DNA of 64,000 nt from Prosopocoilus inquinatus (lineage: Eukaryota; Arthropoda; Insecta; Coleoptera; Lucanidae). Of the stretch, positions 1 to 64,000 are shown piece by piece. A program made the translations under genes and the position numbers. Every line of letters starts with the position of its first letter. The stretch's first letter is position 1. The stretch is taken from contig CM069875.1 in the NCBI GenBank assembly GCA_036172665.1, forward strand, positions 12,170,001-12,234,000, written 5' to 3'. The notes beneath the pieces were generated by a model that was not told where the DNA came from, searched no databases, and saw only the letters and a list, made by a program, of their open reading frames with translations.

Positions 1-124
1 AACTAGGCTTTAGCGTGAAAAGAGTATAGAGTAAAACAAACCATTACCTACCCACTTTCTTTCTTTTTTCTTTTCACTTACGCATGCTTGGCTATCATTG
101 CAACCCTGTATATAACTAGTCTTT

Positions 125-400
125 TGTAATATCTGGTAAAAATCAGTATAAAGATAAACAAAGCAGCGGTACAGATTTCAACGCTCCGCTTACGCGAGAA
201 TCACTCTTGCCGTCGCTCTCATCACATTAAACAGCAAACATCTGATGTAAAGTACTTGTGTACAGAATTGTCTTTACAGTTTCTTTCAAATTAATAATTA
301 CTCCTATGAAAAAAAACGTAATTCTGTAATGTAACTTTTAAAAAGACTGGCATAATACATTTAATTCGTATCAATTATACCGCCGTCACACATTAGGGCC
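125..400 (+). repeat. Dispersed repeat R1, copy 1
   Basis: This stretch matches 16700-16975 in the same orientation over most of its length. Shared blocks include ATCTGGTAAAAA, AGATAAACA, TTTCTTTCAAAT and GACTGGCAT(A/G)ATACATTTAATTC. A second collinear block (about 3700-4480 here, 17580-17905 in the other copy) suggests that both belong to one larger element, which in this copy was later split by the nested structure at 645-3957. No coding sequence was recognised, so the class is unknown. Confidence 0.6.
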
Positions 401-1066
401 AGATAGGTCTATAGTTGGCAAAAAATAAATTAATGCATATTTTCTTAAAAGATTATGAATAAAACCCGTCTAAATGTTTAAAACTACTTATTTACTTAAA
501 ATTAATATTTTCTCCTCATTAATTTTTGTCCTCGATGATTGTTCATGTACAGGATTTTTTTATACTTTGCACCCTATTTATTTTAGGGTTTATTTTAAGA
601 GCTACAGAAAAACTTTAAATGCAAAATTTGTTTATGTCTATTATCTTTTAGAGTTATCACAAGAAACAAAAGCGCATCGTAAGTTGGAGAAAAAAAAATA
701 CAATTTTTGTTTTTTTCTTAAATGGAACACTCTGCATATTGTTTGCTAAAATGAAAGATCGTATTTTCCTGATTTAAAAAATATATAATGTTATAATATA
801 ATATAATATTTGGAGGAAATAATTGAAATTAACCTCCGCCCACAATAATTTTTATATCCGTATTTCGGCAGCTAATGTATATACTTATTTATTACTTATT
901 TACTTACTTATTTATTCGTTAGAATAAGAAGCTTTTTCGGGTCTTTGGACAATTTATTTCCGCATTTCCGTGTTGTTTGGTTAGTTCTTGTTTGTAAGGT
1001 TTTCTGACAGTTACTTTTGGGTGGTCACATAATTTTTTTTTTTTTTCGATTTGTACATAACATATA

Positions 1067-3078
1067 CCGGCTGTTTGAAATTGGGTGTGCACTGAAGGGA
1101 TCTCCTAAACCGTAAGAGATACAAATTCGGTTAAATGGAAGAAAAGTTGCACAAATCAATGCCTAATTCGTATCCATTGAGAGAATGATTTTTTTCTTAT
1201 TTTTTCTCTAGATATTAATGAAAATGTGAAAAAAACGATTTTCTTTTTCTCTCTGTATTTCTTTTATTATACATAATTTTGAAATTCTGATTTAACTTTC
1301 TACAGGCACTTTTTGATTCTGCTTCGAATAGAGGTAGCAGAATTGAAGTCAAACGTTTCGTCTTTCCACGACCATCATCAGTTTCGATTTTTTAAACACA
1401 ACTTATGTCTTTTTATTGTTCTATTCGATAACATTTTTTCTCCTGTACAATGATATATCACACTTAATAGTTGATATTAATCTGAAGCTTAAATAATACA
1501 GATTTTTATGTGAAAATTTTATTTAATACATAATTTCAAATTTTTAGTTCACTTTCTTAGCTATAGTGTAAATTATAATAAACTATTTAAAGTTTTTCTG
1601 TATCGTTATTTTAATAATGCACTGCACTTACGAAAATGATTTTTTACCGAAAAATATCTAGTGGTTCTAATATAACTTGCTAGATCAGTATCTCAGCTTT
1701 AGTATAGGAATGAAAAAGCCTGGTTTTTAATTTTGATTCGCACTGTTGGATTAAAAGAAAAAGTGAATACTAATTATACTAAAAATATTTAGTTATTACT
1801 GAATAGTGCCTTCTGCAAATACATTGGCAGCTAAAACGAATATTTTTGTAATAAATTTGAAAGATACTTTCTATAACAATGTATTTTTTTTTAATTTCTT
1901 TAGCACTCAGTGGCTCTCAACACTTGACTATCTTTATTTATTTTTTTAAATATGGTCAAGTTCACTCGTTTTAACCAGTTGGCACGTTATATCGGAACCA
2001 CCATCCATAATTTAAACAGGATAAAATAGGCTTTATATTTTGGACATTGAAACAGTGGCTAGCATTAAGATAAATAATAAGGAGGAACTAAGAAGGCGAA
2101 TATTAGATTCTTACAGAAATGTTTCGCGAATTCATGTTCGACACGCTAGACAACACATAGGATTAAGAACGAATCTGTGTCTTGAAAGCAGTGGAGGACA
2201 TTTCGAGGATTTACTTTAATTTATTTATTTCACTTTATTTATTTCACAGAGTCATGTACTTCGTCTATAATTTTTATTCAACTTATTTATTCTGTTCTTT
2301 TAATTTAATATGTTTATACTGATGTTTATTTGGTTTGTGTTAACCACCTCATATAATTTAGTCAATATTTATTGACTTTTCCTCTTCCGACAACTGAATG
2401 TTGTTGCTAATACATAACAAATAAAAAAAGAGGTTAGGAATAAATTTACTTATTAAGAAAAACATGACGAAACGATATCAGTTTTTATGTCATATTCCAA
2501 CTTTACTTGAAAAAAAGATATTAAGTATTATACTCACTGAAATCACCAGAAAAAATGCTTTCGACTAGAATAATAAAAAGATAAGAAAAGGAACAAAAAA
2601 TTTGAAATTATGTTATTAAATAAAATTTTCATATAAAATCTGAATTATTTAAGCTTCAAATTAATATCAACTATTAAGTGTGATATATCATTGTAATAAG
2701 GAGAAAAAATGCTATCGAATAGAATAATAAAAAGACATAAGTTGTATTTAAAAAATCGAAACTGATGATGGTCGTGGAAAGACGAAACGTTTGACTTCAA
2801 TTCTGCTACCTCTATTCGAAGCAGAATGAAAAAGTGCCTGTAGAAAGTTAAATCAGAATTTCAAAATTATGTATAATAAAAGAGATACAGAGAGAAAAAG
2901 AAAATCGATTTTTTCACATTTTTATTAATAACTCAAGAAGAAATAAGAAAAAAATCATTCTCTCTATGGATACGAATTAGGCATTGATTCATGCAACTTT
3001 TCTTCCATTTAACCGAATTTGTATCTCTTACGGTTTAGGAGATCCCTTCAGTGCACACCCAATTTGAAACAGCCGGTA
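1067..3078. mobile_element. Foldback element A, about 2.0 kb
   Basis: The arms 1067-1560 and 2590-3078 are near-perfect reverse complements. They start at ACCGGCTGTTTGAAATTGGG and end at the complementary CCAATTTGAAACAGCCGGT. About 1 kb of unique sequence forms the loop. The flanks read ATA on the left and TATA on the right, so any target duplication is very short. The loop has no recognisable transposase. It looks non-autonomous. Confidence 0.7.
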
Positions 3079-3437
3079 TAGTTTATTTTTAGGTATCAAA
3101 TAACAGGGAATTATATACTTATTTATTCGTTAGAATAAGAAGGTTTTTCGGGTCTTTAGACAATTTATTTCCGCATTTCCGTGTTGTTTGGTTAGCTCTT
3201 GTTTGTAAGGTTTTCTGACAGTTAGTTTTGGGTGGTCACATAATTTTTTTTTCTCCCGATTTATACATTAACATATATAGTTTATTTAAAATTTTTACAT
3301 ATTAATTTATATTTACTTACATTTAGACATATATATCTTTTAGGATGATTAGATTGTTGTTAGATTTAATATTTTTATGATTTTATCAGTGTGATTAGGT
3401 GGTTTTTAAATCTTTCTTAGTGCTTTTAAGTTGGTGG

Positions 3438-3480
3438 CGTACTGAAGATGATAGCTTAGCTGCCGAAATACGTATCTACG
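3438..3480 (+). ncRNA. Type I hammerhead ribozyme motif (family A)
   Basis: In order: stem I 5' strand CGTA, core CTGAAGA (3442-3448), stem II TGATAGC / GCTGCC around a TTA loop, core GAAA (3465-3468), minimal self-complementary stem III (A)TACGTA(T), then C at 3476 before the predicted cleavage site and stem I 3' strand TACG. All invariant core residues are present; stem II has one mismatch. Very short stem III is typical of retro-hammerheads in Penelope-like elements and retrozymes. A 3' half-copy (GCTGCCGAAATACG in reverse) lies at about 850-880. Confidence 0.7.
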
Positions 3481-3689
3481 GATATAATAATTATTGTGGG
3501 CGGAGGTTAATTTCAATTATCTCTTAAACCACAGTCTCCTTTACTATTTTAGTTAATTTGGAAGAGACATTTGTGACATATTTGAGGTTAGAATATCAAA
3601 AAATTAATATTTAAAATACATATTAAGGCGGCTTGAAGTTTTGTTTTTTATTATTAAATCATTGTGTAGGGTTTCCAGTATTTGAATTT

Positions 3690-4490
3690 CTATTGTTTTT
3701 ATTAACTAAAACAGCTATTTAGAACTTTTGCAAACCATCTAGATTTTTTAAATGTCATTATGCTGATATTTTAAACTTAATTATATCACGAACGTTCCCT
3801 CCAAATGTCAACACATTATATATTTTTTAAATTAGGAAATATCTCCTTTCATCATAACAAACAACATACAGAGTGTTCTATTTAAAAAACCAAGAATTGT
3901 ATTTTTTTCTCTAATTTGCGATGCGCTTTTGTTTCTTGTGATAACCAAGCTTAAGAGTGGTCCCACTTAATACCGACACACCGAATGTACTGTCCACTCC
4001 TTCCACCTTTGCGCGGCTGCGATGCTTCTAATTGTCATTGAATGGAGAGGGAAGATATCCGAATTAGTTCAGGTTTTTTCTTCGACGACTAAACGATTTA
4101 AATGTATTTAATCGTCAAAACGTTCGCACATCCTAGAGAGATAATAGAAGAAAGCTCCTTTTTGAAAATATAAGAATGCGTGTAATTGCCGCTGCAAATC
4201 ACCACATACTTTAAATATTTAATTGCAAACAATAAAAACGCCTACAAGTCGACAGTTTTGTGCTCGATGCAGCCATATGAGATAACTCCCTTCCAAGTAC
4301 TGCGGGCGGAGCTAGTACAGTCCGAGTATTAAATTTTCGTACTGAGCGCGGAACAAGTGGTCCGATTTCTTTTCCTTGGTGATAATTTTAAAAGATAATA
4401 AGTGTGAAACCCTACAACTTTCGCATTTAAAGTTTTTCTCTAGCTCCTAAAGTCTCTAGGTAAGGTGCAAAAGAAAAAAATTTTATAATA
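3690..4490 (+). repeat. Dispersed repeat R1, distal block
   Basis: This block is collinear with 17573-17905. It shares AACTAAAACAG, ATATTTTAAACTTAAT, ATCACGAACG and AAGTCTCTAGGTA(A/G)GGTGCAAAA. The middle part, about 3960-4400, is more CG-rich and has no clear counterpart in the other copy, so it may be a further insertion. I recognise no gene here. Confidence 0.5.
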
Positions 4491-5555
4491 TTTTCTGACT
4501 TCGCATTTATATTTGAAGATGCATGAAGCGTCTTTGGAGAATGATTTGCGACTCGAAGATATTAATAATAAACTAAAAGTAAAATGTTTTCTTGGAGAAT
4601 ACTTTAATCCCAATGTTGTTTGCTAATGTAGTGCGTATAGTAATTCGTAAGAGCGGGTGAATTTTTATTTCTAGCTAAAATATTGTAATTTTTTATATGA
4701 CTACAACTTTCAATAATTGTAAACTACATTTTCTGATGACATTTTCCTATACTTTTCAAATTATGGTCACTCTACTCTTGAGTTGTCTCAATTTCCGATG
4801 TCCACGCTGTATACCGTGAAAGATAAATTTCCCCCGACATTTCCCAATTTGATTTTAAGGAATTCACAATCATTCCAGCATCAATAAAATTTAATGAAAG
4901 GTGATAACAAAGAAAAATTTCATTGGCAGCACATTTTTTTAAAGACACTGTATAATAAAATGGCACAGACATGAGCAAGATTATTGTTTTAGAGATTAAA
5001 TAAGTCTTTGTAAATATTCTTCAACTTTAGCCCGGACTTACCCGGAGACCTACTTTATGATCGATGTTTTTCAAGTAACTCCGCGAATATTAATGTACAT
5101 ATGTGTACTTGTCCTGCTTATTACATTATTATTATGATCGTGATATAAAAGAAGAATACGTAGATGGTACACTAACTTAACTCTGCAGATGCCGTAATAA
5201 ATACAATTCCATATTTTAAACAAGAACGAACAAAATAAATTAAAAACACTGTTAAATAATGAACAAATTAGCCGCCGAAAACCGTAATGCAAAACTTACA
5301 AGTTTGACACAAAACTACTACATGTAGTCGTGTGCTTTCCCCGAACCTTTATTATCTAAACGGGGGTATGTGGTGTTGTTTGTATGTAAGATCATTAGCC
5401 TATTGCATTATTTTCGTTTTCGAGTTTTCGCCACTTTTTGTCTAACTTTGTTATGTTGATTATTTAGTTGGAAAAATACAACTGTCTAAAATTTGTTTTA
5501 GTTTTGTATCCAGAATGAAGAATTTAAAAATGTTCAATTAACTTTTTTCTTGCAG

Positions 5556-6139
5556 GGTTCTGATGCAAGTTCGGTAATATTCGGCTCGACACCTGCGTCC
5601 AGAAAACATGAATTCCCCGGTGCATTACCACCAAGTCTGCCTCTCAGCAACGGCGGAAATAATTCACCAGTACCAGCACCAACTCCTCCGGTTCTGCCGT
5701 CTCCTTCGCCAGCCCCCGCACAGTTGCCGCCTCCTTCTCCGGCACCCCCAGTTCGAGTGGAGGAAAAAAGACCAGAAATTATGACGGTAACGGGATCTTC
5801 ACCTACACCACCAGCTACTAGTGTTCCAGTTAGTAGTGTGCCTCAGCCAACGCCGGCCGCCGCTCCTGTAGCAGCACACCCCACGCCTCATAACCCGGCA
5901 ATCGCTACGAATCATGCGAGAACTGAAAGTCCGGCCGTCGCAACGTCAGCGCCTGCTTTTCATACTTCGTCGGGATACCATCAGCCATTGTACACGCCAT
6001 ACTCGGTACACCAGCCATACACCAGCACCGTCCCAGTCACAACTACAGCAACTTCAACGGTAACTGCTTCGAATCATACTACCATAGCGGTAAGATCTGC
6101 GTCTCCCAGAGGACATTCCCCCACGAGAGAAACTTACAG
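5556..6139 (+). CDS. Gug: Gug exon: Pro/Ser/Ala-rich low-complexity region
   Basis: The acceptor is TTCTTGCAG at 5547-5555; the donor is CAG|GTACGT after 6139. The exon enters in phase 0 and leaves after two bases of a codon. It encodes alternating Pro/Ser/Ala/Thr sequence (PSPSPAPAQLPPPSPAPP) and ends SPRGHSPTRETY, a stretch conserved in Atrophins. It is GC-richer than the flanking intron, as expected for coding sequence. Confidence 0.88.
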
Positions 6140-9100
6140 GTACGTAGTATGATTTGATTAAATGATTTTTTTTAATATTATACATTGTTTTAGCAGCAAC
6201 ATTAGTTGCCTTAGCAGAGGTAATGTAACTCCCCTGAGCTGTCCTCCTACCACCGTGTCTTCTAGTCTTAGTTTGGGCAAAAGTTGGAATGGTCCGACAC
6301 CACAACTTAGTCCGGCACCACCAAGGCCTACGCCTCCTTTGCATTCATCTTTCCCGCCACCTATGTTCACTACTCCGCTGCCCCCACCCGTCTCTAGAGC
6401 CAGCCCTCTAACTACCACTGTACCACCTCCTAATCCCAATCCATTTTCTGCGGAGAGCCTATTCCAAACAAATCAAGCCGATATGCTCAGAAGAGAATTG
6501 GACAATAGATTTTTGGCCACACAAGATAGGACTTTGAACGTAGCGCCACCACCTTACCTTAGAACCGAAATGCATCAGCATCAGCATCATCACACTCACG
6601 TGCATCAACATACGACATCTTTATTACCGCCACCACCTACGTCAGCACTGTTTCCTTCGCCTTTGGTAAAGCGAACTCGCTTTTTAAGTTCTCCAGTTTT
6701 ACAGCTCATCTTTCAGTTTAAGGATATTCCTAAATTGGGAGCCGTGGAATCGCCGTTTTACAGGCAAAATCTCGGAATACCAAATTATCCCGGTTACACT
6801 CCGGGCTTGCTTCATCCCGGATTAACAGCCGGACCTACTCCCTTTGTACCTCCTAATCACTTACCGTCGTTTCAGCCTAAGGTAAGTTAACTCTGTTTAA
6901 AACGAGCTCTCGTATGTCCACCATTAACCGTGGCATGAGATCCATTTCCAAAGCGCACTAACTGGCTGCCGCCCCTAACGCTTTCTCTCTCTTTGTCCAC
7001 AGACAATCGCGTCAGATCCAACCAAGCCTAAATCAACGGTAGGTAATTCGCACTGCTTAGCCCTGAAGCTTTGCTGCTTGCGGTCGCCAATTATACCTTT
7101 TATTGATCATTCCTCGTCATCTAAAGAAAACAATCCATTTAACTTTTTTTGTTTTACAGAAAACCGGCAAATGGAACGCAATGCATGTTAGAGTTGCTTG
7201 GGAAATCTACCATCATCAACAGAAAAGCGGTGAGGCAAAATCGGGAGCCGCCAAAGAATTACTAAGACCGCCCACGCATTTGTTCTCGCCCAGCGTACAC
7301 TCAACTAGACCACACGAATTATCATTTCCTCCAAGCCTAGGTTCACACAGACCACCTACTTATGACCAGCCTCACCACGGATCCCTCTTCACATCACCTG
7401 CATCTCATATAGGTAGTGAGTATTTAAATGCAACAATTCTCTCGCCATTTCATAATCTTACCGAATTTCAGGAACTACAATTTCTCCTTTCACGCGTTAT
7501 GGTGCTGGATTTGCTTCTACGGGATCTCCGTTCTCGGTATCGCCGTTTACAAGCAGTAGAGAATTGAGTTTGGGGGCTCTGCATGATCCCTGGCGGACTT
7601 TGCAGAGGACAGTTCCGACCTTTCCTCCAAGCGTCAGCGCCTTACCTCCAAGCCTTCCAGGTCTTCCTCCACCAGCACCTTGGACTATCAAGCCGGATCC
7701 AATTTTGGAACAGAGAGAGAGAGAAGAACGTGAAAGGCAAGAACGTGAACGAGAGAGGATACGAAGAGAGCGGGAGGAAAGGGAGAGAAGAGAGCGAGAA
7801 GAAAAACAAAGACGATTGGAGCAACAGGTAAAAAAAATCTGCATGCTAATTTATTTTAAAATAATCTACCATTAAATTAATTAGGTAACTTTAACCAAAC
7901 ATTAAAAGTTTTGAAGGAAGCTGTTTAAAATGAAATTGGAAATTCATGGGTAATAATTCTCCGTAATTGTTAAATTAAAATTAGCTTTATATACTCTGAA
8001 CGTTTAGTGTGGAACAATTCAAATAAATGAGTACCAAATCATCTGCGGTCGAAATCCTGGGACAGGTAAACCTATTTTCATTAGGGCTAATATTTTTCTG
8101 TTGTGAACCCGAACCGTGGACACAATATACACTGTGAACGTTTAGAGTGGAACAATCCATATAAATAAGTGCCAGATCATCTGCAGCTAAAATTCTCGGA
8201 CAAGTAAACCTATTTCCATTAGAGCGAATATTTTTTTAGTTATTCTTTTTCCACCCGCACCCCTTTACGCAATGACGTCATCGACAATTTTTTTTAATAG
8301 CACACCCCCAATTTTCTAGCAGATTTGGGTAGATTTGAAAATTCTGATTTCATCAATATGCATAATTTGACCTTCGCACTGACGGTACCCGAGATATTAA
8401 TTATGAAAGATACACACAAAAAATGGAGGTTCCACGGAAGCACAATTATCAAGAACTGTCAAATTTACTTGATGATACTTTTTATCATTTATTTCAACTA
8501 AGGCGTTGAAACAAAATTTTTAATTTTTTGTTTTTTTTTTTTTCGTAATTAATATCTCGGGTGCTGTCAACGCGAATGTCAAATTATGATGAAATCAGAA
8601 TTCTCAAATTTACCCAAATCTGGTAGAAAATTGGGGACGTGCTATTAAAAAAAATGTCAATGACGTCATTGCGGAAAGGGGTGGGGGTGGAAAAAAATAA
8701 CTAAAAAAAATATTCGCTCTAATGGAAATAGGTTTACCTGTCCGAGAATTTTAGCTGCAGATGATCTAGCACTCATTTATATGGATTGTTCCACTCTAAA
8801 CGTTCACAGTGTATATAGTGTCCACGGTTCGGGTTCACAACAGAAAAATGCTTTTTATTTTAGAGTTTTTGAAAAACGTCATTCTTCATAATTTTACTTG
8901 TCCTAACACCCCCGAAAATTTTTTAAAGCGTAGTAAATTCCGGTTCCGAAAAAAATTGAAAGTTCTGTTTTGACTTCTTGCAAAAAATTGCAAAATATGC
9001 ACTTTTTCTTAATACAATCACGTTAGCTAATATTGCTTGTGTCATGAATTAAAATGTATCTTCTTATAATATCAAACATGCAGATATTTCAGTTAAAAAA

Positions 9101-11141
9101 AAAATCTGTCTGTTTCTTCTTTCAAGGGAATTGCCTTGTAAACCATTGGCAAAATAGTAGCGTTATCCTTAACATAAACTAAGTAGGCCGTTCCATTAAA
9201 AAAAATTAGATTCCGAATGTTTTGTAAGTATCGATCGCTCGGTATAATGCAAAAAGATACCTTAATTTTGTTAACGCTTTCACAAAGACCAAGGTCCTAA
9301 AAATATTGTGTTAGATTTTTGTTTATCTGTGTTATCTCAGTAATCAGAAGTTCATATTCAAACTGATTACATTTTTGAAATTTTTTCTCTTGAAAAAAAT
9401 TATTTTACGAAAGTAGTTCAATAAAATCAATATATCTTTGTACCGTTGTAATCAGCTCGGTGCGGCGCATCCAAATATCCAAAAATATAAAGGGTGTTCC
9501 ATTAAAAAAAAATAGTTTCTACGAAACGCTTTTTTCTGATATGAGATATAAAGGGTGTGCCATTAAAAAAAATTAGTTTCTACGAACCGCTTTTTTCTGA
9601 TCACTCTCTATAGTTAAAAATAATTTTACAATATGCTGCGTGTTGTATAGAATAAAATTCTTTATCGACTTTTTTCCTAATTTTTTTCCCATAGGCGTCA
9701 CAGAAGAAATACGTATCGTTGGGCCACTTTCTCACTGACATTTGTTAAACGTAACCCTCAAATTGTTCATATTCAGTTTTTACATTAAATATTCTATTCG
9801 GCAATCTGTTCTTTACGGAACTAAACAAGCTTTTGCTAATTATAATTTTCATATTAAACTTCAGTCACCATGGTATACATTATTTGGTAATATTGCATTT
9901 TTAATTATATAAAATTGAGGTTATTTTCTGCGCGAAGGGATAATAATAATACACAAGAGTGTATGGGCTAAGTCATACCTTTGTTAATGGTTGTCATTTC
10001 AAAGCATGCTCGACTATACATACGTTAGTACTTTAACTGACAATACCGGCCAATATGATTTTACTCGAAATTTCCGGATTTTGCCATATTTTATGAAAAT
10101 CGAAACAGAATTTTCAATTTTTCTCACATATATCAAAAGGAATATATCATTTCCGATAATATTTATGGGGTTTTATGACAAGCAAGAACTTTTATAAAGA
10201 ATAACTTTTTTCGAAAACTCAAAAATAACGAAGTTTTTGACTTGTGAACCCAATCCGTGGACACTGTATTACTTCTAATGGGAGAATTGTATCTCTAATC
10301 TGTATCATTTTTTGAAATTGTTATATTCCGAGTAATCTTAATTCTTGGACATTAACCGGAATTAAAATAAGAATTTGAGTTTTCACTTTTTATTTCTACC
10401 TTTTGGTTTTCTCCATGTTAACAGTCAGTCGTTCGTTCACGCCTTAATAAAAACAAAAAATAAATCTGTTTGGCGATTATCTGTAAATTTTATGTTTATT
10501 TCTAATTTGCTTCAATTTTGCTTAAACAGCAACAGCAAGAGCGTGAAAGAGAACGTCGCGAGAAAGAAAGAAGAGAATTGGAAAGAAGAGAAATCGAGCG
10601 CGAACGAGAACGTCTTCTCCACCAGCAGAGATTAGCCGAGAGTACAAAGCAGATGGCACCAGTAATCAGAGACAGGTCCCCTCTGCGAAATGGAATCGTC
10701 GATCCTTCCGAAATTCGAATTAAAGAGGAACCCAGAACCAAAGAAGAAGAATCTGTCCTGCTAGCTAGGACCGATCCGAGATACCACCCTTATTTAAGGC
10801 CCCCTCCTCACAATATGCAACCACCGGCAGTGTTGGATCGTTCGAGAGTTCTGCCAACGTCTCTTACACATCATTATCCACCCCCAGCAAGTCACTGGCC
10901 ACCTGCGGACGCATTCTATAGGTACGATGCATTGCGCTACAACCCGTTGATGGATGCCATGCGGGTGGAAGAGGAACGTGCTAAAATGTTCGGTTATCCG
11001 CCTCATCCGACACAGTTACGCACTAAAGACCCTGGACTCATGCACTTGCGAACAGGACCGGGTCCGGGCCCGCCGCCTCCTCCGCATAAACTCTGCGCGA
11101 CTCCTCCCACCGATTTGCACAAAAAAGAAGAGCCCCGATAG
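5556..11141 (+). CDS. Gug: Atrophin/Grunge transcriptional corepressor, 3' exons to stop (5'-partial)
   Basis: Atrophins are nuclear corepressors that bridge transcription factors to histone-modifying enzymes. The exons in the window encode about 824 residues in phase: 5556-6139, 6197(or 6194)-6665, 6717-6881, 7003-7038, 7160-7412, 7472-7827 and 10530-11141. All junctions are GT-AG. Recognition rests on family hallmarks in the right order: a Pro/Ser/Thr-rich stretch, ELDNRFLATQDR, a His-rich block after YLRTEMHQHQ, FKDIPKLGAVESPFYR, GKWNAMHVRVAWEIYHHQ, an Arg/Glu-repeat coiled coil split across the last intron, and DALRYNPLMDAMRVEEERAK near the C-terminus. The stop is TAG at 11139. The N-terminal BAH, ELM2 and SANT regions expected for insect Grunge are not in the window. 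The paralogue is unambiguous at family level; the symbol is by homology to Drosophila. Confidence 0.92.
6197..6881 (+). CDS. Gug: Gug exon pair with an in-frame 51-nt intron
   Basis: The 3' splice site is a tandem TAGCAG, so the exon can begin at 6194 or 6197 and both keep frame (one extra Ser). It encodes the ELDNRFLATQDR block and a His-rich segment (about 6569-6630). At 6666-6716 a 51-nt segment starts GTAAAG and ends TTTCAG. Removing it joins FPSPL directly to FKDIPKLG, the contiguous form I expect for Atrophins. Left in, it adds 17 residues without a stop. The exon ends CCTAAG|GTAAGT at 6881, phase 0. Confidence 0.85.
7003..7038 (+). CDS. Gug: Gug 36-nt microexon
   Basis: CTTTGTCCACAG precedes 7003 and ACG|GTAGGT follows 7038. 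It encodes exactly 12 residues (TIASDPTKPKST), phase 0 on both sides. It bridges FQPK from the previous exon to KTGKWNAMHV in the next. Lys/Pro-rich sequence at this place fits the Atrophin family, but the microexon could be skipped without a frameshift. Confidence 0.75.
7160..7412 (+). CDS. Gug: Gug exon: conserved Atrophin core block
   Basis: The acceptor is TTTTACAG at 7152-7159; the exon ends one base into a Gly codon at 7412 (G|GTAGTGAG). It encodes GKWNAMHVRVAWEIYHHQ, the most diagnostic Atrophin sequence in the window, then LGSHRPPTYDQPHH and SPASHI. The 59-nt intron 7413-7471 restores the Gly codon with GA at 7472. Confidence 0.9.
7472..7827 (+). CDS. Gug: Gug exon: first half of Arg/Glu-rich coiled coil
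   Basis: The acceptor is AATTTCAG at 7464-7471; the donor is CAACAG|GTAAAA. It encodes TTISPFTRYGAGF, the block ELSLGALHDPWRTLQR, a Pro-rich linker and PDPILEQRE, then an almost uninterrupted Arg/Glu alternation (about 7707-7827) expected to form a charged helix. Open frames on the other strand here are shadows of the biased codons. Confidence 0.9.
7996..8098 (+). repeat. Partial copy of foldback B arm
   Basis: GAACGTTTAG, GTGGAACAATTCA, AAATCATCTGC and AAACCTATTTTCATTAG match the corresponding run at 8136-8225 inside the foldback that follows. The two form a short direct repeat, as if the element landed beside an older truncated copy or was partly duplicated. Confidence 0.65.
8092..8849. 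mobile_element. Foldback element B, about 0.76 kb
   Basis: Arms 8092-8408 and 8540-8849 are imperfect reverse complements with a loop of about 130 bp. Outer ends read ATTTTTCTGTTGTGAACCCG and the complementary CGGGTTCACAACAGAAAAAT. Both arms contain TGACGTCAT. No coding sequence is present. The insertion lies in the final intron of Gug and, if transcribed with it, would form a long RNA hairpin. Confidence 0.75.
9180..9727 (+). repeat. Single arm of foldback family D
   Basis: It matches the right arm of the element at 29402-30762 in the same orientation: AGTAGGCCGTTC, ATCGATCGCTCGGTA, TCAATATATCTTT and the end CACAGAAGAAATACGTATCGT then TGGGCCA. The complementary left arm is missing, so it is a half element. 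It also contains a short internal duplication around 9485-9600. Confidence 0.65.
10530..11141 (+). CDS. Gug: Gug terminal exon: end of coiled coil and C-terminal domain
   Basis: The acceptor is CTTAAACAG ending at 10529, phase 0. It continues the Arg/Glu helix, then encodes IRDRSPLRNGI, ARTDPRYHPYLRPPPHNMQPP, HWPPADAFYRYDALRYNPL and MRVEEERAKMFGYPPHP, ending at TAG (11139-11141). This is the conserved Atrophin C-terminus implicated in nuclear-receptor and repressor binding in the family. Confidence 0.93.
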   Translation, partial: QQQERERERREKERRELERREIERERERLLHQQRLAESTKQMAPVIRDRSPLRNGIVDPSEIRIKEEPRTKEEESVLLARTDPRYHPYLRPPPHNMQPPAVLDRSRVLPTSLTHHYPPPASHWPPADAFYRYDALRYNPLMDAMRVEEERAKMFGYPPHPTQLRTKDPGLMHLRTGPGPGPPPPPHKLCATPPTDLHKKEEPR

Positions 11142-11730
11142 CGACCGAAAATGTAATCGGCCATTTTACTTGATCTCATAATCAAAAAAGAAAAAAAAAC
11201 TGATGGGGCGCTCGTTCCTAGAAATATTTTTGCAGTCGTTTTGTATATGTATGTGTAGAATCAATCTCATTTCGCAGTGTGTGGCAGGTTCTAACGAGTA
11301 CGGCAGCCTTCGAAACTGCGCGCGCGCGCATTGTTGCCGTCTTGTGCTTGTGTACATACATTACAGCTTAATCTTTCGATGATTTTTCTAAGAAGAAAAT
11401 CGAAGGCTATTTTTACTATTTATTACGACCTTCTAAGTTTCGGTTCTGCCGCAACTTTTTTAAGACTGCTGGATAATTTTATTCGTGTTTTTATATAGCG
11501 CTCATTTTATTTATACTATTATCTTATAGATTAATTATAATATTGGTAATGTTTAGAACTTATTTATTTATTATTTGGATTCGAGAGACGCATCGTTACC
11601 ACTAAAATTTTACAATTTTATTGCAAATTAATTTGATGTATAGTATAGTAAGTGCATACAATGTGTTTTAGATTTTAATCACATTGAATTTCAGTTACTA
11701 GAACAAAAATAAACCGCAGAACTCTAACTG
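11142..11730 (+). other. Gug: Probable Gug 3' UTR
   Basis: AT-rich non-coding sequence follows the stop, with a (GC)n run (CGCGCGCGCG, about 11319) and an AATAAA at 11708-11713 as the first well-placed polyadenylation signal. Another AATAAA at about 11957 could extend it. The end is inferred from the signal only. Confidence 0.45.
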
Positions 11731-14700
11731 TGAACAATTCGTTGGTTCTGTGCAGAAGTTAACTCACTTCTGATCAATGTAAATTTTATTTATATTCAGG
11801 TAGAAGAAAGCAAAGTAAAAGCATTCACAACTTATTAAACGTTAAGTTCCCTTACTTAAAGATATCTCTGTAAATATATCTTTCAAGTTCAAATTGTACA
11901 AGAAAACACTCGCTTTGGACCAAAATAATTTATTCATTAATGAGTTTGAGTTTCCAATAAAACTTTATCCTCTACGGAACAAATTTCTCTCAACTTTAGA
12001 CTCAATTTTTTTAAGGAAAAGTTAACGTTTTATGAGACTAACTCAGTTTCTTATTATCTAATTATATCTTACCTCAAGTGGCCTTTAAGTTTTTGAGTTT
12101 TATTTATTATACAGCCCTCCCGAGTCGTATCTGCATTTTAATAGTTTTGAAACTTTTAAAATATGGAGATTCGTCAACCAAATGAAGCTAAACATGTGCA
12201 AAACTTTATATGTAGTAAAAATCAGGAGTCAAGAGTAATACGTCATTGATGACGAAAACTTGTAACATCTTAAAATATTTGAGAAATCTGTAAAATGCCG
12301 TCAGCAAATGAGAATTAAGTTGGCAATATTTCACCATGTTGTCAAGTGAAAAAGAACTTTTACCGTTTTTCACTACATGACGTTTCATTTAAATTTGTGT
12401 TTGGCGGCACTACCATTGTCATGTCAATGCACATTCAGACCTTGATAATAACTGTGGTAATAACTTCTCATATTCTTCATGAACATAAGGGGAGATGCCT
12501 TATGCTTGGATTCAATCAGTTGAACCAACGAGATTTACGTTGATTTATTGATTTGCGCTTTAAAATGTTTTAACAAGTTTAATAGTGTTTTCTAGTATAA
12601 TACGAACAATATGAGACCGTAGAAGTCTTAAATTAAAATACCTGTCAAGTCTGGTAACGGTTTTTTTGTATTCTGCTAATTACTAGTCTCCATGGGCATG
12701 TTCTGTGATAAAAACTATTAAATACGCTTACCCCATCTTTTACGGAGCAATTTTATTTACTTTTTCTTTATAAACATCGATAAAAATAATAAAATATCAC
12801 ATGTCGAGAAATGTCACTCATTTATCGTCATATGTTAATTTCTGCCTGACGGCCTGGTGTATGTCAAGATGACAATGACACTGCTCGTGGCAACATCTAC
12901 CTACTCTGAGGTCATTACTAGCTGTGACGTATTACGCTTGCTTCGTGACGGGGTCTATAGTGCCTATTAATTACGACACGTCGATTTCGATAGAAAATGT
13001 AGATACGACCTTCTTGCCCTTAGGAGGGCGGTATAATTTTATTGTCATTTTTATACTCTATTGAAACTTTTTATATTATAGCACCGTTACCAGTGTTCGA
13101 ATTTTGGTGCTTCCTAACTATATGAAAATGTATATTTCTGGACAAAAGCCTGGATCTATGGAAATACCTTGGGGAGAGTTTTATGGATTGATAAGAAATT
13201 ATAGAAAGTCAGAAAATTTAAATAGAACATCAATCAATCCTATTAATATTTGCAAATATTGAAGAAATTCGCCTTGGGAAATACAGTGATACCAGGTTTG
13301 CTGCCTTTATGATTAGTAGAATTAATAATACTCAGTAACAAACACATAATCAAATATCTGAAATAGTTACATAAAACCTGCTAAATTAAATGTTCAAGTT
13401 ACAACTTGTATCACGCTTTTAATGAAATGAACATTGGAGACGTCTTCGGTAATTTTTCCAATGCTAGTGCAATAACTTCACTCACAATTTTATTTATAGG
13501 CTGTATGGAGACTCATACTTTTTGACAAATGGCTCACATATCCACTCGAATTAAATCGTTCTAAGTTTTATGCACTGTTACGCATGATGATGTAGCCATC
13601 TGGGTGTAAAATGTTGAATGATTGACTCATTTCTTCGTGCGAACGAATGCCATCACCAAAACCTAATAGTAGTACACTCTCTTTTAGTTGATTTTATCAC
13701 TTTGTAAATATATCTCAAAGACTAGCTAATCATAAAGAAGGGTGAACACTTTATGTACGTATTGGTGGATTTTTTAAGACGTTATTCGATATCCGCAGAA
13801 ATAAATAGGATGTTTTATTTAACTTTTCTGATTTCCTATCATTACCCGCTAAACCAGAAGTCAGATTTTTTTCTTCTCAACTTCTACGCGCGGTGCCTGT
13901 TTATATTACTGTTGAAAATTTCTTTCCTATTCGTAAAACCCTCTCTCTCTTAAGATATTTCTATAGATTAAGACTTTTACCCAAGACTATACATAGCGAA
14001 AAGTTAGTACGAAAGTACAGTAAAAAGAAATGAATGTGAACTTATTGAAGCTATAAAAGAGTTCCGTGTATTTTTCAGGGCCGCGGAGTTTGTACCTCAA
14101 ACCTTCGACTCCGACTCCCATCTGATTCCAACCGGGATTCCGATTCCGATTCGCAGTCTGACTATAAACCAATACAGAAAATTCACGTTGTTTCACCGGT
14201 ACGCATTTTTATTTAAAAAATACTTGCATTAAAGAAATGGGTTAAGAATAGGGTTTCTGTCTCGGGAATTCACGGGAACGATTTTCCGGGAAATTTGCTG
14301 CTTTTGTCATTCTCGATCCCGGAAAATAACAGTCGGGAAATCCCGATTTGTCGGAAATGAAAATTTGTCGTGCAGCTGTTTGGGCTTGGCATTACCTGGA
14401 GATGTATGTAATATATGAGGAGGTATTCAAAAGAAATGAAACTGATGTTGTAGGGAAGGGCTGAATTCTTGTGGTTGAATAAAATACCGTACTATATTAC
14501 GCTTACAATAAATACGATGTACAATAAGTAAGGAAGGCAAGAGTATAGTTTGATGTAATTCAACTAGTCGCAGTTTCACAATTTCGCACTTCACAAAGGA
14601 AAGCGGCAGCCAATAACGTACTGTTTTCTTAAAAGTGTTCCGTAAAGTTCTAGCGGGCCCTAGCAAAAGATAGATCAAAGATGAATACTGTTAATTGTAA

Positions 14701-14831
14701 TTTTCTAGATTTTGTTATATGATTGGCTAATAACTTTAAGGGATATCTCATTTCCATCTCATGACGGAATATAAATTAGTCGACGTGAACCCTAAAATTT
14801 GTATAAAGGAGATGTTTACTACACTACTTAG
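11731..14831. other. Gene-free stretch with low-complexity motifs
   Basis: No supported gene. Two small features stand out: GATTCCGATTCCGATTC at about 14132-14152, and a cluster of CGGGAAAT/TCCCG-type motifs at about 14260-14350 that pair with each other in both orientations. Neither resembles a coding sequence. Confidence 0.4.
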
Positions 14832-15466
14832 TTAAGGCTAGTCTGACCCACCTAAAAAAAATGCTTTTCCTTTTTTTCGGTATTAAACTAAACTTTTTGT
14901 TAATGTGTAATGCAGCAAAATGCGCACCTTTTAAATCTGTAGGGGGCTTAACTAATTTCACGAGCGAAAAAAATTATACCCCGCAGTATTTTTTAAAAAC
15001 TTAATTTTTTAATTTCTATTTTCCTATTTTCGAAGTCTAAGTAAACAGCAAATTAAAAGAAATTTATCACAGTAGTAAATGATACATATAGAAGGGGCCA
15101 AACTAATATTAATGCATATAAATTATTTAAATGTCGTTGTTAATGTTAATACTCGTATATTTCGAAATTTAACAATTATTAGACCAAGAAAATACGCCCA
15201 CTTAAATGTCATAATGTACTTAAAACAATGTACTAATACTAAATTGTCATTTAGTTCAAGAGAGTTGCCGCTAGAGGCGCAAGTTGTAAACAGATCGTTG
15301 CCAGATGCAAAATTTCCCTTTCCAGCGATAAATTATACTGCTTTCTATAAGTAAGAATTTCCCAGACTAAACAAAAATTCCTAAACTTGGCAACGTGGGT
15401 GTACTTCTGGTAGTGTGCATATTAGACGCAAATTTCATAGTGCAGGCAGGGTTCGACTAGCCTTAA
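14832..15466. mobile_element. TTAA-flanked MITE (piggyBac-like), 627 bp
   Basis: A perfect 8-bp terminal inverted repeat, GGCTAGTC (14836-14843) and GACTAGCC (15455-15462), is flanked on both sides by TTAA (14832-14835 and 15463-15466). TTAA duplication is the hallmark of piggyBac-type transposition. There is no transposase; the 91-codon open frame inside (15079-15354) has no recognisable motif. The TIR is not a canonical piggyBac terminus, so the superfamily call rests on the TTAA alone. Confidence 0.6.
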
Positions 15467-16030
15467 TGTATATGATTATTAAACTTACTTCTAGTTCACC
15501 TGGTTGAGAGTAGTAGAAGAAAGGTTACAAGATATTTAAACAATTTTTTTTATTGTATTTTCTAACATTGTTTCAATTAATAATCTGATTGGGATATGCA
15601 CCAAAATAACAAGGTTTCTAATGTTGAAAATGATTTAAAATTAATTCTATGGCATATCAAAATAATTTATTATTCAAACGACGGATTAGTAATTCCTGGT
15701 TTAATCCTGAACTATCAGTTCTTCCAATGCCACAGTGATAGGGCTACTTTTATGTGTAGTAATTTTAGCATTTTTAAGCCTACTTTCTTTTCTAGAAATA
15801 ACAGTTGAGGAATACTAAAAATGGAGTGAAATGAAAAGGAAGCACATTTCACCTAAACTCAAAAAATATATTATTTCAATCAGTTGTGGGAAAATGTATA
15901 ACATATAAAATGCTCACGAATGAACGTTTTAACATTTGACCACACTTCAACGACACGAAAATGGCGCAATATTCGCTTTGCTCCACTGCATTTTGACGAG
16001 TGCCCGCGACATACCCGCATGTATTCGTTA
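15467..16030. other. No recognisable feature
   Basis: AT-rich sequence with short random open frames. I see no gene, RNA or clear repeat. Confidence 0.4.
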
Positions 16031-16470
16031 CTCTAGACATCGGTACTCGTTACAAAGTATTCGTTACTCGTTGCTTTCGTTACTGTAATACAATTAAATA
16101 ATCAGATAACTGCATCAATATAATTTTCAACTTAAAGTCGTAATATCTAATATTACTTTTATAATAATTTTGTTTATTAAAAAATATTCGAAATACAATT
16201 ACTACTTCCTAAAAATGCATAAATAAGACGGGGACGGTACGTACGGGTATAAACAATTGATAAATAATCTATTAAAAACGTAAACGACTTGTAACTGAAA
16301 TTACCAAATTAATAATTGATCGGAAACGGTTTCGACACGAAAAAGTGCGATTTCGTGTCGAAACGTGAACAAAATCGTACGCTGTGGTTATACGAGTAAC
16401 GAAATGTTTTAACAAGTAACGAATCGGTACTCTCATGTTATACCCGTTACTCAGTAACGAATACACACGA
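16030..16470. repeat. Inverted repeat rich in GTAACGA motifs, with inner perfect hairpin
   Basis: ATCGGTACTCGTTAC...ATTCGTTACTCG (about 16038-16075) is repeated in reverse as CGAGTAACGAAA...AAGTAACGAATCGGTACTC (about 16394-16434). Inside is a perfect 14-bp hairpin, GTTTCGACACGAAA (16329-16342) with its complement (16351-16364) around an 8-nt loop. It is probably a non-autonomous DNA element; no target duplication was identified. Confidence 0.55.
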
Positions 16471-16699
16471 TTTGCAACAGCACTAATATTAATTATATGC
16501 AATTCACGCACATCGTGTCGTCACGACTGCAGTGGAGTCGATGCGAACAACGAAATGTCGACGACGAAGACACCGCATCAGCACGACGACGACTTGCCGT
16601 CAAGTATGTTCCATAAGATACATGAAATTTCGCGCACACCAGTGTCGTTGCTGGTGTCGTGTCGGCAAGTGTGAAAACACTCAATAACGCAAGGCGTTT

Positions 16700-17905
16700 G
16701 ATAGCATATCTGGTAAAAACCACTAAAAAGATAAACAGCGCAGCGGCGTAGATTTCTACGTCGCCGCTGTACGGTTTATGTGCGGGAGTCACTCTCGACA
16801 CTCGCGCTCATCGCATTAGAAGGAAGCGTCTGTTGTAAACCGCGTGTGTAACAGAATTGCCTTTATAGTTTCTTTCAAATCATTAATTATGAAAACATTA
16901 TACATTTTTTAATGTAACTTTTAAATAGACTGGCATGATACATTTAATTCATATCAATCATACCACCGTCACTGCAAAATGATCACCTGTGTATTTGGAA
17001 TGTTTTCGATTACAAAATAGTTTATTGTGTCACAAGGGCAGAAAATGAGCATGAGCACAACTGTTTTTCACCTAGCACTAAACCAAAAATATAACAAAGA
17101 TCTGTAATTTTTTAAAGAAATTTTAGTTGTAACCATGACTGAAATTTATGATGTTTAATGTGGCTTGATGAGCTTATTCACAGTATCTTTCGTATCGTTA
17201 TTTTGATTCTAAAGGCAATAAATAAAGAGAAGCGTTGCTAGTTTCATCTTTCGAATATTCGAATTCATATTGCCTTTTGCTTAACTAAAACCAAAGTTAA
17301 TATATGAGAAGTTGTCTCGTACGCTTGAATTTACATGCATAAAGCCCAATGCCTGCTCACGCTGGAGGGGGTGTATGTTCGGTCTCTCATGGCGTCAGAC
17401 TAGACTAAGGCGATTTTGATTGGTCGGGATTCAAGGCGCATGCACAGTCGGTGCCGTTACTATAGCAACGCAACTATTATGAGTTTAAATGGAGCTTGGC
17501 CGAATGAGGTAGACCTGAGACCCATACGAAAAATGTCGAATCCGTCCGATATTGCGTAAGGCAACATCCCATTTACTAACTTTGAACTAAAACAGCCGTT
17601 TAAAATTTTTGTAAACATCTTTCCAGGCCGTCTTGATTTTTTAAACGTTAATATATTGATATTTTAAACTTAATGATGTCACGAACGGCTCTTCCAAACA
17701 TCCGCAAATTATATATTTTTGAAATCAGGAAACGATAACAAACAAATTTTCCAATTTTAGCAAACAATATTCAGGCTGTTCTATTAAAAAAATGTTTCAT
17801 ATGATAACTCTAAAAGATGAAAGACGTAAAGTCCTATAACTTTTATAATTAAAGGTTTTCTCTACTTCTTAAAATAAAGTCTCTAGGTAGGGTGCAAAAT
17901 ATTTA
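16700..17905 (+). repeat. Dispersed repeat R1, copy 2
   Basis: It is collinear with 125-400 and 3690-4490 (see copy 1). About 16745-16770 holds a CG-rich short hairpin, CAGCGGCGTAGA / TCTACGTCGCCGCTG. The intervening part (about 16980-17570) contains no gene. The copy abuts the foldback that starts at 17915. Confidence 0.55.
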
Positions 17906-17914
17906 CAAAGAAAT

Positions 17915-19146
17915 CTGTACAGGGTGGATTAACTTCGATGTCTCTTATGGGCATCTACGTAACTATAAGAGATAGAAAAAAACTAGTGGCCAAGTCCCGA
18001 TCTCTTTCTTTCTTTATAGGCAAAAATTGTCATTTTCAACTTTTCGTATTTCGGTCATATCTCGTTTATTTCTAGAGATATTAAAAAACTGCTTGAACTT
18101 ATTAGGACATTTTTTGGAATACAATTCAATGGTGTAGTTGATTTTTTAATATTTCTTAAGTTTTCGAGATATAACATAAAGTTATATTTTTTAAATAGAA
18201 ATCATAGTAGGCAATAGGCATAGCCTTACTATCAGTTAATAGCTTCGTTAGGAAGAAATATTGAACGTTCGTGCAATTTTCAGTGTCTGTTTAAAGACTG
18301 AAAACAATTTTTATACAATTTTCATCGGAAAAGAAACTCTTGTCCCATGAAATATGTTAGTGAAAATAGTTTTTAAACTTTAAAGTGGGCACTGTGAAAT
18401 CGCAAGTACACTCTATGTGTCGCTATCATTTCATAGCTTCGATAGGAGTGAAAAAATGTAAATAAACAAGTTGTCAAGAGAAACGAAAAGGTGACATGAT
18501 TTTAAACTTGAATGCGAGTTGTCCGGAGAAACATAAAGGTAGTAATAGCTAAACTAGAATTAAATAAAGTTTTTTTTTTGTTTCTCTCGAGTTGAGTTAA
18601 CAAACCCACAAATAGTAAAATATAAACAAAACCGAACACGTACCAAACTAGATTTACATGTATTCATATTTAATAAAAAGGAAAGCACGTCGACACTGTA
18701 TTGTTTGTGTACAGTTTTTCCTATTAATTATAAGAAGTAAACCCAACAAGGTATATATTTTTGGAAACAGAAAAAATTCTATTCAATGAAGGCATTGCCT
18801 ACTATGATTTCTATTTAAAAAAATATAACTTTATATTACAACTCGAAAATTTAAGCAAATATTAAAAAATCAACTACACCACTGAATTGTATTCCAAGCA
18901 ATGTCCTAAGAATGTTCAAACAGTTTTTAATATTTGTAGAAATAAACGAGATATGACCGAAAAACGAAAAGTCGAAAATGGCAATTTTTGCCTATAACTT
19001 GAAAACAAAAGAGGAAAGCCAATTTTTGTTTACGCTATGACTTAATCTCCAAAAAAGAGATCGAGATTTGGCCACTAGTTTTTTTATATCTCTTTTAGCT
19101 ACGGAGGTGTCCATAAGAGACATCGAAATTAATCCACCCTGTACAG
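17915..19146. mobile_element. Foldback element C, about 1.23 kb
   Basis: The arms 17915-18222 and 18790-19146 are reverse complements with about 570 bp between them. Outer ends are CTGTACAGGGTGGATTAA and the complementary TTAATCCACCCTGTACAG. The arms share CATATCTCGTTTATTTCTA and GAAATCATAGTAGGCAAT. A decayed single arm of the same family is at about 41210-41410. No transposase is present. Confidence 0.72.
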
Positions 19147-20490
19147 TCTTGGCTGGTTTAATGTTTTGCTTTTACAGCGGAGACGCGTTAAAGATTCGTA
19201 CTTTTTACGACTTCAGCATATTAGTAGTTCCTCGTACATTTAACAACCTAATTTCGCCGGGGTCAACTCATGAATCTGTTTGCCGTGTTAAGGTGGAAAT
19301 TAAAATGTTTCAGAAATCCATTTCCTACTTTAATGAGTAGTCAAACTAATCGGTCCATTATATTCGTTCATAAAAACCAGCCCTTAAGATAGTTTTGATA
19401 CAGTACGCCTAAAGTTATGGTTCTGGTGGAGGTGTTTGCGCTCTTATCCACTTTGTCTTCCATAGTGAAATTTATACAGTGGACCAAGAATTTATGGGCG
19501 AAAGATTGTGGTGTTACTGTTGAACATGTTTGAAATCTGTGTGCGCAATAACATACGATCTAAAATTATTTAGACATACGAGGTGATTCATAATAAGTGC
19601 CCGACCCGTTAGGGACGTATTTCCTAAGGTCAAGTAAGTCGCAAATTGCAAAAAAAAGACAAATCTATCAGAGACATTTCGAAAATTTGTGCTCCAAATG
19701 AAAACCGTTTGCATAGCACTGATGATTGTTAACATGTGATGCATAATGTGTTTTTAAAATCGGGTTAACTAACTGTTTAATTTTTAGAAATTGTGTCATT
19801 GTGTCAACAAAAGGTAAATGTTATGTGACGCAATTTTTTTGTGCCTAGTCACATGATTGATTAAAAGGCAGCCGTACACAAAGCGTTTTATGGAGAGCCA
19901 AATTTAATTTTTTTATCTATTAAAACTTCAGTTACTCCTGGGAACCTCTTCTTGACGAGGAATTTTTGTGCTCGTATTTGCAATATGCGAGTGCGAAAAG
20001 CGTATAAGTTGTTCTAGACCACTCGAAAATTTCGTTCGAAAATAAATAATAGCGCTCGCATATGTACATTCGATTGACGAGATTTGGCATGTCCGTGGGG
20101 AAAATCAATTATTGCAAAGCATTTTACGTTTTGAAATTAAATCTAACTGTGTTGAAATATCCATAAGATATCTCGCTTTCGTTAAAAGGCATTAAATATG
20201 TAAATACGATTTATTTTATAATAAGTATATATTATAAACGATTAAAAGTATTTTCGGAATGTAGGTGGGTATTTACTCATTAAAATTACGTAAATTAATT
20301 AGTTGTCAGTAATTATCATGCATCAATAGTCTTCTTCAAATTATTGGCTTACTTTAAGAAGAACCGTGCCAAAGAAGAAAATATAAAAACATCTAAAAAA
20401 AGCTGTATGTCTAATGGTAGCTAAATACCAATAACGAAATTTCAAGGTTACAATAATTTGTTAATTTAGAATTTTCTTAAGACCTTCAAT
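19147..20490. other. No recognisable gene
   Basis: AT-rich sequence with small random open frames only. I see no protein motif, RNA gene or clear repeat. Confidence 0.4.
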
Positions 20491-20640
20491 TAGGGTGGTC
20501 AGATTCGAAGCCGAAGAAAAGAGGACACGATGAAAAAGATTCTCATCAGTGCCCTACCTATGTTTACCGCATGTTATAATGTGGTAGTGATACTTATTTT
20601 GCATTATTATTTTAGAAATAGAGGACGTCTGGCCACCCTA
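20491..20640. mobile_element. Small MITE, 150 bp
   Basis: Terminal inverted repeat TAGGGTGGTCAGA on the left and TCTGGCCACCCTA on the right (one mismatch). There is no coding capacity and no clear target duplication. Confidence 0.5.
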
Positions 20641-21269
20641 CCTTCAGTCATGCCAATATAAGTAGATATTCAGATCCTCATAGTTTCTCAAAACGGTCTC
20701 TGAAGTAAAGCAAATCTAATCGTAGAGAGATTTTTCTCTTTGCATCACTCCTCTGTTCATTTAGTACAGAAATTCTTCTGCCAAGATTATACGTACTTAC
20801 ACTTATACAATACTTATTAAATTTCATTCAACTGTGAATTTTATCAGAAAGAAGCATATTTAGTGAAAACTTGTTTGTTTTATGTAAAATGTAAAATTAA
20901 TTTGCTACTAGTTTGACGTTAATTACAGTTACAAGTACTCGCATCGAAAACGCAAACGTTTTGGAAAATTGAATGGTCGACAATACATACGTTCGCATTT
21001 TTAACGAATACGCGCTCGTCAAGAATAGGTCCCCTGGATGCACATTTTGCCTCGCATACTTGAAGCGCAAGAATTTTCTTCTTTGCACGAGCAAGTATGC
21101 GTACCGACCTCAAGACTTCTATGTGACAGTCGGTCTAAGAATCACGTACGCCGAGTAGTGATTTGCATTGTTTTGATGTTGTTGCTCTAGTAAAAACACA
21201 ATTTAAAGTTCCTTAACCCTGTTAATGGATCTTCATAAACTCAGTTTTTGATCTGTAATGTTTGATTTT

Positions 21270-21411
21270 AGGGCCTTTTTTTCAATCACAAGTTAAAGTT
21301 AAGTTAACTTTAACCTTCAGTTTATTGCCGTGGGAACAGTTGTCTTCGTACTTGTTACCATGAAAATAAACCGAGAGTTAGGGTTAACCTGTGATTGAAA
21401 AAACGGGCCTA
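21270..21411. mobile_element. Hairpin MITE family H, copy 1
   Basis: The left end TAGGGCC then TTTTTCAATCACA pairs with the right end TGTGATTGAAAAAAC then GGGCCTA. The inner part AGTTAA..., GGAACAGTTGTCTTCG resembles the elements at 63251-63378 and 31229-31330, which share (A/G)AAACAATTGT around the turn. The whole element can fold into one long hairpin. Confidence 0.6.
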
Positions 21412-21734
21412 ATCATAAGATTCTATTCACTTTAATTCGGTTAATTAGCTCACACATAAAGCAATTGCAGATATGTAAAATACACGTAATACATACGTTC
21501 AATTAAAAAAAAATCCTAAAGGGCCGCGATTAGCACTAAGAACACATTACTCAATTTTTCATTACTGAATTCCACCATGGGAAATAATCTTAAAATGCAT
21601 TAATTTCAGTACATTTCTGTAAGTTGATACGCACACGTTGACACGGACACCAACACGAACAAGGATACACTGATAAAATCACGAACCTCTTCGTGACCTC
21701 TACTTAAATCATAAAAAAATTACTTAGTAAGCCG

Positions 21735-21905
21735 AGTAACAGCAGACAACAGCTTACGGTTTTAAAACTCGGGCAAGTCGGATTGCGGTGGACTTTCTCG
21801 AGAGACTCTTCTGCTGATGAGGACCCAATTGGTGCCGAAATAGCGCTATGCAGAGGATGCTTGAGGGCCCCACTGCAATCTGAGCAGACTTGCTGTAGCG
21901 TTTTC
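21735..21905 (+). mobile_element. Divergent relative of the 312-bp hammerhead repeat
   Basis: CTTCTGCTGATGA...GCAGAGGATGCTTGAGG...CACTGCAATCTG aligns with CTCTGCTGAAGA...CCAGAGGCTGCTCGAGG...CACTGCAATCAAA of the main family. Only about 170 bp is recognisable. Overlapping open frames on both strands are by-products. Confidence 0.45.
21808..21856 (+). ncRNA. Hammerhead-like motif, probably inactive
   Basis: Stem I CTTCTG/CAGAGG, core CTGATGA (21814-21820), stem II GGACC/GGTGCC with a bulge, GAAA, and a longer palindromic stem III (A)TAGCGCTA(T). The residue before the predicted cleavage site is G (21850), which hammerheads do not normally tolerate, so this copy is probably dead. Confidence 0.5.
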
Positions 21906-22901
21906 AAGTTCATTGTTCGCATTATACAATCTTTTGTCGTAAACAAACACGTTTTGTTCTTTCAGTTCAAGGTAAATGTTCGTATTCTGTGTTTTTTTCT
22001 CTCGACAGTCCATTGCTGTTGTGACGCAATCAGCTATTCCAGTGACCATCAAAGTTTATATAATATTTTTCAATCCACATTATTTCGAAAACTATACTGG
22101 GTGTCTCATAACGTACGGAGGAGATTGAAAAGGCAGCTAGAGAAGATCAAAGTAAAGCTTTTTTCTCAATAAACTTTTGGTAAAAAATCAATAACTAAAA
22201 AGCTACAAGAGTTTAAAGTGAAATTACTTAGAAGCAAACATATTTCTGCCGCACATAATAATTCTTAGCATGAACAAGAACGTATATCTTTGAAAGAAAA
22301 AGCCGTATTTGACTTTCAACCAAAAGCAGAGCTTGTCTCTTATTTTTTCTTCATATGTAACATTTTCTTCTGTGCTTAAAATCGAAACTGACTTCGCTAT
22401 GTTAAAAATTGCAACAAGTTTCCGCGGCCATGGAAAAATTTTGGAGCGTTATTTCTCATTTAAGCACTGTTTGCAGATACGGATTCTTTTTAGCACGGCA
22501 GTATTTTCTTGCAAAATTATTTTCTTAAGCTCACAGTCGAGATCAAAAGCACATTTAATACCATATTCCTACACTATTGTCTAAATGAAAGACGAAAAAT
22601 ATAAGTATTAAAACGTAAATTAGGATTCGGAAGGAAAGGGAAATGTTTTAAAAACGTGTTAGGAAAGCGAATATATGGTTTATGAAATTCCCATAGTAGC
22701 CCTTTAATTAATTGTAACCCTGTGTATTATATCATAATTATAACTACCAAAACCGCAACGTAACTAGCTACATTATCAGATACACTGAAAGTATCTAGAT
22801 ATTTGTAAATAGATATGTTACAGCAGTGCCAATGTCACTCTTAAGTATGAATTAACGTAACACGGAAAAAACACCCTTGATTTCACAAGTTTTTTTTTAT
22901 T

Positions 22902-22946
22902 TACTAAATGTACATTTCGTATGCTAAGTATACATCGTCAGTGGTA
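22902..22946 (-). ncRNA. Hammerhead motif, left Penelope-like arm
   Basis: On the minus strand: TACCA, CTGACGA, T, GTATAC/GCATAC around TTA, GAAA, TGTACA, TT, TAGTA. The core is intact, but stem I and stem II each carry one mismatch relative to the right-arm copy, so activity is doubtful. Confidence 0.5.
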
Positions 22947-23282
22947 TACAAATTATTTTGTCTTACGGGCTAGTTTATATAGGATTTCAAAATCTAAAAC
23001 TGTTATTCTAAGAATATTTTCTTTAAATTGAGTGGGTACTAGAAAGACGGACCACCAAAATGAATCTTACCTAGAAAAGCGGAAGAGTGTCAGGAAACTT
23101 TCAGAAACGGATTAATGCATAAAGGAGTAGAAATTACTAAGAATGAAAATGGAACAATATTAAAGATTATTTATAGGATGTATAAATTTTGAAAAAGTAT
23201 TATTTAAAGGTGTTGTTTATGTTTCTTCATGTATATGGCTTCGAGCATATCTAAATTATTGCTTCGGGATTTTTTTAGGAGT

Positions 23283-23594
23283 TTAACATTTTCGATTGAA
23301 AAGTTGTGTCCTGTCTCGTGGTAATGTGGGGCAATAGCTGATTTTTCTGTGTTTGTATTTTAGATGTGTCATATGTTCTTTATATCTGGTTCCAATATTT
23401 CTTTTTGTTTGTTCTATGTACGATTTTGGGCAAGTATCGCATTTGATTTGGTATATTCCGGATTGTTTTAAGTTCGGTTCTTGACTTATTTTATTATTTA
23501 CTATTGTTTTTAAATTATGGTTGTTGGAAAAGGCTGGAATTAAATTGTATCTTTTAAACAAGTTCTTGATTTTATTTTTCCTTCCAACAATCAT
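23283..23594 (-). pseudogene. Penelope-like GIY-YIG endonuclease fragment (left arm)
   Basis: GIYQIKCDTCPKSYIEQT (about residues 46-63) is the GIY-YIG region with the preceding Lys-rich stretch and the Cys pair CDTC seen in Penelope endonucleases. The YIG motif reads YIE. Frame is lost after HLKYKH, where the right arm continues with EKSAIALHHHEAGHNFSIEN. The fragment is truncated at the palindrome centre and has no RT. Not functional. Confidence 0.75.
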
Positions 23595-23669
23595 AAGTTA
23601 AAAACGATAGTAAATAATAAAACAAGTCAAGAAACGAACAACAATTTTTTAAAATTAAAATTAATTAAA

Positions 23670-24002
23670 ACAATTCGGAATATATACCAAATCAAATGCG
23701 ATACTTGCCCAAAATCGTACATAAGACAAACAAAAGGAAATATTGGAACAAGATATAAAGAACATATGAAACATCTAAAATTCAAACACATAGAAAAATC
23801 AGCTATTGCCCTACATCACCACGAGGCAGGACACAACTTTTCAATAGAAAATATTAAACTCCTAAGAAAATGCCGAGGCAATAATTTATATATGCTCGAA
23901 GCCATATACATGAAGAAACTTAAACAATACCTTTTAAATTTAGATTTATCACCTTTAAATAATACTTTTATAAAATTTATACATCCTATAAATAATCTTT
24001 AA
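23670..24002 (+). pseudogene. Penelope-like GIY-YIG endonuclease C-terminus (right arm)
   Basis: The open frame runs from about 23670 to a stop at 24000-24002: NIYQIKCDTCPKSYIRQT, then GTRYKEHMKHLKFKH, HHHEAGHNFSIENIKLL, and MLEAIYMKKLKQYLLNLD. The GIY glycine is Asn and the YIG glycine is Arg. The His and the Glu of LEAIY expected in this family are present. It lacks everything upstream of the domain. Confidence 0.75.
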
Positions 24003-24192
24003 TATTGTTCTATTTTCATTCCTAGTAATTTCTACTCCTAGTTTCCTGACACTCTTCCGCTTTTCTAGGTAAGATTCATTCTGGTGGTCCGTCTTACTAG
24101 TACTTACTCAATTTACAGAAAATGTTCTTACAATAACAGTTTTAGATTTTGAAATCCTATATAAACTAGCCCGTAAGACAAAATAATTTGTA

Positions 24193-24237
24193 CACTACTG
24201 ACGATGTATGCTTAGCATACGAAATGTACATTTAGTG
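24193..24237 (+). ncRNA. Type I hammerhead ribozyme motif, right Penelope-like arm
   Basis: Stem I CACTA (24193-24197) pairs perfectly with TAGTG (24233-24237). The core CTGACGA is followed by one T, stem II GTATGC/GCATAC closes a TTA loop, then GAAA and the self-complementary stem III (A)TGTACA(T), with T at 24232 before the predicted cleavage. The single extra T before stem II is the only irregularity. Confidence 0.7.
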
Positions 24238-24299
24238 AATAAAAAAAAAAACTTTTGTGAAATCAAGGGTGTTTTTTTCGTGTTGCGTTAATTCATAAT

Positions 24300-25814
24300 A
24301 TTTCACAAGTTCTCAAGAAATAACTGTTAGTGCACTCTTAATTATTTATTTGTTGGTTGAAAAGTAATTCCTATTCAACCATGTTGAACTGCCCAAGTGT
24401 CATTTTTTAAATCATAACATCTAGTATATATTATGCCAATGTTTGATATTCGAAGGCGGTAAACAGGCAGTCGTTAATGATAAAATAGAAATACCTTCTT
24501 TTTTTTAACTCGCTTTTATATTCTATAATTAAAAGGAACTTATAGGTGTGTATTCTTTTATAATTTATACTACTTCATATCAGAGACTTATGCACCTAAG
24601 TTTTATTTTCATTATAAGTGAAGAGTTTCAAAGAGATAACGAAGGTTTTATGTGTTCATTGTAATACGCTGAAATGTGATACTCTGCGTTCAGCACGATC
24701 TGATTTTAACTTTAAGCGTAGCATATGCGTGCATTTCTTTGACGTTTATTACTAGTTAAACAACAGGCGGATCTCGAAATGGACCGCGCGTTATCGACGC
24801 CCTGTACTTAATTGAAATTGTAATAAGCGACGTCATAGTAGAATAAAGTATCGTGGACCAAGTGATCAACGCTGCGTCTCTCGAAGAGCCCTGATGCGTT
24901 CATAATCTGTACATTTTTCTTATTAATTAAAGGATATTCGCGTGTAGATAAGCGGTTGACACATGTAGATAAACTCACTGTGCTCTATTTAATGTTTGTT
25001 AGGAGACGATTTTATATGTGTACGATTCTTTGAGAATCAAGTGATGTAATATATTACAAACAAACAGGTTTCTATCTACTAGAAACGTTTAGTCAAATTG
25101 GATTTTCTTTCAACCTCACCCAATTTAATCCCCATCCACTTTATAAGGGTATTTCAGGCAACCTGTTTATTAGAAGTTTACGGTTTTCCAATTTGAATTT
25201 CTGTTTCATATTTTGCAGTTATAGGTTAGCGATAACGATTTATTATAGTACAGCGTGCGCCAATAGTGCGTATTCGGTAAATAGCAAATGATTTAAAATT
25301 AGTTAATTTAGAAATTTTACTACCTACAAAATCAATAGGACCTACTAAGAAAACACTGCAAAAATTATTTTTAAAGTAGACGTGATGATTAGTCGCGTTC
25401 CTTTTGCACCGATTCTCAGATAATCTCACCTCACTTCCCCTCCGTCGTTGAAATTACGCGTTCCTTTTACTTCAAAGTGAACTGATTTGAAGGGACCACT
25501 AACCCGTAATCAGTGATGAGTGTTCGTCTCTGAGTAGTGGTATTACATGTTACTTAACAAAATATTTGATGCTGAAAGGTATTTAATTTATTTGAAAAAA
25601 ACCCGTTTCAAACATCTTCGTATATATTTTAACGCATTATTTACAAGTGTCGTGTTTAAAATGTTGACATATCCTGACGTAAAAGGTTTTTTTTTATGTA
25701 AATAAGTACAGTTGGGGAAACAGAAATCGGCACAGTAAACTTTCGTTAGTTTAAACCTTACTTCTAAATTTCGATAACTATGGTAATTTATCAACCTTCA
25801 TATTAAGTAAAATG
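24300..25814. other. No gene; one dispersed repeat fragment
   Basis: About 25120-25260 matches 53380-53500 and, in reverse, 54415-54560 (AAGTTTACGG, AATTTCTGT, GGTTAGCGATAA). The rest shows no gene or structured element that I can support. Confidence 0.4.
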
Positions 25815-25879
25815 ATCATTCCGTTTATATAAAAATTTTGTGCAAAACGTTTTTGATTGCAGTGAGAACCTCGAGCAGC

Positions 25880-25924
25880 CTCTGGACAGCTGTTTCAGCC
25901 CTGCTTGGGGCTTCTTCAGCAGAG
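25880..25924 (-). ncRNA. Type I hammerhead ribozyme (312-bp family)
   Basis: On the minus strand: stem I CTCTG/CAGAG, core CTGAAGA, stem II AGCCC/GGGCT, core GAAA, minimal palindromic stem III (A)CAGCTG(T), C before the predicted cleavage. All core residues are intact. Confidence 0.8.
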
Positions 25925-26260
25925 ACGTAGCTCGACATTCCCACTGCAGACCAAAAACGACTTGCCCAATTTATTCGCAATTGCGATGTAAGAATGATGA
26001 ACATATAAAATAGCGACATCTTACTATCGCTTTTTGACCTAACATTGCAGTAGGATAGACAAATTGAAGCGGGATTTGCTCCTAATAAGTCCCCCATGCA
26101 AGGCGGCCATGTTTGCTGTCAAAGCATAATAAAAGATTTTAGAAAAATTTTGTGCAAATCGTTTTTGATTGCTATTTTATATGTTCATCATTCTTACATC
26201 GCAGTTGCGAATAAATTGGGCAAGTCGTTTTTGGTCTGCAGTGGGAATGTCGAGCTACGT

Positions 26261-26305
26261 CTCTGCTGAAGAAGCCCCAAGCAGGGCTGAAACAGCTGTC
26301 CAGAG
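26261..26305 (+). ncRNA. Type I hammerhead ribozyme (312-bp family)
   Basis: It has the same sequence as 25880-25924, on the opposite strand: CTCTG, CTGAAGA, AGCCC/GGGCT, GAAA, CAGCTG, TC, CAGAG. The core is intact and stem I is fully paired. Confidence 0.8.
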
Positions 26306-26513
26306 GCTGCTCGAGGTTCTCACTGCAATCAAAAACGATTTGCACAAAATTTTTCTAAAATCTTTCATTATGCTTTGACAGCAAGCATGGCCGCCTTGCA
26401 TGGGGGACTTATTAGGAGCAAATCCCGCTTCAATTTGTCTATCCTACTGCAATGTTAGGTCAAAAAGCGATAGTAAGATGTCGCTATTTTATATGTTCAT
26501 CATTCCGTTTATA

Positions 26514-27855
26514 ATTAAAAATTATAACGAAAAATACCCCATACAAATAAATCATACTAGTGTTAGTTTTTATTTTACTTACAGTTATCGCCCTGCGAAA
26601 TAAACTGAAACAAAATAACAGTCATGCAACCTTTCGATTGAATTATTGAATGCAAATGACATTGAATTAAGATTTCTAATATACATATTCCACATCCAAA
26701 AGACTTTCAAAGACTTCAGTAATTCCATTTGATTCACTGGTCGAAAATTTTCACGATACAGTCTTAAGAACTCAATTTGACAAGTTATTTCTGACATTCA
26801 CTGACGGTAATAAATTAATTAGAAGGGTCACGGCCGTCACCAAGGAAACTTCACACTAACAAAATAATCGGAAATTTCGTTATAAGACTTGTTCCGCTTT
26901 GTTTCCGCAACTGTACCATAATTTAATAAGATTTATTAATTTAATAATAATTTTAGTTCTGAAACACGCATTCACCTACTAGTTATTTTTTTTTTTCAAA
27001 ATCTTTTGCAGTATCTTGTTATTTTGTTTTAAAACAAATGTATCACAAATTGTAAACAAATTGTATCACGTGGTATGAATACTCAAGATAGCGTCCATAA
27101 GAAAAAAGACAGTTGACAGTCGTATTTGCGAAACTGTCAATCCCAACCTATTTCTTCGAACTGTATTAGATTGTTCATCGAATTTAACACAAAAAATCGA
27201 ATTTCGTGATTATGTTTTAATAAATAAGGAAGATATTCGAGATTTTCGAAAATTAGAATTCTCAGTTTTGTACACAAAAAATGTTGGTATTATTCATAGG
27301 GATTATTTTATACGATATTTATAATTAGTTAGGTACACTAAAGATTTTTTTTAGCCGCTGATTATGAATAAAATACCTCTATATAGCTCTTTAATTCAAT
27401 TGAATAGTTGTAGACTGCGAATGCTTCTATCTAGAGCTATAGTGCTGAATAAAAAATACTTATTTTTAAGAAATCTATCTATATCTGCAGTAAAAATTGG
27501 TACATTCCACTTAAAAAAGTATAAGTTTGGTAGATAACTCACTTATGAAACATGCTGTATATGTGAAAATAATTTGCTGATATATGTAGAACTCATTAAT
27601 GGCGATAACTTTTGTAGAAGACATTTTCTTTTATAATTAATAGTTAAGGCGCTATTGAAGAAATCGATTCCAACGACCCAGCCTGTATAAGATAGCGATA
27701 AGCACGACACGGTTACTTCTCTTGTGATTCAGAAGTCATCTACTGAAGATGTCATTGTACTGCAAACCACAGTCTCCAATACATTTCAACATGTACTATT
27801 ACATATTTATGTTCTTAAAATAAGTTTGCTTATGTTTGTGTTATTTATGTTTTTA
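26514..27855. other. No recognisable gene
   Basis: AT-rich sequence without supported genes or clear repeats. Confidence 0.4.
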
Positions 27856-27856
27856 A

Positions 27857-27960
27857 TGCCTGAACAGTCCAGTGGTAAGGGACCAGCCTTGCAATCGTAA
27901 GGACGTGGGTTCGCACCTCGCTCGAGATATTTCTCTGCGGTGTTTACTCATTTCAGGCAT
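27857..27960 (+). repeat. tRNA-like / SINE-like sequence
   Basis: AGTGGTAAGGGACC resembles a D-arm/A box (stem GTCC/GGAC) and GTGGGTTCGCACCTCGC resembles a T-arm/B box. The anticodon arm is irregular (CCTTG/TAAGG with a 6-nt loop) and no acceptor stem closes directly after the T arm. An outer pairing of ATGCCTGAA with TTTCAGGCAT lies 25 nt further out. It is best read as a tRNA-derived SINE head or tRNA pseudogene. Confidence 0.35.
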
Positions 27961-28439
27961 CCGTCAACGGCGGGAAGTTTTGGAAGTAATAAAGCCATGA
28001 AACAATATAATCACACAAAAATACACTCCCGCTCCCGAGATCTTGACAAGTCTATGACAAGGACAAACACCACAGATAAAAAAAAATCCCATTAAAAGTA
28101 AACAGTATTCAAATTTATGAAAAACAAATTTAGCACTGTTAAGGAACATTATTCAAGCACATTTCTTTATCGTAGGTAATATAATTCGAGTCGCTCATCT
28201 CATAACTGACAATATAATGCAAAAGGTGAAAACTATGTACTTCGTCAACGTAGCATAACTGGAGTTGCTGACGCTTTAATAACCAATTAAAGAGCAGAAT
28301 TATATGTCCTTACACTTCTGCAGCGGAATTAGAAATCTCACAGCCGGATGCCGTGTGCCGGAGGTGTGGAAACCCAGCATAACTCCAAAAAATTTCATTT
28401 TAATTTTACCAACAGTACCTGATTCTTTTAAATAATCTT

Positions 28440-28985
28440 GGTCGAATCGTTTTAGTTTGCAGTGGAACTCGTGCTATACTTCTACTGGCTGATGAAACCC
28501 TAATTAGATCTGAAGCAGCTGTACAGAGGCTCGTCGTGGGATTCACTGCAATCAAAAACGATTTGCAACAAATTTTTTTAATAACATTACCAATAAAGAT
28601 ACAAGATAGGTAAAATAGCTCGACATTCCCACTGCAAACAAAAACGACTTGTCCAATTTATTCGCAATTGCGATGTAAAAGTGAACAGATAAAATAGCGA
28701 CATATTACTATCGCTTTTTGACCTGACGTTGCAGTAGGATAGACAAATTGAAGCGGGATTTGCTCCTAATAAGTCCCCCATGCAAGGCTGCCATGCTTGC
28801 TGTCAAAGCATAATGAAAGTTTTTAGAAAAATTTTGTGCAAATCGTTCTTGATTGCAGTGAAAACCTCGAGCAGCCTCTGGACAGCTGTTTCAGCCCTGC
28901 TTGGGGCTTCTTTAGCAGAGACGTAGCTATCCTACTGCAATGTCAGGTCAAAAAGCAATAGGAAGATGTATTTTATCTGTTCATA
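28440..28985. mobile_element. Retrozyme-family copies, older and rearranged
   Basis: A diverged plus-strand segment (about 28440-28580: TTTGCAGTGGAACTC, CTGATGA, CAGAGGCTCGTCG, CACTGCAATCAAAAACG) is followed by a minus-strand copy (about 28610-28950) closer to the main family. A short plus-strand tail follows (CTACTGCAATGTCAGGTC). No target duplication is evident. It looks like insertions nested in an older member. Confidence 0.65.
28876..28920 (-). ncRNA. Hammerhead, inactivated by core mutation
   Basis: It matches the family hammerhead except that the core CTGAAGA reads CTAAAGA, changing an invariant G. Expected not to cleave. Confidence 0.65.
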
Positions 28986-29401
28986 AAATTTTATGTAAAA
29001 AAACCTTGCAAAAGAAACGTGAAAAATCGTTTCAAATTTTCTTGTGCACGTCACAGTTAAAAACCCAAGAGCAAATTTGATTCTTTTAAATACTGCTTAT
29101 AGATAAATACTAAATGCCCATTTACTTCTTCGCATCTTGAGCAAAACTGAGAATATTGAAAATCTTCCTTTTTTCGAAATACTAGACCGAAAGAAATTTT
29201 GTCTGACAATCAAAACATATATTTTGTAAATAAGTATTGAATCCTACTAAAATTTTGTCTAATATGTCCAACAATTCCAAGGTACAACATTTTTCGTATC
29301 TAAAATAAGTGCTATTTTTAGCAGAACTAATGCTTGGTTTATACAGTCAAAAAAACTAAAACTAAAATTAAAACTATGCAAAGGTTTCCGTTAATACACG
29401 G

Positions 29402-30762
29402 TGGCCCAACGATGCGTATTTCTTGTGAGGCTTATGGGAAAAAAATTAGGAAAAAAAATCTATAAAGAATTTTATACTAGACAATACGCGGCATATTGTA
29501 AAATTATTTTGAACTATACAGAGTGATCAGAAAAATGGTGGTTCGTGGAAACTTATTTTTTTTTTAATGGAACACCCTATATATTTTCAGATATTTGGAT
29601 GCGCCATAGTAAGCTGATTACAGCGATATAAAGATATATTGATTTTATTGAATAACTTTCATAAAATTATTTTTTTTTCTTGAAGAATTTTGCAAAAATA
29701 CAGTAAGTTTGAATTTGAATTTCTGATTAATGAGGTAACACGGACGAACGAAAATCTAACACGATATTTTTAGGACTTTGGCCTTTATGAAAATGTGAAC
29801 AAAATTAAGATATCATTTTGCATTATACTGAGCGATCGATACTTACGAAACATTCGGTATCTCATTTTTTTTTTAATGGAATGGCCTACTTTTTATTTCA
29901 GAAATGGATAGCACTTAAATGTAGCTTTCTGCTGATGTAAGGCTAAATACCTTTATTTTTAATAATTTCTTCACTAGAAATTTTCTAGTATTTCAATGGT
30001 CGGTGTTTTAAACTATACACCCACTATTGCTACTTTCCTACCTAAATTCAATCATTCGAAGTCATTTTTCGATCAATTGATTCTACTTTCAAAGATCTCT
30101 AATTGAATACCTCCGCGATAGGATTTATTTTACCAAAAATAATTTAAAAACAGACCATTGAAATACTTGTGAAAAGAAAATTTTTAGTGACGAAATTATT
30201 AAAAATAAAGATATATAACCTTATATCAGCAGAAAGCGACATTTAAGTGCTATCTATTTCTGAAATAAAAAGTAGGCCGTTCTATTTAAAAAAAATAAGA
30301 TACCAAATGTATCATAAGTATCGATCGCTCGGTAGAATGCAAAAAGGTATCTTAATTTTGTTCACATTTTCATAAAGGCCAAAGTCCCAAAAATATCGTG
30401 TCAGATTTTCGTTCGTCTGTGTTATCTCATTAATCAGAAATTCATATTCAAACTGACTGAATTTTTGCAAAATTCTTCAAGAAAAAAAAATTATTTTATG
30501 AAAGTTATTCAATAAAATCAATATATCTTTATACCGCTGTAATCAGCTTACTAACGGCGCATCCAAATATCTAAAAATATACAGGGTATTCTATTTTAAA
30601 AAAAATAATTTCCACGAACCACGATTTTTCTGATAACTCTGTATACTTCAAAATAATTTTACAACATGCCGCGTATTGTCTGTTATAAAATTCTTTATCA
30701 TCGATTTTTTTCCTAATTTCTTTCCTATAGGCCTCACAGAAGAAATATGCATCGTTGGGCCA
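29402..30762. mobile_element. Foldback element D, about 1.36 kb
   Basis: Arms 29402-30015 and 30140-30762 are reverse complements, leaving a loop of about 125 bp. Outer ends are TGGCCCAACGATGCGTATTT and AAATATGCATCGTTGGGCCA. Each arm contains two internal boundaries, AATGGAACACCC and AATGGAATGGCC, resembling termini of smaller elements. There is no coding sequence. A lone arm sits in the Gug intron at 9180-9727. Confidence 0.75.
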
Positions 30763-33700
30763 GCCTGTACAAGCAAAAATTACGCATGCTCGTTGCACAC
30801 CTAGCTGTGAAAATTCCGTGGCGGGAATATTATCTAGAGAGAAAGTATAGTCAAATTTACGGTCATCCCGCCTTTTCCACTAAGAATTGAAGTAAACGAA
30901 TTCTTAATTTTTAGTGAAATTGTATAAACCGCTTCGTATCAGTACGGCCTTTTAATTTATTAGTTGATAGTTATTAATGTTTAGTTATTAGTTTTAGTGA
31001 CTGTATAAACCCCTCTTAAAAGTTACTCACCAGCATTGTCCTACTTATATTTGGTTAGCGAACATGCACAAACTATTAGCGCACAGTCTTTTAAAAAAAT
31101 CAATAATAAAAAATTTTCCCATATGGTGCGAACTTTTTGGCTGTCACTGTATACCATCATGAAGCTACGTTCTGATTTACAAATTCATTACAAAAGTTCA
31201 TTTAATTTAATTATTATAAAATATTAAGGGCCAGTTTTTCAATTGGGGTTTAATTTTAAACTCCGTTTTATTCCTATGGAAACAATTGTTCTTACAATTG
31301 TTACCATTGTTGTTTTTGCTTAACTCCCTGTAAAGTGATGTAAAAATAATATCTTCATCTGAAAATTAAAATGCAGCAAACGCATCTCGCGTGTTTTATT
31401 TACTATTAAATCGATCACTTAAGATCAGTTCACTTTGGGTTAAACTGAACTAATCTGCGTTGCAAATAAAAGACAACTATTGACAACATGTGACATTTCA
31501 TTCGCGCCAAATTTAAATTACTCCTAGCGCCATCTCTGCGGATAAATATGTTATTACAACAGCCTGGACAAAAATTTTCAATTGCCAATAAACCTCTCTC
31601 CTGACGAGTGCAAAGATATTTTTTATAGCCTCACTTCATTATCTCGAGTATAAAAATCTTCGGAAGGATTGCTCGATCCCTATACCGTAATGTAAGCCCG
31701 CCCCAACCGCTGTTGTGACGTCAACATCGGTCCATATTCAAATTCAGCGCCTAATATTTAAACGTAAAAATGCCGGCTCCGACCAAAGTAAAAGGAGAAA
31801 ATGTGCTTTATAATAACTTTCCCAAAGGAAATTACATAGTTTCTGCAACTATACGAACGAATGCATTCGCTGTTGTAAAAAATTACAAAAAAGGAACGGA
31901 CTGTGCCAATTAAAATCATGAAAATCTTTTTGTAAATTAAGAACAAAAATTAGAATTAATTTCCAATATACTCAAAACAACTAAACATTTAAAGTGAAAA
32001 TTTTTACGCATCCTAATCAGTCAAAGCGGAAGAAACTAAGTAAAATTGTTAAATAAAAATTTATTTTAATCTTTTATTGTAACATTAAATAATATATTTT
32101 TTATTATATTCTTGTCTTGTGAACTAAACGTGCATTAGTGAAGGCGTTTAATTATTGTACAAAGAATTTCTCAAATTTAAAAAAAAAAACGAAGCGAATT
32201 TTAAGAACTGTAGTGTTAGCAGAAGAATCTAAAAAGGTGCGCGTTGGAGGAGACGATGAAAGAAGTAGACAGAATTCTAAATGAGGTCCAAATGATTATG
32301 GAGAAAGTTTTGAGCCACCAGCAGCAGCAAGAAGTTCCTACTATTTAAATTACCATGCATGTAATGAATCTGTGTGTTCATAAAAATTTGTGTTCTAGTG
32401 ACCGTTGGAATTGTTAAACTCATGTCGTGAATTAAATCATACGGTTTACTTTTTAATTTGACATTTGCGGAAAATAATACACAAATTTATGATAATAGTT
32501 ATTTTTATTTACAAAATACCATTTATTTTAACCCCATTGCGAAAAAAAAACCATTTTGAGAAATACACGTTCGTTTGAAGCACGATTTTACGGAATACTT
32601 CTAGGTTAGACACAAACACATTTGAATACGCCGGTAAATAGACTGACGCGAAAGCGCATGTTGACGTATCCAAGTAGCAATTTATGGTAAAACTCGGGCA
32701 CAATTTTCTTGTAGGTGAATCGTGTCGACACTTTTTATAGCACTTTTGCCTCAGTGCAAATTTTATCCAAAATATTTATGTTTGAGTTTACACATTTCCA
32801 ACCTATTGTGTCAAAAAAATTTATGGTCACATTTTAAACCCATATGTTTAAAATGTCTCCAGTTTGTGTTAGCTTGGATTCTTTAAATATATCTGGGCAC
32901 AGGTGGGTCGACACTAAATAGACTCAGTTTGTCTGATTTGTTTCTTGACACGATGTTTCTATTTTGTTACTGAAATGAGTTGAGTAGACACAATAATTTC
33001 TGTATGGCTACATTTTAAACATAGAGTTTCTTTACTGTTTCTACGATGTGTTTGTACGGGCATATACAGATCCGTAGGGAAACATTTTACGCACATAATT
33101 TCCATTTTGTTTCTACAAATGTGTTCTGTAAATCTGGTCAAATTGTTTGTGTACATAATGCGCGTACGATAAATGTGGTACAATATAAAACATGTAAACA
33201 AATTTCGAATGCTCTAAAAGTGAGGTTACGAAATACGAATTTGTTGTGTTCGAATCTCGTCTTATTTCAGCCACCACAGGCGCATTCAGGGCGTATTTCG
33301 GATACAAATTTTCTGAAATGTATCCACTGCTAAATAAAGACGTATTTTGGACGCATACCAAACGCAAGTTTCTTACAGGTTACCGAATTTTATCTGTATG
33401 ACTGTTTACTCACATTGCAGCGAATTTTTGGCTACATCACGTCTACATTTGGATACATAAATTTAAATTGATTCTTCCGTTTTCACATGTGTCAGTGTAG
33501 ACAATTTGTAGGCAAATTTTTTTCACATTGCGGAAACATATTCCTTTTTGGACGCCATACATAATACGCCAAGCCTCAACAAGCACTGCGACACGAAAGC
33601 AAAAAAAATCAGATTGTTCGATTATTATTTCAAACTTGGATTTCGACATTATTTAGGAAAACATTTTAGTAAACGTGATGCCCTGAATAATGAAATATCA

Positions 33701-34452
33701 TCGGTGTTTGATTTTTTGGAGAATTTTAAAAAATATTTTTTTATGGACAAAAATTAAAAAATTAATTACTCAGTGTTTGTAAGGCGCGTTTAATTTTTAT
33801 AAGTATCATGTCAACTATTCTCAGTAAACATGGGTTCGCAATAATCTAGTAATCTAGATATGCTGAGGTAAAATCTTGTTTGTTTCAGCCTATGTAGATA
33901 AATATGTTCAACATTAAACTTCTTCAATTTTGTTTTCATGATGTATCCAAAATGTATCGAAAATAAATATAATTTATGTCTATTTGGGTTTATTTTGCTA
34001 CACTATTGGATAGGAAATAATAATTCGGGTAAAATTTAGAACAATATGTGCCGACTTTGAGACTATAATTAGATCAGAACGATGGAAACAATGTGATCAC
34101 ACACCAGAAACATACAAGTTTACATTTGGACACATAATCGAAACATATTTTGAACAAGTTCGGTAGAAGACAGATACATTACGAACACATCAATGTTCTA
34201 TTTTAGAACATGATGGAAACGAAACACTATCGAGACACATTTCAGAAAACTTTTAGGTATACTTTAGACTCACGTTTTGACATATTTTAGATATTATTTA
34301 GAACACATTTTGAGTGACATTTTGGTTCCATTTCCCACTTACAATACTCCGAAAGTCTACAATGTGCCTTAAAAATGTGTCGTGCCCAAATTACAGTGTC
34401 GATAAAGCTTCGACATTTCGTCCAAAATGAGCCGGATAATGTTAGTTGCTCA
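30763..34452. other. Gene-free stretch, one MITE arm
   Basis: 31229-31330 is a truncated arm of hairpin MITE family H (GGGCCAGTTTTTCAATTG, GGAAACAATTGTTCTTAC). About 32640-34440 is AT-rich with many loosely recurring ACATTTT/TTTGGA-type words and no coding potential. No gene was recognised. Confidence 0.4.
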
Positions 34453-34777
34453 CTACCCACTAAGGAAAAAAATGTTATATAAACATTGTTTGAACGTAAT
34501 TTAGTTAGATGTAATGTTTACGGTTAAACGTTTTTAATGTAGAAAGTAACGTTACGCCAATAGTTCTATGTCCTAGTAAGCGATGTTGCAGAATAACGTT
34601 ACAAAAAAAATGTTGACCCGACGTCTTTTTATTAACGCTGCATAAATATAAATTGCAATGTTTTATTAATGTTTACATGTAATATTACCTTTATGTTTCC
34701 TATACTTGTTTCATGAACGTTCCTTTAGGAATGTATCATTGACGTTCCTTTAGAAACATTGCACTACTATTACAAGA

Positions 34778-35321
34778 TGTGTTTCACTTCTCAACTGCAC
34801 ACCCCTGTCCTTTTTTTATTTTATTTACGCATCGATTTTAAATTTTCGCCTTGTCTAAACATGAAAGGTTATTAAGAAAAGTTGTTTAAATTAGGAAATA
34901 ACCCCAATTCCCAAATTTCAGCGAAAATTTTTGATTTTTAATTATTTGATTAACAGCAAAATTTAGCTAGCTGAAATACACAGAACCAAAAATATCATTA
35001 TCTATATATTATACTAAGCCTTCATCATGTGGTGTCCATTTTTCAAAAGGTCTATCACTTTGGTCTCCATGGGACAGTTACAAAAGAAAATATTCACTGT
35101 AAATGTATTATTTCAGCTTGTCTTTGAATAATTAAAAATTAAAATATTTCGCCCAAATTTGAGAATTCGGATTATTTTCTGATTCTAAACAACTTTTCTT
35201 TGTAACTTTTCGTGATTAAACAAGATCAAATATGTTCTTTTTTTGCAATTTGCAAATATTTAGAATCGACCCGTTAATAAATTAAAAAAGTCAGGGATTT
35301 GTAGCTGAGAAGTGAAACACA
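34778..35321. mobile_element. Foldback element E, about 0.54 kb
   Basis: The ends TGTGTTTCACTTCTCA and TGAGAAGTGAAACACA are complementary, and imperfect complementarity continues inward for about 200 bp (AAGAAAAGTTGTTTA / TAAACAACTTTTCTT). It is non-coding. Confidence 0.6.
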
Positions 35322-36870
35322 GTGGATATCTTTAAAGCAAACCGCACATTAGCATCGCATCATTTTGCAAACTAAAAATCCGCAGCAATCACTACCTAAT
35401 ATAGTTTTTGTATGTCAGTTCATTCCGTACTGATTGGTGCAAATTTTTAGTTTAGCATATGAAGCAATGTAACATCCTAACGTCTACTTCGATAAAGCTG
35501 CTTTAACACTTGTAAACTTTAAAATGTTTCATTACAGCGCTACCCCTTTGCTGAGGAGCCCCCAAACTGGGTCGAAACAGCTGTCTAAGAGATCCCACTG
35601 TAATCGAAACTGTATTCATAATAAGTAGTTGCAAAGGAATCTTACTCACATATGTATAATATTCAAATTCTCCTTATCCTGAGATTTCCTTATTTTGTGA
35701 GACAGAGATAGATTTAATAAATTCGAAACCCACCCTCTTGTAAGAAAGTCCCAATGACCAAATGCAAAGATAAAGTATATCTGTATTAAAGTATCTACAT
35801 AGATTATATTTTCTAAATGTGTCACAGAAGGAAACTTGGGTGGACATCCATATATGTATTTACAATCAAAATAATATGTTGAAACACCGAATATAAAAAT
35901 ATAAACCGTGAAGATCATAATAATTATAAAATCTAATCCGCTTATTAATCTGAGCGGGCGAAATAGGTGTACTTGCGGGCGGGAGACAATACAACGTAAA
36001 GCTGCGTATCAGCTGTGTCTATTCGCTGGGTTGAGTTTGGTCCAAAACTTCTATGTAATCGCTGTTAATCATAAATTTGTTTCAAAAAATTGTATGCCTT
36101 CACCATTATTTTCTCGTGCTAAAAATTTTGTTCTCGGTGAGGTGGCAAAATTCTGTAAATATAAATTAAGAAAATTATATATAAGTACATTATAATGTCA
36201 AAACTATTAAAGAAAATCGTACTACTTACCCTTCATCAGTTTTTCCTTATTAATATAAAAACACTTTAGACGATGTGACTGATAATCTGAAATTTATCTG
36301 TTTTACAAATACGTAAAATAAATAAAGCATTTTACCTCTATATTTTCTACGTGTATTCTGTATTCTATCTTTAAAATGTAGCAAAGCATCACTTTCGAGG
36401 ATTTATCGAAAAGCGATGGTGCAGCCTAACTGCATAGGTTTTTTTCCCTTTTCCTACGACAATGTCTCTTTCCAAATCTGAAGTGAAAGCAAATGTTTGT
36501 CTTTTTGCTTAGCTTTGGCTTAAAAGTAAGATAAATCCAGCACAAATTTTATAGAGTAATACAATTGGCTGTATTTGTAAAAATTTGCAGATGATTTCCA
36601 CTATTTTGCTCTAAATTTAGAATTGAAAGGGAGTAGTGGATGAAGAGAATTCCCGTATTGACATCCTTACATTTAATAAATAAACTTTTTTAAATAAATT
36701 TTTAAAAGTGTATTTCTTACAACGAGCCTTCAACAAAAAAAATACACCTCGAGTAGCCTTGGAAACAAAAGTACCATCGTGAATTAAGAATCAGTAACAC
36801 TACTTTTATTGTCAAAGTAAGACCATAACAAGAAACTTCATTCTGACTTTTATTCAAAGTTGGGTTTAAA
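35322..36870. other. No gene; small inverted repeat and a hammerhead remnant
   Basis: 35365-35385 (TTTGCAAACTAAAAATCCG) and 35437-35455 (GCAAATTTTTAGTTTAGC) form a small inverted repeat. 35545-35591 is hammerhead-like. No supported gene. Confidence 0.4.
35545..35591 (+). ncRNA. Hammerhead-like remnant
   Basis: CTGAGGA (35551-35557), a C-rich/G-rich stem II around CAAACT, then GAAACAGCTGTC as in the main family, with a weak stem I. It is followed by CCCACTGTAATCGAAAC, matching the family's CTCACTGCAATCAAAAAC. It is a highly diverged member. Confidence 0.4.
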
Positions 36871-37197
36871 CCAAAATATTTTGAACATATAAAATAGCGA
36901 CATCTTACTTACTGAAACAGCTGTCCAGAGGCTGCTCGAGGTTCTCACTGCAATCAAAAACGATTTGCACAAAATTTTTCTAAAATCTTTCATTATGCTT
37001 TGACAGCAAGCATGGCCGCCTTGCATGGGGGACTCATTAGGAGCAAATCCCGCTTCAATTTGTCTATCCTACTGCAATGTTAGGTCAAAAAGCGATAGTA
37101 AGATGTCGCTATTTTATATGTTCATCATTCTTACATCGCATTTGCGAATAAATTGGGCAAGTCGTTTTTGGTCTGCAGTGGGAATGTCGAGCTACGT

Positions 37198-37242
37198 TTC
37201 TGCTGAAGAAGCCCCAAACAGGGCTGAAACAGCTGTCCAGAG
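37198..37242 (+). ncRNA. Type I hammerhead ribozyme (tandem unit 1)
   Basis: TTCTG/CAGAG stem I (one G-U wobble), CTGAAGA, GCCC/GGGC stem II with an AAACA-type loop, GAAA, CAGCTG, TC before cleavage. The core is intact. Confidence 0.78.
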
Positions 37243-37515
37243 GCTGCTCGAGGTTCTCACTGCAATCAAAAACGATTTGCACAAAATTTTTCTAAAATCT
37301 TTCATTATGCTTTGCTTTGACAGCAAGCATGGCCGCCTTGCATGGGGGACTCATTAGGAGCAAATCCCGCTTCAATTTGTCTATCCTACTGCAATGTTAG
37401 GTCAAAAAAGCGATAGTAAGATGTCGCTATTTTATATGTTCATCATTCTTACATCGCATTTGCGAATAAATTGGGCAAGTCGTTTTTGGTCTGCAGTGGG
37501 AATGTCGAGCTACGT

Positions 37516-37560
37516 TTCTGCTGAAGAAGCCCCAAGCAGGGCTGAAACAGCTGTCCAGAG
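37516..37560 (+). ncRNA. Type I hammerhead ribozyme (tandem unit 2)
   Basis: Same as 37198-37242 with the consensus AAGCA loop. Cleavage at both sites would release a unit of about 318 nt (37238-37555). Confidence 0.78.
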
Positions 37561-37622
37561 GCTGCTCGAGGTTCTCACTGCAATCAAAAACGATTTGCAC
37601 AAAATTTTTCCAAAATATTTTG

Positions 37623-39130
37623 CTTAATTTCTACCAAAAATTAGAACTCCTTTATCCCAGTATTTTTTGATCGCGAAGGTACCTACGTACCGTAGATTGA
37701 AAAGTACAAGTTCTGTGGTAATCGCAAAAACTGTCAGAATACAAAATTTAGGTTATGTGATGAACCTGAATTCAAGCTATTTTCTTTTAAATATGAAAAT
37801 AGTACTTTCAAAATTTCTTCTAGCATTGTCACTTTCACCAATAAATATGCTAATTTGCAGATATAAAAAGGTAGAATCTTATGCACTGAGTCGTACACAG
37901 TGTACCTCCCATCTGCTTCTAACCTCAAGTAATAAAATGAGTTTGAGTGCATGTAGTGCACGTCAGTAGAAAATACAATTTAATACGTAAAATATAAGTA
38001 TTAAATTAGCCCACAAACTGCTTACCTCTTTATTAAATAGATGATGTTTCATGTCCCCAAAATTAAGAACAGCGACGACAATCAGCACTATCAGCAGCAA
38101 TCGGAAAATAAGTCGGATAAGTTTAGTAAATTGACGGAACTAGTGAAGAGTGATTGGTAAAGCTGCGACGCCATAATATTATTGCGCACATGCGCATTAA
38201 ATAATTGTGACATCGTTGAATTTGGGTTGTTATTATAACATTTCAATAAAACGTTACTTATCATAAAAATATCATGTTCCAACAATATTATGTAATGTTT
38301 CATGCCAAGCTGTAAAATATTTCGATATTTTCAATAAATGTTATTATTCTGTTATGTGGTAACATTAGATTGGTGTTTCATAACATTTCATGTACCTTTC
38401 GTAATATTCTATCAACATTTTGTTCAAAATGTAAAAAAGTTGTTGTGTTGAAAACGTTTCAGAAATCCTATGTAACATTCTATGCTTAGTGGGTAGACCA
38501 CAAATTCAAATGAACACATTATACTTTCTTAATGAGAAAATAAAGAATTATCAACTGATCGTTGACGATACTTCTCGTTTTCATGGAATGCTTCAGTCTT
38601 GCTTTAGTCGACCTAGCAACAGTGGCAGTCGTAGTTTTCAAAAAGCGTGTGCGGCAGCGCGTCGCGTCATTTTGGTTCCTATGCTTTTACATGTAGTTTT
38701 TTTGACATAAAATGCTACTGAGTGAGAATTGCTGCATCTGAAACCATGAGAACTTTTCGAGGCAGCAAAATGACGCAACGCAACGTAACGCGCGGCCGTG
38801 TGAGAATTGAGCCTTGCTCAACTTATCAACAAGGCTGTTTTGGCGGTAGCGTAAACGTTGCGTTATGCGTACGGGCGTCAATCTATAAACCGGCTTTTAG
38901 GTGTTAGGTTGCTGACACGAACTTTGAGAGATGTCAGAATCTGATATGAAAAATACTCAAGACAATTCCACACCAATAATTTGAATGTGTTGTCAAATAC
39001 TACTGCAGTCGAGATGATGATAGTGTACTGAAATCATTAATAAATTAAAAATGTTGTTGCCTTATTATGTCTTCTTCACTCTGCAGGTTTAATAATAACT
39101 AATAATTCAGTAAAATAAAATAAAACCTTT
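37623..39130. other. No gene recognised
   Basis: It contains the right end of the candidate TIR element (to 38496) and CG-richer sequence at about 38570-38890. There is no supported coding sequence. It lies just downstream of the Spatzle-like terminal exon. Confidence 0.4.
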
Positions 39131-39496
39131 TACAAATACATAGAAAATTTATTTTTACATAAGGTTTCTATAATTTAATTACAAGTACATATAAAATAGC
39201 AATGGCAGATCTTTTGCAGAGGGAACATTCCTCCAGAACTAAAATTAACGCAGTAATTACTTATATTTACCTACTAATTCTCAAATGGTAACTGCAGTAA
39301 AAGTGAAATGTTAAAAATGCGGCACCGTCGATGTAATTTTTGACACACACGAGATTTATCTGCTAAGAAACAGTATGTACAACAGCATAGATTACTGCGG
39401 CCTACGAGTTCTTTTTTACATATTTTTTCGCGCACCATTATAATCTGTAGCAGAAAATACTGTTAAACAAGGTTTAAAGAGTTTCCTTGGTGAGGG
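39131..39496 (-). other. Probable 3' UTR of the Spatzle-like gene
   Basis: It follows the TAG stop on the minus strand. A minus-strand AATAAA (plus-strand TTTATT at 39148-39153) is a reasonable polyadenylation signal. The end is inferred from that signal only. Confidence 0.4.
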
Positions 39497-39782
39497 CTAG
39501 GTCGGGCTGCAGCGGCAGACGCAGCAGGAAGGAAACAGGAACCAATCCATGAATATACCTTTGCAGTCGTTATCGGGATCGTAAGCCAAAAGCCGGTGCC
39601 ATTTGTACTTCTGCTCACAACCACAATCGCCTGAACAACGATTCGTGCGACTGTTAGAACAAACTTCTTGATGAATCGCTTGCTCAAAGTGCTGCGTGTT
39701 CACTATCGCTCGAATTTTTCCAGCAGAATTGGAGGCCCAGTAGGGAGTTACTATTTCTACTTTGCTTTCACAAGCGTCCACT
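39497..39782 (-). CDS. Spatzle-like terminal exon: cystine-knot domain
   Basis: The minus-strand acceptor TTTTGTTGCAG ends at 39783. The first base completes an Arg codon; reading then gives VDACESKVEIVTPYWASNSA, NTQHFEQAIHQEVC, CSGDCGCEQKYKWHR and DWFLFPSCCVCRC. TAG is at 39499-39497. The knot fits the family; ten cysteines are visible. GC content is well above that of the surrounding intron. An alternative acceptor two bases further in would break the phase. Confidence 0.9.
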
Positions 39783-42700
39783 CTGCAACAAAATTATTTA
39801 TTATCAAAAGATTATCCATGAGATAGTGACCAGTTAAAATTAATAAATATAATAATTAATAATAATTTGTCTTCTTTTTAGATTTTAATTTTTTTAACTT
39901 GTTTGTGTACGTCACTTATAGCTTTTTTAGCTTTGTTCTATTTGTGATTTATTACTTTTCGGTTTAAAATTATTTGGTAATAATAATCATGCCTTCTAAT
40001 AATAATAATTTTGTTATTAGTACAAAACTTTTTCAAATTTTGTTGTTATTTTACACGTTCCACTTTTTATTGTTTATGTAACTTAGGTTGGCATTAGGCT
40101 TTCATTTATCTTATCATTATGTGTTTTGCCTTACCAGTATAGTTTGGAAATGGCGTTTGCGGATTCGACTAAAAGGTCATTCCACGTCAAATGGACCAGG
40201 GGTCCCCACTTGATGTCGGGACATTTGCGCCGCGGACATATGCACCACCAAAACATTTGCGCCGCTCGGGTTAAATTTACGGGGAACGGTCAGGTAATGT
40301 TATTAGCAATTTTACATTTGCGCCGCTGCCTCAGCATTAATAATATTTTTTGAAATTTTCGACCACTTGGTAAGTTATATTTCTGCAAATTTTAAATAAA
40401 ATTATTTCCATCACTTTCAATTGCGCACGTGCTTATAATACAATATGCAATTGCTTATTTGTAGATCTTGAAATCATTATTATTATTCTTCTGAACTAAT
40501 ATGTTGTATTTCTAAAATAATAGATTTTTGTCTTGTGTTTTAGTGAATTTTATTCAACGTGCTATTTATTAATAAGAAGATGCATAATTCTTCCTTGGAA
40601 TTTATTGAAAGCTCGAAAGGTATTTACTTAAAAAAATATTTTAATTAATAGCAATGCCTTTCAAATTGTAAATCTAATAAATATAAAAAAAATTGAAGAA
40701 AAAAAAACGATTTGCAACAAAATTTTTAAAACTCGTTATGCCTTGACAGCAAGCATGGCGCCTTGTATGGGATGACTTATTATGCAGCCCACTGGCTTTA
40801 ATTTGTCAATCCTAATGCAATGTCAGGTCAAAAAGCGTTTGTACGATGTCGCAGTTTAAGCTATTTATTACTATTACATCGCAATTGCGAATATCGTTGG
40901 ACAAGTCATTTTGGTTTGCAGTGGAACTCACGATCTGCGCTTTTGCTGGCGAACAATAGGGCTGAAACAGCTGTACAAATACTGCTCGAGGGATCCATTG
41001 TAATCAAAAACGATTTGCAACAATTTTTTCTATTAAATATGGAAATAATTGTTTTTCTAAATACATGTAAAACCCACGTTTATGTTTTATTATTTAGCAC
41101 TGATATAGGTAGTGCAATTTAAGTGGAATTGGAATTATAGTAGTTTTTATCAAAATTTCAAACAAATTTACACTCTCAAGCTTATTCTTATTCTTTTGTA
41201 GATAAAAAGTCAATATTATAATCAGAAATTGACCGTCTTCTTTTGCTTTTAAGTTATAAGCAAAAATTGCCATTCTTGATTTTTCGTCAGTCAGGTATAT
41301 CTCGTTTATTTTTAGATAATAATTCAGTGATATAGTTCGTTTTTTGCATATAATTAATTTTTTAATTATAATATAAAGTTTTTTTTTAAGAAAATTATAA
41401 TAGCCAATGTCATCACTAAAAAGAAAGGAATTTCTGATTATATTAAATGTCAGAAATTCTTTCTTTCAGAGTTCGCGAATTTTTTTTTAACTGTAAAAAA
41501 ACGCGTGTTTTGCGCAGTAAAATTAATGCGTAAACACCCATTTTTTGAGCAATTGTAGAAAAACGATATTTGCATGAATCGTTCATAATATAATAATTGG
41601 GTTTAAAATACTAATATATTCGCGGCTAAAAAAGAAAGAAGGCCTGGAAAGACGCTTAGAAAATTTCTAAGTGGCTGGCTGTTTTAGCTATTATAATACA
41701 ATAATAATGTTTATTTCGCAAAATAAAAGTAAAAATAAAACTAAATATAAAATATAATTATAGAGAACATTAAATATTTAAGAAAGTGCAATCAGCAGAA
41801 GAATACATAGAAAGGGTAGCAATTCTAATTCAAAGTTTCTCTGTGTGGTTACAGAAAAACAATTGATGGTCGGATAAAAGAGATATAAACTAAACTTAAG
41901 TTTTTTTTTAATGGAACAGCCTGTATTTTATTACGTTTTTCGATTCGAAATAAAGTCTAATGAGACTATATGTATAATAAAATTAATAATGTAGAAGATG
42001 TGTATAAAATAATAATTCCTGTTTAATTTTTTTTATTTTTTATTTTAGAAAGAAGAAAGGATAAAAATTTTGTAGAATTTCTTTCAGTGCTGCTACAGAT
42101 ACTCACAACAAACAATTTACATACTCAAAGCATCTTCAATTTTTTTTTACCTAAAGTGTAAATCTTTTTAACATGTTTTGATTCACGTCTTTTAGTATAA
42201 AATAATCATTATTCAAATTTTCTATTTCTAATATTCACAAATAAAATAAATTAAATACGAATTATTTTATAGACACCTTCTACCTTATTGGTTTTATTAT
42301 GTACGTAGTCTCAGTAGAATTTAATTCAGAATCAAAAATCGTAATACTATACAGGATATTCCATTAAAAAAACTCAAGTTTAGTTTATATCGCGTTTATC
42401 CGACCATCAATTGTTTTTCTGTGAGCACACGGAAAAACTTTGAATTTGTCCCTATAAGTTTTGTATTAAACATTTTTTCCTCAAATCAAAAATAAAGGAG
42501 TTAAAGGGGGGTAGGAATTCTCGCGTAGTCACTCTAATACATATAAATAATTCAAAAGTAAGCTTGTATGTGGATAAAAAGTGAGGACAAAACTTGCGAG
42601 CGTAATAATAACAACCAGTAAATGATATCACAGCAAAGTGCCACACAATTGATACATATGATTATTTTTGATCTGCAAGAAATACGGTTTCAGATAAATG

Positions 42701-45700
42701 TCCTCACGATAAGAAGTTTACAAGTAAATTTTCGTCTATGTAAGAAATAAATAATTTTCCTGAACGGAGGGGCAAATGTTTAACTTTAAATCTTTACCTA
42801 TGCGGTTATTGAGCACCTTTTCTTATAGTCGGGCTGCCGAAGAAACGGAGTAATAAAACTGCGTGATATACACGTGATTGCTGTTTCTATGAGCCAAGTA
42901 CCGACAGATTTACACTAGCCTACAGTGTCGGCCACTCTGCAGAGTAACAACGTGGTCATATTTCCAGTAGTTCGTATTTTTCCTGTTTTTAACGAATTGG
43001 CGTTATTATTAATCAGTCTTTCTTAAGACTTAATTTAATATTTGAATAAAATAGTGGTAAGTGGTCATTTCTGGTGTTTCATGTAAATACGGCTTTCCGT
43101 GTCGGTGTCACAAGAGCAGCGCGTGATCACTCCGTTTCTTCGGCGGCCCGACTACAGAAGAGCGCAAATGTATCGGTGGCGCAAATGTGCGCGGCGCAAG
43201 TGTCCCGGATTCCCCCACTTTTTTGCATTCACATGAAAATGTTCCAACTTTGAATAATTATTGTAAAAAAAACAGCAAAGTTTAAATTTTTGTACCATTC
43301 ATATATCTTTCAAGTTGAATCAAAACTTGACATTCACTTTTTTTTTCATTTGTTCTATTTGTCACAATAACAGCTGAACATTGACGGAAAAATTCGTTGC
43401 GTGTTAAAAAACTGAAATTTAAGCGCTCCTAATTTTTTATTATCCGAAACTAATGGAACCAAGGCTTGGTGATCTAAAAGAACACTTCACTGTTTGCAAA
43501 AAATTCATATATGAGGTTGATTAAATTCTTACCTGAAGAAATATAATTCATCAAAGTAGGCCAAAAATTAATTTTCATTGATTTTTGGTCATGTTTGAGG
43601 CCGGATGTCTCAGGTATACCTCTTAGATTTTATTTAAATTTTAATATTAGAGAGACTAATTGTTATCTTTCAATTACATAGAGTTTCCATTCCTAAGTTG
43701 GTTCAAAATATTTGTACTTTTTTGCAAGCTTGTAAATTAATCAGTCTGCTTAAAGTTTGGTTAAACGGCTAAACATTAGTAAAGTAAGCAGAAATTGTTA
43801 GATTTGTTTCTTATACTTCTCCTTTTACAAAACTGCAAGTTTCAGCTTGCCTAATATACAGGTGTCCAAATTTATAACATCCCTTCGATTTCGCCTAGTT
43901 TTTGCGCTTGTTCAAAAGCTAGTTAATCAGCTATATCTTCATTTAAAGATTGTTAAATCTGTTTCCTATGATTGTTCCTTTACAAAACTACAAGTTCCAG
44001 CTTTCCTATTATACAGGTGTCCCTCCAAATTCCGTTCAGCCGAAAGTTTAAAAAAGATTTACTGAAAATAACCCCTTACAAAATACAAGTACATTTTTGG
44101 ATGCTTGTACTTAAACACACATTTCATTTAAGTTTGACTAAACACATAAAATGCCTTTAAAGTAAAGACATTCCGGAACCTGTCTGTTTTTTACAGTTGC
44201 ACTTTGTTTTCTTTAATAATGAATTTTGAATATACATTGATCTTAAAAAAGTACATTTCCACATCTGCAAACATCTGCCTTGTTTTGTGGGTCCACTTAA
44301 TTTTTGAAATTATATTTGACACGCAAGTAATTTGGCAAGCTGTTATGTCGTAACGAAATAGAAAAGGGGCAAATAATCCCAATTTATATTATATTGAACA
44401 TAATTTTATATGTTTGTAGATCATAATAATTTTTATCACTATTGTAAACAAGCATACTTGTTTTTTAAAGCACTCATTTTTATAAGAGTAGAGGATACTA
44501 CAATTCTCCCCTACTGAATTGAAAAATGGTACTTAGTAAATGAAGTACTTAGAAAATTACTTTATAATAATACACATCATAGTCTTAAATAATTAGGAGG
44601 TCGTTGTTTTCGAGTTGATCTTCGAAGTACTGTTATAGTGCATGCAGATTGTTCCCCCTGTGCTTCCTGAAGTTCTGGTGTTGCTTGTTCGTTCTGCTTT
44701 CTCTCTTCAACTGGCAACTGGTAACGTAGCGCGTCATATTCCATTGCAGAGTGTTCTGTTCTTTCCGGTGTTACTTGATCACTAAACTTGACTTCCTTCT
44801 TTTTTACATCCGATTTTTGATGTTGGTTGATATGGCGCTTGACAGTTTTTCCTCTATCTAGTAGTATGATATAATGAAGGTTTCCAAGTTTCCGTTTGAC
44901 CACACCAAATTTCCACGTTAATTTATTGTTGACAAAATATCTTGTTTGTACTCTCTCTCCCACTTGCAAAGACTTCCTACATGGCTAAAGGTGTTGCTCT
45001 GTAGCGGAAAAGAATTTTCTGGATCTTCAGGTTGATTAGTAGGACTTCATTTGACATTGCCTTTAAGCGTTCTTTTAAAGTTTGAACATTTCTTTCGGCA
45101 AGACCGTTCGTTGCTGGATGTCCTGAAGCAATGAATTTTTGTTTTATGCCACTTTTGCGACAATAATTTCTAAATGGTCCACTTGTGAAAATAGATGCAT
45201 TATCCGATACCATAACAAGAGGAAACCCATGAGTTGCAAACATCCTGTTTAGTAAGGTGATAGTTTTTGTTGTATTCGGTGCATCGCGAAGTATTCCGAT
45301 TTCTGCCCAATGAGGTTTAGCATCGATCAGCAAAAGAAAATAAAATCCTTGAAAAGGTCCAGCATAATCGATGTAAATCCGGTCCCAATTGTTATCAGGA
45401 ATATCCCAATGATGAACAGGTGCCTGTCAATATTTTTCCAGGTACAGTAGCGACGTGCTAATTGCTTCATTTTCGTAATACCAATGTGTGTAGCATGGAG
45501 CTCATTTAAAATTTCCGACTGTAAACTTTTTGGTATCACGATTCGATTATTTTTGAACAGAATTCCACTATTTAAAATGTAGTCACTATCTACTGATTTT
45601 GATTGAATTTCTTTCTTGATATTTAACAGTTGTTCATCCTTTTTAGTTTCCTGTATAATACGATCAGGTCTCAAGTATTCCGTGAATATTTCAAATACTG

Positions 45701-48700
45701 CAGATGAACAGATTCGATGAACTTCCTCGTTGATCGCCATGTCCGAAGAAAATTTGTGCTGTTTGATTGGAACTCTTGACAAACAATCCACATTTTGATT
45801 GTCAGCGCCCTTCTTGAATTTTACTGTGTAATTGAATCCAGCCACCAGGAAAGATGCATATCGTAAAAGTCGAGCTGAAGTCATTTTTGGTGATTTGGCC
45901 TTTGGATGAAAGATTGTTGTCAAAGGCTCGTTATCAGTTATTAATGTAAAATGACGTCCAAAAAGGTAATCAAAAAAATAATCTGTTCCAAACACAATTG
46001 ATAGGGCTTCGCGGTCAAGTTGTGAATAATTTTGTTCAGCATTGGTTAGTGAACGAGAAGCAAAAGCAATTGGTTGTTCTGTATCATTGATGACATGCGA
46101 TAGTAGTTCCTGTTCGACTTGCATCTGTTGTAGGCAAAACAGGTAGATTTGTATTAAATGGCATTACGACTCTTTCACTTGCTATTTCACTTTTGAGTTT
46201 GATAAAAGCTGACTCACATTTAGCTGTCCAAAAATACTTTTGATGTTTTCTAAGTAACGTTCGTAGTGGTGCTGTAATGTTTGAAACGTCGGGCAAGAAG
46301 CGAGAATAATATATTACCATTCCCAAGAATCGGCGTAATTCTGGTACGTTCTTCGGACGGGACATATTAATAGTTGCTTCTACTTTTGATGTTGGATAGG
46401 GTATCCTAGGTATTCAGTCTGGGTCTGAAAATATGTACATTTATTTTTATTAAGGTGCAAGTCATATTTATGCAGTCTCTGGAGACAAGCAAAAAGATTT
46501 CTCTTGCATTCTTCTCTTGTTACCCCATGGACAAGAATATCATCGAAATAGGCAATAGTTTTCTGCAATCCCTTCAGAATTTGATCCATTATCCGGTTAA
46601 ATCCTGCTGGTGCCGTTCTTATTCCAAAACTTAACCTATTCTTCGATATGTTCCTCGATGTGTGGAGATAGTCTGGATGATGCTACTTTCTTCATCTGTT
46701 CTCAAATGTAGATAGGCCTTGAACAAGTCTAATCGGCAAAAATATTTTGAATTTTGAAGGGTGTTAAGAATTTCGTCGATTTTCTTAATGGATAATTAGT
46801 ATTGATGATTTTACACCAACCTTACTCAAAGTCGGACTGAATCATCGCCTTTGGGAATAACAACTAGAGGTGAACCCCAGTCACTTGTTGTTAACTTTGA
46901 TATAATTCCAGCCGCTTCGAGATTATCCAGTTCTTTTTCAACTTCTTGTCGTAATGCGTAGGGCACATTTGTTTCTGGTGTGTAGCAAGGTTTTGCTCCT
47001 TCACGAAGTTGAAGTTTGATGACAAATTTTGGTACACATCCTACTTTTCGTTTAAAAATTTCTGGAAAAGAATTTTGAATGACAACGGGCGAAATTGATA
47101 AAACTGTTGTCTTCGATTTTTGAATCATTGTTATCTAAATCGTACAGGTTAATTTTTAAATGTCGCGTCCAAATTCTTCCTAGGAGAGGAGCATGCCCAT
47201 CCGGTACCAAATACAGTTCTTCTTATGACGTTTTACCTTGATATTCAACATTGAGTTGCACTTTTCCCAAAGGTAGAAAAACGTTCTTTGTGTATGATCG
47301 AAACGCAAGGTCTGTTGGTTCGAGATTCTTTCCAGTATTCAAATTTTGAAATTTCTTTTCTGGAAGCAACGTAAATCCTGCTCCGGTGTCAACTTCAAAT
47401 TCTTGAGGTCGGCCTTCGATGTTAACCATTATTAGAAATTTTTCAGAATCAAATGTGTCAAACAACCTGTCTTTTTGAAGGTTGTAAATATCTACAATTC
47501 TGTTCACACCTAGTGCATTGTAATTATTTAATTCGATTGATTTTATGTCCGATCGGTTTGATCTTTTTGTATTTACCAAAGTTTTTATACACACCTTTGC
47601 GACATGTCCTTTTCGGGTACAAGATTTGCATTGAAGCACTTCTGGATCAGTACGGCATTCATTTGCCTTATGATTACTTCTTCCGCAACGGATGCATAAG
47701 TTGTCAATTCCTAGTCGTTGATAATCGTTGCGTGATTTGGAACGGGATCGATGATGTTGGTTTGATGTTGTAGTGGAACATTTCGTGGATTGTTTTGATT
47801 TGTCCTGACGGAACTATCGCGAGATTCTGTTTATTTCTTGTCCAGAATTACTTTCGTCTTTATCAATTGGTTGCTTCGCATTAAGTTCTCGGCTGTCAAG
47901 CTTAGAGGCTTCCATTGTTAGCGCCTTCTGAACAATGGTTTCAAAATCGGTAGCTTCAGATTGCAATATCTGCTCTCGTATTGAATTTTCACGCAATCCT
48001 CGTATGAACTGCACAAGAAAAAACATATCTGCGATGTTGATTTTGCACTGACATGGCGAAATAAATTCTCATTCGTTAATATTCCGTCGAAGGATGGCAA
48101 CGTAATCAGAAATCGATTGATTTTCAATTTGATACACTGATAAAAACCTGTGCTGTTGTACTAGTACATTCTTCTTTGGACACAAATGTTTTTCAAGAAC
48201 AATGTTATCTCTTCATAGGACATTTCTGCAGGATTACTCGGAGAAATAAGTGAAACGAGTACCTTGAAATGCACGAAGCCATTTGAATTCAACAGCATTG
48301 CTCTACATAGAACTTTATCATTGAATACGCCTTTCATATTCAAGTAAATTTCGAATCGTTGCCGATAAAATTTGAAATTTTCTTTCTTTGGATCAAAATT
48401 GTCAAATGGGGGGAGTAAAACAGCATTTGTCAGGGGTTGATGATTGGTATATGTGCTACTTGTTACTTGCGAATTAATTTTCTGGAGTAATTGCTGCTGA
48501 CTCTGATTGAATAATTCCAGCAACTGTGAAAACTGTACTGCATCCATCGTAGTTGAAGTTTGACTTCGTCGCCAAAACTGTTGTGTCCTAACGAAATAGA
48601 AAAGGGGCAAATAATCCCGATTTATATTATATTGAACATAATTTTATATCTTGACAGATCATAATAATTTTTATCACTATTGTAAACAACGCATACTTAT

Positions 48701-50942
48701 TTTTTAAAGCATACTCATTTTTATAAGGGTAGAGGATACAACATAATCCAAAAAGATATTTACATTAAAGACAGAATAGTAACAAATGTATTACATATTC
48801 AGTATATGATTATCATTGCAAAAAATTTTACACAACATAGAAATAAACATAGATAACTTTAAAAAGCAAGCACTTTCAAAGACGACTGATGGCAACACGA
48901 ATGACGATTTAATAAATTAATAGGTTTGACAATTATTTATTCAGAATTAAAATAATATTTATGCAAACCTATATTTTTTCATATTCTTTGTGATGTTTAT
49001 TAACAGAATTATTTTCAACATATAAAATAGCTACATCTTACTATCGCTTTTTAACCTAACATTGCAGTAGGATAGACAAATTGAAGCGCGATTTGCTCCT
49101 AATGAGTCCCCCATGCAAGGCGGCCATGCTTGCTGTCAAAGCATAATGAAAGATTTTAGAAAAATTTTGTGCAAATCGTTTTTGATTGCAGTGAGAACCT
49201 CGAGCAGCCTCTGGACAGCTGTTTCAGCCCTGCTTGGGGCTTCTTCAGCAGAAACGTAGCTCGATATTCCCACTGCAGACCAAAAACGACTTGCCCAATT
49301 TATTCGCAAATGCGATGTAAGAATGATGAACATATAAAATAGCGACATCTTACTATCGCTTTTTGACCTAACATTGCAGTAGGATAGACAAATTGAAGCG
49401 GGATTTGCTCCTAATCAATCAAAAACGATTTGCACAAAATTTTTCTAAAATCTTTCATTATGCTTTGACAGCAAGCATGGCCGCCTTGCATGGGGGACTC
49501 ATTAGGAGCAAATCCCGCTTCAATTTGTCTATCCTACTGCAATGTTAGGTCAAAAAGCGATAGTAAGATGTCGCTATTTTATATGTTCATCATTCTTACA
49601 TCGCATTTGCGAATAAATTGGGCAAGTCGTTTTTGGTCTGCAGTGGGAATGTCGAGCTACGTTTCTGCTGAAGAAGCCCCAAGCAGGGGTGAAACAGCTG
49701 TCCAGAGGCTGCTCGAGGTTCTCACTGCAATCAAAAACGATTTGCACAAAATTTTTCTAAAAAGAATTATTTTCATTTATATGATATATGAAGACTTAAT
49801 TTCTCGAATTATTTCGCGCCAAATATTCATTCTAGACCACTGTGCGTCGTCCTAGGGTGGGGGAGGGTCGCCGCGCTAGATGTGCGATAGCTGGGTAGCG
49901 GCACCGCGGTTCGCCGCGGGTCGCAACAGTGTGTGCATAAGAATACAGCAAAAGATCTTTTCTTCGCCGCGCTAGATTTGCGACAACCTTAAGAAACACT
50001 ATCTCTTCGCCACTTCCTGTTCCTCACTTAAGTTTAAATGCAAATATCTGGATATACGAATAATTGCACTTATACTCCTTTTATTCTAGGCCCCTCAATT
50101 GAATTTTCGGCGGAATTGTGAGATGGAATTAGGTAGAAAAAGTTACAATAGGAACTTTAGGTGAAATAAAATTTAGCCTCTATTTTTAGTGAAATCTTTA
50201 AAACCTTAAAAACTAAAAAAGGCATTTTACCTAATATCTGGTCCTTAGTGATGAGACACCCGGTATAATATTTATGACATTCTTTTACTGACAACCTATT
50301 ACCAATATGTATTAGTATGTACGTAAACCTGTACAGTAAAAACTCTGTGCCGCAACACTCTCTCATGCCCTCACATCTCACATGTCCTCAGCTTATTTAT
50401 GCCCGGTTTCTGAAACAATCAATAAATTTAGGTAAGATTATTCTGTGGAGAGATAACTGCGAAATATCCAAACTGTTTACTTTATCTACAAACAAAATTT
50501 TGAGAAACGGTTTTTTGAAGTTATACTGAATTTATATTGAGTTTATCTTTCCATAAACTAATTGATTGTTTCAGAAACCGGGAATTAGATTTCTTTGATT
50601 TGTTTGTCAACGTAATTTTTGTAATTACATAATTCAATGTATCTGCAGAAATGCAAATTTATTTTTATCATAATAAGTTCCTACCTTCCACTTTCTGAGC
50701 TTTGATTGTTACGGAAGCTCTGGCGAGTTTCTCGGTGCTTTCCAAAGAATGAGTCCTCCTCCGGTTCCGTTTGAGGATCGAGTCCCGGAGCTGCATGTAA
50801 GTCTGGGACGCCAGGTTTGACTGACCTTTTTGCCTTTCGGCTGCCAGGAGGTCCTGCTCCATAGTCGGGGGTCATGGTGAATTCGCCGTACATGCGTTTC
50901 ATTAATGCCTTGTTCTCATCGATGAAGAGTTCTATCCGATCG
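39497..50942 (-). CDS. Spatzle-family cystine-knot ligand (5'-partial, two exons seen)
   Basis: Spatzle proteins are secreted, proteolytically activated cystine-knot ligands of Toll receptors. The two exons seen, 50942-50685 and 39782-39497, join in phase: two bases AG plus A give Arg, then VDACESKVEIVTPYWA. The upstream exon carries DRIELFIDENKAL and a furin-like RKAKR site; the downstream exon carries the whole knot with ten cysteines, YKWHRLLAYDPDNDC and GIFMDWFLFPSCC, ending CRCSPT then TAG. The sequence resembles the Spz3/Spz4-type subgroup, but I cannot fix the paralogue. Signal peptide and first exons are upstream of 50942, outside what I can recognise. The 10.9-kb intron hosts a Ty3/Gypsy element in the same orientation. 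Confidence 0.82.
39800..40214. other. Intronic sequence, nothing recognised
   Basis: AT-rich start of the large intron (read on the minus strand, its 3' end). No feature beyond the splice acceptor. Confidence 0.4.
40704..41035 (+). mobile_element. Retrozyme-family copy, diverged monomer
   Basis: One full-length monomer on the plus strand, older than most copies: ACGATTTGCAACAAAATTTTT, GACAGCAAGCATGGCGCCTTG, GCAATGTCAGGTCAAAAAGCG, TTGCAGTGGAACTC, CTGAAACAGCTGTAC. The hammerhead core is CTGGCGA (A to G at an invariant position), so it should be inactive. Confidence 0.65.
41210..41410 (+). repeat. Decayed single arm of foldback C
   Basis: GCAAAAATTGCCATT, TATCTCGTTTATTTTTAGA and TTCAGTGATATAGTT parallel the arms at 17990-18222 and 18790-19030. 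Much diverged. Confidence 0.5.
41828..42447. mobile_element. Foldback element F, about 0.62 kb
   Basis: ATTCAAAGTTT...AACAATTGATGGTCGGATAAA on the left is mirrored by TTATCCGACCATCAATTGTT...AAACTTTGAAT on the right. Pairing continues inward through AATGGAACAGCCTGTAT / ATACAGGATATTCCATT and a further 40 bp. Non-coding. Confidence 0.6.
43216..44340. repeat. Intronic stretch with a 153-bp direct repeat
   Basis: About 43797-43867 and 43949-44022 are similar: GTTA(G/A)AT(T/C)TGTTTC, TTTACAAAACT(G/A)CAAGTT, ATACAGGTGTCC. Offset is about 153 bp. The rest has no recognised feature. Confidence 0.5.
44341..44502 (-). repeat. 3' LTR of the Ty3/Gypsy element
   Basis: It starts TGTTATGTCGTAACG and ends GGATACTACA on the plus strand and matches 48579-48743 closely (AACGAAATAGAAAAGGGGCA shared). 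The few differences between the LTRs imply an old insertion. Confidence 0.8.
44577..45420 (-). pseudogene. Ty3/Gypsy integrase core and C-terminus
   Basis: LIDAKPHWAEIG, MVSDNASIFTSGPFRNYC and GHPATNGLAERNVQTLK hold the DD35E triad (Asp, Asp, Glu; 35 residues between the last two). 44969-44577 is the C-terminal part: GERVQTRYFVNNKLTWKFG and an RRSTRKQRPPNYL tail. A stop or frameshift separates the two near 44975. Confidence 0.82.
45420..46365 (-). pseudogene. Ty3/Gypsy RNase H and integrase zinc-binding region
   Basis: ELRRFLGMVIYYSRFLPDVS and FIKLKSEI lead into the RNase H signature IAFASRSLTNAEQNYSQLD and FTLITDNEPLTTIF. HATHIGITKMKQLARRYCTW is the integrase HHCC region with part of its CC pair missing. 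A frameshift near 46090-46120 splits TDAS from the rest and another follows at about 45420. Confidence 0.8.
46380..47128 (-). pseudogene. Ty3/Gypsy reverse transcriptase, broken
   Basis: FVIKLQLREGAKP, VPYALRQEVEKELDNLEAAGII, and SDWGSPLVVIPKGDDSVRL start the domain (47128-46826). After a frame-broken stretch come IAYFDDILVHG (catalytic DD at 46544-46539) and NKCTYFQTQTEYLGY. Frameshifts lie between 46826 and 46590 and near 46380. Confidence 0.82.
47223..47560 (-). pseudogene. Ty3/Gypsy aspartic protease
   Basis: FEVDTGAGFTLLP contains the catalytic Asp (codon 47390-47388) in the DTGA form usual for the family. It follows the knuckles in the same frame. The frame stops at 47223. Confidence 0.78.
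47590..48547 (-). pseudogene. Ty3/Gypsy gag with CCHC zinc knuckles, frameshifted
   Basis: It starts at ATG 48547 (MDAVQFSQLLELFNQ), has the capsid-like LLPPFDNFDPKKENFKFYRQR, then changes frame near 48160 and again near 48020-47920 (QFIRGLRENSIREQIL in one frame). At about 47710-47590 are two zinc knuckles, CIRCGRSNHKANEC and CKSCTRKGHVAKVC, both CX2CX4HX4C. Nucleic-acid-binding structural protein of the retroelement; not intact. Confidence 0.8.
48579..48743 (-). repeat. 5' LTR of the Ty3/Gypsy element
   Basis: It starts TGTTGTGTCCTAACG and ends GGATACAACA on the plus strand. It has short indels relative to the partner LTR. Confidence 0.8.
48744..49004. other. Short unannotated intronic stretch
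   Basis: AT-rich; nothing recognised. Confidence 0.4.
49209..49253 (-). ncRNA. Type I hammerhead ribozyme
   Basis: Minus strand: TTCTG, CTGAAGA, AGCCC/GGGCT, GAAA, CAGCTG, TC, CAGAG. The core is intact and stem I has one wobble pair. Confidence 0.78.
49663..49707 (+). ncRNA. Hammerhead with weakened stem II
   Basis: As the family consensus except that GGGCT reads GGGGT, breaking one stem II pair. The core is intact. Confidence 0.7.
49776..50401. other. No gene recognised
   Basis: It includes a CG-rich patch at about 49850-49930 (GGTCGCCGCGCTAGATGTGCG, partly repeated at about 49964 as TCGCCGCGCTAGATTTGCG). No coding support. Confidence 0.4.
50402..50582. mobile_element. Small MITE, 181 bp, beside the Spatzle-like exon
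   Basis: CCCGGTTTCTGAAACAATCA (50402-50421) and its exact complement (50563-50582) form the terminal inverted repeats. It lies about 100 bp from the splice donor of the Spatzle-like exon. Non-coding. Confidence 0.65.
50685..50942 (-). CDS. Spatzle-like internal exon: prodomain end and cleavage site
   Basis: The minus-strand acceptor is GTTTACAG before 50942; the donor is GGAAG|GTAGGAAC at 50685/50684. The exon is 258 nt and phase 2 at both ends. It encodes DRIELFIDENKALMKRMYGEF, then GSRKAKRSVKPG, whose RKAKR (Arg codon at 50827-50825) is a good furin-type site, then an acidic linker and RNNQSSESG. Assignment to the same gene as 39497-39782 rests on phase, strand, composition and domain logic, not on a transcript. 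Confidence 0.72.
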
Positions 50943-53780
50943 CTGTAAACATAGATAAACAAGTGTTCATTGAAAGCCGCTTCAGTATTAATTTTGCATT
51001 TGAATTTTTACGGAAGAATTTAAATTATAAAGGTTTCAGGAATTAATCCCATCGATTAAATCGAAATATCAGAAAAATAAATGATTATCAGGTTTTTGAG
51101 ATCTAACTTTTTTAGGATCAAATTGATAAGCCTCTAAAAATTTAAATTTAGCAAATAAATGTTTATGTTCGTGGAAAGTGATATTGTACCTATTTTCTGA
51201 GACGATAAAGATTTATTTGCTAAATAATTTAAAACGATATGGCTCATGTTTTTATTTAAAATTTCACAAGATAGCTTAAATTACAAAAGTTTTCAACGTT
51301 TTTAAAGGAAAAATTTATTTGTATCTTTTCATCCCGTTCTCTTCAGGATGTCAAATTAATTATAGTTCTAAAATATCTCTCAAACCAGATTGTATAAAAT
51401 CATATAAAAATTCTTTTTAAAATTCAAATGGTCACTGTGAAAATTCGCACAAACGCTCAGATTGAAGATTGAAATCTTGAAAAAGCTATCAACCGATAGT
51501 GAAACGTTGTGCGAAATTTTAATGTCCGTTTAAAGATTAAAGAGAATTTTCATAACCTTTTTGTTCACGAACACAGTTTCGTCTATATTCAAATGTTTGT
51601 ATGTCTCCAAATTGTTAAAATTGTGTTAACATTTTTTATTAAGAATTTCTTTAAATTTAGAAAAGTGGGGTATGTTGTATAATACCGTTTATTAAATAAT
51701 TTATAAAACAGTAGACTTAAGAAGAGAACATTTTAGAGACGTAATTGATATGTTATCCTGAAAGAGATGGGATGATAAAAAAATAATGGCCTCTTTAAGG
51801 AGCTTTAAACTAATGCTGGCAACCAAATCAGTTTTTTGGATAATCGGTTAACCGGTGTTGGATTATATTATATTATTATTTGGAATATCCAATTATGTGA
51901 ATAATCGGATATTGGAATATCCAATTATTTTGATAACCGGTTTTTGGATAATCGGATATTCGAATAACCGGTTATTCGAATGATGAAAAATGTTTAAGTA
52001 GCCCATCTATTTGAAATTCAAATAATTGTATACATAATTACATATTTCTTTTTTTCGCCCATTTAAAAATAATATTAGGAATTTGTGGCAGCAAATTTAA
52101 AATTGAAATAAAATTGAATATTTGTAAATATTGGAAATATTAAAAAAAAAAACTATAGGTAAATCTTATGTGATATGTTGACTGCGTAAAAAAAGTAGTG
52201 AAATGGTTTTTCTAATCCACGCATTAGAATGTGGAAGAAGAAGAATTATAGAAATTTTAATTTTTGTTATGAATGGCCTTTTCGACCGTACCCAATCGTC
52301 TTTCTTAGAATTCAAGAGTAGTTTATTAAGGTACAGATGTTAGTGAAGTATGATAATAAATTAATCAACAGGAAGGTATCAGAGAAACACACCATAAAGA
52401 AATAATTCAAGCTCTTGCTATTTTTGAAAAAATTGCGCAGACACTTCGCATATTATTAAAAAAATAGGATGTTATCAAGAGATGAGTGTTTTTGCTTTGT
52501 TCTTTAGAATGGTTTTTAATTTGTATTTACAATTCCTCCTTCATGTTATTAAGAGCTGATGTTTCACTTGTCCATTAACTTTAAGCTTTGTTTTATTTCC
52601 TTAATTTCCTTACTTTCCTTAATTGTCTTGATTATTGTTTCTATGGGAATAAACATGATAACATCAAGCAGGAATTATAAAATATATCATGACTGAAATA
52701 TCAACTCTAGGAACCATTTGTATAAAACTTAACTAACCAAATGAGCAAGTTAATCAAGTAATATCATTGGAGGAAACCAAAAATTTCCACCAATGATATT
52801 GCATAACGTCATGATTAATTTGATTGCACGGTAAATTATATTCTATACAATTGGCCATACATGTGTTAACAATTGGCCGTGCATATTTTACCAATTCGCC
52901 GTACATGCGTTAACAATTGGCATGTGTTATTAATGCGAGAGTATAGTTTTATTTATTTTTGTTTGTTAGTAAGAGATTTAAATTTTATGTTGGTTACTGT
53001 TTGTTCTAGTATCACTCACTGAACTCGGCTATGCTGTATATCAATGGGATACGTGTACCTAGTTATATTAAGCTCGTTTTACATGGAGCGATTTTTGGCA
53101 GCGATTGCCCGGCGTGAGTAACTGCTTCCTGTAAATGATAAGTCGCTAGTGCAATTTATCGCAAATACTGGCCGCGTATGCGATTTTCGAAATTAGAACA
53201 TGTTCTATCCCCTTGCGATTTTTCCATGCAATCTAGTTATATTCTTAGTAATATTTCTGTGGTAAAACCGACAAGGTGTACCAATATAAATATTTTGAAG
53301 TTATTGATAGTTGTTTACGACCGTTGTTTATAACGATAACCACGTTTCATTAAATATACAGGAGATTCAGGCAACCATTCATTAAAAGTTTACGGACTTC
53401 CTCTTTAAATTTCTGTCATGTTGCGGTAATAGTTTAGCGATAATTATCTATTAAAATATAATATTTCCAATTTTCGGGCACTTCCGCCTGTACCGGAACT
53501 GCTTAGACATATTTCTTTTTCATTTTTCAGTATTATTCCTGAATAGTGTGCTATGAACATTAACAAACTAAGGTTTTTAAAATTAATTTCTGACTGTAAT
53601 TTCAGTTTCCTTTTAAACACCTAAGAATAATGTTTAAATACATATCTATTAAGTGTAAGTAATACCTTTCTATTGTGTCTAAGTAATAACTTATTTTCCT
53701 CGATATTACTATTTTTTTATTATCTTCTTGAATTGTCCATTTTTTTTATCATCAAATACATTTAATATGTCTGTGCTTGA
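50943..53780. other. Gene-free stretch with AT-rich simple repeats
   Basis: 51830-51985 is a cluster of ATAATCGGATATT / GGAATATCCAATTAT words. 52846-52925 is a short tandem of about 22 bp (CAATTGGCC(A/G)TACATG...GTTAA). A hairpin at about 52766-52800 reads ATCATTGG...CCAATGAT. The sequence probably belongs to the next upstream intron of the Spatzle-like gene. Nothing coding was recognised. Confidence 0.45.
53380..53505. repeat. Dispersed repeat shared with 25120-25260 and 54415-54560
   Basis: AAAAGTTTACGGACT, AATTTCTGTCATG, GGGCACTTCCGCCTGTACCGG match the reverse complement of 54415-54545 and, more weakly, 25160-25260. It is an unclassified element; the opposed copies at 53380 and 54540 bracket about 1.1 kb. 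Confidence 0.55.
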
Positions 53781-53789
53781 ATATTCATT

Positions 53790-53985
53790 TTTTGAAAAAT
53801 TTTGTTGCAAATCGTTTTTGATTGCAGTGAAAACCTCGAGCAGCTTCTGAACAGCTGTTTCAGCCCTGCTTGAAACAGCTGCTCGAGCTTTTCACTGCAA
53901 TCACAAACGATTTGCAACAATTGTTTTTAAAACTTTCATTATGCTTTGACAGCAAGCATGACCGCCCTGCATGGGGTAGCTTAAA
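53790..53985. mobile_element. Truncated inverted retrozyme-family copy
   Basis: A minus-strand piece (GTTGCAAATCGTTTTTGATT ... CAGCCCTGCTT) meets a plus-strand piece (GAAACAGCTGCTCGAG ... GACAGCAAGCATGACCG). It belongs to the subfamily with GCAACAA instead of GCACAAA. No complete hammerhead. Confidence 0.65.
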
Positions 53986-54639
53986 AGTTTGGGAACCTAT
54001 GGTATAGTGAATGCTAATACAGAACGAAAAAACCGTTAATCCTGAGTTATATGGTATAGAAATATGCTAGGCGTTCCAATTAAAAAAGATGATTTTTCGA
54101 CAGTTGAAATCAGTTCGAATAGAAGTTACTTTTCAACCTGCCTGTAAACAATCAAGTGCAAAACTGGACATGATCTGAAAGAATGTTACTGTATACTACT
54201 ACAGGCCAAAATTTGGCATCGTGGTTTTTGTTGCACAAAGATGGCAGTATCATAAACAAAGGTTCTGTAAGTCCGAGCTTTTTTTAAAAAATGGAAATAC
54301 CTCGGAAACGGTTAATTTCTCTTGTATCACATGTTGCACAAAATATTTTTTAAATGTCAAGAAGATGCATTAAAAATGCGGTGTTCCATTTAAAATAAGA
54401 ATGTTTACAGCAACTTCCGGTATAAGCGGAAGTGTCCGAAAATTGAAAATGTTATATTTTGATAGATTTTTATCGTTAATTTATAACTGCAAAATATGAA
54501 ACTGAAATTCAAAGGAGGAGTCCGTAAACTTTTAACGAATGTATATATGTATAAGTCAATATAAGCAATGTATCGCGCAATATACACAAGAATATTAGCA
54601 TTACACAGGTGCGGCAAAATAACTCGCACAAATGTTTCT

Positions 54640-55650
54640 TATCATATTTTTATATAAAAAACGAAATTTAAAAATTAGCAATGAATAACAATAACATAGC
54701 ACCTTTGTAACAATATTCTCAGCTGGTTTCGAAATATCCGCCCTCAGTCTCGATACAGAGCTGCAAATGCTTTTTGAAATTTTCGATTATATGCCGCACC
54801 TCATCCAAGGATATTCGGTCCCATTCCTGGAGCAGGGATTGCTTCAACGACTCCAAATTTTTGAGGCGTTTAACACAAGCCATGGCCTCCAAAATTGACC
54901 ACACGCTGTAATCCTTTGGGTTTAGGTGAGTAAGGCGGCCATTCGTGAGACGTGATAAAGTTTGGAAAATGGGTCCTGCACTACTCCTGAGCCACTATCA
55001 CTTTGTGAGCCGGGGCAGAGTCCTGCTAGAATGTCAATTCCACATCGCCGAAATGCTGTTCAGTCCACGGAACTACTACAGCCTCGAGTATGTTAGCCTC
55101 GAGTATGTTCTTCTTGGTTAATTTTGACCACCTGATCCACGAAAACTAGGTGTCTTGTCGCTAGAGCAAATTCCGCCCCATATCATAACGGACTGCGGAT
55201 TTTGGTGATGCTCGATGATGGTGGAGGTGCCGGGAGTCTTTGCGGGACAAATTCTGTCATTTTGGCGATTGTGTGCTGGTTCAACTGTGAACAGCTTCTC
55301 GTCCGTGAAGGCAATCCGTTCCCTGCGGCCCGACACTGAAGTTGACGGCATCTTTGCACTCGTATACGCTTGTTCTCAACCGTGAGTAACTAAACTTTTC
55401 GTAGCTTGTACGGCTTGAAGTTGAGCTCTTCTTTCGCTATTCGCCATACTGATCGGTCGCTGATACCTGTGTCACACTCTCGGATTTCGCTGTACTCGCT
55501 TCGTAATGATCTGACGGTTAACGGGGATGTTGACAGTGCATTTTCTTCATCTTCCGGGACGACTTTCGTTATCAAGCTGATGGAAAGTTTAATGGCATCA
55601 GACGCGGTTTGGCGAGGAACCCTGAGCAATAGAGCAACTTCGTATTGACG
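54640..55650 (-). pseudogene. Tc1/mariner-type transposase, inactivated
   Basis: Order on the minus strand: N-terminal helix-turn-helix remnants (RVPRQTASDAIKL, SDRSVWRIAKEELNFKPYKLRKV; 55629-55390), the first catalytic block RERIAFTDEKLFTVEPAHNR with SVMIWGGICSS (Asp codon 55303-55301), QDSAPAHK at about 55020 with a stop just before it, and PPYSP with DYSVWSILE at about 54930-54890 for the third block. The third catalytic residue region is frameshifted. Frameshifts and stops show a dead copy of the IS630-Tc1-mariner superfamily. Terminal repeats were not resolved. Confidence 0.75.
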
Positions 55651-56088
55651 ATAGCCTTAACTAGAGACCTTCTAGTAAGAATCTGGCAGAATGGCGTGCA
55701 TTTTTAATTGGTTCCGCCATATTTGAGCAAAATTTACTTCAGCCAATCATAACGTAGAATGGAAGTGCAATTTGGCGCCAACCTTTGAATTTTACATTGA
55801 AAATGAGTAAGCAAGATTAGAAAGCATTGTCAATTTGACACTGACGGGACTCTTTTGTTGAAATTTGACATTGAAAGTTTAGAAAGGATTGTCAATTTGA
55901 CACTGACGGAACCTTTTTTGCTGAAATATGGCTGACTCTGCCAGACTCTAACTAGAGGGTCTCCAGCCTTGACACAAAGCAGCTCCAAAATAGAAGCACG
56001 TGTATTTGACATTCTACTAAAGATCAAATTTATAACAAAACGTTACAAAAATATAGTTCCTTGATCAAAAAAATGCGGCGAATTTAAC
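55650..56088. repeat. Flank of the mariner relic with a short duplicated segment
   Basis: GATTAGAAAGCATTGTCAATTTGACACTGACGG at about 55815 recurs at about 55871 (56-bp spacing). TAACTAGAGACCTTCTAG (about 55658) and CTAGAGGGTCTCCAG (about 55952) may be parts of decayed terminal repeats. No gene. Confidence 0.4.
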
Positions 56089-56293
56089 TATAAAAACATA
56101 AACATATAAAATAGCGACATCTTACTATCGCTTTTTGACCTAACATTGCAGTAGAATAGTCAAATTGAAGCGGGATTTGCTCCTAATGAGTCCCCCACGC
56201 AAGGCGGCCATGCTTGCTGTCAAAGCATAATGAAAGATTTTAGAAAAAATTTTGTGCAAATCGTCTTTGATTGCAGTGAGAACCTCGAGCAGC

Positions 56294-56338
56294 CTCTGGA
56301 CAGCTGTTTCAGCCCTGCTTGGGGCTTCTTCAGCAGAA
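56294..56338 (-). ncRNA. Type I hammerhead ribozyme
   Basis: Minus strand, consensus core, stem I TTCTG/CAGAG. Intact. Confidence 0.78.
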
Positions 56339-56651
56339 ACGTAGCTCGACATTCCCACTGCAGACCAAAAACGACTTGCCCAATTTATTCGCAAATGCGA
56401 TGTAAGAATGATGAACATTTTATATGTAGTACAGTATACAGTAGGATAGACAAATTGAAGCGGGATTTGCTCCTAATAAGTCCCCCATGCAAGGCGGCCA
56501 TGTTTGCTGTCAAAGCATAATAAAAGATTTTAGAAAAATTTTGTGCAAATCGTTTTTGATTGCTATTTTATATGTTCATCATTCTTACATCGCAATTGCG
56601 AATAAATTGGGCAAGTCGTTTTTGGTCTGCAGTGGGAATGTTGAGCTACGT

Positions 56652-56696
56652 CTCTGCTGAAGAAGCCCCAAGCAGGGCTGAAATAGCTGTCCAGAG
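56652..56696 (+). ncRNA. Type I hammerhead ribozyme, stem III variant
   Basis: CTCTG, CTGAAGA, AGCCC/GGGCT, GAAA, TAGCTG, TC, CAGAG. Stem III has C to T, giving a wobble. Confidence 0.72.
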
Positions 56697-56764
56697 GCTG
56701 CTCGAGGTTCTCACTGCAATCAAAAACGATTTGCACAAAAATTTTTCTAAAATATAAAAACATA

Positions 56765-57435
56765 TTTTTTACGAAAGTGTAAAACGTTCTTTCCAAGAGA
56801 CACTCAATTTTGTCGAGTTATTTAATAATTTACCGGTTGTCAGCACTGAAATAGCTTACAATCTGTAGAGGTGATTACATGATTACGACAGCATTAGAAA
56901 TATTAAGAACGACTTTTTAAATCAGTAAGCCGATTTTCGCAAATTTTATGTGTGTGTTCATGGAGATTTGATTGCCTATTTAATTCATCTGTCATTTCAT
57001 GTTCATTAACCAACAGAAAAACTTCATTTTAATAATTTCCGTATACAACGAATAATAGGTGTGTTATATGTGAGTAACTCAGTCGCACTCAGTAATCTTA
57101 TAAATTTGTATGTTTTTTCTACATGCTCGTTGGTGGGATTTTGTGAGCTACCTCCGAATCAATCAAATAGGGATTTAGGTTAGAATGCATGTGTATGTAA
57201 TGGCCGAATGTTTTTCTTGACATTTGCGCGATGTCAGTGGAATTAACTTGGTTTTTTTAGAGCGTTTTAACTCAGCAAAACTCACCTCACTTCTGATATT
57301 TACTGATCTGAATCGAAAGTAAAACGAACACACCTATTGTAAAGTGGAATATATATGGAATACCCATTCTTTGGGCTGTCATAAATTCTGAACTAAAATA
57401 CTAAATACTCAGATATTTTAAATAAAAATACTTTG
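56765..57435. other. No gene recognised
   Basis: AT-rich; nothing supported. Confidence 0.4.
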
Positions 57436-57830
57436 GCTGAGTTGCACCGACCTTGATTAACGTTAACACGGATTAACTAATCTGAGTTAGCGACTTTTCA
57501 GTTGCACCGAACTTAATTTGTCCTAATCTATGATTAACAAACTTGAGTTAGTTGATTCGGCAATTAACAACCTGCAATTTCAACCTCAATTAACGTTAAC
57601 ACAAATTAACTAATCCGAGTTAGCGACTTTTCAGTTGCACCGAACTTAATTTGCCCTAATCTATGATTAACAAACTTGAGTTAGTTGATTCGGCAATTAA
57701 CGACCTGCAATTTCAGCCTCAATTAACGTTAACACAGATTAACTAATCTGAATTAGAGACTTTGGAGTTGCATCGATCGTAGTTTGTCCTAATCATAATT
57801 AGTAAATCTGAATTAGTTAATTCGGTGGTA
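57436..57830 (+). repeat. Tandem repeat, 133-bp unit, about three copies
   Basis: GTTGCACCGAACTTAATTTG begins at 57501 and recurs at 57634 and, diverged, at 57767, giving a 133-bp period. Units contain AACGTTAACAC and GATTAACAAACTTGAGTTAG and so are rich in GTTAA words. An earlier partial unit starts near 57438. Confidence 0.75.
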
Positions 57831-58365
57831 TTGTTTGTTTAGAATGTTTAACACGAGTTAAACGGATATATTATAAATTTCTGAGGCGTACAGGACCGTA
57901 AATCATGCATTCTTCTGAACGATTATAATCTAAAATGTATTAAAAATGAATAATAAATTATTATTATATTGGAACAAGCAGCGGTGGTTTGTTTAACAGG
58001 AAGAAATTAGTGAACATAATTTGAAAACAATACAAATTTCTCTTTAAAAATTAAAAAATAACGTAAATTCATAAAATATACAGGGTGTTAATAAAAAAAT
58101 CCTGGACTAAGTTGGCAGGTGATAGGAGAGTTCAAAATAAGAAAAAAATTCTAATAAACTCATATCCAATACACAATACAGTGTGCTATATGTTCAGGTT
58201 TCCATAACGAAATTATTTTGTTTTTTTTTTCAAAGTTATAAATCATGTATTTTCCTTCTAATGACTACAGATGTTTATAACTCTTTCGGAATTCATCTTA
58301 TAACCCGGAGAAACGCAGAAAATCCAATTCCAAGGAGCCGGTCAGAATCCGACACACTCACCGAC
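57831..58365. other. No gene recognised
   Basis: AT-rich with a 62-codon random frame. Nothing supported. Confidence 0.4.
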
Positions 58366-59115
58366 ACATGAAAATTTTTTTTCTCACATACCAGGAAACG
58401 ATTCAAACCCACGCCTAAACGTTTGGTCAAGCGTTCAACAACCAAGAAAAATAAATTCGGAGAAGTATATTAACAGAATTTATGTGAAAAATAAAAGACT
58501 TTAGAAACAAGCAGCTTTATCAAAAGCAAACAACCAGTTTAGGATACATCAAGATATTTTCAGCTTGCTTTTAAAGTCTTTTATTTTTCACAGCATTTAA
58601 TTAATTACCAAAGAGCAAGAACTTTATAAAATTACTAAGAACTTACTTCATTCTTTATCTTTAACTTGCCAAATAGCCTAAGAATGTCCGACCCTTATTA
58701 ATTACCAATGAACAACTTTATGAACTTATACTCTTAACTAACATGAAAATTTTTTTTCTCACATACCAGGAAACGATTCAAACCCACGCTTAAACGTTTG
58801 GTCAAGCGTTCAACAACCAAGAAAAATAAATTCGGAGAAGTATATTAACAGAATTTATGTGAAAAATAAAAGACTTTAGAAACAAGCAGCTTTATCAAAA
58901 GCAAACAACCAGTTTAGGATACATCAAGATATTTTCAGCTTGCTTTTAAAGTCTTTTATTTTTCACAGCATTTAATTAATTACCAAAGAGCAAGAACTTT
59001 ATAAAATTACTAAGAACTTACTTCATTCTTTATCTTTAACTTGCCAAATAGCCTAAGAATGTCCGACCCTTATTAATTACCAATGAACAACTTTATGAAC
59101 TTATACTCTTAACTA
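58366..59115 (+). repeat. Near-perfect tandem duplication, 2 x 375 bp
   Basis: 58366-58740 and 58741-59115 are the same except for one substitution noticed (CACGCCTAAACG versus CACGCTTAAACG). Each unit contains a hairpin formed by TGTGAAAAATAAAAGACTTT and AAAGTCTTTTATTTTTCACA about 75 bp apart. The near identity means a very recent event or an assembly artefact. Confidence 0.85.
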
Positions 59116-60539
59116 AAAACTTACTTGTTTATGTTAACCAAAACTGAGCATATCACAATACCATGGCTAGCTTAAATCATTTAGTTCATTGCTATTTATA
59201 GTTTCCGCGGCTAGAGATGCTTCTCACCCTTACCAAAAATTGTGGAAACACCATTTAAGCGTTAGTACAAATTAGGCAAGTTTTACCCTACAAATTTCAC
59301 GAGAGTTTTTAACGGTCAATAAAGTACTTACTTCAGTTACAAAATGCTGTTTTAATTAAGCCAGAACCATTATTTTTTTAAATTCTAAACATTGACGATA
59401 TATTTTTATATTTATTTAAGCACCCTCTTACATACATTAGTTAATTACGTTAATACTAATTTTTAGAAAAATTTTGTGCAACGTCAGGTCAAATTAACAG
59501 TTAAGATGTTGTTGAAGAAATCAATACTAATGACACGCCCTGTATATTCTAGTGATATTATTTTATTTTCAATTACTGCAACTGTTTATAATATGTATAT
59601 TTTCAAGACCAAAAAATAAGAGAAAGAAGAATTATGATTTTTGTCCATTTACGCCTATCATTCGACGCGCTGTGCACCGGTGACATGAGTACATCAACAT
59701 CACCGCAAAATTGATCTGCACAATATTGATTACGAATCGTATTCGGTAGACTGGAGGTGCTTTCTTTCGCTCACAAAATCGTGATCCAAACGTGTTTTTA
59801 TTCATAAACATTCTTTTCTTTGAATTTCTTTCAATCTCTATGTTTAAAACTTGTTTGGATTGAATTATAGTTATTTATAAATGAGTTGTCAATCAAAAAT
59901 TCAAGTCGGGTGTTTTGTTGCAACAATTACGAAATTCAGGTCCAAACTATTCGAAACACCATTCAAACTTTTATGCGAAAGAAAGCACCTTTTTAATGAA
60001 CCAAATCCTTTAATTTCGTTTCATGAAAATTAAATAAACATTTTTATTTGCTTAAAATTATCACTAAGTACTAGTATTCAGAACAATTAAATAGTCAAAC
60101 AAATCCCACATTATTTCCATTATTTCCATTTGCCATTTTTTTTTTAATTAACGTGAAAGTAGGAACGTATTTTATGAAGCAATGAAAAAGGAAATAAATA
60201 CATTATAAGTTTTACATCGTCAGTATGTTTTACGAATGAATGAACTTTTATTTTGAATAAGAAGCCTATTGTAGAAAATTCTAGTTATTGAATTGCACAC
60301 TTCAAATCTACCATACTACGGCGACAACATTTTTCATTTGAAATTTGAAAATTTAATTTATATTTCAAAAGTATTACCACAATATAAATAATTTTAACAC
60401 AATAATATTGACCTTAATTTCCTCTTTCCTTTAATTCCATTACTATTTTTGTATCTTTAAATGGTTAACAGTAATCTACAGAAACTTAGATTTCAATGCA
60501 AGTTTGCTATGTTCGGTTTTAAACTTTCCACCCGGTACA
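59116..60539. other. No gene recognised
   Basis: AT-rich sequence. About 59463-59490 (AGAAAAATTTTGTGCAACGTCAGGTCAAA) joins two short retrozyme-family words and may be a deleted remnant. Otherwise nothing. Confidence 0.4.
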
Positions 60540-60559
60540 ATTTGTACTTTGACATCCAC

Positions 60560-60787
60560 ATTTCAGTCTTATCATAGATTCACGCGGGTTCTTTCTCATC
60601 ATAAGAAAATTATTACCTTTTACCATTATATTAATATCGTCCGCGTAACATACTAAAGTGAAGTTGCAATCACGTAAAAAAAATCTAAGTTATTAATGAA
60701 TATTACAAAAAGTGTTGACCCAGAGATAGAACCCTGGGATAGGCCAGAGCAAGTTTTGATTTACTGTTATTTATTACCACTTTTTGT
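60560..60787 (-). pseudogene. Non-LTR reverse transcriptase catalytic block
   Basis: GLSQGSISGSTLFVIFINNL followed by VCYADDINIMVKG gives the usual GxPQGS and YADD motifs, the latter after a frameshift (about 60640). The first motif is altered (GLSQGS), so activity would be doubtful even without the breaks. Confidence 0.7.
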
Positions 60788-61488
60788 GTACGAAATAGAG
60801 ATGGGATTCTGCCCGGTGGAATCACGGAATGCACCCACAATGCACCCGGTGTATTGGATGCATTACCCATTTGCCAACATTTACATAAGACATAAAAATG
60901 CTTTAAAATGACACCAAATATAATATATTTTTTTTACAGACTATCGCTAGACAATTATTTTGTAACGTTACTGTCAAAAACTTAGACCGGTATTCATAAA
61001 CCAAACTTACGCTATGCGTTCGTTTACAATTCGCCATAATTAATAAACTATACGTATTTGCCGCATTTTGGGTGCATAACCAGTGAGTATTGAATAATAT
61101 TTTATGAATTACTTTCCCAAAAGGCGGGAAATACGAATGATTTATGAATTATAGCGAATTCTAAGTGAACGTATAGCGTAAGCAGTGAGTATGTAGGTAC
61201 CTGTACACTCACTGGCGTTAGTTCTGTTTATGAATACCGGCTTTAATCATTTTATTCAGATTTTAAGCTATAAAGCTTTCGCTTAAACTTAAAAGTATTT
61301 ATTCATCACGTCCGAAACATGTAAACTTGTAAACCGGCCGCAAACAATTAAATAATATCATGAAAAGGTTATTTCTTGTTCGGTTTGCGTGGGAAATTAA
61401 AATTTTTCAATGCATCCGATGCATTCATATATACACTCGGTGCTTTCAATGCACCGGGTTCATTCTCAGGCCCATCTCTAGTACGAAA
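60788..61488. mobile_element. hAT-like MITE with 8-bp target duplication
   Basis: GTACGAAA occurs at 60788-60795 and 61481-61488. The insert has terminal inverted repeats TAGAGATGGG and CCCATCTCTA and imperfect pairing further in (AACCCGGTGCATT-type words). An 8-bp duplication and TAGAGATGGG-like ends are characteristic of hAT elements. A second, smaller MITE (about 60989-61241, CCGGTATTCATAAAC ends) is nested inside. Confidence 0.78.
60989..61241. mobile_element. Nested MITE, about 253 bp
   Basis: CCGGTATTCATAAAC at the left and GTTTATGAATACCGG at the right are perfect complements; TACGCTATGCGTTCG / CGTATAGCGTA pair further in. It lies within the hAT-like MITE. Confidence 0.65.
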
Positions 61489-61489
61489 T

Positions 61490-61850
61490 GAAAGACATGA
61501 TGAAAGGAGATCTAAAGTGCTTCCTCTAACGCCACAGCAATTTAATTTTTCTAGTAAAAGATTATGATTGACGCACAAGTGACGCAATAAAATGCTTTAG
61601 TCAAGTCTATAAGGAGACCAAGAGCAGAAATTTTGTGATCTAAATTTATTTTGTAAATAAATTGGAAATGCTGAAAAGAAAGAAATGCCTTATTTGTTTT
61701 AACGAAACGAATCTTTTATCTTTATTCTGTTTTTTATTCGTTACGTACTCAAACAATTTTGAAAAGGAAGCTAGGATACTAATAGGTCTATAATTAGCAA
61801 ATATGTCTGAGTCTCTTTTCTTATATATTGCTTAACCAATGCAGTCTCTT
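61490..61850 (-). pseudogene. Non-LTR reverse transcriptase, N-terminal and middle blocks
   Basis: NYRPISILASFSKLFE and LTKAF...VNHNLLLEKLNCCG correspond to standard RT blocks, in different frames. The domain is then cut by the hAT-like MITE within SSCLSFRT and resumes beyond it at about 60787. Confidence 0.72.
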
Positions 61851-61880
61851 GAAGTGTTAAGGAAAGACACCTGTTTGGAA

Positions 61881-62286
61881 TGAAAAATTTATGTTTTAGA
61901 AAAATTTTTTGTGCAAATCGTTTTTGATTGCAGTGAGAACCTCGAGCAGCCTCTGGACAGCTGTTTCAGCCCTGCTTGCATTTGCGAATAAATTGGGCAA
62001 GTCGTTTTTGGTCTGCAGTGGGAATGTCGAGCTACGTTTCTGCTGAAGAAGCCCCAAGCAGGGCTGAAACAGCTGTCCAGAGGCTGCTCGAGGTTCTCAC
62101 TGCAATCAAAAACGATTTGCACAAAATTTTTCTAAAATCCTTCATTATGCTTTGACAGTAAGCATGGCCGCCTTGCATGGGGGACTCATTACGAGCAAAT
62201 CCCGCTTCAATTTGTCTATCCTACTGCAATGTTAGGTCAAAAAGCGATAGTAAGATGTCGCTATTTTATATGTTGAAAAATTTATG
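61881..62286 (+). mobile_element. Retrozyme-like element with 13-bp target duplication
   Basis: TGAAAAATTTATG occurs at 61881-61893 and 62274-62286. The 380-bp insert has a reversed piece (61894-61978) and a plus-strand piece (61979-62273) that reaches TATTTTATATGT. Read on the other strand it has the canonical ends. It lies between RT and linker of the non-LTR relic, so it arrived after that element. Confidence 0.82.
62038..62082 (+). ncRNA. Type I hammerhead ribozyme
   Basis: TTCTG, CTGAAGA, AGCCC/GGGCT, GAAA, CAGCTG, TC, CAGAG. Core intact. The reversed piece at 61950-61976 carries only the GAAACAGCTGTC half. Confidence 0.78.
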
Positions 62287-62700
62287 GTATAAGTTACAGG
62301 TTCCAAAATGAAAACCGTTTGCGATGTTTAATCAGCGCATTGGAGACGTCATCTGTACCACAGGAATGTGAGTTTTAAAGTTTTAATTGCAATTAAACTT
62401 CACCTTCGACAACTGGAGCTAAGAAAAAGGATGTGTTTTGTACGATCACATTTGCAGATAAAAATTCATAGTCAATGGAACTATCAGCAGTACCTAAATT
62501 ATTTACTTCACTGATGCAAAATAGTCACTAAATTTGTCTGCTGCAGTCTGACCGGATAAAATTTTACCTTGCTCTCTGTTGACAATATTATTCATACGAG
62601 ATTTTTGTTTCCAGTTACGTAATTAATAATTTTGCACATAGGTTTATTCTTATTGTCTGCATCAGAAATAGCGTTATCAAAAAAATTGTATTTTTCTACT

Positions 62701-63250
62701 CTGCGTTCACAACCTCCTTATGACACCAAAACAGTGAAATTGTAGTCCTGAGAGTGGCACATTGCTTAATCATGAAACTCAAATGAGATTTTAACCTAAC
62801 AAACTTTTATTTTATTTAATATATATATATAGACAGTGTATTGTTCGGTGTTAAGGAGTTTTAGGAAGGAAGCTATAATTTTTGGGACCTGGCAAATTTT
62901 ATTGATACTAATCGGACTTGTTGTGCGATTTAATATTTAACAGAATTACAAACAGAATACTTACATAAGCTGGCTAAGAAAATTGTGTCAATTTTTGTTT
63001 AAACTAAATGTTGCCAGTGTAGCTAGGCATTACAATTAAAATTTCGCATATATGTATTTACTAAATAGATCCAATTTTTATAAATATTTTTCATATTTTT
63101 GTTTAATAAGTGACGTAAAGTAGAAAAAATAGTTTATTATACACGTTTCACAAGAGACATTGTAGCACTCGTTCTATTGGGGTACGAATGAGCGTAGCTA
63201 TAACAAGCCTTCTTGTTAAACTTGTATAATAATATACTATTAGAGTTTCA
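62701..63250. other. Degenerate interior of the non-LTR relic
   Basis: Between linker and endonuclease fragments I see no readable domain; a short (TA)n run lies at about 62818-62832. Confidence 0.35.
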
Positions 63251-63378
63251 GGCCCGGTTTTTTCATCTCTGAGTAACTTTAACCGTTGATTAATTCCTAT
63301 AGAAACAATTGTCTCTACAATTGTAACTACGGGAATAAATCAACGATTAAAGTTACTCAGAGATGAAAAGACCGGGCC
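63251..63378. mobile_element. Hairpin MITE family H, copy 3
   Basis: GGCCCGGT...CATCTCTGAGTAACTTTAA pairs almost perfectly with TTAAAGTTACTCAGAGATG...ACCGGGCC. The turn contains AGAAACAATTGTCTCTACAA. The best preserved of three related copies (21270-21411, 31229-31330). It lies inside the non-LTR relic. Confidence 0.7.
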
Positions 63379-63658
63379 TTTAACATATTTTTATAATGAA
63401 TGTTTATATTATTTCTTTGTTCTTTAAGGTCTGGATTACTAACACTTAAGTCATTTATAAGCCTAACAGTTTTTTTTAATTGTTGACCTGGGTTGTGATT
63501 CATTTTGCACGCCGCTTATTGTTTCTCGTAGAACTTCTGTTGAGAGGAAACTATATATTAAAATAGTATAAAAATGTGTAAATAAAACATTCAAAAGCAG
63601 AATTTGGACATTTATTACTAAAAGACATCCATTTCTAAACATGAATAAATAAATATTT

Positions 63659-64000
63659 CTAAATATGAATACATTCGGAATATAAATTAAATTTTAAATG
63701 AAAACAAAATTCGTTTACGTTATCAGTATTAAAATTTCTTCGAATTTCTACGATTGAAACTTTATTAATCTGAGCATAATGTAATATATGACATTGGGCA
63801 TAATGATCAGAAAGGTGTGACTTATTTACACCCTGTGATGTAATAATTTTAATATTAGAGTTAATCAATATATTGTCAATGTATGTCTCAGAGATGGCCG
63901 TTACTCGCGTCGGCAACGTTATCAAATACCTAAATCCATAACAATTCAACACATCAAATAATTGCACCGCGTCACAGCCTTTAGATAAAAAGTTTATGTT
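63659..64000 (-). pseudogene. Non-LTR APE-type endonuclease fragment (runs off window edge)
   Basis: The frame is open from the window edge to the stop at 63659. NINFLSKG then VQLFDVLNCYGF, PTRVTAISETYIDNILIN and SHLSDHYAQCHIL carry the typical late motifs of apurinic-type endonucleases, including SDH. The open 5' side means the start is outside the window. The frame ends early relative to a full ORF2, consistent with decay. Confidence 0.78.

Follow-up and report, generated by a model that had tools for sequence, protein, structure and literature searches.

A candidate retrozyme of Prosopocoilus inquinatus with two facing arms and two fixed ends

Introduction

How does a small non-coding element that carries a ribozyme get back into DNA? 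A stretch of 64,000 nucleotides from Prosopocoilus inquinatus (contig CM069875.1, positions 12,170,001 to 12,234,000; here called the window) contains a dispersed 312-bp family encoding hammerhead ribozymes, which a sequence-only reading had proposed as a candidate animal retrozyme. In PMC7229834 and PMC7761336, Penelope-like elements (PLEs) are named only as likely candidates for the return of animal retrozymes to DNA. Here we ask whether the family is such a retrozyme, and what its copies reveal about the insertion step.

Results

Copies of the family in the window

All eight loci proposed by the sequence-only reading contain the monomer, with degenerate copies at 28.5, 40.7 and 53.8 kb. The nine ribozyme cores that it counted are present, two of them altered (49668 and 56657), as are the spacings of 312 and 318 bp at 36.9 kb. 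Its description of head-to-tail monomers holds for the direct repeats at 36.9 kb but captures only half of the arrangement, as most insertions examined consist of two facing arms. At five of these eight loci, the copy is a two-armed insertion flanked by target-site duplications of 12-15 bp, which had gone unnoticed. Monomer positions are numbered from the C at 37203.

25815..26513 (-): two-armed insertion with its element at about 25830-26498; the direct arm lies on the minus strand and ends near 25825; flanked by the duplicated target ATCATTCCGTTTATA (25815-25829 and 26499-26513)
25885..25919 (-): hammerhead core, direct arm of 25815..26513
26266..26300 (+): hammerhead core, inverted arm of 25815..26513
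28489..28984 (no strand assigned): rearranged and degenerate copy
35545..35591 (+): divergent relative with a type I hammerhead
36871..37622 (+): insertion with an inverted arm of 28 nt; its direct arm makes 2.3 laps, at spacings of 312 and 318; flanked by the duplicated target CCAAAATATTTTG (36871-36883 and 37610-37622)
37203..37237 (+): hammerhead core in 36871..37622
37521..37555 (+): hammerhead core in 36871..37622
40703..41032 (+): degenerate copy, about 77% identity; an inverted arm was looked for at this locus and none was found
49005..49775 (+): two-armed insertion flanked by the duplicated target AGAATTATTTTCA (49005-49017 and 49763-49775)
49214..49248 (-): hammerhead core, inverted arm of 49005..49775
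49668..49702 (+): hammerhead core, direct arm of 49005..49775, one stem II pair broken
53789..53976 (-): degenerate two-armed remnant
56089..56764 (+): two-armed insertion flanked by the duplicated target TATAAAAACATA (56089-56100 and 56753-56764)
56299..56333 (-): hammerhead core, inverted arm of 56089..56764
56657..56691 (+): hammerhead core, direct arm of 56089..56764, reading GAAATAG
61881..62286 (-): two-armed insertion flanked by the duplicated target TGAAAAATTTATG (61881-61893 and 62274-62286)
62043..62077 (+): hammerhead core, inverted arm of 61881..62286

The monomer measures 312 or 318 bp, with a GC content of 42.8% in the 318-bp version, and an arm holds several units at most. These values lie within the ranges that characterize animal non-LTR retrozymes (GC below 50%, multimers of a 150-450-bp monomer).

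The hammerhead is conserved and of type I

The core and stems of the ribozyme are conserved as in the type I hammerheads of animal non-LTR retrozymes, and stem III is short and palindromic. A descriptor of the core with stems I, II and III matches 11 sites in the window, namely the nine family cores, one PLE (24198) and the divergent relative (35551), and has no match in 60 dinucleotide-preserving shuffles. The sequence-only reading had named compensatory changes in the stems as a test, and these are present among 11 divergent sequences: 8 of the 18 pairs have changed on both sides (16 cells), a value that none of 500 shuffles reaches, and the pairing signal collapses once the stem partner is slid.

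The Rfam type I hammerhead model (RF00163), put forward in that reading as a check, speaks against the ribozyme inside the window. No site there attains the gathering score of 34, and only three sub-threshold sites appear up to E = 10, at 35545 (29.6 bits), 37197 (27.7) and 37515 (23.8); the other seven family cores are missing from these matches. In the rest of the genome, relatives score higher: seven of the eight reported matches exceed the cut-off, two of them lying in near-identical stretches.

A search of the whole genome retrieved 19,652 family cores with at most three mismatches, and none in the reversed-sequence control; the family is larger than the earlier reading had described.

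The predicted stem I runs to 43 pairs. The active hammerhead core is not seen in the minimum-energy fold of the predicted circle. Separately, weak Rfam miRNA matches in the window resemble inverted repeats.

Most insertions examined have two fixed outer ends

The typical copy among those examined consists of an inverted arm, whose outer end lies near monomer position 232, facing a direct arm that ends near position 95. Among 48 unique tiled loci, the direct arm ends at 84-106 in 45 (at 92-100 in 39 of these) and the inverted arm has its outer end at 227-243 in 41; the inverted arm is missing in five loci and ends elsewhere in two. Both terminal motifs occur in 38 loci, and in 33 of these the target-site duplication measures 9 bp or more. 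Its usual length is 12-13 bp, well over the 4 bp expected to be exceeded in animal retrozymes. Duplications of this size arise by chance in 2.2% of 1,406 mispaired flanks. The order of the cores agrees with this anatomy: when the first 100 entries in the list of exact cores are taken, 19 neighbouring pairs are facing, 7 direct and none back-to-back. In the predicted fold of the circle, both start sites (near 95 and 232) are unpaired.

Two other classes of element were considered for these copies. A simple satellite array with later inversions is ruled out, because the two-armed unit sits between target-site duplications. A DNA transposon with terminal inverted repeats was rejected as well, since neither outer end is an inverted copy of the other and the interior varies.

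Both arms probably derive from one template

Diagnostic alleles are common to both arms of one insertion. The arms disagree in 0 of 74 comparisons at position 150 and in 1 of 63 at position 314, compared with 22% between insertions; at positions 208 and 242 the agreement is little or none above chance, and two loci (L013 and L036) mix alleles within arms at some positions.

The same two-ended insertion could be made on an uncleaved linear multimer from a tandem array, with no part for the ribozyme in insertion. The ribozyme is dispensable for insertion of a PLE in vitro, where ribozyme mutants still inserted and the unprocessed RNA that was used is called the dominant substrate (PMC11167929). 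The arms of the present family cross the ribozyme cleavage site without interruption, which is equally expected on an uncut multimer. However, arms reach about five laps (3.6 to 5.4 laps in L010, L013, L017, L027 and L036), and arms longer than 3.5 laps exist though most copies examined have fewer units. Moreover, the units inside a single insertion resemble one another, and compensatory change preserves the ribozyme stems. We consider a linear template unlikely, though it deserves to be taken seriously.

The fixed ends bear on a LINE-type enzyme that would use twin priming during ordinary target-primed reverse transcription. Twin priming should leave inverted 5' segments, target-site duplications and a variable start of the inverted arm, yet this start is fixed in 41 of the 43 loci having one. 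Neither a poly-A tail nor a LINE-like 3' tail marks the direct-arm end, and we judge this route very unlikely.

Facing arms could also follow from snap-back self-priming of a single cDNA, which is the reading given for PLEs of one rotifer in PMC3846280. The inner ends of the arms should then coincide, whereas they lie at most 10 nt apart in 1 of 40 loci with 2.7 expected by chance, and no second fixed outer end is predicted. The inner joints are variable and often overlap by two or more bases. Snap-back is disfavoured and can be given hardly any credence.

PLEs of the same genome show the same pattern of ends

PLEs are present in this genome, with 150 matches scored among 3,183 candidates, and RT and GIY-YIG domains are found in PLE loci. 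One truncated PLE lies in the window and had escaped the earlier reading.

22836..24341 (+): truncated PLE with two facing arms, the left one ending at site A and the right one at site B; cores resembling a hammerhead at 22915 (-) and 24198 (+); 9-bp duplication CACTCTTAA at 22836-22844 and 24333-24341
23544..24002 (+): reading frame of a C-terminal GIY-YIG-like endonuclease of the PLE, labelled by the relatives L045 and L070

A protein search with the PLE frame of the window found one relative, and comparison of two PLE frames with solved structures gave nothing useful. In the two-armed PLE loci, site A ends one arm and site B the other in 4 of 4 seen. The start sites of PLE family 1 are about 40 nt apart, versus about 137 nt on the retrozyme monomer. 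None of the PLE loci fetched from this genome carries the start-site sequences of the retrozyme, and a PLE partner sought by a common start-site sequence was not found among these loci.

The 312-bp family inserts like a PLE without being one: it shares the two internal start sites, the facing arms and the duplication, and no reading frame for RT and GIY-YIG lies inside the insertions at the tiled loci. That the family is mere pseudo-LTR debris of a PLE is scarcely credible, for although hammerhead pseudo-LTRs and facing arms are known of PLEs and both are present here, monomer units fill the tiled insertions from duplication to duplication with no coding part, and the PLE families seen have hammerheads of a different sequence.

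Discussion

The proposal of a candidate animal retrozyme is borne out by the sequence features compared, namely the hammerhead, the monomer and its multimers, a GC content of 43%, the duplications and the PLEs of the same genome. Together, our results suggest that the family is probably a recently active non-autonomous retrozyme, whose hammerhead-processed RNA, likely circular, is predicted to be copied by a PLE-type RT from two fixed internal sites, one for each cut target strand.

We then propose a model for this reaction. Multimeric transcripts would cleave themselves after GUC, possibly in dimeric form given the palindromic stem III, and the retrozyme monomers would be ligated to circles. 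A PLE protein would make a staggered cut in AT-rich DNA, and each cut DNA end may prime in one of the two unpaired stretches flanking the base of the long stem I. Each cDNA would make its way round the circle, after which short overlaps could serve to join the ends of the two cDNAs. A purified PLE protein initiates at two internal positions of the RNA and extends both strands of the target (PMC11167929). The start sites in that system are the same for both strands, which counts against one site per strand.

With confidence evenly divided, we extend the model to animal retrozymes, whose spread may rest on rolling-circle reverse transcription with dual priming. From each end of a single staggered DNA cut, a cDNA would start at one of two fixed, unpaired sites on one and the same ribozyme-made circle; the two strands would run up to several laps each and be joined mid-way. 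This would be the missing insertion step, and would belong to Penelope-type enzymes.

The ends resolved here to the base match both the in vitro action of purified PLE protein (PMC11167929) and the PLE ends of the same genome; therefore, the return of a retrozyme to DNA becomes testable with defined start sites. About 20,000 copies, including a number of very young ones, form a large natural data set for the insertion reaction.

Among the known systems, L1 twin priming leaves an inverted 5' segment with a variable start, a target-site duplication and a poly-A tail. The inverted segment and the duplication are similar here, unlike the tail and the variable start. According to PMC7229834, plant LTR retrozymes are likewise non-coding, with hammerheads and a circular RNA intermediate (only predicted here), but they have type III hammerheads, LTRs, 4-bp duplications and a length of 600-800 nt.

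PLEs (PMC11167929, PMC3846280) share with the family a hammerhead and facing arms, the use of two start sites, and target-site duplications in AT-rich targets. They encode RT and a GIY-YIG endonuclease, whereas the tiled loci of the 312-bp family contain no coding sequence.

In composition, the family is close to the animal non-LTR retrozymes of Cervera and de la Pena 2020 (PMC7229834), which have a type I hammerhead, low GC, multimers built from a 150-450-bp monomer, duplications over 4 bp and PLEs in the same genome; the axolotl retrozyme has a short palindromic stem III as well. The words 'inverted' and 'head-to-head' do not occur in the main text of that paper. The retrozymes are described there as direct tandem repeats, whereas copies of the present family have a predicted stem I of 43 pairs and, for the most part, a pair of facing arms whose outer ends are fixed.

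Copies and cores in the window and genome

The sequence-only reading had placed the monomer at eight or more window loci, and the 312/318-bp family is indeed present at eight places. Its nine ribozyme copies with an intact core were also recovered as nine cores (CTGAAGA, stem II, GAAACAGCTGTC), one of them reading GAAATAG. A descriptor requiring the core and all three stems was satisfied at 11 sites of the 64-kb window and at none in 60 dinucleotide shuffles. The Rfam type I hammerhead model, proposed in that reading as a check, succeeded in the genome and not in the window: no window site reached the cut-off of 34, while over the 650-Mb assembly seven of the eight reported matches exceeded it (74 scored of 83,220 candidates). 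The model listed three window sites with 24–30 bits, and thus seven of the nine family cores were unlisted even at E = 10. A genome-wide search found the core pattern in abundance, with 9,801 + 9,851 occurrences at up to three mismatches; the reversed control gave 0. The 30-nt segment surrounding the second start site occurred 10,050 + 9,965 times. By every criterion examined, the 312/318-bp family is a retrozyme, its cleavage and circle being predicted. The window also contains the following features.

5502-11141 (+): proline-rich exons, likely an AUTS2-like gene (Pfam Auts2 E 3.9e-4, narrowly under cut-off); this weak match and the type of element suggest an animal source
29607-30553: inverted repeat, 266-bp, 94%
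44577-48643 (-): likely Ty3/Gypsy remnant with RT_RNaseH, integrase and zinc-knuckle matches
57456-57825: 133-bp repeat, ~2.8 copies
58366-59116: tandem duplication, 375-bp, 99%

Conserved structure and predicted circle

Compensatory changes in the stems, whose absence together with a lack of cleavage would have counted against the family in the sequence-only reading, are present. The family was aligned with ten divergent relatives, selected visually in the window and in loci fetched from the genome; with stem I (in two parts), stem II and stem III taken as the structure, 85% of cells pair. Eight of the 18 pairs are altered on both sides (equalled in 2/500 shuffles), giving 16 cells with both-sided change (0/500), and the covariation score was equalled by 1/500; the number of further pair types in the same alignment was not unusual (93/500). 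When the partner is shifted 1–3 columns, pairing falls to 25–46%. Divergence on the 5' side of stem I leaves the 3' flank CACTGCAATC..TTGCAAC..TTTTT recognisable. The palindrome ACAGCUGU forms stem III; folded into a hairpin, it permits two pairs and a four-base loop, resembling an axolotl motif in PMC7229834. The family hammerhead likely acts as a dimer. A diverged relative was also observed, which is likely inactive because of the G at its cleavage position.

21814-21840 (+): retrozyme-hammerhead relative whose palindromic stem III is longer

With 318 nt the predicted circular fold reaches -116.8 kcal/mol (z -9.0 versus mononucleotide shuffles), and with 312 nt -112.1 kcal/mol (z -7.8); a stem I of 43 pairs closes on a loop. 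In the predicted circle the two start sites fall within unpaired stretches (84-104 and 232-251, 318-nt numbering) that flank the stem I base. The active hammerhead core is not displayed by this minimum-energy fold.

Anatomy of the two-armed insertions

We numbered the 312-nt monomer from the C of CTGAAGA and compared 48 unique loci, namely 8 from the window, 30 of 35 stretches from one set taken elsewhere in the genome, and 10 from a list of exact cores. The direct arm ends at 84-106 in 45 loci, and at 92-100 in 39; the exceptions are L014, which ends elsewhere, L017, without a proper direct arm, and the window locus W28, which was not resolved. The inverted arm has its outer end at 227-243 in 41/48 loci, ends elsewhere in two (L019 and the window locus W53) and is absent from the tiling in five. 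Arms reach up to 5.4 laps, and their inner ends are variable. Of the 40 joints that were resolved, 27 show an overlap of one base or more and 24 of two or more (18% expected for the latter from a simple formula); extra bases occur in 11, and 2 are blunt. The overlaps were measured in local alignments, which may inflate them somewhat. Both end motifs are found in 38/48 loci; in 33 of these 38 the element lies between direct repeats of 9 bp or more (median 12), versus 2.2% of 1,406 mispaired flanks. The direct-arm start site is accompanied by extra A/T-rich letters at the right ends of L009, L016 and L041; those of L009 and L016 are a repeat of AATTTTTCTAA. Such letters may reflect enzyme stutter at initiation.

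Since L009–L043 were drawn from the best matches to the query, they are skewed to young copies. Two checks are free of this bias. For the first 100 listed exact cores of one contig, adjacent cores no more than 1.5 kb apart were facing in 19 cases, back to back in 0 and direct in 7. The ten loci from this exact-core list, drawn from its first 19 with flanks unseen at choice, showed the direct end in 10/10 and the inverted end in 8/10; by eye, a 12-nt inverted piece is discernible in L092 and none in L093.

A probable single template per insertion

Across 34 insertions, substitutions between units amounted to 1.35% for direct-direct pairs, 1.53% for inverted-inverted pairs and 1.71% for pairs from opposite arms, all below the 2.48% between insertions. 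L010, L012 and L023 are young, as their units differ by ~0.2% inside the insertion. Discordance between arms versus between insertions (318-nt numbering) was 0/74 vs 22% at position 150, 1/63 vs 22% at 314, 8/45 vs 50% at 257, 9/73 vs 43% at 16 and 5/65 vs 20% at 104, with agreement little or nil beyond background at 208 (9/94 vs 15%) and 242 (8/54 vs 14%). This agreement of arms fits a monomer circle as template, and is also compatible with a homogeneous linear multimer.

Comparison with Penelope-like elements

Penelope-like elements (PLEs) of the same genome provide a parallel to the two-armed insertions.

22836-24341: truncated PLE whose two arms face each other and each contain a hammerhead-like core; it also has a 9-bp duplication and a frame for a C-terminal endonuclease

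Only the core at 24198 satisfies the descriptor. The frame received no Pfam name, and its endonuclease label comes from the relatives L045 and L070 (PF01541 16.8 bits, cut-off 22.6, and 25.7 bits, respectively). For RVT_1, L048 and L066 exceed the cut-off and L068 is narrowly under it; the genome search for PLEs scored 150 matches of 3,183 candidates. Copies of the window-type family stop at one of two places ~40 nt apart, and in 4/4 independent both-arm loci (window, L045, L050 and L057) one arm runs to the first place and the other to the second, which is somewhat altered in L057. Other hammerheads were also seen. L071 2034-2100 has another type (CTGACGAAGCTATAAATCTATAGCGAAACGTTGAGTG), as a 197-bp near-perfect palindrome adjoining a PLE, and the window has a remnant from a second PLE family.

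3442-3468 (+): hammerhead remnant of a second PLE family (CTGAAGATGATAGCTTAGCTGCCGAAATACGTATC), resembling those in L070-L076

A literature search with poor coverage of subscription journals showed no paper on a two-ended retrozyme insertion, and the words "inverted" and "head-to-head" are absent from the main text of PMC7229834. That text defines animal non-LTR retrozymes and regards PLEs as a strong candidate for their mobilisation, and PMC7761336 concurs. The sequence, conserved structure, ends, duplications, arm agreement and PLE parallel are established here. The insertion anatomy points to Penelope-type dual priming on the predicted RNA circle. In PMC3846280, facing pLTRs carry duplications of 8-10 bp and self-priming is favoured. 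According to PMC11167929, a PLE protein purified from an anole element cleaves both strands and extends them, shows a preference for AT-rich DNA, and initiates at two adjacent internal RNA sites, the stretch between them being the PLE "tail"; in vitro the ribozyme is dispensable and the start sites are alike on both strands.
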